A stretch of DNA of 64,000 nucleotides from Agrypnia vestita (taxonomy: Eukaryota; Arthropoda; Insecta; Trichoptera; Phryganeidae): the NCBI GenBank assembly GCA_016648135.1, contig JADDOH010010096.1, positions 33,046 to 97,045 on the forward strand, written 5' to 3'. The position numbers and the translations under genes are program-made. Every line of letters begins with the position of its first letter. Positions within the stretch are counted from its first letter, which is position 1. Under the pieces are notes generated by a model. It saw only the letters and a list, made by a program, of their open reading frames with translations. It was not told the DNA's origin and ran no database searches. Positions 1 to 64,000 of this stretch are shown in pieces.

Positions 1-1560
1 ACTATACTTAATATTACAAAAACTCATTGCATATTTTTAATCTCGTTTTTTTATGTTAGTAAAAAAAATTTGGGTTCGCAGTTAAGTGCCAAAGTGTCGT
101 GTTTATTGAGAACATTTTTAGAATTGGTTGGACTATTTATTAAATGTAGTTATTTATTTATTCTCCGAAACCTATTTGTCAGAATTATTCGATAAATTTA
201 TCTTTATTTATTTTTTAAATATTTTCATAAATATGTTTCATAAAAATTTAATGCTAGAAATTATACTTATAACCATTGTAGTTTAAACGTTTTCTAGTTT
301 ATTTAAATTAACTTATTTATATTCTTTTATACTTTTGTTTGTTGTGTATAAAGTAAAGATAATATAAGAAGATTTATTTGATTTCCAATGGTTTTGGTAT
401 GAAATACATTCTTATATTATTTTCATAATCTTTAATGATATTTACTAGGTAAATAAGTATATTCGTGCGTGATTCACTTCAACATATTACTTTTACTATT
501 TTTTTTACTAATGTTTTGTTTTTCTTTATTGTTGCAGGTAAGATGCCGGTCATTTATTTTCAACAAACGCGTTTCTACGATTGGACACCCAATAAATATC
601 TGGTAAAATTTATAATATTTATTTTTTGCATGCTTTCTCTGTTCTACGCATACGAGTAACCATAATTTGACCATAAACTGTCAGAGGTGCAATTTCCCAG
701 TCGACAGCTGATCGCGTCGCGCGTCACACAGCGAATAAAATTTACAACGTGTCAAACCATAAACTTGCTTTACGATTTGAGCTCCCCACCCTCGCATCCC
801 TTATTGCGAAGTGAAGAGGAATATAAAATGCCCTTAATGAAATAAAAGGACGCCTTCAGATCATTTCGGAGCACATCAAAGACTCGGTTTACCCTTAAAG
901 ATATCACTTCCCCTTGACATCCAATTAAGGCTTTAGTAGCGATGGGTAGAACTAATTAACTGCGGGCTAGAGACCGGTAGCTCCGCTCTCGCGCTGCTGT
1001 GTACTCCTGCACCCTCTTCAGCGACAGCCTCCGAGAGGATCTCGGCCATTGTGCGAACCCCGGCTATTAACACCCCGGTACTTTGCTCTCTGCGAAGAAC
1101 ATCTCGCGAGATATATTGTCTCGCGAGCGACCCCGCGTCGCCGCCATCAACTTGGGTAATTAAAAGCCCATGTTTCATGTCGTCTTCCCTTGCATACTTC
1201 CTCCGTGAAATTTCATATTAACCCTAAAGCCTCGGTCCAAATTTCAAACAACTAGGTGAAGAGAATCTCAGGAATACAAAAGTACTGTCATTCAAAACCA
1301 AATATTTACTAATATTTAAAATATTCAGTTAGTAAATATAATAGGAAACAGGACTTCATATTTGGAAATTATGAAAAAAAAATTAAAAAGTGTTGTTTTT
1401 AATGATTGGGATCCATTTGCTATTAACAGTTAAATTCTTTTTACCTTTCATATTTATTTTATTTACTCATGTAAGCATACAAATATTTTTAAAAAGAAAC
1501 ACAGTTAAAATCATTATAATAAATTAAGCGTTGTTTCGTTTACAGAGTGGAAATTCATGA
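1..1560. other. No recognisable gene; AT-rich with a GC-richer island
   Basis: No gene, RNA or mobile element is recognised here. Most is AT-rich low-complexity sequence. The stretch at about 660-1230 is clearly richer in G and C than its surroundings and has many CpG steps. It also holds an 81-codon reverse-strand open frame (933-1178), which has no motif I recognise and is probably chance. The island could be an old insertion, an unrecognised exon or a regulatory region; the sequence does not decide between these. Confidence 0.4.
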
Positions 1561-1788
1561 TTAACACAATGATTTATACACAAAGTTTTATTCCACTAAT
1601 TTGAGTTATATAAGCCTAAGCGCTTTCGATGGACACAACCATCATTTACATTCTATTTGCCGGCCATATTGATTGACAATTAGTTCTAATATTGCCTCTG
1701 AAGATGATGGTTGTGTCCATCGAAAGCGCTTAGGCTTACATAACTCAAATTAGTGGAATAAAACGTTGTGTATAAATCATTGTGTTAA
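1561..1788. repeat. Long inverted repeat, two 85-bp arms, with a hammerhead-like motif
   Basis: Left arm 1561-1645 and right arm 1704-1788 are reverse complements over 85 bp with two differences that I can see, separated by a 58-bp spacer. The right arm starts inside the core of a hammerhead-like motif (1694-1735), so the left arm carries only the part of the motif downstream of that point. Inverted partial copies of the 3' end are a known outcome of Penelope-like element insertion, so I read this as an inverted pair of PLE terminal repeats. No coding remnant is seen inside. Confidence 0.8.
1694..1735 (+). ncRNA. Hammerhead-ribozyme-like motif (PLE-type, minimal stem III)
   Basis: Stem I is GCCT (1694-1697) with AGGC (1732-1735). 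The core CTGAAGA is 1698-1704. One extra T (1705) precedes stem II, GATGG (1706-1710) with CCATC (1717-1721) and a 6-nt loop. GAA is 1722-1724. Stem III is a single A-T pair (1725, 1730) closing GCGC. H17 is T at 1731. All conserved hammerhead core positions are present, but the extra base before stem II is not canonical. The tiny stem III is the kind reported for Penelope-like elements. Catalytic activity is not shown. Confidence 0.65.
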
Positions 1789-2368
1789 AATCATTATATA
1801 GGTTAACTTGATTGCGTGCATAATTATTTAAAAAAAAATCTATATCTTCTCTTTTCCACCGACATTCTTTAGAAGAGGACAGAAATTTACTCTGTCTCAA
1901 ACATTCCAAAAATTATTTACTTTCCGTATAAAACTTCTCGTAGACGGACGTTCTACTAAATAGCGTATCTCTTTCTAATAACTAGAGCACCAGACATTTC
2001 GATGGGCTAGTTTTGAAATATAATATTCCAAGACGTCTCGGAGCTACAAATAAAGCTTATCGCGTACTCTGTGCTTATACTACATGAAATAAGTTCAGGA
2101 AAGCTCTAAATTGCATTTATTCCGTCATTCGTTATGTAAAACCCATTTGTGGCTCTTTGTTAAAGTTACTGTCGAAAATCCAATATATTTCGAACCCTTC
2201 TAAATTTTAACCTGAAAATCTCACATCACACAACTTTGATACATTTGATCCATAAAGAAAATTGCAATTCATGTAAAAAAGAAAGTTTATTTATTTTCTT
2301 CTTGGATGAAAATAAAATAATGTATCATTGAAAGATTTGGAAGACACTTCGTGGTGCAACATTATATT
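1789..2368. other. No recognisable feature
   Basis: AT-rich sequence without an open frame of note, tRNA-like fold, long repeat or mobile-element end that I can identify. Confidence 0.4.
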
Positions 2369-2574
2369 TTAAAATATGTTTTACTTTACTTTGTAATTTA
2401 CACACACAATATGAGTTATTAAATTACTACTAACCCTCTCATCATCAGGTATAGATAATAACTTTATTATCTATACCTGATGACGAGAGGGACTGCTCCT
2501 CTCGAAACTATAGTAGTAATTTAATAACTCATATTGTGTGTGTGTATTACAAAGTAAAGTAAAGCATATTTTAA
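2369..2574. repeat. Inverted repeat of a PLE-like end with an asymmetric arm
   Basis: Left arm about 2369-2460 and right arm 2465-2574 are reverse complements around a 4-nt centre, but the right arm is about 20 nt longer. The extra part is the 3' strand of stem II plus GAAACTA of the hammerhead-like motif at 2474-2518; in the left arm GAGAGGG is joined directly to the TAGTAGT sequence. The same arm sequence recurs at 42940-43040 and, more degraded, at 22330-22490, so it is a dispersed family. Confidence 0.8.
2474..2518 (+). ncRNA. Hammerhead-ribozyme-like motif
   Basis: Stem I TAC (2474-2476) pairs with GTA (2516-2518). Core CTGATGA is 2477-2483, with an extra C at 2484. Stem II is GAGAGG (2485-2490) with CCTCTC (2498-2503), and GAA is 2504-2506. 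Stem III is AC...GT (2507-2514) with a 4-nt loop, and H17 is A2515. The extra C could instead pair with G2504, but that would consume the conserved G12. The related site at 42943 has T and A at the two equivalent positions, a covariation worth noting. Confidence 0.6.
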
Positions 2575-2588
2575 ACAAAGTTATGTAT

Positions 2589-2800
2589 TTATTTATTAAA
2601 AAAAGAAAACAGAATTGCGAACACGGAATATATGTCACATCAATATTCTTACTATTTTAAAACATAGCATGTTGCTTGTTCTATAAAAATAAGACTCACT
2701 TGCTAGTCTCCGGGAATGGTCTCGGACCACCGACCTCCGGATCATTAGGGGAGTATCTTAAACACTAGACGAGATTCCAACCGGAACTCCAATCACGGCT
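2589..2800 (-). mobile_element. tRNA-derived SINE, reverse strand
   Basis: On the minus strand a tRNA-like head with A-box-like TCTAGTGTTTAAGA and B-box-like GGTCCGAGACC is followed by a body that ends in a conserved tail (TTTAAAATAGTAAGAATAT, then about 25 more matching bases including CCGTGTTCGCA) and an A/T-rich run. The same head-body-tail order occurs on the plus strand at 32020-32212, so this is a family with at least two copies here. Like other SINEs it would use an internal RNA polymerase III promoter and a partner LINE. The exact head boundary (2780-2820) is uncertain. Confidence 0.7.
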
Positions 2801-2851
2801 CTTATGTTATACAAACGGGTACTCTACCAATCGATCGTGTTAATCGATCGA

Positions 2852-2898
2852 TTTAATTTATTAAATCGATACAAAGTGAATCGATTTAATAAATTAAA
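2852..2898. repeat. Perfect 19-bp-arm palindrome
   Basis: Arms 2852-2870 and 2880-2898 are perfect reverse complements around a 9-nt spacer. They are AT-rich and centred on ATCGAT sites. No assigned function. Confidence 0.7.
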
Positions 2899-3279
2899 AG
2901 CCAGGAAAGCCTGGCAGTAATCAGCCATCGATATTTGTGATTTACTATTATCAATGTACTAAAATATGTGAATAATTGTATTTTATCTTGCCATGACAAA
3001 CATTATTCCAACGAAATGACAGTGCAACTGTAATTCGGTTGGGCTGTAATTTTTTTTAAATCCGTCCAGTAATAATCTGTCATTTATTTCTTCGTTCGTA
3101 AGAATTAATATCGAGTTAATCGAAAATTACTGAGTTTTCCAATAGAAAATAACTAATAGCTATTACCCAATCATACCCTTTGATGTACACTTTCTCTCCG
3201 AAATAATTAGTGTTCGGATGTCATTGTCGATTACCTGGTTCAAAATAATTAGCCATTTGATATTACAGCCGGCTGGCTA

Positions 3280-4310
3280 CCTATCACTTTATAATTAGTA
3301 TTGAAAAACACGATTTTTCATTTAATAACATAAAATAATTATTCTCTGAGTATTATAGCCATTTATATAACATAATATTATTCATTATAACATAATGATA
3401 TTCTGCGATGACAATCTTAATCTGAAACTTCGACAGCGACTGGTCAAATGTTATATATGGTCAGTCCTGCTGTACGGAGTGGAATCGTGGACCCTCAAAG
3501 TGAGTAGCATGAACCGGCTGGAGGCGTTCGAAATGTGGATACATCGGAGAATGCTCCGGATACCCTGGACGGATATGGTCAGCAACACAAGAGTTCTTCA
3601 AAGAGCTAGAGTGAATAGAGAGTTGCTGACAAATATCAAAATCCGAAAGGTATCGTATTTGGGTCATGTGCTCAGAGGAGAAAAATACGAATTGCTCCAC
3701 CTGATTCTTATGGGCAAGATAGAGGGTCGTAGAGGTGTTGGAAGGAGACAAATTTCCTGGCTCCGCAATATACGCGACTGGACGGGCATAAGAAGTGTTG
3801 GAGAGCTGTTTCGTGCTGCCCAGGACAGGGACGCTTTCTCTCGGGTGATAGTCAACGTTGGGGGGACCTGACATGACACCAAAAGAAGAAGAAGATATAA
3901 CATAAAATGATCAATAATAGAGAATTATGACTGATTATAGTATATAATTAATTAAGAATTACGTATTACTAACAAGAATCTTGTATAAAATAATGAATAA
4001 CTAGATCGTGTATAAAGTAATTAATAACTGAAAACTGCTAATGAAAATCTTGTAAAAAAAATAATAGACAGATACTAAAATACTAACGAGAATCTTGTAT
4101 AAAATAATGAATAACCACATACTAGTGACAATTTTGGTATATAAAATAATTAATAACTAGACACTTCTAACGATAATCGTACCTATCTTATTAATTTAAC
4201 GAATAAAAGGGCATTACTGTCGGTTTGAATAAATGAAATTTTAGTAGGTAAAACAATGAATAACCAAATATTATAATCGATTATCTAATGTTTAAAATAA
4301 TATGTATTGG
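3280..4310. repeat. Degenerate AT-rich tandem repeat, split by an RTE insertion
   Basis: Loose repeats of roughly 40-60 bp recur here, with recognisable pieces such as AATCTTGTATAAAATAATGA and AATTAATAACTAGA (clearest at 3965-4170). The array continues weakly on both sides of the retroelement fragment at 3396-3895, suggesting the satellite predates that insertion. The period is irregular and the copies are diverged. Confidence 0.5.
3396..3895 (+). mobile_element. 5'-truncated RTE-like non-LTR retrotransposon with 10-bp TSD
   Basis: The open frame 3395-3871 (158 codons) matches the C-terminal end of RTE-type reverse transcriptases: LLYGVESWTL at the thumb region, then GHVLRGEKYELL, then the basic GRRGVGRRQISWLRNIRDW stretch. 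Only the tail of a protein that is normally around 1000 residues is present; the endonuclease and RT catalytic parts are missing, so it is not functional. The 3' end is a short AAGAAGAAGAAG repeat, usual for RTE elements. A perfect 10-bp target duplication, TATAACATAA, flanks it at 3386-3395 and 3896-3905, although similar words occur in the local satellite. The intact frame suggests fairly recent insertion. Confidence 0.85.
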
Positions 4311-4619
4311 GATATTTGTGGTCGGCTGTGCAGCAGAAAATCCTTATTAACGAGTTACTACTCTGGAATATCTGACATAGACATGAAATTAATTTATATT
4401 CCCTTTGAAAGTAGAATTAGGGGAGGGAGTGATCCCGGAAAGGAGTATCAAAACTTTCCAGGAACACGCATTCTTGTTCCCTCTCTCTATATGAAGAAAG
4501 TTGTAAGATAATTAATCAATATTGAGAAACTTTTTGAACGATTTGCTGCTTAATATTCAGCTTTAAATTGTTTTCACAATATAACACAGTACATATATTA
4601 AAGAAAACACATTATTATT

Positions 4620-4815
4620 ATGAATTTACAATTAAAAAGAGACTACATATACGGTCGAAAAATTTTCGTTAACTTACCAGACTGCCGTGGCGAAATTGGA
4701 TAATGCGCCATCCCCGGATAGAACGGAGGTCCGTTGGTTCGAATCCCGGTGGCAGTTAAAATATTTTTTCGTTAATTTAGATTTTCTGTATGTCTTTTCT
4801 AATTGATTAATAAAA
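4620..4815 (+). mobile_element. tRNA-cored short element with inverted ends, copy 1
   Basis: A tRNA-like core (4681-4756) is embedded in flanks shared with 14571-14754: upstream AGAGACTACATATACGGTCG, downstream AATATTTTTTCGTTAATTT and TGTCTTTTCTAATTGATTAA. The outer edges are roughly inverted (AATTAAAAAGAGAC against GTCTTTTCTAATTG), so this may be a tRNA-bearing MITE rather than a standard SINE. No coding capacity. Ends are approximate. Confidence 0.65.
4681..4756 (+). tRNA. tRNA-like sequence (pseudo-tRNA / SINE head)
   Basis: The acceptor stem closes over 7 bp (ACTGCCG with TGGCAGT, one G-T pair). The A box is TGGCGAAATTGG and the B box GGTTCGAATCC. The T stem and the anticodon stem have mismatches and no clean 7-nt anticodon loop is seen. 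I therefore read it as a tRNA-derived core of a repeat, not a working tRNA gene. The copy at 14630 has lost the B box. Confidence 0.5.
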
Positions 4816-6275
4816 ATGTATTTAACACTATACAACTAATTAGACGGAATACAATACTAGATTGTGGTGGGTACTAGTATACTGCCTCTTATTGTTACTA
4901 TGATTGCATATTATTATTCTAATAGGATAAACATAGGATACCTTAAAATATGTTTCACTCTACTTAGAACGAATTGTATCAATTTGATTCTAGGTGGCGA
5001 CGACAGTTTAAATTTGGTTTAAACTGTGAATCTCGTTCAAGCCGATGCGCGTGTGCGCGATTTTTGACATGTCGTTAAATTCGTTTTTATTACATTTATC
5101 GTTAAATTTCATTAAAATCGTTTTTATTAAATTTATTATTAAAGTGACAGTAATAGCTTACCCTATCCACAATTCAAGAAACACTACTACAGTACCGACA
5201 CATCACCTGCCCACCTCTTCTTCTATCACTTATTGTCACTTTAGACTAAGTTCTTGAATATTTTATACGCAAAATGTTTATTTACGACGAGATTGCCATC
5301 GATGATACCATAAAATGTTTGATTTTTATGTTGTTGATATATTTTGTTTGATATATTTTCAAAAACACCTACGTCAAAGACTAAATTATAGTGTCAATTT
5401 TGATAGTCTTTTTGTTTTCTTTTATTCTAATGAAATAAGAGTGGTCACCGCGGAGGACCTTTTTTTTTCGGCACTCGATAGAACCCAAGAATTTTCCGCC
5501 GATTTAGAATATTTTTTTATAAAAAAAATTAACATATTTTTAAAAATATGTTCTTTCATGTAGAAATGATACCAATACCATAATTCATATCGGTTTTCTT
5601 TAAAAAATCACAAAAATTGCCTTTTTTCGTGCTTCGTAGGTAGGTATTCTCCCTTAATAAAAGTGCTCTCTGGACGACTGTGAAGTCTGTCAAGTCACTC
5701 GTAATTAACTCGTCAAAGTACAGGAGTACGTATGTGTAATATTAGCTCTCACTACTCACACGAAGCCCTCCAGGATATGAATAATCGAAACTCTCGCAAG
5801 GGCCTTTTGCCGAAGCCTCTTCGCAGGGGGAATCAACCCTCCAAAGGACTGTCGTTAAGTACACCGCTCCTCCAGTTAGAGAGTTATTACGTATACATAG
5901 AATTAAGGCTTGAATTAATTTGATTTTCTTCCTGTTTAATTAAGTGAAGGCATTTTCCCCGAGGACACGCTAAAACGGGCCTTAAATACTTGTAACTTAA
6001 TTCTGTATAACGAAGCCTCACCGGCAAAGCCTTCGTATTATTACAGTCCGTCTAAAAAATAAACCTTTTTCTGACAAACATTTTTCTTTTGACACGCAAT
6101 ATGCTTGTTAAAAGGTTGACTGTTTACAGACGGACGCCGAATCAACGCACGCACCCTGAATCTACCGGCGTGCAAGTGTCGCTGTTCGTTTAGTACAATC
6201 TACCTAATATTAGTATATTTTTTTTGCATTAACTAAACTCTCATTACATTTAAGCAGCAGCGGCAGCATTAACAA
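4816..6275. other. No recognisable gene
   Basis: AT-rich sequence. Small open frames at 5045-5257, 5315-5563 and 5732-5923 have biased, low-complexity products and no recognisable domains. A moderately GC-richer patch at about 5690-5900 is unexplained. Confidence 0.35.
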
Positions 6276-6360
6276 ACAGTGGAACTTCGATATTAGCAAC
6301 AAAGATATTTGTAATTTATAGAAATTAACTCTGTGTACACCACTTTTTTATTGAAAAAAA

Positions 6361-6398
6361 TTCAACATGTTTCATAGCCAATGGCTTCTTCAGAATAA
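6361..6398 (-). ncRNA. Hammerhead-like motif, unit 1 of the dimer
   Basis: On the minus strand: CTGAAGA (complement of 6387-6393), one extra A, a short stem II GCC...GGC, an imperfect AT junction, GAA, then ACATGT as stem III with loop CATG and H17 T. Stem I pairing is poor, so this copy is probably inactive. Confidence 0.45.
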
Positions 6399-6499
6399 CA
6401 AATGTACAAAAAAAAACAGTGCAACTTCGATATCAGCAACAAAGATATTTGTAATTTATAAAAAATAACTTTGTACACACCACTTTTTTACTGAAAAAA

Positions 6500-6541
6500 A
6501 TTCAACATGTTTCAAAGCCAAAGGCTTCTTCATCAGGATAA
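6500..6541 (-). ncRNA. Hammerhead-like motif, unit 2 of the dimer
   Basis: On the minus strand: CTGATGA (complement of 6530-6536), an extra A, stem II GAAGCC with GGCTTT (one G-T), GAA, A-CATG-T as stem III, H17 T. The stem I strands next to the core pair over only about 2 bp. Core bases are intact; stem I may have been longer in the ancestor. Confidence 0.55.
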
Positions 6542-6699
6542 CAAATATACAAAATTAAATTTTAAAATCGAAATATAGTTAATCAAAATATAAAAAAATT
6601 ATATATGGAAAATGAATAATAATAAAGTACCTACGTAACATTAAAATAAATTTAAAAGATAGCTATTTGTAAAAATGACCTGGTTATTTATAATATTCA

Positions 6700-6900
6700 A
6701 TTTACTGTTAACACTTTTTCTTATTTCTAAAATTTCTAATTTATCAAACTGTGATTCTGTATAATTTGTATGTAAAATTTGTAAACCTTGTTAATATCAA
6801 AAGAATGATCCATAGCCGAAAGATGGTTAGCAAATTCAGATTAATTATTACTATTTAAACACCTCAAGTGTTCCTTAACTCTAACTTCAAAATTTTTTAT
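6700..6900 (-). pseudogene. Penelope-like element GIY-YIG endonuclease tail, decayed
   Basis: On the minus strand the conceptual product reads NFEVRVKEHLRCLNSNN, a stop, then SEFANHLSAMDHSFD, with further stops after HSL. This is the C-terminal half of the PLE GIY-YIG domain (R-x-K/R-x-EH, then S-x-FA-x-HL...DH-F), as seen better preserved at 7837-8218 and 51236-51700. The GIY and YIG motifs themselves are not readable here. It ends towards the tandem hammerhead repeats at 6276-6557, the expected order for a PLE 3' end. Confidence 0.6.
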
Positions 6901-7836
6901 TTTAATATTTGTGGTGATAGTGATGAAGATAATAAAGGCGAATACTAAATATCAAATATAAAATCTACACCATTAAAAATGACGGTATTCAATTTATTTT
7001 AAAGATAAGTTTTATAATTTGAATAACATTATTAGTCTTCATTAATTAATGTTATTAATTCATTAAGTAATGTTATAAATTTTGTTTTGATAATAGTTTT
7101 TCACTGTAACATTTCTGGTACAGTAATAATTTTACCCCTCTCTTACAACTGAAACGAAGAACTACTTCGGGAACTTAAATTAAAACTTTCTCAGAAAAAA
7201 CAAAAGTTCTATGATCGTGATTCTAAATGAATAAAACAGTCGGATCTCTCTCAATTCTACCTTTTTCAAATAGGATGTTGATTTTACAATAGGTCGTTTT
7301 AACTTACTGACATACAGATTACCTCCATGTGTCCGCCCCCTAAAGTATTACGGTCACTCCATTAATTCCAATTTCAGTTTGTTTTCATATAGTAGAGCCT
7401 TCCGTTTATTCCAGCTGCTCCGGATATGCTGGGACAGTTGTAAACTGTAACCACCAAAAGAATAGACATTTTACTAATCAAATGGCGTTCAGTCTAAGTA
7501 AGACATCGATCGATAATTCGTGGAAAACCATCGACGTTTTTTATAATTTCTCCTTGCATTTTCAACCCTTTTTTTAAACTTTACACCGAATTTTTATAAT
7601 GTACAATGGTCTCTGGAAACAAAATTAAATTATACATACGTTCTTACTCTTGTTCTGTACTCTGCCAAACTCTTGTATCGATCAAAAATAGTCAAGAACT
7701 ATATTTTACATGTCACATCAAAGTATTTATGATTCGTATAACATTTTTATATTTTTTCTAAGGAAGCAAACACATAAGAATAATAATATAGGTAAATTTT
7801 TAGTCGATAATAAATATAAGGATGATAAATTTAGCC

Positions 7837-8218
7837 ATTCTGGTGTATATTCATAGAAATACAACGATTGTCCTGCGTTTTATATAGGGAAGACATCGCG
7901 TAATGTAAAAATTAGAGTACTTGCGATGTTTAAAAAGTAGTGCGTTCTCAGAATTTGTAAACCATTTAATTGAAGAAGACCACACATTCAGTAAAGTTCA
8001 GAAGTTAGTATTATTCATAAAAAACGGAATAGATAGTAGATTAGATAATTTATAGGCATTAGAGATAAGAAAAGTCATTAATATGAATCGTAAAATCATT
8101 AATAATCAGGTAAACTTATCTTTTAGTCCACTTTTAAATATGTTCCCTCTTAATATTCCCTGCGCATTCCCACCTCCTACCCCCACTATTGGCACTCCGT
8201 CCTTTCACACTGATGTAT
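7837..8218 (+). pseudogene. Penelope-like element GIY-YIG endonuclease C-terminus, decayed
   Basis: The reading HSGVYS, stop, KYNDCPAFYIGKTSRNVKIRV contains the GIY (here GVY) and YIG (here YIG) signatures, the CPAFYIGKT context and the following conserved arginine. After a frame change around 7925-7935 it continues SSAFSEFVNHLIEEDHTFS and, later, LDNL-stop-ALEIRKVIN, then a proline-rich tail ending at the TGA at about 8218. Known PLEs end in just this domain, which nicks target DNA for priming. Stops and a frameshift make it dead. A hammerhead-like motif follows within 50 bp, at 8263. Confidence 0.75.
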
Positions 8219-8262
8219 GACTAGTATATAAGCACATAATTTTTGAATGTTTAGTTAGTTAA

Positions 8263-8308
8263 GATTCACCCTGAAGAAGCTACGATCGTAGCGAAACCTG
8301 GCTGGAAT
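8263..8308 (+). ncRNA. Hammerhead-like motif in PLE 3' terminal repeat
   Basis: CTGAAGA (8271-8277), an extra A, then a perfect palindromic stem II GCTACGATCGTAGC (8279-8292) and GAAA (8293-8296). The stem III / H17 side (CCTGGCTGG) does not give a clean A-T closure and stem I is interrupted. It lies directly downstream of the GIY-YIG relic, which identifies the element. Confidence 0.5.
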
Positions 8309-8443
8309 CGACAATAAATATAAGTTGTGTTTAACCAAAATATTTTTATTTATTTGACATATTTTATATGTTACTCACACGACCTTAGCACAGGCAACCT
8401 GCTGATAAATCAAATCGACGATCCGCACAGTCCGACATCCGTT

Positions 8444-8528
8444 AGTAGATACACAACACAACATAAAAGTGTTGTGTTGTGTATCTACTACACAACACAA
8501 CACTTGTGTTGTGTAGTAGATACAACAT
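8444..8528. repeat. Nested palindromes of ACAAC/GTTGT units
   Basis: Three alternating blocks built from GTAGATACACAACACAAC-like sequence and its complement lie head to head, so the region can fold into two competing hairpins. Possible origin: replication slippage across a hairpin. The two overlapping open frames here are artefacts of the repeat. Confidence 0.7.
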
Positions 8529-8653
8529 CCTGCTTTCGATGCGGTACTGCAATCCAGTACTAACAACATAACACAAACATGGAGACACCCTGACTTCGGT
8601 AAGGTATTGCAAGGAATACTTAACCTACAATTCAACACACACTCATCACATCA

Positions 8654-8694
8654 GCCCTGATGATGGACCCTGCAATGGGATCCGAAACGTTGGC
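8654..8694 (+). ncRNA. Hammerhead-like motif
   Basis: Stem I GCC (8654-8656) with GGC (8692-8694). CTGATGA is 8657-8663, extra T 8664. Stem II GGACCC with GGGATCC (one bulged A), loop TGCAAT. GAA 8684-8686, short ACGT stem III, H17 T8691. The same family occurs at 11531-11573 and, decayed, at 58697-58743 on the minus strand. Confidence 0.55.
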
Positions 8695-10089
8695 CAGAGA
8701 GGTCATATATACACGGCAGAATATCCCAGAAAAGAATATACACAGAAGATGTTGAGTGTGGTGATTACATTCTTCGTTCCAAAGCGGCCAACAGAATCGC
8801 TTATTGTTCATTTCTTCCCCCGGCCTTCCCCATCGATTATAATAAGGAAAGTACGTACAGAGTCCCTCCCTAACCGCGGGAGGGTACATATCCGAAGAAC
8901 GCCGTCGTTGTAGAAACCAAAATTCCATACGAAATAAAAGGGCAGGTCCATACGAAACAAAATCCATTTCTGCATGAGTTATGACATGCAAATTAGGAAA
9001 TTTAGAATTTTCCATAACATTTGAAGGAAATCATTCGTAAATGCAACATTCCTATAAACAAATAAACCTTAGTTCGCATCGTAGAATCAACACCTACGCC
9101 CTGCGCTGCAACTGAAGCAAAACGCTACGACGCGGTGTAGACTTGTAGACACAGTGGAGAGAATTTTCCGCTTTCAGTATTATTTTTCGCATCTCATCAA
9201 ATTTTCTTTGATGACTTACGCAAACAGAATAATTAGGATTTTGTAAATTCAGCTAAACTGAAATTACACAAAATCATTCAAAACAAAAATTATTAAGACG
9301 CTTTTTATGTGCGAAAGTAATTTTTACATTAGTGTACTTAAATTAATTAATACGTGAGTTTTGAAAATTGTAAATTAAATACGTTGATATTCGAAGTGTT
9401 GCAGCCCAACTTTATTATAGAATTATATGTTTAGGTATTGTACCTTACCTCATTGTTTAATATTTTCTTCCAAAATAAAAATGGGAGTATGATACTTAAT
9501 ATTCTCATACTTTATTGTTTTTTTATATGAGTTAAGATATAGACTACGTGCCGTACATCTATCATGTAATTATTTTTCGTTTAATAGTACGGTATGCATT
9601 ATGATTTGAAAAGTATTTCAGATTTATTAAAATGTTTTTTTTAAATTCTATACAGAAAGTAATAAACATTTTGACGTACGTGGTGTCACAAGACACAAAT
9701 GATCAAGATATGCGCGTGGACGTAATTATTTTGTAATCATCTTATTACGATATGCATTGATTTAAAAAGGAGTTAAGAATTATTAATATTTCTTAAATTC
9801 TTTACGGAAAATAATAATTCGGCTCAAATAATATAGGAGCATTTGTCAAAATTTAAAATAAGTAAACATTTTGCAACTCCGCAGCGACCCCTGGATAATC
9901 CGCTGGTGCTCGATATCGAAGAATATATAACCATCTATTTTTATCAAAACCTTACTGTTTTAGCAATGAATAGGTAAATATGTGACGAAAGTGCAATTTT
10001 TACTCGATTTATGTTCAGACGGCAGCTCGCTTACGTCTTGAAAGAGGATGATCTTTCGACGCAATTTGACACATTCGATAGTTTGTGAA
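8695..10089. other. No recognisable gene
   Basis: A 127-codon reverse-strand open frame at 8632-9015 overlaps the hammerhead-like repeat family and has no recognisable domain, so I do not call it. The rest is AT-rich with no clear element. Confidence 0.35.
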
Positions 10090-10274
10090 ACGGATGTCCA
10101 GCCGAAATAATAAAGGAATAAAGGAAAATGTTAAATTTTCGAGTTTGCAATTCCTTTATTATTTTTGTATTTCGTTTACTTGTATTGATCTCATTTCAAT
10201 TAGTATTGATCTCATTTCAATTAGTAATTACGGATGTCCAGCCGAAATAATAAAGGAATTGCAAACACGAAAAT

Positions 10275-10307
<33 letters not shown>

Positions 10308-11179
10308 GCCCTTATGGGCTTTTACAATATACAGAATAATTTATTTTTTTAAATAACATAAGACAGTTAAAATTAAAATACAGTTAAAAGTTACAATAAT
10401 AATAGTTAAAAGTTAATAATAATAATAATAATAAAAACAAAGAAAAACATAAAAACATAAGATAAAATAATAATAAAGTTAAAGGTACAAATAATAATAG
10501 TTAAAGGTAAAATAGAAAGATTTATTGTCCATTTCCATTTTGTTGGGATGTAAACAATTGTATCAGCTTTGTCCTATAAACAGTTATACTATCAGCAAAA
10601 ATGTCAGCCGCCTCTGTATGCTCATTCCCTAATGAGTGTAATCTGGGAATTACAGAGTTTGCTAATGCATTAGTTCTGAGACTTCCACTATAATAGAACA
10701 ATGCACTGTGTCTTGATGACCTCGATGGAGCATATAAGTCGATCAGACTAATAATCTGGGGGCAATCAATCAAACTATTTACGATCCTATAAAGAAATAT
10801 TAGGTCTGTTACAGTACGTCTCACAGACAAGTTTAAACGTTGTAAATAACTAAGGAGATATTCATAATTAATGTCTTCCAAGCGTATATTTAATTTGTAA
10901 TTAATAAATCTTAAATATTTTTTTTGGACTCGTTCAATTGCCGTTGAATGATTAACATAGTGAGGAGACCAAATGATCGAGTTATATTCAACCTGAGGTC
11001 TGAGAAGAGAAGTGTAGAGGACTTTATAAGTGCGCAGATCTGTAAAGTTTTGTGCCGTTCTTAAAACAAATCCCAACATTTTGAGACCTTTATTATATAG
11101 AAAATGTTAAATTTTCGAGTTTGCAATTCCTTTATTATTTTTGTATTTCGTTTACTTGTATTGATCTCATTTCAATTAG
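10090..11179. repeat. Tandem fold-back repeat, second unit interrupted by a Jockey fragment
   Basis: Unit 1 is 10090-10203. Unit 2 is 10230-10274 joined to 11100-11179 across the retroelement. The two share an identical 30-bp block (10090-10119 and 10230-10259) and an identical 80-bp block (10124-10203 and 11100-11179). With the insertion removed, unit 2 is a palindrome with arms of about 32 bp (AATAATAAAGGAATTGCAAA and its complement), and the insertion sits at its centre. Unit 1 has lost the left arm's inner part. Confidence 0.75.
10275..11099 (-). mobile_element. 5'-truncated Jockey/CR1-like non-LTR retrotransposon
   Basis: The open frame 10522-11079 (185 codons, minus strand) is the C-terminal tail of a Jockey/CR1-type reverse transcriptase: MLGFVLRTAQ, LRPQVEYNSIIWSPHY, then RVQKKYLRFI and the PSRSSRHSALF / RLHSLGNEH blocks. 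Catalytic RT motifs lie upstream and are missing. The 3' UTR is AT-rich and ends in GGGCGTTAAATAAATAAAT, a tetranucleotide tail. A possible 6-bp target duplication GAAAAT flanks it (10269-10274, 11100-11105). The frame has no stop, so it is relatively young. Confidence 0.8.
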
Positions 11180-11462
11180 AATTATACGAATATTGATCTT
11201 GTTATTTGAAATAAATGCGAATGAATGTTCTTGAAATATGCCAGGCTTACGGGTACCGTAAGGGAGGTACTGTTAACTACCCTTATTTCAGCGAGTACAG
11301 GAAGGTCGTCTGTTGAGGGGTCGTAAATGCTCACGCGATATACGGTCTAATGAGGCGTTCTGGCTTCACTGTTCAACAAGGCTTCTATTAAGTAAGCAGA
11401 ACGTAAGTAACAATAGAATGTTCTTAGATTTTCACGGCCACTAAGAATCTTCTAGTCTGTGT

Positions 11463-11611
11463 CTTCTTTGGTATTATGCCGTGTTTTTACTACCTTTCTG
11501 GCCGACGTTACGAATCCCATTGCAGGCATCAGCCCTGATGATAGACCCTACAATGGGATCTGAAACGTCGGCTAGAAATTTCGTAAAAAGACGGCATGAT
11601 ACCCCAGAAGG
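11463..11611. repeat. Inverted repeat enclosing a hammerhead-like motif
   Basis: Left arm 11463-11525 and right arm 11550-11611 are imperfect reverse complements (for example GGCCGACGTT against AACGTCGGCT). The right arm contains most of the motif at 11531-11573. It is probably an inverted pair of PLE-like ends. Confidence 0.65.
11531..11573 (+). ncRNA. Hammerhead-like motif with GTC cleavage triplet
   Basis: Stem I AGCC (11531-11534) with GGCT (11570-11573). CTGATGA 11535-11541, extra T 11542. Stem II AGACCC with GGGATCT (one bulged A). GAA 11562-11564. Stem III is A11565-T11568, and H17 is C11569, giving the classic GTC triplet. Among the best copies in the window. Confidence 0.65.
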
Positions 11612-13127
11612 TACGTAGTAATTATTATTTTTAAATGAATTTTTTTTATACTTGACGTTACTTTTGATCTTTAAAAATGTTTTATTAATTTACTGGTTCT
11701 GACCATTCACGTCAAATTCTTCAGTTTTATGAGTTCCTGTAGGATAACATTTTATTGATTAGTTCATTTTTTCAACTTTCAGCCGATCATGACAATTGTC
11801 CAAAATTCAACAGTTGTATTAGGAATATAGCTTGCCGAGTTTCGTTTCAATTTTAGAAACTTTCGCAAAGTATTTTCTGTTTACTTGAACTGCATTGTGT
11901 CGTTCGGAGTTTGTTTTCTTTAATATTTTGGTTTATTAATCTACATAACAATAATTTGTTTATATCTGAAAAAAATTACTCCTCATTTCAACTCTTTTTT
12001 TTAACAAACAGACCGTCAATGACCCTAATAGATGGTCCTAGAGTAACATTGTACAAATTATGAATATTTTGTGAACATTGAATATGATATAGTTACGCAA
12101 TACACTTTTTACGATTAATTAATTACGAAATGAATATGATATAGTTACACAAAGTCTTAAGTGCAATTACAGGATTTAAGAACTTACATCGTTATCAAAT
12201 CAAGATCGTTTTAAACTCAGGGGCCTAAATTCATTGTCAGAAATTAAATTAGATCATAGAAATTATTAAATGGATTACAAGAAAAATATATAAACTTCAA
12301 ATACTTAATAATAAAACACATATATATAATAATACCCGTTTTGTAGTGGGATTTGAAATAATAAACGGTTAATGAAAAGATGAATTCTGAATTGGTATTA
12401 TCAGGGAATTTTTTTTACAAATAAACTTATTTTGTTGAAAAAATAAAGCGTATGTAATTTGTGTTGACTAACATGTGCTTATTATGAAATAAATTGTGCT
12501 TAATCAGAACCAGCCTTGGGAGCTGAACACGAGAAATATACATAAAAATTCCAAATAATGTGCGCTTATGGCCAGGCGTCGTACGTTTGCCGAAATGGCG
12601 CATACTCCGAGGTTATAGCTATCGACTAAGTCATATTGGCAAGAACCACATTAACATTCGGGACAAGGATTTGTTTCACGATCATTTGTCGTATTTATTA
12701 ATCGAGTTTATTGTATTTTTTATAGAGTTGTAGAGTGCTCCCCCTTGTCAAAATGTACCTAATCTTTGTTACGTGTCAAGATGCTGCGCGAAAGCAGAGG
12801 AGACGGAAAAATGTATAAAAGTTTTTGAAACTGAAATGAATAACTTGGAGTTCAATACCCTTACGTATGGTCACAAGACTGTAGAAACGGATAGAATAAC
12901 AAATCATTTTACAGCACTCTGGATATTTTATAGTAAATTGGAAACTACTACAGAGTTTGGAATGAACTGCGAGATTCGCGAAACGTCTGGAAACACGAAA
13001 ATGAATAGAAGTGGAACGACGCCATTCAGATAATCATGAAGAAAGAGCGAAACAAACAACAACGAGATTTCAATGCTGATTTATATATAAATATTAACGA
13101 AATGAACTATATTTAATATTTTGCTTC
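11612..13127. other. No recognisable gene
   Basis: AT-rich sequence. A 22-bp near-direct repeat (GAATATGATATAGTTAC) occurs twice near 12080 and 12130. The 86-codon open frame at 12773-13033 has no domain I recognise; it lies just upstream of the RTE fragment in the same orientation but outside its target duplication, so it is probably unrelated. Confidence 0.35.
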
Positions 13128-13135
13128 AATCGTTC

Positions 13136-13637
13136 ATTGGCAAACTCAAACATATCTTCGAGAACAAAGAGATCCCAATTAGCCTAAAAAGAAAAGCCTT
13201 TGAATCATGCATACTGCCAGTGATGGTGTATGGAATGGAGACTATGGCCCTTTCAAAGAAAAGTGTAGAAAAGCTCAAATGCACGCAACGATCCATGGAG
13301 AGATCCATGCTTGGATTAAGACTGAGAGATAGAATTAGAAATGACGAAATTAGGCGCAGAACTAGAGTGGATATCATGGATCGTGTAGCGAAGCTAAAAT
13401 GGCAATGGGCAGGACATGTTGCAAGGCAGGATGCTCAAGATGAACTCCCAGAGTTCTGAAATGGAGACTTTTGTAGAATAAACGAGGCATCGGAAGACCT
13501 CAAAAGAGATGGGCCAACGATATAGCCGCTGTGGGGGGAGAGAAATGGCTACACTTAGCAAACAACAAAGAAGGATATAAGGATATGAAAGAGGCCTATA
13601 TCCAGCAGTGGATAAATGAAGGATGGTGAAGAAGAAG
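13136..13637 (+). mobile_element. 5'-truncated RTE-like element with target duplication
   Basis: The frame 13121-13459 encodes an RTE-type RT tail: LKRKAFESCILPVMVYGMET, then LRDRIRNDEIRRRT, DRVAKLKWQWAGHVAR. It breaks at 13459 and continues in another frame as KRWANDIAAVGG...MKEAYIQQWINEG, so it is frameshifted. The 3' end is GAAGAAGAAG. Flanks AATCGTTC (13128-13135 and 13638-13645) form an 8-bp duplication, 11 of 12 if extended through the next TTG. Closely related to 35097-35491. Confidence 0.8.
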
Positions 13638-13649
13638 AATCGTTCGTTG

Positions 13650-14309
13650 TATTTAATTGTCGAATGCAGACGAGCGACTTATAAAGCAGAGAATAAATAA
13701 ATAATTAATTTCTATTTTCAAATACTCTTTCCCGCCTTTACTTTTACTATTTACTCTCAAAACAAAGTTTTTTCCGGATTTCCGAACAGAAGTTCCGCCT
13801 GGATTCCCCAGACCCCAAGCCTGGACCCGAACCTCGGCTCGAATGCAAATAATAAAAGCAAAAAACACAATTAAAGGAATATTAAAACAGTGCTAAATGC
13901 AAATACCTACTCTTTGTTGTTTTAACTTCGGCCATAAACTAGCCCGAAAAATTCTGCCGCGGATTAACCAAGTGTTGCCGAGTTACGGACCTCACTAACC
14001 CCGTGTTGGGGGCGATTTTAATTACATTTTCCACTGTTTTTAACGGACAATAAGTCATTGTTTATTCTTCCCCGAATCTGACTCTTGTGTGCAGTGACAA
14101 CATTATTCAACAAATGTGAACTTAATTAACTTGTTTTTTTTTAATATTCTAGGCATACAGGTAAAGGTCAGATTGTTTTACGCGGTTTAAAATATTTCAT
14201 ATACGGCTATCGTAATCACAGTGATGTAAGTACATCATTAATATCATAAAAAACAATTCACACGAAGCAAACACATTGTGGTGAGACATAATATCTTTGA
14301 ATAAAATAA
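13650..14309. other. No recognisable gene
   Basis: A short GC-richer patch (about 13730-14040) without a recognisable product. Nothing else identified. Confidence 0.35.
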
Positions 14310-14530
14310 CTCTTTGTTTAACACCACTTTATTGAGTTTAAACCAACTCGTTTTAACTCACAGCTGAGTCTTCATCAGGGTTCAGTATTAACTAAACAAA
14401 AACAGAATTACAATCAATCAAGAAAGCGTTAAGGGAAGAAAGAGACAGAATGTCAACTGTGGTGGGGGTTAGGTGAGGGAGAGCGGGTATGAATGGGTGT
14501 AGTTAATTTGGAAGGGGAATATATCTAGAA
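14310..14530 (-). mobile_element. Penelope-like element 3' end, reverse strand
   Basis: On the minus strand a proline/serine-coding, C-rich tract (complement of about 14440-14530) precedes a hammerhead-like motif at 14341-14382 and then an AT-rich end. The same order, C-rich linker then motif, follows the GIY-YIG relics at 7837 and 51236, hence the assignment. No GIY-YIG residues are readable here. Confidence 0.5.
14341..14382 (-). ncRNA. Hammerhead-like motif with G12 changed
   Basis: Minus strand: stem I AACC with GGTT (14379-14382 and 14341-14344), CTGATGA (complement of 14372-14378), extra A, stem II GACTCA with TGAGTT, then AAA in place of GAA, A-CGAG-T as stem III, H17 T. The loss of the catalytic G12 predicts inactivity. 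Confidence 0.5.
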
Positions 14531-14570
14531 TTGGACTGTGTATATAATATGCTACGATTATTGCATAATA

Positions 14571-14754
14571 TGTATTAATCAATTAATAATAAGAGACTTA
14601 CATATAAGGTCGATATATTGACGGAAATTTATGAGGCCGCTATAGCGTAATTAGTTAACCTGCCCCGGATAGGAGGAGATCCGTAGTAGCCAAATATTTT
14701 TTCGTTGATTTGATTTTTCTGTTTGTCTTTTCTAATTGATTAATAAATTAAAAT
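14571..14754 (+). mobile_element. tRNA-cored short element with inverted ends, copy 2
   Basis: The outer ends ATTAATCAATTAATAATAAG and TCTTTTCTAATTGATTAAT are near reverse complements. Inside, GGCCGCTATAGCGTAATTAG and CCCCGGATAGGAGGAGATCC align with the tRNA-like core at 4681-4756, but the B-box segment is deleted. The copies share flanks on both sides, so the whole unit moved, not only the tRNA part. Confidence 0.65.
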
Positions 14755-14809
14755 ATTAAGTGTTATATATTTGTCAAAATATCAAAATGAATAATATATT
14801 ATATATATG

Positions 14810-14851
14810 ACACCCTGACGAAGGAAAGGTTTTTCCGAAACATGTAGGTGT
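14810..14851 (+). ncRNA. Hammerhead-like motif, best-paired copy
   Basis: Stem I ACACC (14810-14814) with GGTGT (14847-14851), 5 bp. CTGACGA 14815-14821, extra A 14822. Stem II GGAAA with TTTCC, loop GGTT. GAA 14837-14839. Stem III A14840-T14845 around CATG. H17 A14846. Every core position is conserved. The only departure from the canonical fold is the extra A before stem II. Confidence 0.7.
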
Positions 14852-14925
14852 AGTTAATCAAATAATATAAGTAGATACATACAAATAATACAATCAATAT
14901 TTTAAAAATGTCAATCTACAATGTT
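14810..14925 (+). repeat. Dispersed PLE-like terminal repeat, copy 1
   Basis: About 115 bp that match 46214-46325 along their length, starting with the hammerhead-like motif and continuing through AGATACATACAAATAATA and a CAAT-rich tail. No coding sequence is adjacent. Confidence 0.7.
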
Positions 14926-15524
14926 GCTGGATCAATTGAAAAAAAAAGATTAATATTTTTTTTATTATCTAGTTATTTAATTTGTAATTCGGGGACCAAA
15001 ATAAATTATTTTTGAAATATTGATCTTAATTGTGTGTATATTAATTTATATATGAGATTTAACATCCCGATTTCAGTAATAAAATCGCTCTTCGATATCC
15101 ATTTAATCAAGAAATCTAGTTAAGGGAGCATCACGCGCCGGGGAGGTTCGGCAAGTAGGCTGTGTAATTACACCCCGAGGAGAATTTATCTCGCACGCCC
15201 GTGGAATAATACTACGAGACTGTCCCTTTTTCCAATATTACCAATGAGGGATGAAAAATTCTCTCTTCGACCAGATAATTAAAATCTAAAAATACTAGAA
15301 GACCAAATTATTTCGTACATTCAACAGTTTTATATTCTTTAAATAAATAAACATTTTTTTTATTTGTTGTATTATTAAAATGCTATTTTTATGGTATCAA
15401 ATTTCATTTTCTTCTTCTTCTTTTCGTCAATCCAGAGCAGAAAAATAAACAGAATAAAATGTAAGAAATGTGGATTTTTCGGGCATATTAAATATGTTGT
15501 TAATGAGTTAAGGTTATTTATTAT

Positions 15525-15740
15525 TACGGTCGTTGGACATATTTATGGGTTAAATAAAACTGATATTTTATACGAACCATATATTTTACTGAGAAGCAAA
15601 TCTATTCGCTGAAGTCTTATTCAGCGAACACCTCCCCGGTGATAGGATGCTCTCCTGATGACGCTGGAGAGAAAATGTCGAGATTTGCTTCTCAGTGAAA
15701 TACACGGTTCGTCTAAAATATCTGTTTTACACGTAAATTA
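15525..15740. repeat. Inverted repeat related to the 44.8 kb palindrome
   Basis: Left-arm sequence (GATATTTTATACGAACCAT, ACTGAGAAGCAAATCT) and its complement at about 15689-15735 flank an asymmetric centre. The centre contains a small hairpin TTCGCTGAA-GTCTTA-TTCAGCGAA and, to its right, CTGATGA and GAAAATGTC pieces of a hammerhead-like motif. Shares TTACGGTCGTTRGACATATT and arm sequence with 44765-44935. Confidence 0.65.
15644..15690 (+). ncRNA. Hammerhead-like relic
   Basis: TCTC-CTGATGA at the 5' side and GAAAATGTC-GAGA at the 3' side give stem I (TCTC with GAGA), the core and a GTC triplet, but the 9 nt between core and GAA do not form stem II. Probably a deletion derivative. Confidence 0.4.
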
Positions 15741-16730
15741 TTAAATATAGTTTTATTAAATAAATGAAGTAACTTTATAATATTAAAGAATACATACTGC
15801 TGTATGCTGCTATTATTAGAAAAATTGAAATAAATATAGGTATCAGTCAATCGTTCAAGTATTTCTTTTTTCATCTCGGCATTTTATGTGACAAACCGCA
15901 TAGTTTTACTATTTTTTTGTATGTTGTTGTTTTAAATGTATGTATGTTTATTTGTGCTTACGTAATACTGACATATTAAAGTTTATAATTCATGCAGTTG
16001 TGTTAAGTTTATTTATTTAATACCCATAAGAATATACATAAAATACAATATTTATATCATTTTTTATAGCAACATTTGTGTTGTTAACCCCCTAATTATA
16101 GCGGTTTTGAATTACGACCATTTGCATAAAATATTATAAAAATTTGAAATTGAGTAAGTAGTCAACTTTATAAAGAGAAAAATAAAGCGAAATTCATCAA
16201 ATTGAAACAAACGAATTTTATTTTTGTTTACAACCTTTATGAGCGTTTTTCTAGCCTTTTTTAGCGTTTTTATACACATTTATATTTTCTTCTTATTTTT
16301 ATTTATTCTATTTTTTATTTAATTATTTTGTTTGATAGTTATACTATCTTATTTTACAATAACATTCTCATTAGGTTTACTCCTAATAATAATGAAGCTC
16401 CTACGCCTACGTAGTGAATCATTATTTGTATACACTCGTCATAAGTCAAAGGATATTATTAAATCATAAAAAATGAGTTAATTTATTTATGGTTTTTGTA
16501 TTTAGGTTTTAGAACGCCATGTTTTTTTTAATGATATTTAAAATAAATTGTAAATATTCATAATAAATTAGTATTTAATCCCTGGCATGAACAAATTACC
16601 TTAGTTCAATGGTATCATTGAAAAATTTCCAAAATATGTATATATTTGTAAATATATGTACATTTAATATTATTCATAACTTGCTTAAATGTGTATTACT
16701 AAAATAAATATAATACTTAATTTGATTAAG
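15741..16730. other. No recognisable gene
   Basis: AT-rich, low-complexity sequence with no supported feature. Confidence 0.4.
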
Positions 16731-16735
16731 ATGAG

Positions 16736-17015
16736 ATGGTTGGTAATGTAGAACGTATGAGCGAGGAAAGAATGGTTAAGAAAATGTATAGGGCAAGTGT
16801 TGAAGCTAACAGGAATAGAGGGCGTCCGCGAAAGACTTGTCATTGTCAGATTCTACACGTATTGGAGGATGACTCTGTTGAAAGCCTCAACAATCGTAGA
16901 GCATGCATGAGAAGATGTACGAATGTAGCCGAAGCAAAAGTAGTGTGCCAAGATAGAGGAATATGACGTTCTATCCTCTTTGCATATCCCTGCGCGAGAA
17001 CGGCATGATAGCTAG
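16736..17015 (+). pseudogene. Non-LTR retrotransposon C-terminus (RTE-like family B), copy 1
   Basis: The open frame 16736-16966 reads NVERMSEERMVKKMYRASVE, then NRNRGRPRKTC and RRCTNVAEAKVVCQDRGI; the reading continues past the stop as RSILFAYPCARTA. The same block order is at 30390-30850, which extends further upstream. GRPRKTW/C and the ACMRRC...VVCQDR tail are C-terminal to the reverse transcriptase domain. Only a tail fragment remains. Confidence 0.7.
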
Positions 17016-17877
17016 TTATTTAGTTAAAATTAATAAAATGATTTTCGACTACGGAGTATAAAATTGTACAGAAATGAACTAGACCTCTTCTTTGGGTGAG
17101 GGGATTGGACACAACAGAAACATGTCCCTCTTCGCATATATTTAAAACGCAATTATTACGTAGTTTGTAGTATATATTCCTGCAAAATTAAATGTCCCAA
17201 TAAATAACACGTATTTTTACAGACGTTGTTTTTAATATATTTTTTTAATTCCTTTTAAACCTAATCTTCAAGTTTTAAGAGTATTTAGTTTGATCTTTTA
17301 CCAATCGTATTAAAATTTGCAAATTTGTATTAATTTTTTTTTAAATAAGGCAAACGTGGTGGAACCATATCATTTATCAAGAAATTCACATTAGTTCGTA
17401 TGTACATATTTTACAGTCCGTGTTCCCGACGTTGTCTGGTGTTAACAGTTATAATGAAAGCCTTGTAGAAATTAAGAAAACGAGTGTGTAATTATTTTCT
17501 GCATGTAATATTTAACGTGGAGTGCTATTCTCGATTATTAATGGTTAAAACCCAAGTTATTTACCATAATAGACTATAGCCTACAGCCCTTAATGTATGC
17601 AGCGGCACGACCTGCCGGGGAAAATAATATTTCCACAAGTTACATTTTCCTGCGGCTTTACAAACAAGTCACTCCTGAGCTCGGACGATATGATCCACGG
17701 AACAGCTTCATAAATTTCCTTAAAAATATTCAAGCAACCGGCCCTAAGATCGGAGTACTAGGGAGCATTAAAGAGTTAAGCAAAGTAAAAATCTTCCTCA
17801 GGACTTTTTTTGACGCAAATTTCAATATAGACTTTTTGATTACAATAGGGAACTTATGTCACATACAGTTTTTTTAG
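17016..17877. other. No recognisable gene
   Basis: AT-rich. A 94-codon open frame (17593-17877) has no domain that I recognise. Confidence 0.35.
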
Positions 17878-18570
17878 TTTTTTATTTTATTTATTATAAA
17901 TACATATCATGGTACAAAATTTCATGAATAGAATAATCATTCATACATTAAGATCGTATTACTCTCCATAAAAGAGCTGACGCTCATGGGAGGGGTAAAT
18001 CTCATCATATTATTTTATGATTTTTACAATTTTTATAACAAAAGTATTAGGAAACAAAATAGTAACGAAAAAATATCAAGAAACAAAATAGTAAACAAAA
18101 ATATCAGGAATCAATAATAGTATAAAATAAATACTTGTAAGGAAATTTCAAGAAGTTTTTAAATTCATTTTTAAATGACGTAAAGTCTTAATTTTTTTTT
18201 AATTTATTCGGTAATTAATTGAACTTTTTTATTCCTACAAATGAATAGTGGTTATGGGCTGCGCTTACTTTGTATCTGGATAATTTTAAATTTAGAAATG
18301 CTCTTATAGGCCTAGAAGTTAAGGAATCCATTTTATAATTTTCTTTAAAAATTTGTACTAATGATATTTTATCAAAAATTTCTATCACAGTAGGCACACA
18401 TAAGTATTTTTGGATTATAGGGTAGGTTCTAGGTCTTTTTAAAATAATTTTAATTATGCTTTTTTGAGCTAGATAGAGTGTGTTTAGTGATGTTTTATAT
18501 GATCCTCCCCACCCAATGATACCATATTGTAGGATTGATTGAATAAAAGCATAATACAGTTATAGACTAA
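17878..18570 (-). mobile_element. 5'-truncated Jockey/CR1-like element, reverse strand
   Basis: On the minus strand a continuous frame from about 18570 to 18215 reads LYYAFIQSILQYGIIGWGG, SLNTLYLAQKSIIKIILKRP and ends KVSAAHNHYSFVGIKKFN before a stop. YGIIGWGG and the AQK-II-IIL motif mark the thumb/C-terminal region of Jockey-clade reverse transcriptases. A 3' UTR of about 330 bp follows and ends in an AATAAATAAAATAAA-like tail (complement of 17878-17905). The upstream end abuts a PLE end at 18581. No target duplication found. Confidence 0.75.
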
Positions 18571-18580
18571 ATTAAAAAAT

Positions 18581-18800
18581 TTAATAGACACTTTGATTTG
18601 TATTTATCGCGACTTTAGTTTCGAGAGAAGCAGTCGCTCTCATCATCAGGTGTAACTGATAACCAACACTATTCGAGTAGGACAGGGTGTCGCGTAGTTG
18701 GGAGGATTTTTTGGTCGTTAGAGGAAACGCATCTCCGATTCTATTATTTATTAATTTGGCATTAACTTTGTGGAACGACATGATAATTCATATATAAATA
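18581..18800 (-). mobile_element. Penelope-like element 3' end, reverse strand
   Basis: Minus-strand sequence with a hammerhead-like motif (18607-18653) preceded by an open stretch (18581-18781) of no recognised domain. A second, different PLE end (18841-18960, same strand) lies immediately beside it. Both orders match PLE 3' ends elsewhere in the window, but no GIY-YIG signature is readable. Confidence 0.45.
18607..18653 (-). ncRNA. Hammerhead-like motif
   Basis: Minus strand: CTGATGA (complement of 18643-18649), extra T, stem II GAGAG with CTCTC and loop CGACTGCTT, GAA, AC-TAAA-GT as stem III, H17 C. Stem I pairs imperfectly (one mismatch in three). Confidence 0.5.
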
Positions 18801-18844
18801 AAAATAAAATACTTGTATAAGACCACTTTTGAGTTTATGTTTTA

Positions 18845-18887
18845 CACGACTAGTTTCTAGAACTACAGATGTTCTCATCTTCAGGTG
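18845..18887 (-). ncRNA. Hammerhead-like motif with GTC cleavage triplet
   Basis: Minus strand: stem I CAC with GTG, CTGAAGA (complement of 18878-18884), then T and G before stem II AGAAC with GTTCT, closing A, GAA, A-CTAG-T, H17 C. Here the extra T can pair with the A before GAA, leaving a bulged G; the same alternative fits the copy at 34540-34581. Confidence 0.55.
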
Positions 18888-19152
18888 AGAATATAAACTA
18901 AAATATCTAAGGTACTGATAGAGGTGGGTGGGTTATGTGTGGGGTCTCACATGTGAAATATTTTTTAAAATATTTTTTTATACGTAAATTTTTTAAATTT
19001 TAAATTTTTTACAATTTTAAAATTTTTTACAATAATTACGAGCAATCAAGAACTTCAGTAATAATATATATTTTTTTTAAATAATTTTTCAAATGATTTT
19101 TAAAAGCAGTGAACAAAAGACATTTCATTCGAATTTTTTGACAGTTATACAG

Positions 19153-19191
19153 ACCCTGATGATGGAATGATAATTTCTGAAACATGTTGGT
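19153..19191 (+). ncRNA. Hammerhead-like motif
   Basis: Stem I ACC (19153-19155) with GGT (19189-19191). CTGATGA 19156-19162, extra T, weak stem II GGAA...TTTCT, GAA 19179-19181, A-CATG-T, H17 T19188. Confidence 0.5.
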
Positions 19192-19784
19192 GAAAAAAAA
19201 CTCAGATAAAAGTAGATTTATACAAATATTATAATAATTTTTTTGAAATATTTAAACTCTAAATAATGAAAATATTTTGCTACTGTAAGAAAGTACGCAT
19301 TAATGGTGCCAGTGTGGGAACAGGGTGAGAATACAGGGCGGTCTACGCCCTCTGCGTAACCTGGTGCGGCGTGGAAATTCGTATGTAATTATAAAATATT
19401 TTAATTGGGCGTATTTGTATTTCGCAAGTTGCGCTTCGCTGGATAGTTATTAATAGTGGCTTTCCCGCCAGTTCATTTATGTAATAAGGCTTCACTAAGT
19501 GAAAATCGATAACGTCTACCTAAAACACACGGGACGACGTATTCGGCTCGGGAATTCTGGAAAATTTTTAACCCGCCGGCGCACTACATCCAACAAACTT
19601 ATTTCAATTACTTTCTCAACTGAAGCTTTTGCTATGCTTTTTCTATTAATTTTATGTGAAAAGATATGCAATTCAAGGACAATATAAATTTATGCACTTC
19701 CAATAAAGCTCGTTGTATTTCTCATTAGACCTTTGTTACACTGTTCTAAAACTGTGATGAATGTTATCTCCAAGTGCGAATTAA
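19192..19784. other. No recognisable gene
   Basis: Mostly AT-rich with a GC-richer patch around 19300-19580. No supported feature. Confidence 0.35.
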
Positions 19785-20130
19785 TTAATAATTATTAATT
19801 AAAATAAACAATAGAAGTCTCACAGAGACGAAGCTATTTATATGGGAAACGCGTATGGAAGTTTTTATAGGCTGGCCACAGGGCTAATGACCCGTATGAG
19901 ATGGTTTAAGCGATCACTTTACACAATACAACGTTCGCTGACTCCACCGTAAGAACATCCACACATTTTTAAGTGTATATATGTTCAAAATTTGTATTCT
20001 TTCAAATATTTAAAGAGACCATGCTAGAGACCTATATGAATGATCCTTTCCATGACATATTTTACATATATTTTGCTGGTGGTAATTAAATAATTAATTA
20101 AATTAATAATTAATTAGTAATGAAATTTGA
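19785..20130 (+). repeat. Family R dispersed repeat, copy 1
   Basis: Contains TCTCACAGAGACGAAGCTAT, then ATGGAAGT..., TTTAAGCGATCACT and ACACAATACAACGTTCGC, followed by AAGAACATCCACACATT. The same string of blocks occurs at 61023-61300, with shorter or rearranged copies at 21905-22172, 51035-51128 and 55839-55949. The edges are rich in AATTAATTA words in opposite orientation, so it may be a MITE-like unit. Non-coding. Confidence 0.7.
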
Positions 20131-20840
20131 AGTAATAATTATTTGTAAATTACACTAGATTTTTTTCAGGAAGGTCCATTCTTACTACACGTATTGTAAA
20201 AGAAAGTGTATAAGTAGTCCTATTGATAACGATTAAAAATATTTCTTATATTATTATGTATTTATTTATTTAATTCAACTTAAAAGATATTAGCAGTAAT
20301 TAATATCGAAATAAAAAATGTATTACTTTGTACGGCGGCGGACATCCTGAGACTATTTTAATGAATTAAAAATAAATTTAGTGTCACACAAAGATAGATG
20401 ATCGGATTCTATACGTAACTATACTATATATTTTATTGACTCAATCTTGCAGGAACGGACCTTCATTGAGGTATAGGACACATCATATTTCAATTACTTT
20501 TATGAGGGCAAATAAAAAATGTACAAGTTTTTTTGTAGATTAATTAAAAAAGATTTTTTTAAATAAACACCTCTTCATGAAGTGTTTCTAGTTCGAGTTA
20601 TTCAATGCTTTTCAAATCTACCTACCGACAGAGCGCAGACACACTGCGGTTTCAAATGCCGCGGAAAGGCATCCCTTATTTCCGAGCGGGAAATGAAAGC
20701 CTCCATGCAGCCATCATTTACTGCGCGACAGCCTTCGCGCTATAGTTCATGGATCTTGCAATGAGGTTTCTATTATATATTGTTACACCGCTCGAAATAT
20801 GTTACCATATCACTCAACGAAACTACGAATCATTGTTGGT

Positions 20841-21062
20841 GGAAAGAGGACTATTGAATGAATAGGTATATGATGCATAGGTATATATAGGGTATATACA
20901 TGGAAAGTAGACCATTGAATGAATAGGTATAAGATGCATAGGTATATATAGGGTATATACATGGAAAGTAGACCATTGAATGAATAGGTATAAGATGCAT
21001 AGGTATATATAGGGTATATACATGGAAAGTAGACCTTTGAATGAATATGTATATTATGCATT
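20841..21062. repeat. 61-bp tandem repeat, about 3.6 copies
   Basis: Units at 20841-20901, 20902-20962, 20963-21023 and a partial 21024-21062. Units 2 and 3 appear identical; unit 1 differs at a few sites. Core words are GGAAAGTAGACCATTGAATG and GTATATATAGGGTATATACA. The open frames here are artefacts of the repeat. There are no unique spacers, so it is not a CRISPR. Confidence 0.9.
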
Positions 21063-21904
21063 TTTACGGTGCCTATACAACAAATTGGTCTAAAATCAAT
21101 TTACATTGTAACTTTAATTCTTATTCCTAACTTTTAGTGTTTTCCAACATTGCATATCCTTTTTGATTTTATCATATATTAATTAATGCTTTTTATGTTT
21201 TTTATATTATGTTGTCTTTTATAATGTCTATCTTGCATTATTATTTTTTATTTTTCCTTTTTTCTTTTATATAAACTGCAGAAAATATTCTAGAACAGGC
21301 CTAGCCTAAGTGGTAAATCGCCAAATTATATTCTGAATATATTTTGTATAAACAAATAATAAAAAATATTAATTCCTTAACGTAATTGATCTATAAGTTT
21401 TATTATATCATACTGTGTAATTTTAATAAACTTCTACTTTTTACACTATTTTTACCAAATAAATAGGTTATTATTTATCCGACATCTTTAGTGAGGTTAA
21501 CCACAACCTGTAGTTATTTTCTAAACTATATTTCTATATTCTGATATCGGTGTTTAAGACGCAATAACTCAAAATGTCGGAAACAGAGTAGGCAACTTAA
21601 TTCTTTGGAAAAACTCAAGCGATCGTTTTTTTCCCCATATCTCAACACCGCTGTCACTTATCACCTTGTGAAGCCCATAAAAAGTTTTTATCTCCTTTCG
21701 GTAGGTTCTAGAGAGGATGTATGCTACCTTTCTTAAGACATTTCTAGCTTTTTCAATCAATTTACAAGAAAACTCTTTCGGAGAATTCAACTCACACTTC
21801 GCAATTTTTTTTGTAAAAAATATTTGTTTGAGTTTCTTTGTGAATTATAATGATGCAAATGATATGAATGGTTTCAATTTCGATTCAAATCAATTTCAAT
21901 ACTT

Positions 21905-21947
21905 TTTAAATTAAGAATAAATTATATAAATCTCATAGAGACAAGGC

Positions 21948-21993
<46 letters not shown>

Positions 21994-22172
21994 CGAGAAA
22001 AGTGGATGGAAATCTCTTATACGATGGCTCAGGGCTTACAACCTTTGCACTGTGTGGAGTGATCTCTTAAGCCAGCTCATACTGCTTGTAAGCCCTGAGC
22101 CATCGTATTAGAGACTTCCATCCAGTTTTCTCATATATAAATTAGCTTCGTCTCTATGAGACTTAATCTTAA
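21905..22172. repeat. Family R fold-back copy with (TA)n
   Basis: Family R is present here as an inverted pair: left arm from TCTCATAGAGAC at 21931 to GGCTCAGGGCTTACA at about 22040, right arm about 22083-22165 as its complement. A (TA)n run at about 21950-21990 expands the left arm. Suggests hairpin-type DNA transposition or a head-to-head duplication. Confidence 0.7.
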
Positions 22173-22329
22173 TCATTCCTCTGGGGACAAAATCTAGTAA
22201 CTGCGTTCTTAGAACATACTTTCATTTAAAAATATTGATTAATAAATAAATTTATTAGACTGAAGATAATTTCGTAAGAATATTAAAAGTAAATTGCTTA
22301 GTTAAATTTAAAATATAATTTTTATATAA

Positions 22330-22490
22330 ACTTTATGCTACAAACACATTATTATTGCTACTATAGTTTCAAGAGGAGTAGACTCTCTCATCATTAGATA
22401 TATTTAATAACTACTCTAAAGTTAATGCGCTTCTCGAAACAGTAGTAGTAATAAATTACTCAAATATTGTGTTAATAAAAATTATATTTT
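22330..22490. repeat. Decayed copy of the 2.4 kb inverted-repeat family
   Basis: Shares ACTATAGT, the GAGAG/CTCTC hairpin halves, CTTCTCGAAACAGTAGTAGT and TTACTCAAATATTGTG with 2369-2574. On the minus strand the core has CTAATGA instead of CTGATGA (complement of 22391-22397). Confidence 0.6.
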
Positions 22491-22499
22491 AAATTGAAA

Positions 22500-24740
22500 C
22501 GTTGCTTCGCGTAGTTCCTGCCAAACCATTCAACACTTAATTAAATTCTACATTTTATATTCTCAAGATAATATAAAAGTTATTACAATACACTAAAAAA
22601 AAGACGGTGTGTACTCATGTACGCGTAAAGTTTTTCATGTGTTAAAATGACACGTGTTAAAAATATTTCCATCATGATAGCAGGTACTAGCTTTTATATT
22701 TAATACTTTGAAACACGTTATATTGACAGATGTGTGTGAAACAAACCGGTTGCTACCAACTATTAAAATAATACTAGTGCTTATTTTATATAATATTCGT
22801 CACATCAAAGTTGACGAAGTGTACAATGTTATATAGTAGGGGTCAACGCATGATAATTAGCATACCGAAAATCAGAATTGCCCGTATCCTCTGTTTTATT
22901 ATCTAATTTTTATCGAAAAATACCCGAATTTTTTTTTAAACTATCTTCATGAACGACTCTCTGAAAACTTTTGAACTGAAATCTTATAATAATACTTGCC
23001 TACCAAGATTATTTATTACATATATTAATTCTTTTTTTTTTTGACTTGCATTACAACAGGCAATCCTTTGATGCACAACGCAGTATAATTTATATGATAA
23101 TAATTTTGCATATTCTGATTACTTTTAAACTTCTCATCGAGAAAGATTTTACATTTCTGTAAATTTGTAAGTAGGTAAAGGCAACCTCTGTAACTAGTTA
23201 AAAATATATTAATTTAGTTTTGTAACTGTGTATTAACATTTATGTACAAGGGTAGAAGTAATTGACAACCGTTAGCGACGTTTGCTATAAATCTTATTTA
23301 ATTGACAATTATTTAATTGAGGGTAATGAAAACAAACTAACGCAGAACCACTCACATTTCAGCGAAAATTTCAGCCAACAAAGTAAAAAGAATTGAAGAA
23401 TGCTGAAAACTAGGCGAACAAATATTTATAAACAAGCTTATACTCGTACTCTTGTGGACGCGGCATCTATTCAAGTCTAGTATAAGAAACCCTACTTAGA
23501 TCACCTTGTCTTGAGGAGGACAGTTTTATGGAACTATTCATTTTTATACAGAATATACTATATAATTTTATACATTTTTATATTAACTATACAGTTTTAT
23601 GGAACTATACATTTACACATATGACATAAAATAGTAGTATTAATATTGTATTATAGATCAAATAAACATTATTTATATAATTATTACTCATTTTTATTTT
23701 GAATGATTATATTACTTGGAAAACGATTAGATAATTATGTTTCTAGATAAATTACATACCTTTCTAAATATAGATTAGTAAAGTAGTTTGTGTAACAGAT
23801 ATTTGTAACCTAATATAAAAAAACAGTTAAAGATGTAGAAAGGGAATAATTAAATTAAATAAAAAAACTGAATAAAATAGATTTTTATTTTTGCGTAATT
23901 TTTTTTGATTATTTTTCTATTTTATTGTCATATTTACATTATATCTTTACAATGATGTTATATAGATTTCGGGATGTCTTGTATGCATCTAATAATGTGT
24001 TTAACTACACAGATAGTTTATAGAGAGTTGGCTCACATTCACAAGAATCTGTGGAAACTTAAGCATAAAAAATAATAAATATGTTCTTCAATATTTTTTT
24101 GAAAATGATTTTGTGCTAACAAATAAATAAATATATTACCAGCAACCGAAATAAACCACTACATAAATTAAAAATTATCAAATAAATCTCTCCCACATGT
24201 ACAGTATTCCATCCCTACCTTTGTGAACTAAAATTTGGCGTGTTAAAACACATATATCTTAGCAATGGTCATTTTGGTTGACCATTTCCCAAAAATGTTC
24301 GTGGCTGTACTAAATTCTTTATATTTTACGTCTTTTGCAGACCCCCATTACAATAATTCGTCACGTTTCTCACCCCCAGCGGCCCCGGCCGCCCTCCGAC
24401 CCCAGCCGGTGCACTGCTTAGTGCTAATCCACAGTTCTGTAATCAACTCGTGACCTTACTACTATACGGGGGTAATTATTTTCTATAGAGAATGACCTCG
24501 TCCGTTTCACAAACCATACGGGTTTATTTATCGTCTCGACCAATGAAATAGCTATCTAACTATACGGCATGCCGTTAAAGTGTTTACAGAGAATAAACAT
24601 TACAATGACGTATGTGCAAGATTTTTCCTGTGCTGTTTGCTAATCGTAAACTACGTAGTTAACACCTGGAATCCTGAATATATCCTGGAAAAACAATGAT
24701 AACCTGTCGGGGCCGAAAATTCCATTGTCTTCTCCCGAAA
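22500..24740. other. No recognisable gene
   Basis: AT-rich with no supported coding region or element. A 20-bp direct repeat (ACAGTTTTATGGAACTAT) occurs at about 23519 and 23590. A short GC-rich patch at 24365-24415 lies in a 62-codon open frame with no recognisable domain. Confidence 0.35.
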
Positions 24741-24743
24741 AAT

Positions 24744-25226
24744 GCATCATACCCATGATATTTTGATCGCGCTAGCATTTATAGGATCCACGTTAATAGA
24801 TGAAGAAGAATACAAATGGCTTATTTTGCAGGTGTAACAGACTTTTTTGTCCATAATATTTCTGGTATAAACACAGCATCGTAAAATTTGGATTAGAACT
24901 GTAAATACTGCATCAACCGTTTCAGAGATATACAAAATGTATAAATTTGATTAGTCGCTTAAGGATTGATTAATTTCCCTCCTGAACATTGCATCATACC
25001 CACATGATATTTTGATCGCGGTAGCATTTATAGGATCCAAGTTTATGGCGAAAAATCTTAGGTACGAATTGTCCCTTTTGACGAAGACAAATACAAATTG
25101 CTTATTTTGCAGGTTTAACAGACTTTTTTGTCCATAATATTTCTGGTATAAACACAGCTTCTTAAAAACCGTTTCAGAGATATACAAAATTTATAAATTT
25201 GATTAGTCGCTTAAGGATTGATTAAT
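24744..25226. repeat. Tandem duplication, two units of about 235-247 bp
   Basis: Unit 1 is 24744-24975, unit 2 is 24991-25226. Both begin GCATCATACCC and ATGATATTTTGATCGCG, share TTTATAGGATCCA, ACAGACTTTTTTGTCCATAA and end GATTAGTCGCTTAAGGATTG. Internal indels distinguish them. The overlapping small reverse frames (24747-24935, 24951-25187) start with the same residues because of the duplication; I do not call them genes. Confidence 0.85.
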
Positions 25227-26247
25227 ATCAAACGAAACGTCGAATACAAATAAGTTACGGTGATATTGCGTCTTTAATTGAATTGAATCGTTAAAAACAT
25301 GTTTGATGTAGGGTTGGTTACATCAATTCTAGTTTTATGTATCAGGTAATTTAAAAATTATGTAATATAAGAATAACGTGCCGATATCTAAACAAGTTAT
25401 TCGTGTAAATCCAATATTTCGATAAAATTGATGGCTATTATTTCCATAATGTTGTGGAATTTTCAGAAACAGCTTGCACATTTTTCCCTCAGATTTACAT
25501 AATTACATTAAAAAAGATATCCATCTACCCATAAAATAAAGTAAACTTAGTCTCTTCTACTCTACATTCATGTATATAATATATATACATACATCGATCT
25601 TCAAATCCACTTTTATAATGCTTAAGCTTCACTAAGTGTTTAATCAGATTAAATAAAATATATTTTCTTTCTTTCGTTTCATTATTCATTCATTATCTTT
25701 TTCGTTTTATTTTATCTGCCATTTTGCAGGATCAAAGTCCATCAAATAAAAATATCAGCAGATGATTTAATTACCAACGACTGATTTATGTCTTTAATTT
25801 ATTTTTCTCTGAGAATGCTTTGTCAATGCATATACATGGTATTACAATTATAATATATGTATAAACAGCTAAAAGCTACTAGTGACGATTTACTTCAAAG
25901 ATTTGAATTATTCGCGATGGACACAACTTTCTAGGCGGTATGGTTAAAATGATCGCGTTTTCATATGCACAAATGTATAGCGATTTCAGAAAGCTTCGTT
26001 GAAATTTACGGTGGAGCATATTTAAATCCAGACCGTGGTCAGTAGGACGAATGAAGACAGCCGAAAAGTTCAAGGAAGCTACGAGGAGTTGTAGAAATGA
26101 GATGTCGAAATAGTAAATAAATCACTAAGGGTGGCACGTGAAAGAGTGAGTCCCACCCTCATAAATCCTTTATTTATTGTCACGTTCTGTACCTCTTTAC
26201 GTTTCGTACAACCGGCGCGTATGCGGGTGTACTACGTGCGACTCTTA
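25227..26247. other. No recognisable gene
   Basis: AT-rich sequence, with GC content rising from about 25880 toward the GC-rich element at 26248. No supported feature. Confidence 0.35.
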
Positions 26248-26621
26248 GGCCGGCGCCACACTGAGCGTATCTTCCGCCGCGTCTTTGACGTCGCGTCAAA
26301 TCCTCAATCGAATTTAGCAGTCACATACAATATTCCGCGGCGGATTCAGTCTGCAATAATCACACGTGCGTACGCAGTTCGGACGATCCGCCGAATGTGG
26401 CGCGTTGCATTTAAAACGTGAGACGCGACGTCACCGATTTTACGTCGACGTAAGTTCCGCGGGCGGAGAATCGAACAGGCGCCGAAGCGAGCGTTCCGCC
26501 AGCATATCGGCCGACGATCTGCTCAGTGTGTTCGATAAGCGCATATTGTACGGAAAGAAATGTAACAGCGTTTCGCGACGTCAAAGACGCGGCGGAAGAC
26601 ACGCTCAGTGTGGCGCCGGTC
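26248..26621. mobile_element. GC-rich non-autonomous element, PIF/Harbinger-like
   Basis: Terminal inverted repeats of about 46 bp (26250-26295 and 26574-26619, one mismatch seen) start GG/GACCGGCGCCACACTGAG. The direct TTA at 26245-26247 and 26622-26624 fits the 3-bp TWA target duplication of PIF/Harbinger elements. The 374-bp interior is CpG-rich and non-coding; the three open frames that cross it (26131-26421, 26366-26683, 26411-26722) span the TIRs into flanking DNA, so they are chance. It could be mistaken for a CpG-island promoter. Confidence 0.75.
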
Positions 26622-27059
26622 TTATACAAAGTGATTCTGATCCGCAGTACTTCATGATAGCGGTGGCACATAAGAAAAGATAATTTAATATGAATTAAAT
26701 ATGAAATATTATACTCAGACATTTATTTCATATTATAAAAATTTACACACAATGATTTTTTATTTACTTTTTATCAAATATATGAAACATTAAAAATTTT
26801 ACATGTAATGGTATAAATATTGCATATATGGTAGAAATTTTTTGAGACTAATTCTATACTGAAAATCAGCCGATAAAAAATATGTATTCACATGGCACAT
26901 TAAGGGGTTAAAACACCACCTCGGGGAAGTAACGTTTAGATAGGAGGTGGGTGGTTTTTTACAAGGAGGTGATCAATTCATTTTATTTATTTTAATTGCT
27001 AGGAATTTATTATTAAGGTATCAACAATGTAGCATATCTGATTTGGAAAAAAGTTTTTG

Positions 27060-27600
27060 TAAAATTGAGAGCAATTTGAAGAAAAAAAATTTGAACGATT
27101 GTATTTAAAAAATGGTTTATCGGATTAAGAAAATGTGATCCAATTGAGCTGAAACTTGGCAAGTAGACTCGTGGCGACGATAAAGAAGAACTATCAAATT
27201 TTCGTTAAAAAAATTAATAATTATAGTATAATTTCGGATTTTTAGAAATTTTATTGGTTTTTTCAAATTGAAATCATTAGAAAAGTTTGATTAGCAACGG
27301 CGGCCCGATAACGTCGCGGAATATTTTCTAAATTTATTATAATTACTCCGTCGTTATACATAATAGGTACTTCACTACGAATGTCGAAAATCTAAATTGA
27401 CTGACAAATGTTTTTAGAATTTAATCTTCAAAGCATGAAGTGTCTTATCAAAGCTCAAAACATCTGATATTTTAGAAATATATCAAATTACTGTAAGTTT
27501 AGTGTTATGTTATATGTTTTAATTCGCCTTTAATTGTTGTTATATTTTACAAATTAAGGGAGTATAATAAAAACTTGGTTTTTATGGGTTTCTTTTTTAC
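27060..27600 (+). repeat. Dispersed repeat family D, copy 1
   Basis: Shares long stretches with the complement of 62690-63155 (GTGATCCAATYGAGCTGAAA, CGTCGCGGAATATTTT, ATTACTCCGTC, GTGTCTTATCAAAGCTCAAA) and its end, GAGTATAATAAAAACTTGG followed by TTTTTATGGG, with 52465-52770. Non-coding, unknown class. The end word ATAAAAACTTGGTTTTTAT is a small palindrome. Confidence 0.7.
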
Positions 27601-28255
27601 TCACATTTCACTTGGTACAACCATTAAAATCTGATAAAATAATTCAAATATAGAATATTTAATTTAGATATTTCAATTACTTGGAGATAATTCCGTAACG
27701 TATTTATAATGTAAGTGTATTCAATGTACATACATTTTGTACCTAACCTTGTGTTAAGACAGTTCCGAGAGAGTTTCTCAGATTTTCAGGTCAGTGACAA
27801 TTCTATTAAATTAGATTTCAGAAGCGTCCCTTGTGCCCTGTCTCAGCTAGTATGTATGTACATTTTATATTCTAGGGTCTGTAGAATATTTAATGGATTA
27901 ATGTTTTTTTTTAATCTTAGAAATACTCACATAGATGATCACACATGTGGAAATAAATACAATTGTTTTTAAGTTCTACCTTTTTAATTAATAAGTGCTC
28001 AAACATATTTGCTATCAAGAATAATGCTGTCTACAATCCCTGCATTTGAAAAATTATCATTAGTGTACAAATATACCTTGTTACCAAGAATATCACATTC
28101 ATATCAAGTTATATGTATTACTTGACTATGTCCTTATATGTATTACTTGTCATTAGTGTTTGAACATAATTATTTCTTAGAATCGTGCAGAAATACAAAA
28201 ACCTTAATTAATTCTTAGAATTATACAGCATCAAGTTGTTGAATGTAAAATATTT

Positions 28256-28295
28256 AGATTGATAATGCCCTCATAAGGCAAAACGCGTCTCAGAA
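28256..28295 (+). ncRNA. Hammerhead-like relic
   Basis: TTGATAA (for CTGATGA), extra T, stem II GCC...GGC, AAA for GAA, A-CGCG-T, H17 C. The spacing is right but several catalytic bases are changed. Confidence 0.35.
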
Positions 28296-28441
28296 AATTA
28301 AAAAGTTAAACCTTAAACAATTGTTTTAATTTCCAAATGTGTGATTATGGAGTTCTACAAACTTACCTCTGAAACAATAAATTTACATAAATTATGTTTC
28401 TTAAAATTAAATTTAGACTACTATTTGAAGGAGAACTCCTA

Positions 28442-28550
<109 letters not shown>

Positions 28551-28559
28551 TAGACTATC

Positions 28560-29309
28560 GTCATCACTCAGCCAATAACTAACTAGTTGCGGCTTTTTCT
28601 TTCAAAATTATTTTTATTTAAGTCGCGAAATTTTTATTTATTAATTTTTGTACAATCGACTATCCTAATTTCGAATGTCTTGCGTCCGTAACTCGCTGGA
28701 ATCAGGCTGGAATAACAATGACAACACTGATGAAGACCAGCCACTAATGAGGCCCGGACGTGACACGTCAATCAGCGCGCGGTTCAGGTTACACACAAGG
28801 ATCGTTATTATTTATTATTATGTACCGTGATTTTACTTCGGCCAGTTTATACATAATATAGGTCGATTTCAATTTTTACGCAAAAAAATTATATTGCGGA
28901 TGTGAATGTAAAGTCGATACAAGCGTTTTATGACTTTATGAAAAGAAGTGATTGTAGAAAATGCAGGGATTGTAGACAGCATTACTTTATGTAAAGAAAA
29001 TGAGCATAAAGAACACCGTGGTTCATTTCATTGCCGATAAATTGGCGTTTATAGGACAAAAATAATTATTTGCTTGCTTGATACGTACACACAATACAAA
29101 TAATTTAGGATAATATGTAACAAGCCTATCGGCCACTCCCTAACTCGCAAGATGTATTCTGAAGTAGGTATCGACGTCTAATATTTATTTTGAAAGGAAG
29201 TACATACAGTCAAAATAAAGAGCAAAAGTATTATTAAAAAATATTAAAGTATCACGCGAGATGCAGTTCGTTTTCTCAATAGGCTGTCTTACTAATATGA
29301 ACTTATTTG
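28560..29309. other. No recognisable gene
   Basis: No supported feature. A CTGATGA at about 28731 is followed by a poor hairpin and is discussed among the rejected items. Confidence 0.35.
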
Positions 29310-29460
29310 TAGCATATTCGACAGATTCAATGAAGGATGGGCACGATGGTTTGGACAAGTGGAACGTTTATGCAAGGAGAAGACGGTATACAAGTCTTGA
29401 AGGTAACAGGAATAGAGGATCTCGCACGATTGAGTTAAACCAGATACTGCATAAGTAGAT
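29310..29460 (+). pseudogene. RTE-like family B relic, copy 2
   Basis: Reading across frames: RWFGQVERLCKEK then SLEGNRNRGSRTIELNQIL. These align with RWFAHIERMNEER / RGRPRKTWHDRINQI at 30390 and with EANRNRGRPRKTC at 16736. Badly decayed, no intact frame beyond about 60 codons. Confidence 0.55.
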
Positions 29461-30379
29461 GCAATGATATAATAAACCGTAGATACGTTACAAGCGTGAA
29501 ATCTTGGCAACTCAAAAGTAAGGTAATTAATTGCTTACTTGTATTCGTTATCGAACGGACCTTCGTTGTGATCAGGCGCGACGCTACGCGAATAAAGGAA
29601 CAGAGTATCGTACACTATTGTAAGAATGAGTATGTTATTTTAGTCACCGTGACTTCAAATTACCTGATTTTTCTGTCTGCACGCACGTTTGTGTGCCGCG
29701 ATTTGTTGTCTCTTTCAATGCAAAATTTGCTACATATGAAAGCCGGCTAGCGTGGAAATAACGTGTCTATATTATAATACGTCAATGAGTAGATGTACAA
29801 AAGATAAAAGGACAGGAGTGGTGTGTCAGGGTTAGAAGACGTCAGTAAGTATCCCCTGAGGCCAAAGGGCTCGAAGGTAATTCTGAAAAATATCACTAGG
29901 TGCCGCCAAGAACGTTGCCATGTCACAAAACGTTTAATCGTGAATTTCTTTTGTGTATTACAAATTCAATCGATTGTTCAAATGAAAAATGTACGAAACT
30001 CAAATACAGAACGCGAACGACGCTCCATTAAGTATTCCAGTTCTGACTCTCGTGATCGAATTGGAAATATCAAACCCAACCACCGGGCGGAGTTTTTCTC
30101 TGTTTCCGTTTAACCTGAAATTGTAAAGAACTTTGTATTTTTCCACATCCAGGCGTCTTTTGCTTTGATGTTTAACCCGACTAAAAGCGACGGATTTCAA
30201 AAAGCCACTAAAGCCTTTACCTGGATCCGCGGGGGCGCTAAACACTGCCGAGTGGACTGGCTGTCAGACGTCAAATGTCAGCTGTCATAAGGACTCCCGC
30301 GGATAGGATGTTCCTGAAATAATTACACTTGGCTTGTGAATATTACTGAAAATATTAAAAAATATTAATCTAGTATCCA
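29461..30379. other. No recognisable gene
   Basis: Mixed-composition DNA with short open frames (29496-29750, 29823-30113) but no recognisable domain, splice structure or element end. Confidence 0.35.
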
Positions 30380-30855
30380 CTACCACAGTAACACAACACT
30401 GGTGTACGGAAGCGAAGCCTGGAGCTGGCAGAAGAAGAACGAAAGTAGATTGAATGCAGTGGAGATGATATCCCTCAGACGCATGTGTGACAAATCAATT
30501 TATGATAGAATAAAGAATGCAGATATTAGGAAAGAATGTAAAGCCGAACTTAGCGTAATTAATAGAATTATGAAAGGGTCGCTCAGATGGTTTGCGCATA
30601 TTGAGCGAATGAATGAGGAAAGAATGGTAAGAAAGATATATAATGCAAGTGTTTATGGCGCCAGAAAGAGAGGGCGACCGCGGAAGACGTGGCATGACCG
30701 AATTAACCAGATACCGGAAAATGGCGAGCATGCATGCGAAGATGTATGAATGTGAATGAGGCGAGAGTTGTATGTCAGGACAGAAGAGTGTGGCGCTCCA
30801 TCCTCTCTGCCTATTCCCACGGGGAAACGGCGTGATGGTAAGTAAATAAGTAAGT
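30380..30855 (+). mobile_element. 5'-truncated RTE-like family B element, copy 3
   Basis: The frame 30402-30749 begins LVYGSEAWSWQKK (30399 onward) and contains ISLRRMCDKSIYDRIKNADI, LRWFAHIERMNEERMV and RKRGRPRKTWHDRIN. A frameshift at about 30720-30735 moves the end into another frame: RRCMNVNEARVVCQDR then WRSILSAYSHGETA. The sequence ends in a GTAAGTAAATAAGTAAGTAA tail. YGSEAW is the usual RTE thumb signature. The reverse-strand frame 30495-30881 is its shadow. A possible duplication AGTAACA flanks it, not convincing. Confidence 0.75.
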
Positions 30856-31009
30856 AACAACCATAGTATTATCGATGACAAGTAATGATAGAACGCGATA
30901 TATTCCTACGATAAATTCCATTCGCAAGTTGATTGTTTGCTTTGTTACCTTACCTAGTGTTATTCGGAAACTAGATATTTAAAAAAAGAAAGATGGTAAC
31001 AAAAATGTA

Positions 31010-31200
31010 ATCAATATTCAAGCTCCATCTATTACCTTCCCTTTTCTACACTTAATTGACCACGCCTACCTACCCACCAGACTATTATCTCCACCCCACT
31101 CCTCACGCCGTCCTTTAGTATTAAGTTTAGTGATGCGTTAGCATCGCAAAAGTTCTTATCGTTATAATCAAATAGTGAAAGGAATCAACGCAATGTTTTT
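31010..31200 (+). mobile_element. Penelope-like element 3' end relic
   Basis: A pyrimidine-rich linker (CCCACCAGACTATTATCTCC and neighbours) reading VINIQAPSITFPFLHLI... resembles the linker after the GIY-YIG relics. It is followed by GATGCGTTAGCATCGCAAAA at 31133-31152, a possible stem II hairpin plus damaged GAAA. No intact core remains. Confidence 0.35.
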
Positions 31201-32018
31201 TAAATATATTTTTTTAAATGACCTTTCACAAAATTACACTAGAAAATTTCGAGAATAAGATGGTTTTTGGGACGATATATTCTCAACAAAAAATAATTAA
31301 TTCATTGATTACACAAAATACCACATAATCAATATATCTTAAATTTTTTTTTTCAAAATTAATGGTATGACATCTAAAAAATTAATCACTTGTAATATTA
31401 ATAACTTAAAAACCTGAACATCCTTTAATGCCACCGAAATTTTATTGTTTTATCAAAACTTTTTTGCAGTTTATTGAGTGTTTTTTGCAATTATCCATTA
31501 TTTTCACTCCCAAATTATTTACGAATAATCTAATTTATTTTCTAATGATGCTAAATAATATTTTCAACACAAAACGAGCATTAATTGAATCAAGTCAAGC
31601 CGAAATGAACTAAATATTCTATTATATAGGGACGTCGAAATACACCCTTTTTTCCGATGTCAGTGTCCCTTTTCTCGAACTTGACAGTATAAGGAGATAG
31701 ATCTAATTGAGTTGATTTTATCTCTATAAGCGTCCTCCTGTTCTCAGTGATTGGCCCCCATTGTACAAGGTACCACGAATTAATTGAATACTCCGAGCCA
31801 GGCCAGCAGTGGTGTCTCGTGCAGAACACAGAATAGAAATATTTTCAAAAACTTATTCTACTTAAGAATAAGTTATTTATTAATAATAAATACAACTTAT
31901 TCTACTTACTTTACCTCTTTATTCACAATTTTAACTCTTTTTAGGTACACATATAATTTATTCAAATTAATGTATTGATTTCGTGTTAAAAAAAATATTT
32001 TTGATTGATTGTGTGATA
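31201..32018. other. No recognisable gene
   Basis: AT-rich. A small palindrome AACTTATTCT-ACTT-AAGAATAAGTT lies at about 31851-31875, and its left half recurs at 31894. No other supported feature. Confidence 0.35.
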
Positions 32019-32212
32019 CAGAGTAGCTTGTTGGTGTAATGGTCATGACGCTCGCCTAGTGATCTGGTGGTCGATGGTTCGAGCCCCATTTCAGGACACC
32101 ATCAAGTTAGTCCTATTCTTATAGCACAAGCGTTTAGCTTATTTTTAAAATAGTAAGAATATTGATGCGACACGCAATCCGTGTTCGCATCGTATTTTTT
32201 TTTTTTTTTTAA
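32019..32212 (+). mobile_element. tRNA-derived SINE, forward strand
   Basis: The head has an A-box-like TTGGTGTAATGG and B-box-like GGTTCGAGCCC. The body is followed by the family tail TTTTAAAATAGTAAGAATAT, then GATGCGACACGCAATCCG and a T16-17 run at 32194-32210. It matches the minus-strand copy at 2589-2800 from head to tail with many substitutions. Transcription would depend on the internal pol III promoter; mobilisation on a LINE partner not identified here. Confidence 0.75.
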
Positions 32213-32962
32213 ATATATGTATTTCTGTGTAGGTACTCGGTTTGGGAGGACTTCACACTAATACATCTAATGTTTTCATACTCCGTATTAGACTATACCT
32301 ATCTACTAGCTACTATCTATTCGGAGGTCCGCTTTCTACAATATACCATACAATTTTTTTGATCCGATAAAACATTTGTTAAAAACAATTTTTGGGGATT
32401 TTTTATTCAAATTGCCCCAATTTAATGAAAAACTTTTTTTTTTTCAAATCGGATATGTAAAATTGGAGACATTTAATTTCTTAATAAGTGCCATCTGTCA
32501 GTCGCGAATTCTCCGCAGTGAGTTTGATGGCTACATTCACTTCTCACAGATTGTATATTACCTAAATGCAAGCCCGTTCTTGAAACGCCCATGTATCTTT
32601 TACCCCGTGAATTTTTAGAAATGCCCCGATAATATACAACACACATACTCGTCAAGTTTTGAAGGGAAATGCAATAAAAACAGATTCTCAAAATTTCAGA
32701 TTTCCAAAATTAATTCCAAACAGGATTGTTATCTCACGCATAGAGCTTAATAAATTTTATTACTTCAGTTAGCAGCAGTTAATTAGCGTCAGAAACTAAT
32801 GCAAACTCGCATACTCAAAATATCTAGCTCCGTTATCAGGAAGTCCTCGATAAAAAAATTGGATTGTTTGTTGACGTGGTAAAAATGAGGAAGAACAGGG
32901 CTATGAGAAAACGTACGATGCCGGGACATGGGCGTTGAAAGCACTAAACTAAACAACTGTAA
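32213..32962. other. No recognisable gene
   Basis: No supported feature. Small open frames (32376-32618, 32789-32983) have no recognisable domain. Confidence 0.35.
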
Positions 32963-33157
32963 CATAGGTAGACCTCTTTTCATATAAGAAAGTCAATCGA
33001 ATTAGTGTGTGAAAGCCGTGCGTACGAGGCACATTGTTTCGTTGTGTTGGTGTTTATATCTGTAAACACCAACACGACGAAACAATGTGTGTCGTACGCA
33101 CGGCTTACGCATACTAATACGATTGTCTTTCTTTAATGAAAGTAGGTCTATCTATGG
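32963..33157. repeat. Large palindrome with arms of about 94 bp, centred on a stem-II-like hairpin
   Basis: Left arm 32963-33056, 6-nt loop, right arm 33063-33157. The inner 46 bp of each arm are nearly perfect complements; the outer parts have mismatches and small indels. The centre reads TTTCGTTGTGTTGGTGTTTA, loop TATCTG, then its complement ending CACGACGAAAC, so each strand has a hairpin followed by GAAAC like the stem II plus 3' half of a hammerhead motif, but no CTGANGA. Same design as 44778-44929. Confidence 0.8.
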
Positions 33158-34496
33158 TGTTCAAAGCATCAGTAATTTACTAACGCATAGAAATTTGAAC
33201 TGTGCGAGAATTACGTATCAGGATAGAAGAGACCCATTCTTGCCGAACCTTCTTTTACCCATACCTTCGCAGATAAATGACGTAATTCTTATTTTCCTTC
33301 GTTATGCTCTTGGTATAACATTTTCGTTAATGAAGACACCACAAAACTATCCAACTCCATCTGCTCTGATCTACACTATTCCTGATGGCTTCCTGGTGTG
33401 AGCTTTTCGTTCTTTCACCACCATCAGATCCCACCAACTAGTTGGCAACCTTCCACGGGGACAGTTCCTCGACTTTACTTTGTACCATCATTATTTATTT
33501 GTCAATTTCATTCGTACGTTTTGTGACATGGCCGAAGTGTTTCAGTATGCGCAATCGTACTGTGGAAGAAAAACATTGTCCAACAATTATTTAGCATTTC
33601 ATTTATTATCTCCAATGATGTGATCAAGATATAATAATGATAAAAAACCCAAACGCCTCGGCATTGAAGCAGCCGCCACTGACAAGCTCCCAAAGCGGAG
33701 TTCGCATTGTATCTGAGGTCAAATCTGCCCGGTCTCTTCGGAAAATATTGTCTTTGTCCCGGTTTCTAATAATTCACTTCTCTGTGTTATTATTGCATTA
33801 AAAAAATTCTTTTCACGAAAGATTAACTTTTATATAGCAGTTTTTGTATAAGATGAATAATGAGTATTTATTTTTTCAAGAATCTCTTTTCAATCCGGTC
33901 GTAGATTACGGGTGAGTGGCAACTCTCTAGATATTTACGTTAACAGGCATTGTAAAAATACACGACCCCTTAAAAATATTAACCGTAAAAATTACGTATC
34001 GTATTTATTCACTTTATTATTATATGCAGCTTTAAATAAATCTTTATAATCGCTCGTTCATTTTTTATATATAACCGTTAGGTGGATAAAGCGTATATAG
34101 GGAGTATCAGAAACAGTGGTCCAAATGGAGACTATCGGATTCGGATAAAAAAATATATTATTTTATATTATTAGCGCTTTTTTAAATTTTAAACCCTTTT
34201 TGCCACGAACTATATTTTCTTCAAAAAAGTAAAAACTATTTTTGAAATTAGCCATAAATACAAATCGGATACCAAGCTACACTCTTGCAGTAGCTACACT
34301 ATCATAGCACAGGTGCACCAATTTTTATCACGATAGATTGAGTATTTATGCTACAGCACTCATTTTTCAAAAATCACAAATTTTCGAATAACTTCCGCTT
34401 CGGACGAACCTATTTATTAGAGGCTCAATGGGTTACTAGTGACATCCAGTGATAATTTCCAGTTTTTAAAGTACTTTCTGTATAATAATTATAATG
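33158..34496. other. No recognisable gene
   Basis: A 104-codon frame (33087-33401) starts inside the palindrome's right arm and has no recognisable domain. The rest is AT-rich without features. Confidence 0.35.
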
Positions 34497-34539
34497 ACAG
34501 AATGTTAGTAAAGTTAGTAAAAACTACTACCAGATTTAA

Positions 34540-34581
34540 GGTCTACCGGTTTCAAGACGTACCCGTCTCTTCGTCAGGACC
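34540..34581 (-). ncRNA. Hammerhead-like motif, complete topology
   Basis: Minus strand: stem I GGTC with GACC (4 bp), CTGACGA (complement of 34571-34577), extra A, stem II GAGACG with CGTCTT around GGTA, GAA, A-CCGG-T as stem III, H17 A. All catalytic core bases present. Alternative pairing puts the extra A in stem II and bulges the next G. Confidence 0.65.
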
Positions 34582-34824
34582 AACTTTACACTACTTCATT
34601 CATAACACTATACACCCCAACCATAGTATTGTAAAACTATCACCACTATTGTTCACATGCGTGTTAGTCTTGTCAGAGAAATTGAACTACTGAACAACTC
34701 AGGGATCTAACGAGAGAGAGTGAGAGGGGGCGGGGTCTAAAGTGGGCGTTACCACATCTCTTGTGAACGCTAATGTAGTAGTGTAGTGAATGTAGTAGTG
34801 TAGCGAATGTAGTAGTGTAGTGTT

Positions 34825-34866
34825 GGTCTTGACCAAGAGATGGGTACGTCTCGAAACCGGTAGACC
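34825..34866 (+). ncRNA. Hammerhead-like motif with damaged core
   Basis: Stem I GGTC/GACC, stem II, GAAACCGGTA and H17 A are kept, but the core reads TTGACCA instead of CTGACGA, so cleavage is not expected. Confidence 0.45.
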
Positions 34867-35096
34867 GTAAATCTGGTAGTGGTTTTTACTAAGTTTACTA
34901 ACATTCTGTTATTATGTCTAACCACAAAGTTAATGCTTTAAATATTAATAAAACAATTATAATGATTTATTACGGATCCCTTATTTATTTTACTGATCTG
35001 ATAATTATACATTATAAATATTAATCAATTCTAAGATTGCATTGTACATATCATTGCAAGTGTTGCAAATAAATACTTGATAATTGTTTACCAATA

Positions 35097-35491
35097 ACAG
35101 CAACACATATAGAAAAAAGCATACACAAATTAAAATGTACACAGCGGGCCACGGAAAGGCAGATGCTCGGCGTGAGCCTTCGAGATAAAATCAGAAATGA
35201 AGAAATAAGATGCCGAACAAAACTTGCCGATATTATGGACCGTATTGCGAAACTAAAATGGCAGTGAGCTGGACATATGGCTCGACAGGAAGATACTAGA
35301 TGGGCACCCAGAATCCTACAGTGGAGGCCCTGGACGAAAAATAGAAGCGCCGGAAGACCTCCCAAAAGGTGGTCTGACGACATCGTCCAGCAAGCAGGAA
35401 GAACCTGGATGCAAAAAGGGAGAAACAGAGATGAGTGGAAGACAATGAAAGAGGCCTACATCCAGCAGTGGAGGGAAGAAGGCTAAGGAAG
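35097..35491 (+). mobile_element. 5'-truncated RTE-like element with perfect 15-bp TSD
   Basis: Flanked by AATTGTTTACCAATA at 35082-35096 and 35492-35506. Conceptual product: HKLKCTQRATERQMLGVSL, RDKIRNEEIRCRTKLADIMD, RIAKLKWQ, stop, AGHMARQEDTRWAP, then GRPPKRWSDDIVQQAGRTW and MKEAYIQQWREEG. This is the same RTE tail as 13136-13637, at about 395 bp even shorter. The perfect duplication indicates a recent insertion although the frame already holds a stop. Confidence 0.9.
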
Positions 35492-35638
35492 AATTGTTTA
35501 CCAATAGGTTAATAGGATGTTGGAAAATAAAACTGTAGAAAATAGAAATAAAATTTTAAGACGGTATACCTAATGGAATACGTTTTTTTTTGTCGTTAAA
35601 TGTCATATTACTAATAGGAAAATTCAAGATTATAGGGG

Positions 35639-35867
35639 TGTAATAGATCTGAGGAACGTATGTCGCGACGCCAGAAAGAGACTGCATGACAGAGAGAGAG
35701 AATGTATAAAAAGGCGCGTGAATGTCGAGTCGAGCTCTTTTACTACCATTGTTATCGAGACCGCATCTTACTGTATAAACGATTGTCTAAACCATGTTAC
35801 CGAATAAATACTTACGAGAACAAAGTCTTTACTTGGAGCAACCTCATCCCGAAGTAAGATTATTACA
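35639..35867 (+). mobile_element. Probable solo LTR (229 bp)
   Basis: Starts TGTAATA and ends TATTACA, a 7-bp perfect inverted terminus as in retroviral-type LTRs. Within it a TATA box (TATAAAAAGGCGCG at about 35705) is followed by a start-site region and AATAAATAC at about 35801. The flanks AGGGG and AGGAG (35634-35638, 35868-35872) are a possible 5-bp target duplication with one change. No gag/pol or second LTR in the window. LTR class undetermined. Confidence 0.55.
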
Positions 35868-36298
35868 AGGAGTATAATTCATTTGTTCGGATTTATCAAT
35901 TTTTTACGCACATTCTTTTTACTAGCGGTTTACATGTTAATTGAATAATTTACGCTAAAATCGCAAGCGGCCGGGCTTACAAAAGTCTGCAAATTGTTCC
36001 TTTAAACGCAGCTTTACCGGCTCTTAAGCTGGGAGCATAATTCTGAATCCTGGTTCGCCTACAGGAAACTTTAATTATTTCGAATAAATTAAAGTCTCGC
36101 TCACCTGGGGGACGCGCGAGGAGCACGACGCGCGAGGCGCAATGAAAAACCGGCCAAACGCTATTTAGTTTTTGCCGCTGGTACGTGGATTAAAATCTTA
36201 CCGAAGATCACGTGCCAGACGTATGCTAGTCACATTTGCAGCGCGACGTTAGGAGCGACTATCACGGTTCACTCAGAGTACGTGATACGGGTGATGGT

Positions 36299-36361
36299 TA
36301 CTTGTACATGTATGTTATACATGTACAAGTCACTTGTACATGTTTGTACACTTGTACATGC
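36299..36361. repeat. CTTGTACATG palindrome cluster
   Basis: ACTTGTACATGTA and its complement form a perfect hairpin (36300-36330) followed by two more CTTGTACATG units. Possibly a slippage product. Confidence 0.7.
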
Positions 36362-36999
36362 ATACTACTTTCTAGAGCATGTTTAACCGGTCGTATGCCG
36401 AGAAATTTCGCGCATGATTGCGATTTTGTTGTTTGTGATGGTTATATTCATGTAAAAATCAACAATAATCGCTAAGAAGTTGCAGTTTCTGGTTTCTCAA
36501 TATACAGACTTCAATAATTTCTTATATTTCAATAATTACTTGTACAATAATTACTTATTCATTAATTATGAAAATAAGTAACGAACTTTACTGTCAGAAA
36601 TGTACGCACATGTTTATCGAATAAAACCATGGAAGCAATAACACATAAGACATTGTATTTCAATATTTTCGTTCTAAATATATCAAAAAATATAAAAATA
36701 TTAATTTTAACACTTTTTTTATTTAAAAAGAAAACTTTTTCAACAGATAAATATTACAATTAATGCGCGGTTCAAAGACAGTTGGAATGATTTTTTGTCC
36801 TGTTTGCGCGGCAAAGAGGTTACTTGAGATATGACCAATAATAAGCTTTAAAAACCCTTAAACGCAGGTAAATGGTCTGAATTCGTATACGTGTCTAGGG
36901 AGCGTGAATTTGCGTTCTGGCACCCGACCGGTTAAACCAGAATCACAATTACAGTATCGGAATTTCGTTTTTCGATTTTGATATTATATTAGAACATGC

Positions 37000-37330
37000 A
37001 TGTATGTTCCCTGGTGCTAAGATCTAGAGTCACCGACACACTTTGCCACATTGTTTGGAACCTCATAGAACTTTTGGAAATCTTCTAGAATGTTTGCATC
37101 CAGAACTTACTAGAGCATTATTGAACTTCAGAAACCTTATAGACTCACCTACGCACTCCATCACTCAGTTTGGATAAAATATATATCATATATATATATA
37201 AAGTAACCCGTGTTTCCCTACCCGCAGTATTTTCTCAACAACCAGCCAATACCACCCAACGGTGGTTATGGTGGTAGATAGCCCTTGGTGTCACATCGAA
37301 AGTATGCGAGTTTGGTGGGAGTAGGTGACG
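37000..37330 (+). promoter_or_regulatory. Promoter-like sequence with heat-shock-element-like repeats
   Basis: Several alternating GAA/TTC blocks occur at 37056-37125, the clearest being GGAAATCTTCTAGAATGTTT (nGAAn/nTTCn order with TTCTAGAA as core). A TATA-rich stretch (37172-37203) follows. Such blocks can bind heat-shock factor, but they also occur by chance in AT-rich DNA and in LTRs. A similar TCTAGAA-rich plus TATA layout is at 57995-58330, so both may be diverged LTRs of one family. Confidence 0.3.
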
Positions 37331-38279
37331 AAAACGTGCTTTCTAGCACATTGTTTTGTTATGGGAAGGCCGCAAGTGCTTCAGATCGTTTCGGAATCGG
37401 AATTTTAAAAATCTCAAAAACGAATACAGTTCATGTAAAAAATATATAGTAGAGTAGCGTAAAATAATAATGCAGTATTAGTGTATAATAATTTATAGGT
37501 GTAACAATTTTATTGTTATATAAAGCGTCGGGTTTCGTGTAATTTTCGTATACCGCAATTAATCCAAAATAATATTGCAAATCCCGGATTTAAAATTTTG
37601 CAAACGGTGTCAGAATCCCAGGATTGAATTATTTACTTGGAACTTTTATGTGCATTCGAGCCAAAAACCCAAGTGAAATCGAAAATTATCACACCCGGCA
37701 TGATCACATATCAAGTTTCTCAATCGAGTTTCTTTCTGAGATTGTGGAAAAACCGAAGATGCTAAGTCAGAAATGAAATGTTTATTTTCGCGAATCTATA
37801 TTAACACGAAATACCTGACTTTCTACAGAAAATATATTCCTCGCCTTTTTAACCGATCATTGATTTTCATCAGATCTCGCAAGTCTCACGTACCGAGAGA
37901 AATGTGCTTCCGGAGCTTAAAGATTTCCTTTAGATCCCAAAATAAACTTTACGGGTACTTTTATACTGGACCTGAATAAATAACTTGTTATATTTACAGC
38001 CTCAATATACTGGAGAAATTTTAATAAAATATTATGCAGTCTGGAAATTTTCTTAATGGGAAAGAATTCATTGTTGGCGGAATTCCTCGCTTTTATTGCT
38101 TTTCCTAAATACGGTATTCGAGAGGTAGATTCTGAAGAGGTTGTAACGATATTGGCCTATTCAAATAGACATTGCTGAAAAATTATACGAAAATATCTAT
38201 CTGCTAAAGTTTATAATAAAGAGAAGCTTCACAAACCGTTAAATACTCTATAATTAAATATTTGCCGGATAAATAAGTA

Positions 38280-38560
38280 CGGACGAGCTTTATTATTTTT
38301 ACACGCGGGCGTGTAAAGCAGGCTTTATGTTATTTTGTTTAACGAGATGTCCAATCACAGACGCGGGCGTTAGCACCGAATCTGACCAATGAAACGCGTC
38401 TTTAGAGTTAGACTTGGACCTTTACACGTTGGTTGGAGTCAAAAATGGCGAGAAATATAGACTATATAAGCCATACAAATTCGAGGATCGCCCTTCTTTC
38501 TTCAGCATCAACGTTGGCCGGAGGCTCTTGTGGAGAGAGGACGGAAATACCATCAGAGAG
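38280..38560 (+). promoter_or_regulatory. Promoter-like or LTR-like leader
   Basis: Two CCAAT boxes (about 38353 and 38387), a TATA box ACTATATAAGCC at about 38460 and an initiator-like TTCAGCATC 35-40 bp later lie in the right order. About 260 bp downstream, TGGCGACTGTGAATT (38764) resembles a retroelement primer-binding site. No gag or pol is seen after it. Either a dead LTR element's 5' end or a genuine host promoter. Confidence 0.3.
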
Positions 38561-39106
38561 TCGCAGAGGCAGCAACACTCGAAGATACAGCTAAGCATTT
38601 TCAATATTATTTATTTCTATTGCCTTTTTCGTGTATTCAATTTAGAGCTTTCTGGATCGTAACAATTATTGATATATGCTGTGGATGGTTTTGTTACGTA
38701 TTTTGGGCCTAGTGATAATTATTACTATACGCGCTTCGGATTTAATGTACAAGAATTCGTAATGTGGCGACTGTGAATTATTGCATAACGCTTATGAAAT
38801 ATATAATTCTGTCGCTGTTCATATGTAAAATCATTTAAATTCGATATTCATATATTACCAAAGAGATAAAGGCTTTAAAATGGAATACTTTACTGACGAA
38901 GAGTGTTTCGTGTTCGTTCGTGGGTTTTAAAATTCAGTATAATTATGTATATTCAATGTCGCGAGGTTCGGAATGTGCGAGAGGTTCTTCAGGGCGGATG
39001 TATTCTTATGCTAAAGAATGCTTGTTATCTATACTGGCGATTGAATACACGGATTTCTATATGATTTGTATTGTTTGGAAATAATTGGGATCGGAGTATT
39101 TATGGG

Positions 39107-39733
39107 GTTTTGATATCACGATTGTCAGTGTGATATAAATTCAAATCGTACGAGGAATTTCCCACAAACAATATATTTTAAAAATGTTTCTGGATTTTAT
39201 ATTTATTTTATTGAAACATGAATGTGTGGTTTATTTGAACTCGTTACATGTTTTTACTGCGTCATTGGGCAACCGTTCTAAACACAATTTGTTCCTAACA
39301 AATTCTTATAAGACGTATTTCGAATTGTACATGTTGTATAGAGATAGTTAATTTAGATACGGCCGGTCTTCAGCTGGGGAACACATTTGTGTTTTCTATT
39401 GCGGTTGATTATTTTACTATCGGCCTGTATGCGAAGGAGCTGTGCGTAGCCAATGTCGCGAATGCTGTCTGAACTTGTTTCAACTAGTACGAGAATTTAA
39501 TTATGTGTTTTGATATCACGATTGTAGGCGTGATATAGGTTCAAATCGTACGAGGAATTTCCTACAAACAATATATTTTAAAAATGCATCTGGATTTTAT
39601 ATTTATTTTATTAAAACATGAATGTGTGGTTTATTTGAACTCGTTACATGTTTGTATTGCGTATCATTAGGCAATCGTTGAGAACACGATTTGTTCCTAT
39701 CAAGTTCTTATAAAGACGTGTATCGAATTGTAT
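39107..39733. repeat. Direct duplication of about 225 bp, 400 bp apart
   Basis: 39107-39330 and 39507-39733 are about 85-90% alike by eye (GTTTTGATATCACGATTGT, AATCGTACGAGGAATTTCC, AACATGAATGTGTGGTTTAT, TGAACTCGTTACATGTTT). Small indels and substitutions mark an old duplication. Confidence 0.85.
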
Positions 39734-40144
39734 ATATTCCTTAATTGCGATGGTTATTCATATGACATTGTTTATTCATTCAATATTAGATATTTGAAAT
39801 GTTTTCTAGAACATTATTCACTATTGTGGGCAGTTCGCGGTGTGTTCAGGGGTAGTTAACCTTCGGTCTTCCGTGATCACGTTATTTACTAATATGACAG
39901 ATTGTTTTGTTTTGTTCGTTTAATATAAGTAATATCATATAATTTTTATGAGTTGCCGTAATTATTTATCTATATGATTTTATTATTGAGAGTGATGCAA
40001 CGAATACTACCTTCATGAATACGAATATCAGGCCTACTATTCGGTGAATACGAATGCGAATATTTCCACCAAGGTGGGGGGAGAACGCAAGCATACTTGT
40101 AATTGTATTGTTTATGTCTGCTTGTGGTATCACTATACGGCGTA

Positions 40145-40247
40145 GATGAACTAGTTTGAAAGGGTTTATGTTCTGCATGTGCTCGGCGTAGAGGGAATAG
40201 TTTTCTTGTTTCTAGGATCTAATACAGTTTTACAGGTGCTGATGTTG

Positions 40248-40282
<35 letters not shown>

Positions 40283-40617
40283 AGGAAAACACTATTTTGG
40301 GAATCACTAACTGGATGACAGATATTGCAGCACACATACACACAAGGAGGACGTTATGTTAAATACATGACTGGAAAGTTGTTATTGGAATACACAGGCG
40401 CCACTAGAAGATATGGGCAGTTTGCAGAGAACTTCAACTTCTGTCAGTTAAGGACCTTTTACTATTACTATTCTTTCGCCTTTTTGCATAACCGTGGATG
40501 AACTAGATTGAAGGGGTTTATGTTCTGTATGTGCTCGGCGTAGAGGGAATAGTTTTCTTGTTTCTAGGATCTAATACAGTTTTACAGGCGCTGATATTAA
40601 AATATATATACAAGGGA
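40145..40617. repeat. Direct duplication of about 120-140 bp
   Basis: 40145-40286 and 40498-40617 share GGGTTTATGTTCTG, GTGCTCGGCGTAGAGGGAAT, AGTTTTCTTGTTTCTAGGAT and CTAATACAGTTTTACAGG. A (TA)n run (40250-40280) expands the first copy. Confidence 0.85.
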
Positions 40618-41480
40618 AATGAAGGGCTACACAGGCGCTGGTAATTGCTCAATTTTGGAGAAGTTATATTACTTCGGATCAGGATGCCATCTTAGAAGCA
40701 GACCAACTACAGAACTAAGATAAGAACCTTTGATATTATTTATTCCTGATGTTTTCTTATGTGTATCAAATGGAATGTTCTTGCTATATAATTTGTCATT
40801 GTCACATGGTCACTATTCATTTCATTACGTGGGTTCAGAGTTCGACGGTAACGGACGCGGAAACAAATTAGTACTGATGTCGGGACGTAACGTCGGGATT
40901 ATATCTTAATTATCTTTAGGATAGAAGCGAGGTCATCATACGTGCATTCTGCATTTCAAACGTTTTACTAACATATATAAATACATATTATTGCGTTTTA
41001 CAAATTGAATATGATCGCGGGAAATAGGCATTCCGTCCGGTTATGCAATGTTAACTTCCAACGTAGCATAATGAGATCTTATTACCGGTGCTAGACTCTC
41101 GAGGTTAGTCACGTGATTGTTGTATAAATGGAATAATGAAGGGGATTGAAGAAAGAGATACACTCGCGATACAGATAGTTGTATGTAACTGGGATCAAAT
41201 GACGGGGTGCGTGTTCTCGGTCCAGGGGATGAACGGGACTGCGGGGACACTCTGGGTGGGTCTAAGTAGAATTGCGCAAAGCCTCCACACAGTTAAAATG
41301 TGTTCAGTCAAGCAAAGGTGAAGCATTTCGAATCGGACCAGAGCGTCGTGCCTCAAACACAGCCGGAGGGAAGAAGCCCCTACGTTCTTTCACTCCCCTT
41401 GGCTCGACGAGCTCGGGCTCTGGTTATGAATGTATGTGAATGTAATAACTCCGTACTCAAGGACGAGATAGGACGTTCCT

Positions 41481-41606
41481 CATGAACGAGAAATTATAAG
41501 ATGCAGGTAGCAGTTCGACAGTCAATACTTATGCTCGGGGCCGCTTTAATGAACGAGATCTGTTAGCAGTTTAACAATCAATTTTTATGATCGGGACCGC
41601 ATTCAG
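41481..41606. repeat. Direct duplication of about 60 bp
   Basis: ATGAACGAGA, GCAG(T)T, GACAGTCAATACTTATGCTC and GGGGCCGC at 41482-41545 recur, diverged, at 41550-41606. Confidence 0.6.
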
Positions 41607-41885
41607 GCGCGCGATGGCATTACTAACACCATCATTCTCATCAGTCACCACCTTTTCTAACTTGCTGTATACAGAGACCTTCGGGGTTCTCTCTTCCCGG
41701 CCAGCGAGAAACATATCAGGAACTACACAATCAACTGTAATAATCATGCTGTTTTACCATCATTTAATATCTCTAGTCAATAAGACTACACCGTGGGATC
41801 AATCACATCAACTATATTGGCGATGCTAACATGGCTCTGACTGACGCGCTCAAGGGAGAGTCTTTTCCAGTCACCCAGTTAGTTC

Positions 41886-42137
41886 ATTCAGCCCTTTAAT
41901 CAGCAGTAAACATCATAATAATCCGGCTCATGTAGCCGCAACGTGGGATCCTCATCATAATACACCAGTCAATTTGACTGCCCCGCGGGATAATATACAA
42001 ACCTTAATATCAGACGCGGGATTTCTTCCTGATATGTTTGTCGCCGGGAAGCGAGGACTTCGAGGGATTCCAGCAGGAGCAATAGAGTCTCGGCTTGATC
42101 TTGGTCTGCAGCTTAGTGTGGGAGGTTATGTCTAAAC
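41886..42137 (+). other. Open frame without start, 80-odd codons, unknown
   Basis: Read as AAA CAT CAT from about 41908, this frame has no stop until TAA at 42135-42137. It includes HVAATWDPHHNTPVNLTAPR, LISDAGFLPDMFVAGKRG and IPAGAIESRLDLGLQLSVGG. Composition is protein-like, unlike most frames in the window, and the stretch is GC-richer. No start codon in frame at the beginning; it may be an exon or a gag-like fragment. I do not recognise it. Confidence 0.25.
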
Positions 42138-42169
42138 AGGAGTTAACCACCGGATGCGGCGATGCTCTG

Positions 42170-42240
42170 GGGCCGCATCCAAAATCTAAAATGCCGCATC
42201 CAAAATCCAAAAATAAAATGGGGCATCTAAAATCCACGTT
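42170..42240. repeat. Short tandem repeat of a 20-bp unit
   Basis: GCCGCATCCAAAATCTAAAA, GCCGCATCCAAAATCCAAAA and GGGGCATCTAAAATCCA in series. Confidence 0.75.
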
Positions 42241-42939
42241 TGAACAGAAGTGGTTAGACACTTCTTAAATTTCACTTACAAATCTGTATCTTCCATTCCC
42301 TTAGAATCTCGGGCTGCGATAATGTCAGACAAAGCTTGCCCTGAGCCTCTGTTGCGCCTAGTTGTTATGAATATATGTTTACTCTTTCCACTATATACCA
42401 TGAACAGATAAATCAGGCCTAAGACCACCGATCGCGCCAGTTGTAAGCAAGGTATGTATGTATGTATTCTGGAGAACCCAGCCATTAATTTGCATTTTGA
42501 GTATTGCGTGTGTGTTTAATAAGTATAACCGTGTATTAATCGATCGTCGTTTCGAGTCCGGCTCATGTTGCGCGTTAATAATGTTAGGTTAGTTTCGCCT
42601 CGTATGAATACAATGGCATTTCTTCTGCTACGCTACCAAAAGTACCGGGTAACCGCGTCACATCGAGGAGTCCTAAATTACTATCACTAGACAATTACTG
42701 GCCAAATTATATGTTAGACTAAACGTAAACTTAATTCAATCACGTAAATAAATTTTAAACATAGCTTTGAGCTTGCAAAAGCAGATCTCAAATAATATAT
42801 TAGACTTTTAATAAATGAACTTAAAGTAAAATCGCTTTTAGAACTTTTCTTAAAGCCTCTCTTTTAAACTTTCGATTTAAACTTCTTCAAAAAAAAACTC
42901 CACCCCAAAATACACCCTCTACAAAGACGCAAACGTTAC
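42241..42939. other. No recognisable gene
   Basis: No supported feature apart from a short GTATGTATGTATGTAT run at about 42452. Confidence 0.35.
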
Positions 42940-43040
42940 AACCTGATGATGAGAGGGATTGCTCCTCTCAAAACTATAGTAGTAATTTAATAATTAATAT
43001 TTTGTGTGTGTATTACAAAGTAAAATAGAACATATTTGAA
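42940..43040 (+). repeat. Single arm of the 2.4 kb PLE-like family with hammerhead-like relic
   Basis: CTGATGA (42943-42949), T, GAGAGG...CCTCTC, then AAA in place of GAA, ACTATAGT, A. The following TAGTAATTTAATAATTAATA and GTGTGTGTATTACAAAGTAA match 2510-2565. No inverted partner nearby. Confidence 0.65.
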
Positions 43041-43239
43041 ATTAAAATGTTTCAATGATATTGAATCAATCATGTTTAACTACATTTTTAAGGTTTGCAA
43101 ATTGTCGAAATTAAAATTTAAAAGAAGATTATTAATAATAAATAATCTATTAAAAGTATCCAAATATTTTAATTTATTAATTAATTTATCTTCATCTTGA
43201 TACATGTCATAGGAAAAGGAGCCGCTCATCTCACAAGGA

Positions 43240-44147
43240 AGAACCTGTGTCGAGATGAGCAGATCGGAATAATTCTCGACAGAAAACTTGTTTTTAAAGC
43301 GCACTTTGACCATAATATCTCCAAAGCCTACAGAATGCTGGGATTCATACTTCGAACCTCCAAACAATTCAAAAATCCTCACTCATTAAAAATTTTATAT
43401 TATTCCTACGTTCGCAGTCATTTGGAGTATGCATCTCAGGTCTGGAATCCACAACAGACAACATACATTGCGAGAATAGAACAAATTCAGAACAGGTTTT
43501 TGCGTTGCCTCAATGGTAAATCCAGCATGTATTTCGACTCATATATGGAAGCAATGGATTTCTATAACATGAGAACCCTGGAACATAGAAGAGTACGAGC
43601 TGATCAAATACTACTTTTCAAGCCAATTGGAGCTGGTTTCCCTGCACGCTCCATCAAGGCGAACCCGACAGTCCGTGCTCTTCCATGTACCCATAAGCAG
43701 AACCACTTATGCACAGAACTCATTCATCCAGCGAACATGCAAAGCATTCAATGACCACTTCAATGACATTGATATATTTAATACCAACATCTCAGCTTTT
43801 AAAAATCGTATTTAAACCGCTTATATTACTTGTTTCTATATATTCACCGGATTAACTGAGACCAACCATCATCATACACACACCATAGCTCATCACTCTT
43901 TGCACATACCCCCATATCTATATACATATACGTCACACACACTTCACTCAGCCACAATCCCATACACCTCACTCCACTTCCCCCTCTAACTCCCACTCTT
44001 ATCCCTCTATTTAATATATGTTTTCTTTATTGCTTGACTTAATATTTTATGCCGTGGATCTCTATAATTGGTCTACCAACTACCCAATACGTTTTGCCAT
44101 TATAATAAATTATACTGTTGAGATTCCTAAAATAAATAAATAAATTA
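43240..44147 (+). mobile_element. 5'-truncated Jockey/CR1-like element, frameshifted
   Basis: The frame 43197-43754 has IGIILDRKLVFKAHFDHNIS, KAYRMLGFILRTSKQF, RSHLEYASQVWNPQ and RIEQIQNRFLRCL, then shifts at about 43625 to the next frame, VSLHAPSRRTRQSVLFHVP... ending FNTNISAFKNRI-stop at 43815. These are the post-catalytic blocks of Jockey/CR1 reverse transcriptases. A 3' UTR with a C-rich tract (43860-44010) ends at AAATAAATAAATAAA, about 44147. The same protein blocks occur at 10522-11079 and 46840-47200. Start boundary uncertain. Confidence 0.8.
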
Positions 44148-44777
44148 CGCATAACATTTTGTTTCAAAATTCTACTAAGCCGCCTGTCAAATATAGACCT
44201 CTCCGTGACACTCCGTACACGTTATCCTTATTGAATTTGACAGTTTATAATATAACGTGATCCAACCAGGATGTAACCCGCCGTAGGCTAACCATCAACA
44301 AACCGGTTCTCCGTTTCCGCGATGTTTTAAATTAAATATATCGTAAGGGCATGAAAATTATATATCCAGAGAGAATTTCTGACATTTAATTTAGCAAAGA
44401 TTTGCTTACAGGGCTGCCTACTAAGCAAGTGAAATCCGACGACTGGCAAACAGCATTTTGACGAAAAAATGTTTATCATTTTTCTCAGAATCTTAATTGT
44501 GCGATTTTCAGCGGTTATTTTCAATTTAAAAAACATATAATAACGCAAATGTTGCGTTATTTAATATTACTAAAAAAATAAAATTAAGCCAAATGAAGCG
44601 TTAAACAAAGCTGCTACTTGTTAATTTACAAAATTCAAATAAACATAGATAATTGTAACTAGCTTTATAGACATACTCAAATTCATCAATGCTTATAAAT
44701 AGTCAAACACATTTTTAAAGGTAGTTTTATCAATTGTTTTATTAGAGTTAAGTTTGTTATTACGGTCGTTAGACATA
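44148..44777. other. No recognisable gene
   Basis: AT-rich sequence without supported features. Confidence 0.35.
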
Positions 44778-44929
44778 TTTAACTGCAATTTCGGATATTT
44801 TATACGCACCGTATGTATTACCGAGAAGCGAATCTCGACGTTTCGTTGGAATCTTATCCAACGAAACGTCGAGATTCGCTTCTCGGTAGTACATACGGTG
44901 CGTATAAAATATCCGAAATTACAGTTAAA
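44778..44929. repeat. Near-perfect palindrome, 73-bp arms, 6-nt loop
   Basis: Left arm 44778-44850 and right arm 44857-44929 differ at two positions. The centre, GTTTCGTTGGA-ATCTTA-TCCAACGAAAC, gives each strand a hairpin followed by GAAACGTCGAGATT, the 3' half of a hammerhead-like motif including a GTC triplet, with no CTGANGA. The arm sequence and flanks match 15525-15740. A palindrome this good is either young or conserved. Confidence 0.9.
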
Positions 44930-45421
44930 TTGTTTTTGTGCCAGATAATCTTTAATCTACGTTATCTTCTATTTTCGTCAATTAAGTGGCCAATTTCAAA
45001 AATTAAATTTTCTGATCAGTTTTTAGTGAGCAACTCATAACCGATCAAAGTTGATAATGATATCTTTTTATAATGTTTATGCTTAAATTTTAGTGTTTTC
45101 AGAAATTGAAACCTATTATTAGCATATTCGTTAGTCTGCCTGCTACACTAGCATCTTACTGTATTATAGCAGAAAATACATTTCCGGTTCGAAAGAAAAA
45201 ATATAAAAGTACTAAAGTATTAATAAATATAGATACCATCAGTTAATCAATCGGCTATAATACATATTTATACAGACGTTTACGCGTTTGAGTTTGACAC
45301 ATTTCCCACAACATAAAAATTGAATGTCAAAAATATAGTTGCCTGTATAAAAAGTAAAATCGACGTATGAAAATATAAATATCGATGTAATTCGCCCTAA
45401 AGTTACTTGAATGTTAAACAA

Positions 45422-45930
45422 TTTATATGTAATACTAGCTGTTCATACCGGCGTCGCACGGGTTAAGGATTAAGTTGAAAATAAATCTGTGAGAGGAAAC
45501 AAAGGTTTGATTCGAACGGTACAGATTTACAGACAGCGAAGAGGAAGATAAAAGGGGGGAAATGTCACATATGTCACCCGCCGAGTCCTTAAGAATAAGT
45601 TTCCAAATGTTGAGTTCGATCGGTCAAACTATACAGATTTACATCGAAAATATGTCAGGGGAGGGGAAGGGTTAAAATAATAGGGGGGAAATATCGCATA
45701 TATTACCCGTCGTATCCTTAAGAATAAGTTTCCAAATTTTAAGTCCGATCGGTCAAACGGTACAGATTTGCATCGAAAATATATCAGCAAAGAGGAAGAT
45801 AATAGGGAGGAAATGTCACATATGTCACCCGCCGAGTCCTTAAGAATAAGTTTCCGAATTTTGAGTCCGATCGGTCAAACGGTATAGATTTGCATCGAAA
45901 ATATATCAGCGAAGCGGTATAGATTTCTAC
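45422..45930. repeat. Tandem repeat of about 112-129 bp, 3.4 copies
   Basis: Units at 45521-45632, 45633-45761, 45762-45883 and a partial 45884-45930. Shared words: CCTTAAGAATAAGTTTCC, CCGATCGGTCAAACGGT, ACAGATTT and GCATCGAAAATATATCAG. Preceded by CTAGCTGTTCATACCGGCGT (45435-45454), a word like those seen near some RTE-type LINE ends. Confidence 0.85.
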
Positions 45931-46040
45931 ACATAAAATAATATCTTAATGTATTTTAATATAATTTTCACACCTCTTTTTTCTTCCTTTTTGATTATTC
46001 TATTCTATTCTATATTATACTCTAGTCTATATTATAATTT

Positions 46041-46076
46041 TCCTGAAGAAGGTTGAGTCCAACCGAAACTAGTTGA
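46041..46076 (+). ncRNA. Hammerhead-like motif
   Basis: CTGAAGA (46043-46049), extra A, stem II GGTTG with CAACC around AGTC, GAA 46065-46067, A-CTAG-T, H17 T46074. The stem I strands next to the core give 2 bp then a mismatch. Confidence 0.5.
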
Positions 46077-46213
46077 CAAATATATAGCGATAAAGTGGTT
46101 TAAAACATAGTATTTAATTTATTCTTAAATGTCTAATAATATTTCAAAATAATTTTTCAAATAATTTAGAAAACAAAAGAAATTATTCATTTTGATATTT
46201 TGGCATTAATAAA

Positions 46214-46325
46214 ACACCCTGACGATGGAAAGGTTTTTCCGGAATATGTAGATGTAAATAATAAAATGAAAGCAGATACATACAAATAATAAAATCAATT
46301 ATTAAAAATTTCAATCTAAAAAGTT
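46214..46325 (+). repeat. Dispersed PLE-like terminal repeat, copy 2, with damaged motif
   Basis: Matches 14810-14925. The hammerhead-like part (46214-46255) keeps ACACC-CTGACGA, extra T and stem II but has GGA for GAA, and its stem I and III have one change each. Confidence 0.65.
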
Positions 46326-46799
46326 GAAATGAAAAGAAAAACAGATATGTTCATCTGAATTTCCTTAATTGCATAGTGGCAGTATTGTTTCTATATCGCT
46401 CATATCTATTACTTTCCTACCGCATTGCAACACACGTGTTACATCATAAAAATAAGTAAGAAATTTTCCGTTCTAAAAGCAGCAAATTGAAACTGAAAAA
46501 CATATTACGAAAATATCTTTTTGCGTTGAAGAGTTTGCAAAGATTCGATAACAGCATCTTTCACTACCGCGAAAGTTCCTTGAAGGAAAAATGATATTAC
46601 GTAACGAGAATATAGAATTATGGAAGGCTTTGTAACATGGACTAAGAAAGCAGAAATATTTCCTTCGTAAAAAGAAAAAGAAAAAATGTGCCTTTATGAA
46701 AAATTTTACTTCATTAAACTGAACATAATTCTCCTCAATTTCGTCTTTCAATGAGAGTAGTCATGATCATGGAACTAAGAATATTGGCAGATGACCGCA

Positions 46800-47616
46800 T
46801 GAACGACTGTCAAGATAATTACGAGGACAAGTCAAAAATTGTCTGTAATTTACATTATATTAATTATAATTTTCTGTTGTCTCTAATTAAACTAAATACA
46901 TTATCCGATAGAAGGAAAATTGCTGACCTCGTATTACTGTATAAAATCGTAAATAATTATTACAACAGTTCAGAACTAACGCAGCTATTTTTTTATCACA
47001 TCCCTTCCAGAAGCACTAGACAAAGTATATTGTTTCATTGTGACAATGTTAGTGTAAATTATCTCTATAGCTCACCTATTAGAAGGCTCCATAGGTTAGG
47101 AAACGAGTATGGTTACCTATGGGATGTTTATTCGCCGCCTACAAGAAAGCTCTTCTGGACGAATTCGGTCGTTTATAATTGGTTATTGATGTCATGTCTA
47201 TCTCTTGTTTTTAGATTTTTGAATTTTACATTTCATTTTATTTTACTGTCATTTTTATTGCTTCTTGAGTTTCAGATTTGATTTGTTTACAATTATTTCA
47301 TTTTGTTGTAATTTTGTTGCTTCTTGAATTTCAGACATAATTATTTTAATTTGTTGTAGTTTTATTGATTGTTGACTTTCATATTTGATTTGATAACTAT
47401 TATTTCATTTGATGTAATTTTGTTATACTTTATGTTAAGTAATGTTTTATTTTTCTTTATACATCACTTTATTAATTGTTTTTGATAGAATTATACCATA
47501 TCTCCTTTTTTTATCTATCTCTATCAACCTACCTATCAATCTAAACATGTTTATATACATTGTTTCTTTAATGGTACGTTGTACCGTGTATTAATTAATT
47601 AAATAAATAAATTTAC
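46800..47616 (+). mobile_element. 5'-truncated Jockey/CR1-like element
   Basis: Within the frame 46751-47281 the part from about 46840 reads NFLLSLIKLNTLSDRRKIAD, LVLLYKIVNNYYNSSELTQL, HIPSRSTRQSILFH and PIRRLHRLGNEY, the same C-terminal blocks as 10522-11079. The final part of the frame is hydrophobic and probably follows a small shift or is read-through of the 3' UTR. The UTR is T-rich and ends ATTAATTAAATAAATAAATT at about 47613. No target duplication found. Confidence 0.75.
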
Positions 47617-47742
47617 ACAAAGGTAGGGCTTCAACACGTACATCATTTTTTTTTTACAGTCATCTCTTTTGTCAATGAACGTCAGCGATCCATATATCCA
47701 CTACACCATTACATACATCGCGACGCATACGTACACTGTACA

Positions 47743-47814
47743 GCCCTCGTAGCCTAGTGGGCATGACACTGTCTTCTCACACCGAGGGTTCCGGGTTCGA
47801 TTCCCGGAGAGGTC
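47743..47814 (+). tRNA. tRNA-Glu-like sequence, likely pseudo-tRNA or SINE head
   Basis: The A box TAGCCTAGTGG and B box GGTTCGATTCC are perfect. The T stem CCGGG with CCCGG closes, and the loop TTCTCAC would give anticodon CTC (Glu). The acceptor stem has two mismatches (GCCCTCG with AGAGGTC) and the anticodon stem is imperfect. The following 100 bp show no tail shared with the other SINE-like elements here. More likely a SINE head or pseudogene than a working tRNA. Confidence 0.5.
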
Positions 47815-47829
47815 ACTTTTTATCTACGT

Positions 47830-50800
47830 GATTTACTTAACCATGATCGTTTTGTAACATGTTTCGCTTCTGTAATTGGGCCCTCATGGTTTGTTGAAAC
47901 GTAAAACATGTTGGATAATCGGAGGTGAATTGAATTTCACTTATCTCTAAAACTATTGATATTAGGATATTGATGTTTAAACATTTCCGACACATTGCTT
48001 AGGCAGAAATCTATCTACCTGGAAAGAATTGTTTTAGCTATATTACATTCTGCATTCAAATAATCTTTAATAATTAATGGAAAAGTAAAGTGAAAAAAAA
48101 AATTACATGAAATTTCAATATTTTCATCCTTCCCAGCAAAGTTTAGCGATATATTTTTTTTTATTATTTTGCTTACATAATTTTAATAAATATTATGTTT
48201 TTAGTTGTTTTTAAGTTGATATTTTTGAACTTATTACTTTTTTTGGCGCGTTTAGGGTAAAATTATTTGTATAACGGAAGTTGCACACGCGCGGCATGTG
48301 GCGGGAATGCGAGACCACGAAATGCGCGCGCATGCATTTAACTGTCAAAAATGTATTTACTTGAAATTAGTGTTCCAGTAATATAAATAATATATTATCA
48401 ACAATCTTGAATCGCGTACTAATCATAAAAATGCTCATTTCCAAAGCTGACGAATGATTTGTTATCGAATTGAAAATTATATAATTAACCGTTTATTAAA
48501 TAACGACTTTAGGTGTATAATCGAAATGCCAAAAAGGGGCTTCTTGCACAGATTTCTTTATTTCATGTTATTGTTTTTTAAGAAATTTTTGTTTGTCACC
48601 ACGCCAAAAACGATTTAAAGTGATATCCGAGGAATTATTTATCGCAAAAACGACGTAATTGTCGGATATTCGTTTTCAAAACAAAAACACATTCATTCAT
48701 TCAACATTTAATGCGGCTGTCAAAATTTTGAATGCGGAACCGTTTTAGGCCGAAAATCGATAAAACATGAAAGAGGGTACTTGGACTTTTTTTGAAAATA
48801 CTCACGTTTTATAAGAAAGTTTTTGTTATCCCCAATTATTTAAAATATTATAGGTTACATTTTTATAAGTATGAGTTTTCATTCTATTTATGAAACTCAA
48901 TGGAATAATCGAAAATGATTAATGTCGATTTTAGATGACTCAATACTTTGAGCGTTATTAATATATAATTTTGTATTTATTTTAGTTTTAAAGAATAACT
49001 TCTACCGCGCATTTATGAGTACACGCACGATTTTTTTTTACTTATAATATAATTACCCTACATCATGAGGATACTACAAAAATAATTCTAATGATAATTT
49101 GTATTTCTCCACTAAAGTAATTCTCGTGTTCAAAGGAGGAACAACGTAACATAATTTAAATATTTTTTTATTCTACAAGTATGTTTTAATTGTTAGACAT
49201 AGTCATGTTTCTTGTATTACGTAATATTTCGTAAATATAACTTTTTTAAATTTGCCGGAGGCCCTTATTTTTTTTAATGTAAAATGGAAGTTCATTATAA
49301 TTTTTTTTGCGTGTATGTTAATATGTAAATTTTAATAGGATGCTGCATGGTTGTGGTGTATTACATTTTAGAATAGAAATATCCCTTTTTGTGAGTGGCC
49401 GGATACTTATTAAATTTGCTCGTTTTTTGCACAGAATTACTCGTAATATATTAATGACGACAGTAACATCGAAACCTATCCTAAATCTTAATGACTCAAA
49501 TCTAGGAGGTTTGATACTCCAGTTTTTGGGTAATAGCATGCGATAAAATCGTTAAGTTTAATTCGTGTTAAGTGACTTTTTATATTGAATAATTATTAAT
49601 CATTAATTAATAATTATTGAATGTAAAAAGCTTGAATGCCTATTAATTTCCAGTGTTTTTATTCGTTCCTCCCTAGCCACAACATGCAACAATAATATGT
49701 TTGTATATATTTGAAAAAACGCATTCTTTCTAATTTTAAGATGCCAATTCGTACAGTTGCTGTGTTGGGTAGTAACTTGATTTCTTGAAAATATCTTTCA
49801 AAATTAACATTAAAAAAAAAATTAACAAAAAAAAAAACTTTCACTAACATTCCACTTGATACTTTGTAGATACATAATTACTACCTTATGAAAATAAATA
49901 CTACTGACGAATTCGAAAAAATATTATAATTGTGTTCTATAACGCCACTCTGGGACAAGCGTAGCCTAGTAGAGTGGCATAATCCACAAATTAAACAAAA
50001 TAAAAAAATGTGTAATTTATCTTATGTTTTATTGTTAAATTAGTATTAAGTACCTTTATTTGTAAACAAAGATTTTTTTAAATAAAAATAAAAAAATTAA
50101 AAAAAATAATAATTAGATTTTGTGCAGATTCAACAGGTCTAATGTTTAAGTTTTAAAAGGTGCACCGCATGCTATGATCCCATATTCTATTACCGATTTT
50201 ACATAACCATAGCATAAGTTCTTTAGAATATTAAGCAATTATATGTTATTTATTATAAATATTAAACATATTCATATGAAATATCCATCTAAGAAGGTTG
50301 GTAAGTTCTTTTCTGAATTATTATGGTTATTACTTTTATCTCTTCCCATTAAATATCAAATATTTATTTTGCTGACGATAGTGACGCAATACAGCACGTG
50401 TACATAAAATATTAAATTTGTTTTCTTAGTACATATTTCCAGTGTCATACGTGTAACGGTCGTAATATGCATCACATAATGTCCTCGTTAATACGACATA
50501 AAATATAAATACGTTACTGGGTGACTGAATATGTACACAAGTTTAAGTTTATTTATATGTGCCGTATACATTTAGTGAACATGTTTTAGACAGAAATAAA
50601 TAAAACAAAGAAAAATTAAAACTATTTGTAAGCTGTAGCCCATCAAAAATGATGGTACTTCTACATGTCGGTTCCTAAGGAATAAGTATTTATTTATTTT
50701 TGTTTAAAAATTACTATAAAAAAAGAAAAAGAAATACTATAAAGACATGTTGCACGAAGTTACGGGGACAAACAGACTCACAGACGGACGGACAAAAGGA

Positions 50801-51034
50801 CAGACAACTTAATTATTATAATTGGGATAATAAATATGAAGAATAATTTTCATCCTTAATCTAGTTTGTATGTTAAATAATTCGAATGTTATCATATGTG
50901 GGGGTTAAAAGCAAAGGCAGCAATATCCAAAAAAAAAATTATTGCAGTCATCGAGGATTATTATTTTGAATGTACTGAATTCGAGATTTTATAGAAAACA
51001 TGATTTTCTATAAATTTATAGGCTATGTTTATAA
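47830..51034. other. No recognisable gene
   Basis: About 3.2 kb of AT-rich DNA. A CpG-rich patch at 48280-48340 (CGCGCGGCATGTGGCGGG, then ATGCGCGCGCATGC) is unexplained. At 50750-50805 the run ACAGACGGACGGACAAAAGG resembles the end of some RTE-type LINEs, but no coding remnant adjoins it. Small open frames have no domains. Confidence 0.35.
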
Positions 51035-51128
51035 AGTAATCACTTAAGACAGCTGTTTCTAGTCATAGGCCCAGGGCCATCCCTATATAGATTTTCTTAT
51101 AAATATATTCGTCTCTTTGAGACTTCTA
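51035..51128 (-). repeat. Family R dispersed repeat, partial copy
   Basis: The complement contains GTCTCAAAGAGACGAA, GGCCCTGGGCCTATGA and TTAAGTGATTACT, in family R order. Confidence 0.6.
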
Positions 51129-51235
51129 TACTCTAGACATTATTAAAGAGTTTAAATTTACAATGTACAATTTGTTACTTATTATAGAATTAACGAAATA
51201 TCTAACATTTTACCAAAGTCAATTTTTCCAGCATT

Positions 51236-51700
51236 TTACACCACTTCTAAAATTAAAAATTTATTTAACAACATACACCTCTCAAATAAATGGGAAAAGA
51301 GCGGTATCTATATATTAGAATGTAATGATTGTGATGCACAATATGTAGGAATGACTACTAGAAATTTTAAAACTAGGATAAGAGAACATTAGTTGTGTTT
51401 AAAAAATAATAATTATTCGGAATTTTTCTAACCACTTGTTGGAAACTGGCCACACTTTTTATAAAGATAGATCTAAATTTAAATATACTAATATCAACAA
51501 ATTTTTCAAATTGTCCGCCCTAGAAACTTTAGAAATAAACAAAAAATTAAATTCTAATAATAACATCGTTAACAAAATAATAGCCCCATGTAAGTCACCA
51601 TTATTAACCATGTTACCTCGTCCCTCCCACTCCACAAATCACCCCCGCTCCCTAAAGATACAGGTATCTTGTGTTTGTATGTATGTATGTATAGATGTAT
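51236..51700 (+). pseudogene. PLE GIY-YIG endonuclease, frameshifted
   Basis: KIKNLFNNIHLSNKWEKS leads into GIYILECNDCDAQYVGMT and RNFKTRIREH, giving GIY, the C-x2-C pair, YVG (for YIG), the catalytic-context arginines and the EH. A stop follows (51391), the frame changes near 51430, and the domain continues NHLLETGHTFYKDRSKF and LETLEINKKLN in the frame 51436-51726, ending in a proline-rich tail. The domain is the target-nicking endonuclease at the C-terminus of Penelope-like proteins. The reverse transcriptase part is absent. Confidence 0.8.
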
Positions 51701-51740
51701 TAGTATACAGTACTTTCGCATTTTAGATTAGTTTAAATAA

Positions 51741-51780
51741 TGCTCGTTAATGACACGGACGTGTCGAAACCGGTAGCGTA
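51741..51780 (+). ncRNA. Hammerhead-like relic downstream of GIY-YIG
   Basis: The core is damaged (GTTAATGA), but the stem II hairpin ACACGGACGTGT, GAAACCGGTA and the downstream strand match the family at 34540-34581. Confidence 0.4.
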
Positions 51781-51899
51781 AATTCTATAATAAGTTACAA
51801 ATTGTACATTGTAAGTTTAAACTCTTTAATAATGTCTGAAAGAAATTGTTACATTGTAAGTGCCCAAGAAATAAAAAAAATTCTATACTTTAATTTATT

Positions 51900-52464
51900 A
51901 AAAAAACTATAAATTTAAAAAATAAACAATCTGTATAAACCATATTAATTTTGATCATTAAATTAGGTGAAAAACATAAACTACGTTATGATACGTCAGG
52001 TGAAGAATTAGACTGACTACTTTTAAATATAATTTTTCACACGGATAAGGTGGAATTAAATAGAAATAATAAATTAATTGGATAGCGAGGAAATGAGCCG
52101 GAGTTACTTAATGGTGATTGTAACTGGAATATTAAGAGAAGAGGGGAGGGATTAGTGAAACAAGTATTGCCAAGCAAATTAATACCGGAGTATATATATT
52201 TTTTTAATTTCTAAATTTTAAAAATTATTCATTTATTACCTTTACGCGCGACTTGAGGATTTTAGTGGTCCATGAATGAAAATAATAATTCTTGTGCGTG
52301 ATGTAGTTCGCAAATTCAGAAAAGTGATAAGTAGTTTAATTTTACTAGTTCGATAATGACAATGCTGTCTAAGTCTTCTGATGAAATTTCTAGATGTAAT
52401 CACTATTTTCATGTCCGCGTAAATTTTCGTAAACTTCGCCTTTTCTAAATAATGATCTATTTTT
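51900..52464. other. No recognisable gene
   Basis: AT-rich; a reverse open frame (52242-52490) has no domain. Confidence 0.35.
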
Positions 52465-52770
52465 ACTCCCTTTCTTTTAACTCGTAGCATCTACTTGTCT
52501 GCTTGTCGGCTTCTCTACTTGATGATCGATTTTTAACCCTTTTCCCGTGATTCAATCGAGGCACACTCGTAGCGACGATAAAAATGATTAACAAATTTTC
52601 GTTTAAATTTTTTAAATTATTTGGTATAATTTTGGATTTTTCGAAATTTTAACGATTTATATATTGTTTAATTTTCGAGCCCGACGAGTGGAGTAGGTGC
52701 AAAACCCGTTTCAACGAGAAAATGAGTATAATAAAAACTTGGTTTTTATGGGTTAGTTTTAAACATTGAA
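52465..52770 (+). repeat. Dispersed repeat family D, copy 2
   Basis: Shares TTTTAACTCGTAGC, ACCCTTTTCCCGTGATTCAA and the end word GAGTATAATAAAAACTTGG with the other two copies. It ends about where copy 1 ends (TTTTTATGGGTT). Confidence 0.65.
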
Positions 52771-53385
52771 TAAAGGAGTAATGCGCCTTATTTATTATTA
52801 GTGCAAAACAATAAAATAACGGTTATTGTGTAACCGGTTAAAATACCACGACTATAAATTGGTGACCATCACCATCAACACCCCCTCTACCAAAAATATG
52901 TACAACATGTGTACATTTATAATAACTGTATCTATAATAATACATCCGCGCGGTGGTTTGATGTTGCCATCGGGCGTCAAGCAGATGTCTAATGGATTCG
53001 AGCGCCGTTTTAACGGCCTGAAATAAATATATTTCCACGTTAACGCACTCCAAATGTTGTTTTGTTTCTTTTTACGAGCGAGCGAATAATCTTCGGCTGA
53101 CGCTTTTTCTCTCTAGCGGGCATTCGGCGCTCTTGCTGCTATTTCGGTGCTCGAAATTTAGACGTAGATTAGATGCGTTTGGACGTTATGTGTCAGTGAA
53201 TCTGTATCACCAAAAAGAACAGGTCTAAAAGTCTCGTTCTTTATTTATATATTAATTTAGATATTTTTTTATGAAGTTAGGTCAGATTTAGTGAGATTAG
53301 GTTACGTTCTTCAAAAAATAATATAAACATATTTATTTTAAAACATTTCTTCTGTATAGTAGATTCTGTAGGGATAGGAAAACAA

Positions 53386-53565
53386 CGGACATGCTATCAC
53401 CATCATTATTATCTTTTTCAATTATATTCAATTATATTTCAATAGACTTATAGAGCGGAGCGGACATGCTATCACCGTCATTATTATCTTTTTCAATTAT
53501 ATTGAATTGTATTTCAATATATTCAGACTTATATAGCGGAGCGGGAATGGTATCATCATCATTTT
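53386..53565. repeat. Tandem duplication of about 75-82 bp
   Basis: Units 53386-53460 and 53461-53542 (CGGACATGCTATCACC, TTATTATCTTTTTCAATTAT) plus a partial third unit to about 53565. Confidence 0.8.
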
Positions 53566-55575
53566 TCACATTCATGTTTTCCTTCTTCCTTTTTTAATTT
53601 TATACTTATATTAGATTTTTTCTTCTTCTTCTTTGTAACATTCTGTGTTAAATTTTACATTTATTGCATACAGTTTTCAGTTTCTCTATATTTTGGAATT
53701 CAAAACGTGATGGTGATAGATACAAGCAATGTATTTTAATAAAAAACATCTCAAACACACGTAACATACCACTTCCGCATAGAATTTATTTATTAATTTA
53801 TATATTCTATAATTGAGGATCACCAATTTGATCGTTTAAAGGGTCAATTATGACCCTATCTACAGAATCTTCCCGGTATATAAAATAAATACAAGATATA
53901 CATAAATAATAATAATACTTTGAATTTATTGTGAATGAATTTATTTACAAGATTAAAGCTTCTACTCAACGTATTGAATAAGAGGCCTGGAGATTTTCAT
54001 TATCGCCACGTTTTCGGCTTTATTGGTTGGCCCGTTCACGTATTCAAATTGAGGCTGATCTAGACTCTGGCCCATGATCACAAAAATTAATAAGCTTTTG
54101 TTAATTTCAGTTGGTGCATAAACCTACTGAAGAAGCACATGAAGAAGAAAATGCGGAAAAACAAAAAAAAGAGGAAGAAGAAAACTATAAATGAGCTGTA
54201 TATATATATAATATATATTATAAATAAAAATAAAAAATGATCCAAGCTTGTTACTTAATTCGAGAGCATCGCGTTATTGAATTACCATTAAGTTAACAGG
54301 ATTTTGGCCTGTCCAAAATTTTTTTAAATTTTATTTTCTTCATATACTATTAGCCTCCAAGGATACTTTCACTGAGATGGGTCACATCCAAAGCTTAGCA
54401 GTCACTGCGATGGGCGTTCTTATGTGATTTTTTCAAAGAAAATTGAAATTTTCCCTCTAAGATGGAAAAATCAATTTGTCGACTGAATTTTCAACAAATG
54501 AATGCAATATAACTGATGGTAATGTCAATTTGGAGTTTTATTTAATTAAAAATAATAACCTTTTCTAATTGATTTTATAATATATTTTAAACAAATGCGA
54601 AAAAGGATTCCCACGGATAATGAACCACGAGATATGTGTCAATATTTACTAAACAAGGGTTCGATAACTCCACGTAAAAAGAGTTTGTTGACTCTTAATA
54701 TAAACAATTTGCGTAGGATATTCACACTAACGCAGGTATTTATTACATAATAACAACAAATATTTATAACAGTCAATATTATGATTAATATATGAGTTCT
54801 GTAAAAACGAGTTACGTCTCAAATATGTATGGACTGAATGAAAAAAAAATATTTCGAAAAAAGTACTTACCTACCTAATAAACATTACTTATTTTTTGCG
54901 AAATCTGAATTGTTTATCATAATACCTCACTATTGATATAAGCGATTCAATTTAATTAAATAAAAATCTAAATTCTCCAAATTCGTATGTATTTTATTTG
55001 TCAGATAATTCACAATTTCATTATCCTTTAAAATATCATTATGTTACGAGAGAACAACTCACGACAATAGAACAAAGACCTTTTTGTTCCACCATTGATG
55101 TGGTGACCTTGTGATAACCAAATCTCGTTCAATCTAGTTTGCGAAATAGATTGAATTAGATTTGGGGACTGTGTCTCTAGCTCAGCATTTAAGACCCGTT
55201 TGTTTTGACCCGTTCGTTCGCAAACTAACTACCTCTAGTGTTGTATCTAGCGAGCGGTGAACGCATCGGACAGCGCAGAGAATCCAATGCGGAAACATTT
55301 GTTCCACGCCGAATTAACTGCGGAACTATTAAATGTCAAGTACAGCGTCCTCGTATATAAAATAAGATCAATATGTTTTATGATCATGTACAGGCTGTTT
55401 CAAAATAATAGTAAGAGTCACAATACGATGGTTTAGTAATTGAAAATTGTCGAAAAATTAACGAAATTAATTAATAATTAAATTAATTAAATTAAAAAGT
55501 AACGTTTTAAAAGAGAGAAAAATTTCGGCATATTTTATGTTTAAATTTTTTCAGTATGATATAGTAAGTAAGATA
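53566..55575. other. No recognisable gene
   Basis: AT-rich, no supported feature. A short (TA)n-like stretch at 54200-54222. The GC-richer patch at 55150-55330 carries no recognisable product. Confidence 0.35.
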
Positions 55576-55780
55576 GTAAAAATACAACTCTCATATGAAA
55601 AAAGGTATGCAAGTTATACATATATAACACTTTCAAAAATTTCATCCACAGATGGCAGTGCTAAAAATACAACTTTTATATGAAACAAGGTATGCAAGTT
55701 AAACATACCTACATATATGACACTTTCAAAAATTTCATTCACAGGTGGCAGTGCTAAAAATACAACTCACATATGAAACA
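55576..55780. repeat. Tandem repeat of 86-93 bp, 2.3 copies
   Basis: Units 55576-55661, 55662-55754 and a partial 55755-55780. Shared TAAAAATACAACT, GGTATGCAAGTTA, CACTTTCAAAAATTTCAT and GGCAGTGC. Confidence 0.85.
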
Positions 55781-55838
55781 AAGTTGTTCATGGTTGATAT
55801 ACCAAAAAAATGATACAGGTGATCTATCATAGGTAAAA

Positions 55839-55949
55839 TTGGTGAACGTTACATTCTATAAGGTGATCCCTAAGCCCTATGAATACCCATTAAGACTTCC
55901 ATACCTACTTTTCTATATAAAAAATAGCTTCGTCTCTATGAGACATCTA
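55839..55949 (-). repeat. Family R dispersed repeat, partial copy
   Basis: The complement has GTCTCATAGAGACGAAGCTA, TATGGAAGTCTTAATGGGTA and GGGCTTAGGGATCACCTT, then ACGTTCACC. Confidence 0.65.
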
Positions 55950-56217
55950 TAATATTCTTGAATATAATAGTTTTACTACGATTCTATATGACGATGTATG
56001 AAGAATGTAGTATCGTTGATTGTTTTGTTGTATGGTTCATTTACTCGGAATTTCGTGGAATTTCCCTGTATAAAAGCATGTGTGCACGTGCGTTGGGGAT
56101 GCGAGACTAACCATCGCGAAAATCACTTGTCAAGTTTATTGTACCTCTTAATTATTATTCATCCCTTGGTGATTATTATGTTTGAAGTCCAGTTATACAG
56201 TTGCCAGCAAACTTCTT

Positions 56218-56281
56218 GAAAATTTTTGGCGTAGTGGGGGAATGCATGCGCAAACTTCCCCGCATTACGCCGAAAATTTTC
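56218..56281. repeat. Hairpin with 25-bp arms
   Basis: GAAAATTTTTGGCGTAGTGG (56218 onward) and its imperfect complement ending at 56281 enclose TGCATGCGCAAAC. CpG-bearing stem in AT-rich DNA. Confidence 0.7.
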
Positions 56282-57414
56282 TAGATATTTGCATACCGAA
56301 GCCTTTTTCAAAATTTCGTCAATATAATTTCATAAATTATTTTGATACGATATGATAGTAATTTTATGTGAATTAAATATCAACGTGTAACAACCCGTTT
56401 TTTTTTTTAATTTGTTGTTTTATATCATAATATATCGCCATAATATTAACTTTTTTAAAAAATCCGTCGGCATGGACATGTTTCATAAGCAGATAAATAA
56501 AACATTCAATTTTAGAATATATTAAATTAACTTCAAGTTTAAATGGTTAAGACACTTCCTAATATCTGTGCAAAAATTTTCATTTTTTTTAATGTGTGGT
56601 CTGTTTCTAAGAGAAGGTTTGCGAATTCTAAAAAAATATTATTAATAATTAAATTATATTCAGGCACCTTAGGTTTTCTTGTATTTAATTTTAGAACCAC
56701 GTGTCATTTTGCCTAAATAAAATGCTGAACAGTTTATTTATAACTTTATTTGTACCGGAACAATGTAGTCGACTTTATTTTTAAAGTTGATAAGTAATTC
56801 ACACAAGTTTAACTGATATAAAACGAGTGTCTAATGCAAATTTTTACTCGCAGTTACATTTTACGAATTTTTTTTTTATACAAATAACATTCTACGCTGC
56901 TGTTATAATGTGTCAACGAACGAAGATGCAGAGTTATTGAAACAGGTCGAGGTAAAAAACAATTATCAATAATATTCTAAAATTATTTTTTTTTATATTG
57001 TCCTAACGGATTCCACCGATTCGCCAGCCGTCTGAACCACCAGTTTTTCCGTTATTCGACGATCGATATCCAATTAATGTACCGAGAGCTTTAACATGTT
57101 CTTCCGCAATTGGAGTTAGCGGACTTCCACGGCGATTGTCGTCTTCAACGTCGTAATTAATTTTCCTTTGGCACATAATCGCCATAAACGTCAAACGTAT
57201 CGCTTAAAATGTCACATCTTTTCCAGCCATATTTAACAAGAAATTTAATAATTCCACTTTTCTGAAAACGACGCAATACACATTTTTACCAGTAGAATTA
57301 AATTCAAACCAGTATATTACTTCTTCAACAGTAAAAATATCATTATTATAACATTATTATTAAATAAAATACCCTTTTTAATAATCATATTTCAAAATAA
57401 ATTAAAGAATTATT
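56282..57414. other. No recognisable gene
   Basis: AT-rich. The reverse frame 57003-57194 (63 codons) has no recognisable domain. Confidence 0.35.
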
Positions 57415-57418
57415 TATC

Positions 57419-57959
57419 TGTGGGAAGGCTGAAGAGGATGAAGACGCGGTGTTTGAATAGTATTTATTGAGATGTAATCATGACAAAGTTACAAGTACAG
57501 TATTTTACAGTAACACAATAATGAATCGATGAATGGCGAGAGCTCCCGCTGTATAAGCGGTTCACGTCAAAGTGAGACGTATAACGAAGAGGGCTTCCAG
57601 CGTATACGAAAAGCCCCGCAGATGAGATGGTCTGCTCTGGAGACAACCGTTTATATAGTGATCGTGAACAAAGGAATCGGGGGTGTTATGATTTCCTCTT
57701 TACTCGGCCGCGCGTGTGGGTATTTAGTCTAGATCAGCAAGGTGCGTTTCTACACTCCGATAGTCCATGCCCTCTGCTAAACATTGCCTTTGTACTCGGT
57801 CATTGGCCCGGCTTACCTTGTCGCCTGTTTGCTGTGCTCAGCGATCTTGCCCCAACCTCTGTATCAAGGGCGACGGACTGCCGTACTTCGACGTCAGCAT
57901 ATGCGGTACCTTATTACACGGATGTGTGTGTGTGTGTGAACGTGTTTTGGGCCACCACA
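57419..57959 (-). mobile_element. Solo LTR, 541 bp, 4-bp TSD
   Basis: Ends TGTGG...CCACA form a 5-bp inverted terminus, and TATC flanks it at 57415-57418 and 57960-57963. On the minus strand TATATAAACGG (complement of about 57647-57657) is a TATA box and AATAAATAC (complement of about 57461-57469) a polyadenylation signal, giving a promoter-then-polyA order in that strand. A 4-bp duplication is usual for Ty3/gypsy-like elements. The open frames here (57464-57646, 57529-57732, 57627-58034) lie in or overlap the LTR and are not genes. Confidence 0.7.
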
Positions 57960-57994
57960 TATCGTAACAAGTTGCTTAACATAATTTACGTAAT

Positions 57995-58330
57995 GTCAGA
58001 AGAATCTAGAACAGCCTATGACAATCTAGGATGATGTAAAACCTTCGGGAAACATCTATAAATTCCCAATACAACCGAGAAGCGACGAGGACCTTCTCCT
58101 TAATACTAGAGTAATCTAGAAAGTACTAAAGTATCAGAATTTTCGGGTATAAATACGGCACAGTTCAGCTTGTGTTGACAGTTCGTTCATTGCGAAATCG
58201 GCCGCGAAGTACGCCCAGTATGCCCAGGCGTGGGGGAATCTAAGCAATAAATAAAGCGGTAAGTACTGCAAACGAGAACTGGATGGAATCTTCTAGTAAA
58301 CGTCAAATACGTGCTACCCAGTGATAATAA
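57995..58330 (+). promoter_or_regulatory. LTR-like promoter region
   Basis: TCTAGAACA and TCTAGAAAG blocks, then GGGTATAAATACGGC (TATA, about 58147), an initiator-like TCAGCTTG and AATAAATAAAG at about 58248. This looks like a diverged LTR beginning near TGTCAGAAG (57994), but no matching end or duplication is found. Confidence 0.35.
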
Positions 58331-58696
58331 ACCGTTTGTTTTTAGGTTATATACCGCAAAAAAGTCATATTTAAAGAATAGCGTTAAGTTTAAACATGTA
58401 ATATGACTTTGAACATTGAATCGTAAAAATAAATTAATCGATAATTAATTTCCAGGGTTTTCATTCATCCTTCCCGTAGCCACAACACGTGACAATATTA
58501 AATAACACGGTTAAATGATATATATAAGGATGATTTTTTAAGTAAATCGAAGTTTTTTTAATTAATTTATGATGATTGCAAAAAAAATTATTAAAAATTC
58601 CGTTACTAGAACTAAGGAGCACTACAAAATTAAAAATATTCTCAGGTTTTCACGGCAGTTCAGAATTTTCTGGTTTAAGTTTTTGATATTCTGGAT

Positions 58697-58743
58697 GACG
58701 CGTGACGTCTTGGATCCTATTGCAGGGTCCGTCATCAGGGCTG
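58697..58743 (-). ncRNA. Hammerhead-like relic
   Basis: Minus strand: AGCC-CTGATGA, extra C, stem II of the 8654/11531 family, then AAG in place of GAA. Member of that family, inactive by sequence. Confidence 0.45.
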
Positions 58744-59092
58744 ATGCGTTGTGATTAAGTATAGACTTGCAATACCGTGTCTAAGCTGCATTCAAAATAG
58801 TGTAAATTAAAGAACGGTGCTCCGATTTAATTCGTGTTTTTCATAATCGATATATGTTACTGTAATAACACTTCAACTTTTTATAAAAAATAAGTCAGAA
58901 ATACTGAAAAAAAATGCAAACTTTGATATTGCATATCTCCGTAACTATTGATATTGGGCCATGGTTGCTTGAACATTTTCTACTTATTATCATGGAAGGA
59001 ATCCGCCTGTAATTTTTTTATTACTGGTTATGAGACACCCTCTACAGACCATTCTGTAATAATAAAATCTCTTTGTAACTTGTTGTAGCTAC

Positions 59093-59809
59093 TAGTGATG
59101 TAACGAATATTCGCATATTTTTGCATATTCGCAATCGCATTCGCATTCGCAAAATTGGAGCGAATATTTTTCAAATATGAACATCAGAATAAAACATAAT
59201 ATTAGGTTAATACAACATCCATTCATTTCTTATTTTTTTATTATTAAAAAAAGTAACTTTACCTCGTAATCACATTATCAGTCTTCACTTTACTTTATTA
59301 TTTGGTATTATTTATTTACCATCTACTTCTACATTGCGTAATAAAGCTTAAGATTTCAGATCACTAGTAAATAACAATTAATTTTTCATTAGCTTAGAAA
59401 ATATAAAATTTAATAATGAAATGTAAACAAACAAAAACAAATTCTTCTCTGAAACTTTTAACAGTCTTTACATAAGTTTTTAATGTGAAGTTTCTTAGTT
59501 TGGTTCTTAGTTAGGTTAGGTTAGTAATCTTCTTGAACCAAACTTAAAACCAAACAAAAACTATGTTCTTCAATTACAAACTATAAATAATTTATATTTT
59601 ATAAGAAAACACGTTAAACAAACAAAAAAAAATTATTCTCTATGCTTCTATTAGATCAACTCGGAAATTCTCGGAACAAGATGCAAACGGAACGCGCCTC
59701 GCGTGAAACTGAGCCGCTAAGCCATATATAATTGGCGCCAAATTGAAAAAAACTCAATATTCGTATTCGCATTCGCGAATGTCGGTTGCAGATATTCGTT
59801 ACATTACTA
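59093..59809. mobile_element. hAT-like non-autonomous DNA transposon
   Basis: Inverted ends TAGTGATGTAACGAATAT and ATATTCGTTACATTACTA are followed inside by clustered ATTCGC repeats. The 8-bp flanks GTAGCTAC (59085-59092) and GTAGGTGC (59810-59817) agree at 6 of 8, fitting an old hAT target duplication. No transposase frame in the 717-bp interior. hAT is chosen for the 8-bp duplication and the end sequence; other superfamilies would not give 8 bp with this terminus. Confidence 0.7.
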
Positions 59810-60253
59810 GTAGGTGCTTCAAAGACCCTTTTTATAGGAACGCCTTCATGTTTCATTGCGTCGTATAATATCAGTGTGAGACTTAGATACCGAAATCGTT
59901 ATGGATTCTCATACCCCGTTAGAATCGGTCCATCCCTTAGCGCAGGAAATGAGGCGGCATTATTTATAATATGGAACACGGAATTCTGTTCCCACGAACG
60001 CGGAAAGACAGCGCTGGTAACGCGTGGTGTTTTTCCGCCCTAAAGAACACCATGCTCACGTTTCTCGCATTTTATCTATCATGGCCACGTCCCACGCTTT
60101 GCATCCCATACATATTTGCCTTTAACGAGAATTTTGTGATCTTTTTTAAAATATAATATCATCGTCCGTTCGCGTAAATTCGGATTCTTTCTCGTTGTTG
60201 ATGTCATATTCAATAAAATGTTACTTATGTTAGTACATAACTTTTCTTTAATT

Positions 60254-60719
60254 CCCCACTGCAAAGGCTTCCTAGACTAGCAAACAGATACGAGCAACTG
60301 GACGTCTTTGCCAATAACTGTACAATATTCAAACATATATTAAAGGGTGTACTGAAAGATTACTAGTATTTGTCGAATTGGACTTAAACAATTGATTTGT
60401 ATGTATGTATATTTTATTATTATATTATGACTTTCAAAGCTTGTGCTATATTTTCTCTCTCTACATTATTACTTTTTTTTGTTTTTAAATTTCTATATTA
60501 TTATGTTTTTTTATGCTTCTTTCTTTTTACTATATATTATATTTATCATTATGTGTTTGTATCTGTATTCTAAGTATTTTCTTCTCACTTTGTCATGACT
60601 ATGTTTACATGTATTATGTTTTTTTTCTATTCTCTAAACTATATACCTATTATGTTAATGTACACTATACCTATCTATTGTAAAAATCCTATAGGGCGTT
60701 AATTAATAATAAATAAATA
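60254..60719 (+). mobile_element. Jockey-like element 3' end
   Basis: The last 37 codons read PLQRLPRLANRYEQLDVFAN then NCTIFKHILKGVLKDY and stop at 60364-60366, matching RLHSLGNEH...DIFA at the end of 10522-11079. A T-rich 3' UTR ends AGGGCGTTAATTAATAATAA, then ATAAATAA at about 60719, nearly the same terminal words as at 10263-10320. Confidence 0.7.
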
Positions 60720-60739
60720 ACGTCTTGCGGAGATTTTTA

Positions 60740-60779
60740 GTCTACCGGTTTTGAAACGTACCCGTCTTTTCGCCAGGAC
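60740..60779 (-). ncRNA. Hammerhead-like relic
   Basis: Minus strand: GTC-CTGGCGA, extra A, stem II AAGACG...CGTTTC, AAA for GAA, A-CCGG-T, A, GAC. Same family as 34540-34581, core damaged at two sites. Confidence 0.4.
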
Positions 60780-61022
60780 AACTAGCATGTAAATACCACT
60801 ACACGCCTCAACCATAGTATTATTCTCACACTAACACCTTCCCAAAATATTCCTCACATGCGTATTAATCTAACGTAGTAATTTTTCTAGTCGTAGTATT
60901 TTTTTAAACAATAAATTTTTGGCACCAGACGTAGCATCAGGTTGGATACCGAAAAATTGACGTTAACAATATTTTTATACGTATGTCCTGAGAACAAAGT
61001 TCCTGGATTTGCCCAAAGTGGA

Positions 61023-61300
61023 ATAATTATTAATTAAGATAAATTCTCACAGAGACGAAGCTATTTATATGACAAAATTTCATGGATGTTTTCTTATAGG
61101 GTGGCCCAGGGCTCACGACCTGGCTTAAGTGATCACTCTACACAATGCAACGTTCACCAATTCCATCGTAAGAACATCCACACATTATCAAAATTTTGAA
61201 TGTTGTATATCTGTTCAAATCTGAAAACTTTTCATGTATTTGAACGGACTATGCTAGAGAAGTTTATATTCCTTTACATGAAACAGTATATGTAGGCCAT
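61023..61300 (+). repeat. Family R dispersed repeat, long copy
   Basis: TCTCACAGAGACGAAGCTAT, GGGTGGCCCAGGGCTCACGA, CTTAAGTGATCACTCTACAC, AATGCAACGTTCACC and AAGAACATCCACACATT in the same order as 19785-20130. Confidence 0.7.
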
Positions 61301-61779
61301 CGTATAAATAAACTTCCATACATGTCTCACATGTTACGGCCAAAATCATATTTGTAAAATAACATAAGAACAAAAACTATTTATAAACAATTATAGCAGC
61401 TGAAATATGATGTAGACACCTTATATATATATAAGATAATGATACAATTTATAATTTTATAAAATGTTAGTAAAATCAGCTCGCTTAAAAGTAGGTACCT
61501 ACCTACATTTTATTATTATAACATTATTTCAAAACTGTTTTTTCTAAAATATTAATAAAAACGGTGTAATTTTTACGATAACCCACGAACATCCAGCTTC
61601 CGGGTTTTTTATTTTTTTATTCAAATGTTGCTTCTTGGAGATTTTTCGTACCGCAGACTTTCAATACACCTGACCATAAATTTAATGCTTGAAATATTAA
61701 TAATATAATTTCACATTCCTTTACTTTGACTTAAAATAAAATTTCGTTTGCAACAAAGAAAGAGCCTAAATATTTACTT

Positions 61780-62235
61780 GAGACACTTTCTTCGTTATGA
61801 GGACATTATGAATATTGACATACATGTATGTGAGACAAATATATGCCAAAACTGTCCTAGCTTACATATACAAACACAAACAAACACACTTCAAAGAAAC
61901 CCTAAACATAATTCGTACACGCAGAAGAAACAAAGATTCTATTCGAGTTCCGAGGGCGCAAACCACTAATGGACAAAGAAACTTAAGACACCTAGGTTCT
62001 AAACTGTACAATACAATGCTTGAAAGTGTATCAAAATTTGAGTGTCCGAAAAATGTGAAAAAAAGGATTGAAATTTGAATAAAAGGGATGGGACCATTTA
62101 TTGGGACACTCATCCAAACAAAGTGACAACATAAATATCATGCCAGGTAGCATATTGTATTAGGGCAATCATGATTTTATGTAACTATCTTCTCTTGTGA
62201 CAGAGTTTAATAACGATTAAACTTTTTTTATATAA
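61780..62235 (+). mobile_element. Jockey-like element 3' end
   Basis: The frame 61815-62078 reads VRQIYAKTVLAYIYKHK, NIIRTRRRNKDSIRVPRAQT, TNGQRNLRHLGSKLYNTML and ends KKRIEI. The R-x-RN...L-VP...T-GQR...LG-K-YN pattern is the extreme C-terminus of a Jockey-clade reverse transcriptase, of a family different from the other tails here. A short 3' UTR follows. The overlapping frame 61748-61969 is its shadow. Confidence 0.65.
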
Positions 62236-62236
62236 T

Positions 62237-62530
62237 GTACTGTATGTGTTCGAGCAAAAAATCTGTTAGTCTCTGGTCGGGAATTTTATAAAAGGAAATA
62301 TCTACGAGCGCGGAGTTCTCTGTGTGTGACAGTTGCTACGAGACCAAATTGTTTTGGGACACCTCGAATGAGCGGTTGAATTTGGTCGCGGCGGATAAAA
62401 CCTATAAAATATAATTAAACATTTGGTGTGTTAAAGTGGTGCTGTGAGTGGATTTGGAATAAGAATAACGAAGAGAACGTAAATCGGACTAAACAACGCC
62501 AAAGTCGCCTGCAAACTGGTAAGTGGCATC
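62237..62530 (+). promoter_or_regulatory. Promoter plus leader with splice-donor-like end
   Basis: TATA box TTTATAAAAGGAAAT at 62286-62300, initiator-like region 30-40 bp later (TGTGTGACAGTTGC), then a purine-rich leader ending AAACTGGTAAGTGG, a good 5' splice-donor match, at about 62515. Could be an LTR with its leader (TGTACTG...TTAAACA at 62237-62420) or a host non-coding first exon. No coding sequence follows before the window end. Confidence 0.35.
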
Positions 62531-62689
62531 TTCATATCTAGAGAGCTTCTAGTTCAAATTTTCCCTGTGGGAAACCCGAACCAGGGTAACTTAAATTAAG
62601 AAAATTTCTCCAACAGAATGTAATGTATTTCTTCTTACATTCCTTTTGGCGAATGAAAATCTTAATAATTAAAGACGAATTAAAACATA

Positions 62690-63155
62690 TAACATAACAC
62701 TAAACTTGCGGGAATTTAATATATTTCTAAAATGTCAGATGTTTTGAGCTTTGATAAGACACCTCATGTTTTGAAGATTATATTCTAAAAACAATTGTCA
62801 GCCAATTTAATCAAGATTTTGATAGATTCAATTATCAACAATATCAAACCTTATGAATTTCCAGCATCAAATGTTTTAAAATCGTTTGAATCAGATTTTA
62901 GTAATGTAGCAGAAATCTAAAAGAAATAAATTATTATTTTATTTCTTCATCTGTGAACCAATTGTCATAAATTTTCGAAATTCGTAGTAAAGTATCTATT
63001 ATATGACGGAGTAATTCAAATTTTAAATATTCCGTGACATCATCAGGCCGCCGCAAACTTTTTCAGCTCGATTGGATCACGGGAAAAGGGTTCAAAATTG
63101 ATACAAAGTTTTTTCATCAGACAAGCTGACAAACAGACTACGAGTTAAAAAAAAA
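62690..63155 (-). repeat. Dispersed repeat family D, copy 3 (longest)
   Basis: The complement matches 27060-27600 in order and carries an additional internal segment (about 62810-62945) absent from copy 1. Its far side includes ACCCTTTTCCCGTGATCCAA and TTTTAACTCGTAGTCTG, as in copy 2. Confidence 0.7.
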
Positions 63156-64000
63156 GTGATTAAAAATCATGAGATTTACACACACGCTTAGATATAATAA
63201 CAACTTTTCTATCTATTTATTATTTTTTAGACAAGGAACAGGTTAAGTTATAAACATTGCTTCATCGGGTGAATAAATTTTAATTTGATATCTTTCTTTA
63301 AAAAAATGTGTGTACAAAATGCAAGAAAAGATATGAGAAAAAGTGGTGGATTTTGCTCGTATTGCCAAATTTACTCGTATCGCCTTAAAGAAATTTTTTT
63401 TGTATATTTTTTTCAAAATACGCCCAATTACTAAAATGTTTTTTTTTTAAATCGAATAAGTAACATTTTTAATATTTCATTTCCGTACGTTGCTGCATCT
63501 CAGTTACCACGGGAGAGCTCCACTAGAATGGAAAAGACCCAATATATTCTTTTTTCAAAACATTTTCCACAAAATGTAACTTTTTAGTGTAGCTTACTTA
63601 GTAAGTACCAATGAAAAAAAAATGATTCATCTCCTTGAAGAAATCACCAAATTTCTTGCTAAAATTCAGGCTCTCAGGGTCGTGAGACCTCTTTAACAAT
63701 CTTCAAAGAAAACAAAACAAAATACTAAAAACGGTTTACAACTTAAAATACCCGACACTTACTGAAACGTCTCCAAAACAGCACAGAAACTCAACGCCAA
63801 TTGTTATTTTTGTTTGTTATTATTATTAATTGAAGTTGTTAAGCAGAATTTGAAACTCAAAAACTTATCCACGAAAGTGCTAATGGAAGATAGGAAAATT
63901 ACACAAAACACATGAGAAACATCAAAACTTTACAAGAACAACACAAAATTATAATATTGTCATGGGATCGAGACTGTATTTAATCGGAGCACCGTTCTTT
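63156..64000. other. No recognisable gene; shared 19-bp end word
   Basis: AT-rich. The last 19 bp (63982-64000) are the exact complement of 58809-58827 (AAAGAACGGTGCTCCGATT), suggesting an unrecognised repeat that runs out of the window. Confidence 0.4.

Follow-up and report, generated by a model that had tools for sequence, protein, structure and literature searches.

A cluster of hammerhead ribozyme-like motifs with mostly palindromic stem III in probable Penelope-like element insertions of Agrypnia vestita

Within a single 64,000-nucleotide stretch of the Agrypnia vestita genome (GCA_016648135.1, contig JADDOH010010096.1, positions 33,046 to 97,045; henceforth the window) lie 21 hammerhead-like sites, distributed over both strands and falling into ten or eleven sequence families. 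The cluster is real, and about 19 insertions stand behind the 21 sites. We consider it quite probable that these are short, mostly dead copies of several related families of Penelope-like elements (PLEs), whose leaders carry a dimer-type hammerhead, whose templates were uncut there and whose reverse transcription (RT) started internally. The small PLE hammerhead is an already known kind of motif, of which the sites reported here are new members.

Small PLE hammerheads were reportedly treated by Lunse, Weinberg and Breaker (RNA Biol, 2017) and by Cervera and De la Pena (Mol Biol Evol, 2014), and are said to cleave as dimers. Published descriptions place these variants in the terminal repeats of the elements and regard them as dimeric (PMC7761336, PMC6155905); their role is called unknown in one of them (PMC7761336).

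Results

The sites are supported variously by a strict descriptor, a graded score, our own family alignment, BLAST and covariance models (Table 1). A first-pass annotation of the window had claimed more than 20 motifs, which agrees with our count; all 15 coordinates it listed were inspected and 14 kept in the family alignment, the exception being 28256 (K), whose core is not intact and which both covariance models missed (R1 to E 10, R2 to E 5). Sites 8653(+), 46039(+), 18607(-) and 34825(+) were absent from that list. Related copies or arms occur in families B (four sites), C (three), D (three), E (two) and F (four, with F3 grouped by its stem III string alone). Four sites (E2, F1i, C3, F3) fall outside the 52 graded-score matches; the support for these comes from covariance models, alignment or BLAST. 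Among rejected candidates, 48447 (X; graded score 41) was matched by neither covariance model, and 15651 (E 0.062 with R1, 0.28 with R2), which lies inside an inverted repeat, was excluded from the count.

Table 1. Hammerhead-like sites, head-to-head elements and endonuclease relics in the window
Feature	Position	Strand	Description	Basis
Site A	1694..1735	+	intact core, palindrome AGCGCT	strict descriptor, graded score, R1; R2 held out E 0.0015
Site B1	2473..2519	+	intact core, palindrome ACTATAGT	strict descriptor, graded score; R1 held out E 0.0017; R2 E 0.013
Site E2	6360..6398	-	repeats E1 in tandem, unit ~141 bp; short deletion offsets stem II; palindrome ACATGT	alignment, R1, R2
Site E1	6500..6540	-	intact core, palindrome ACATGT	graded score, R1
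Site J	8267..8309	+	intact core, stem III non-palindromic	graded score, R1; R2 E 0.00011
Site C1	8653..8695	+	intact core, palindrome ACGT	graded score, R1; R2 E 0.011
Site C2	11531..11573	+	intact core, palindrome ACGT; within head-to-head repeat 11463-11610	graded score, BLAST, R1
Site I	14341..14382	-	G12 changed, ACGAGT non-palindromic; ORF start MSHHNVFA at 14289	graded score, R1
Site D1	14811..14850	+	intact core, palindrome ACATGT	strict descriptor, graded score, R1
Site B4	18607..18653	-	intact core, imperfect palindrome ACTAAAGT	graded score; R1 E 0.003; R2 weak, E 0.72
Site G	18844..18888	-	intact core, palindrome ACTAGT; ORF start MSFHKVNA at 18781	graded score, R1; R2 E 0.004
Site D3	19152..19192	+	intact core, palindrome ACATGT	strict descriptor, R1, R2
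Site B3	22355..22400	-	core decayed; palindrome ACTATAGT; 22426-22472 is the inverted partner	graded score, BLAST; weak R1 E 0.23, R2 E 4.6
Site F1	34540..34581	-	intact core, palindrome ACCGGT	strict descriptor, graded score, R1
Site F1i	34825..34866	+	inverted partner of F1, decayed core, palindrome ACCGGT	BLAST, R1, R2
Site B2	42939..42985	+	G12 changed, palindrome ACTATAGT	graded score, R1; R2 E 0.003
Site H	46039..46078	+	intact core, palindrome ACTAGT	graded score, R1
Site D2	46215..46254	+	decayed, ATATGT non-palindromic	graded score, BLAST, R1, R2
Site F3	51741..51779	+	decayed core, palindrome ACCGGT	alignment; R2 E 0.077
Site C3	58700..58742	-	decayed, palindrome ACGT	BLAST, alignment; R1 E 5.2
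Site F2	60739..60780	-	decayed core, palindrome ACCGGT	graded score, BLAST, R1, R2
Element A	1519..1783		arms head to head, minus arm longer by 47 nt; minus-strand ORF start MNFHSVNETTLNL at 1558	
Element B1	2374..2565		head-to-head arms, no tail	
Element F1	34498..34954		arms head to head, plus arm longer by 46 nt; ORF start MSNHKVNALNINK at 34914	
Element F3	51136..51880		arms head to head, flanking an endonuclease relic; plus arm longer by 44 nt; ORF start MSERNCYIVSAQEIK at 51832	
Relic similar to endonuclease region 51362-51434	6824..6895	-	78% similar; upstream of E1	similarity
Possible degraded GIY-YIG relic	7800..8150	+		by eye
GIY-YIG endonuclease relic (GIYILECNDCDAQYVGMTTRNFKTRIREH)	51300..51620	+	two frames, broken	Pfam PF01541

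In AT-rich, repeat-rich DNA, such motifs might be a chance or low-complexity artefact, and at low thresholds chance does account for much: half of the 52 matches with a graded score of at least 30 are expected from shuffles (25.5 per shuffle), and 7 of the 22 at 38 or above (1.3 per shuffle) are off the site list. These seven, all among the 11 matches scoring 38–41, are taken for chance or repeats. At a score of at least 42 the window holds 11 sites, all on the list, against 0.20 per shuffle (40 shuffles at each threshold), and 60 permuted cores applied to the real window gave a mean of 0.23 and a maximum of 1. A strict descriptor found five sites, whereas 300 dinucleotide shuffles gave none in 292 cases and one in 8. 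With the palindrome term removed, 7 matches reached 40 or more against a mean of 0.20 and a maximum of 1 for 60 permuted cores, and a palindrome was present in 10 of the 18 matches scoring at least 36. Shuffles, the test proposed with the first-pass annotation, fall far below the real count at a score of at least 42. Stem covariation and recovery across families by model R2, described below, likewise oppose a chance origin, which we regard as extremely improbable overall and as refuted for sites scoring at least 42.

Patterns run elsewhere also speak against chance as the source of complete motifs. A related pattern gave 32 matches in prokaryote genomes, with a stem II of at least four pairs in one; these look like chance and were rejected as relatives. 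In IMG/VR, none of 15 matches to another pattern combined a stem II of at least four pairs, a stem I of at least two and a palindrome, and a first pattern had given no match. A second IMG/VR pattern picked out two contigs with real-looking motifs; BLAST of both motif stretches against phage records returned no match.

The covariance-model search suggested earlier depended on the model. Rfam returned no match at the gathering cut-off and 23 matches to E 5, with no hammerhead family among them, whereas two custom models recovered the sites. Of the R1 matches, 18 reach E<=0.01, and 10 of these are model members. R2 was built from five sites and gave 31 matches; the 18 ranked highest all belong to the list and include 13 held-out sites, and 13 of 16 held-out sites outrank every off-list match; R2 was weaker on B4 and B3 and missed C3 (to E 5).

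The minimal PLE core comprises C3 U4 G5 A6 N7 G8 A9, G12 A13 A14 A15.1, U16.1 and an H17 other than G. CTGANGA and GAAA are intact and correctly spaced at 12 of the 21 sites, and in 11 of these, all but J, U16.1 is present and H17 is not G; the core is damaged or offset at the other nine. Across ten sites, all nine stem I and II pairs change on both sides, indicating that the stems are conserved as structure. Paired cells amount to 88.9% in these sites, compared with 58.7% when shuffled (0/500 as high) and 18–53% when slid, and a count of further pair types showed no excess over shuffles (134/500 as high). In all 12 intact cores pairing is best when A9 and stem II are separated by an additional nucleotide, which is A, C or T, as judged by graded score for 11 cores and by the strict descriptor for D3, for which the graded score gave none; at site G, the first stem II pair with this nucleotide allowed is G-A. 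The Rfam-canonical arrangement, with stem II directly after A9, is not seen in the intact cores. An extra core nucleotide in a viroid hammerhead is, by its title, the subject of a paper by De la Pena and Flores (2001; cited in PMC6155905). The additional nucleotide could weaken cleavage, as described for a viroid (PMC11014351).

The CTGANGA and GAAA core originally proposed holds for the 12 intact cores, with stem II pairing best one nucleotide later. That the stems differ completely is likewise correct, but the blocks downstream are alike in G/I, I/J and E/J (z 5.7–6.6, exceeding the highest value in 300 shuffles; of the 78 pairs tested, these 3 reach that level among the best 22 listed). The families, described as several and unrelated, do number ten or eleven, but some have a common downstream block, and B to F consist of related copies or arms.

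Stem III had been read as a one-pair A-loop-T. Instead, this segment is a perfect palindrome at 17 of 21 sites (all except B4, D2, I and J), which takes six different forms, 4, 6 or 8 nt long, and stem III can therefore form between two RNAs. When ten sites were cofolded, the full double hammerhead had the lowest energy for three (A, D3, F1), stems II and III formed without stem I for three more (B1, E1, H), and the lowest-energy dimer was something other than the full double hammerhead for seven. The putative ribozyme motif is probably active only as a pair of copies.

The insertions themselves point to PLEs. All six inverted pairs inspected (A, B1, B3, C2, F1, F3) have outward-facing 3' ends, and four head-to-head insertions have candidate target-site duplications (TSDs), two of them significant alone: element A, with a 15-bp TSD (1504-1518 / 1784-1798; 0/400 shuffles as good), and F1 (34487-34497 / 34955-34965; p 0.010). 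The candidates at B1 (10 bp, 2364-2373 / 2566-2575; p 0.058) and F3 (51124-51135 / 51881-51892, 11/12 identical; p 0.087) are not significant alone, and TSDs sought at C2 and B3 were not found. The PLE traits of pLTRs, inverted 5' arm, tail and short TSD are present in A and F1, and in F3 with a weaker TSD; B1 likewise has a weaker TSD and lacks the tail. Aligned arm identity is 97.5% for A, 96.3% for B1, 82.1% for C2, 88.9% for F1 and 95.0% for F3; a comparison of arm and TSD ages was dropped because repeat centres had lowered the BLAST arm identities. The shorter F3 arm begins at most 1–2 nt from the predicted cleavage site, which holds for one of six inverted pairs and could be chance.

Copies run about 40–80 nt beyond the predicted cleavage site, and the template RNA was therefore uncut there. 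At 7 of 18 places examined (A, D1, F1i, F3, G, H, I) there is an ATG at +85 to +103 with S or N as the next residue, against a random background of 10.6% of places for +75 to +125; an ORF-start DNA pattern run over the window gave no match.

The GIY-YIG relics earlier placed near 51741, 8263 and 6361/6500 fared unevenly. Pfam recognised one of four submitted pieces, the first part of the F3 relic (PF01541, 32.0 bits, cut-off 22.6), so that this endonuclease is Pfam-supported in one element; the other two are possible relics noticed by eye (two pieces of 7800-8150 had no Pfam match) or by similarity (6824-6895), and the remaining sites, with their short copies, showed none. Against the PLE reading, a protein search with the endonuclease relic gave no homologue, and Pfam recognised no RT in nine ORFs from the window. 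The relic, the head-to-head insertions with candidate TSDs and the one-arm extensions of 44–47 nt together bear out the original proposal of Penelope-like carriers, and the reading of the motifs as carried by such elements is supported.

Discussion

If the sites are PLE insertions, each would represent an element leader: the minimal type I hammerhead would come first, then about 50–70 nt of spacer, and several copies would continue into the initial ORF codons. Two leaders may pair via the palindrome into a double hammerhead, a step in which a protein of the element itself would probably assist, and a cut between H17 and stem I would trim or separate tandem transcripts. Reverse transcription would be initiated close to the beginning of the ORF. 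Since it would start 3' of the ribozyme, inserted copies would derive from RNA uncut at that site, and a start near the ORF would explain short copies ending in hammerhead and leader, and hence their number in 64 kb. Against this reading, a mosquito hammerhead with a palindromic stem III showed no cleavage when tested (PMC3088659), and Anolis reads are likewise reported not to end at the cleavage site (PMC11167929).

Non-autonomous animal retrozymes, short tandem hammerhead units that depend on a borrowed enzyme and spread by way of small circular RNAs, would account for E1/E2, a direct tandem of ~141-bp units with a motif in each, and tandem repeats of 150–450 bp with type I hammerheads are described (PMC7229834). 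We nevertheless hold them very unlikely here: the tandem occurs in one of the ten or eleven families within the window and its hammerhead is non-canonical, E1 has an endonuclease-like relic on its upstream side, and head-to-head arms with tails are PLE traits. Moreover, invertebrate retrozymes are described as mostly having a stable stem III (PMC7761336), in contrast to the palindrome found here.

The palindrome could instead be primarily a template-dimerisation signal, with two leader RNAs held on a protein dimer and predicted cleavage, if any, separating the templates; we think this unlikely. Each leader would be copied from one of two nicked DNA strands, and two start points 44–47 nt apart would yield head-to-head inserts, outward ends and a one-arm tail. 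The palindrome letters vary by family while self-pairing is mostly kept, as this model predicts, and the palindromic retroviral dimer initiation site offers an analogy.

Alternatively, the motifs may be fossil structures only, descended from ancestral ribozymes and inactive here through the extra nucleotide or lost palindromes, which we consider possible though clearly less probable than the PLE reading given at the outset. Nine of 21 cores are damaged or offset, the GIY-YIG relic is broken, and Anolis reads are reported never to end at the cleavage site (PMC11167929). Against this, 12 cores are intact and the stems co-vary, and the source elements were therefore probably under selection. For the dead copies themselves, inactivity is compatible with the PLE insertions that we favour.

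Those insertions resemble several described systems. They share with published small PLE hammerheads a minimal type I form, the lack of a proper stem III and a place in PLE terminal repeats, and may differ in the extra nucleotide and the 4-, 6- or 8-nt palindromes. PAc (Poseidon of Anolis carolinensis), with its protein-assisted hammerhead, is alike in having the hammerhead near the ORF start, an internal RT start, a tail between two start sites and extension of both DNA strands. Its ORF starts at stem II, whereas the candidate ATG here lies 85–103 nt past the core start; its tail is given as 30–40, compared with arm extensions of 44–47 nt; and PAc cleavage mutants still insert (PMC11167929). 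The Adineta vaga Penelope is described with inverted pLTRs, one of the two bearing a 31-bp tail, and with 8–10-bp TSDs; the word hammerhead is absent from the main text of that report, and copies here are mostly leader-only (PMC3846280). The Aedes aegypti hammerheads are similarly repeat-associated, with a palindromic stem/loop III and a proposed dimer, but their stem III, at 10 bp in the dimer, is longer (Perreault 2011, PMC3088659).

One window thus joins palindromic stem III, tail and head-to-head insertions in ten or eleven families, many with intact palindromes. In a few well-bounded insertions, the inserted templates were uncut by the ribozyme at that site. Rfam hammerhead models miss all 21 sites, and annotation relying on Rfam would overlook this type.

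Hammerhead-like motifs and their families

The first-pass annotation had reported more than 20 hammerhead-ribozyme-like motifs from several unrelated families in 64 kb. Having read every coordinate it listed, we count 21 sites with a common plan. The first strand of a short stem I leads into CTGANGA, which is separated by one extra nucleotide from stem II (ca. 4–7 pairs); GAAA, a short A...T segment and a non-G base follow, and the second strand of stem I closes the motif. The sites sort by sequence into ten or eleven families, lettered A, B (four sites), C (three), D (three), E (two), F (four), G, H, I and J, and represent ca. 19 insertions with tandem and inverted partners each counted once. 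The family F count includes the inverted partner of F1 (F1i) and F3, placed there for its stem III string alone. Although distinct by sequence, the families are not uniformly unrelated, as a downstream block is alike in G–I, I–J and E–J (z 5.7–6.6). This block resembles AATAAAGTGGTGTTAAACAA and, in families otherwise unlike one another, sits ca. +40 to +75 from the core, ahead of the start of the ORF. CTGANGA and GAAA are intact and correctly spaced in 12 sites (A, B1, B4, C1, C2, D1, D3, E1, F1, G, H, J); E2, the tandem copy of E1, retains both strings with stem II offset by a short deletion. Among the 12 intact cores, the extra position holds A, C or T and in no case G; with D3, the strict descriptor favoured one such nucleotide and the graded scan none. 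A viroid hammerhead with an additional core nucleotide has been published (title cited in PMC6155905).

Excess over chance and covariation

A strict descriptor finds five sites in the window, versus none in 292 and one in eight of 300 dinucleotide shuffles. Shuffled windows, the control named in the first-pass annotation, do not match the real motif numbers at graded scores of at least 42 either (11 sites, all among the 21, versus 0.20 per shuffle). Scores of 38–41 add 11 matches, four on our list and seven off it, and at 30 or above half of the matches correspond to chance. Because shuffling destroys repeats, the core was also permuted on the real window as a second control, where 60 permutations gave a mean of 0.23 and a maximum of 1 at scores of at least 42. 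The graded score contains a palindrome term; with this term removed, seven sites score at least 40, versus a mean of 0.20 for core permutations.

For covariation, ten of the 21 sites were aligned, picked as good ones, with B and J left out. In stems I and II both sides change in all nine pairs, and 88.9% of cells are paired versus 58.7% after shuffling (0/500 as high); pairing falls to 18–53% when the partner strand is shifted by one to three columns. The number of further pair types in these sites is not above shuffles (134/500 as high). Custom covariance models, a check suggested in the first reading, recover most of the window sites: model R1, built from the same ten, retrieves 18 sites at E ≤ 0.01, including eight that were not used to build it, and R2, to which D, E, F, H and I contributed one site each, places 13 of the 16 held-out sites ahead of every other place in the window. 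Among families outside R2, E-values are 0.0001 (J), 0.0015 (A), 0.003 (B2), 0.004 (G), 0.011 (C1), 0.013 (B1) and 0.020 (C2); B4 (E 0.72) and B3 (E 4.6) rank lower, and C3 is not recovered. The Rfam search also proposed there yielded no hammerhead match at any of the 21 sites.

IMG/VR contigs L002 and L001 contain motifs of the same plan that also have the extra nucleotide, with stem II of 5 and 7 bp. These motifs score 30.2, 22.6 and 23.0 bits with R1 in a search of contigs L001–L012, and Rfam gives no hammerhead match on these stretches up to E 1. A 63-aa ORF of L002 is flanked by its two motif copies, and GTCGGCGAAAGCC lies downstream of the motif in both L002 and L004.

Coordinates of related motifs and other features
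Feature	Position	Strand	Remark
L002 motifs	3689-3732; 3994-4038	minus	
L001 motif	11739-11775		
L004 motif	2346-2403		similar, no extra nucleotide
L003 motif	6267-6300		similar, no extra nucleotide
Window, AATAAAGTGGTGTTAAACAA-like block	below 18844 (G); below 14341 (I); below 6500 (E1)	minus	
Window, AATAAAGTGGTGTTAAACAA-like block	above 8309 (J)	plus	
Window, tRNA-like	4681-4757; 47743-47815		26.6 and 24.4 bits, under Rfam cut-off 29; possibly tRNA-derived SINEs
Window, tandem array	45534-45914		adjoins site H; 122-bp unit, 3.1 copies
Window, inverted repeat	15555-15729		ca. 175 bp; perhaps a MITE; relatives at 44745-44934

A palindromic stem III

The segment after GAA, previously read as a single base pair closing a loop, is a palindrome (ACGT, ACATGT, ACCGGT, AGCGCT, ACTAGT or ACTATAGT). 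Seventeen of the 21 sites have it in perfect form, B4, D2, I and J being the exceptions, and stem III can therefore form between two RNAs. When two copies were cofolded, the lowest-energy structure was a full double hammerhead with stems I, II and III in three of ten sites (A, D3, F1), stems II and III but no stem I in three (B1, E1, H) and another structure in four (C1, C2, D1, G). Published descriptions of mosquito hammerheads include both a palindromic stem III and dimers (PMC3088659, Fig. S8 legend); for Penelope-like elements (PLEs), hammerhead dimers have likewise been described (PMC7761336).

Penelope-like carriers

The initial attribution to PLEs proved right in kind, given a GIY-YIG relic, outward inverted arms, duplications and one-arm extensions. 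The elements also point to a eukaryotic host. Of the GIY-YIG endonuclease relics noted near three sites, the one directly upstream of F3 is matched by Pfam (32.0 bits, cut-off 22.6) and the stretch upstream of E1 is 78% similar to it, whereas the possible relic ahead of J was recognised by eye and has no Pfam match. Inverted partners occur at six sites (A, B1, B3, C2, F1, F3), with 3' ends outward in all. Direct repeats flank four: A (15/15 bp; 0/400 shuffles as good), F1 (11/11; p 0.010), B1 (10/10; p 0.058) and F3 (11/12; p 0.087); none were found around C2 and B3. The two arms differ by 47 (A), 46 (F1) and 44 nt (F3), the longer reaching the target duplication, and are about equal in B1. 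The extensions of A, F1 and F3 run into a candidate ORF (MNFHSVNETTLNL, MSNHKVNALNINK, MSERNCYIVSAQEIK), and a start codon stands at the corresponding place in G (MSFHKVNA) and I (MSHHNVFA). Of the 18 places examined, seven (D1, F1i, F3, G, H, I and the minus arm of A) have an ATG followed by S or N at +85 to +103; such an ATG occurs at +75 to +125 in 10.6% of random places. An eighth, at +100 in C2, probably lies beyond the element. Pfam recognised no PLE reverse transcriptase in nine ORFs and four pieces of the window.

This anatomy of inverted arms, one-arm extension and duplications is the same as that described for Adineta and Anolis PLEs: Adineta Penelope has an inverted terminal repeat (pLTR), a tail of 31 bp carried by one of the pair, and 8–10-bp duplications (PMC3846280), and the 30–40-bp Anolis tail is the stretch separating two internal reverse-transcription starts (PMC11167929).

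Extent of copies and a possible mechanism

Counted from the core start, sequence common to copies reaches ca. +98 (B), +111 (D) and +74 (C), beyond the predicted cleavage position at about +31 to +38; the template RNA was therefore uncut at that hammerhead. This agrees with the in vitro finding that Anolis cleavage mutants still insert (PMC11167929). At the 5' side, the common sequence of B, C, D1 and E starts no more than 2–18 nt ahead of the core, which would fit many templates beginning there. Against such a start, common sequence goes back as far as -88 in D2/D3, -93 in F1/F2 and -37 in F1/F1i, and the arms of A and F3 begin inside or after the motif.

We suggest that the hammerhead motif would lie near the 5' end of the element RNA. 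Reverse transcription that is initiated close to the start of the ORF may often copy the leader alone, and short hammerhead-bearing leaders would accumulate for this reason. More speculatively, two leaders paired via the palindrome on a protein that in Anolis is predicted to be dimeric would suit the head-to-head products.
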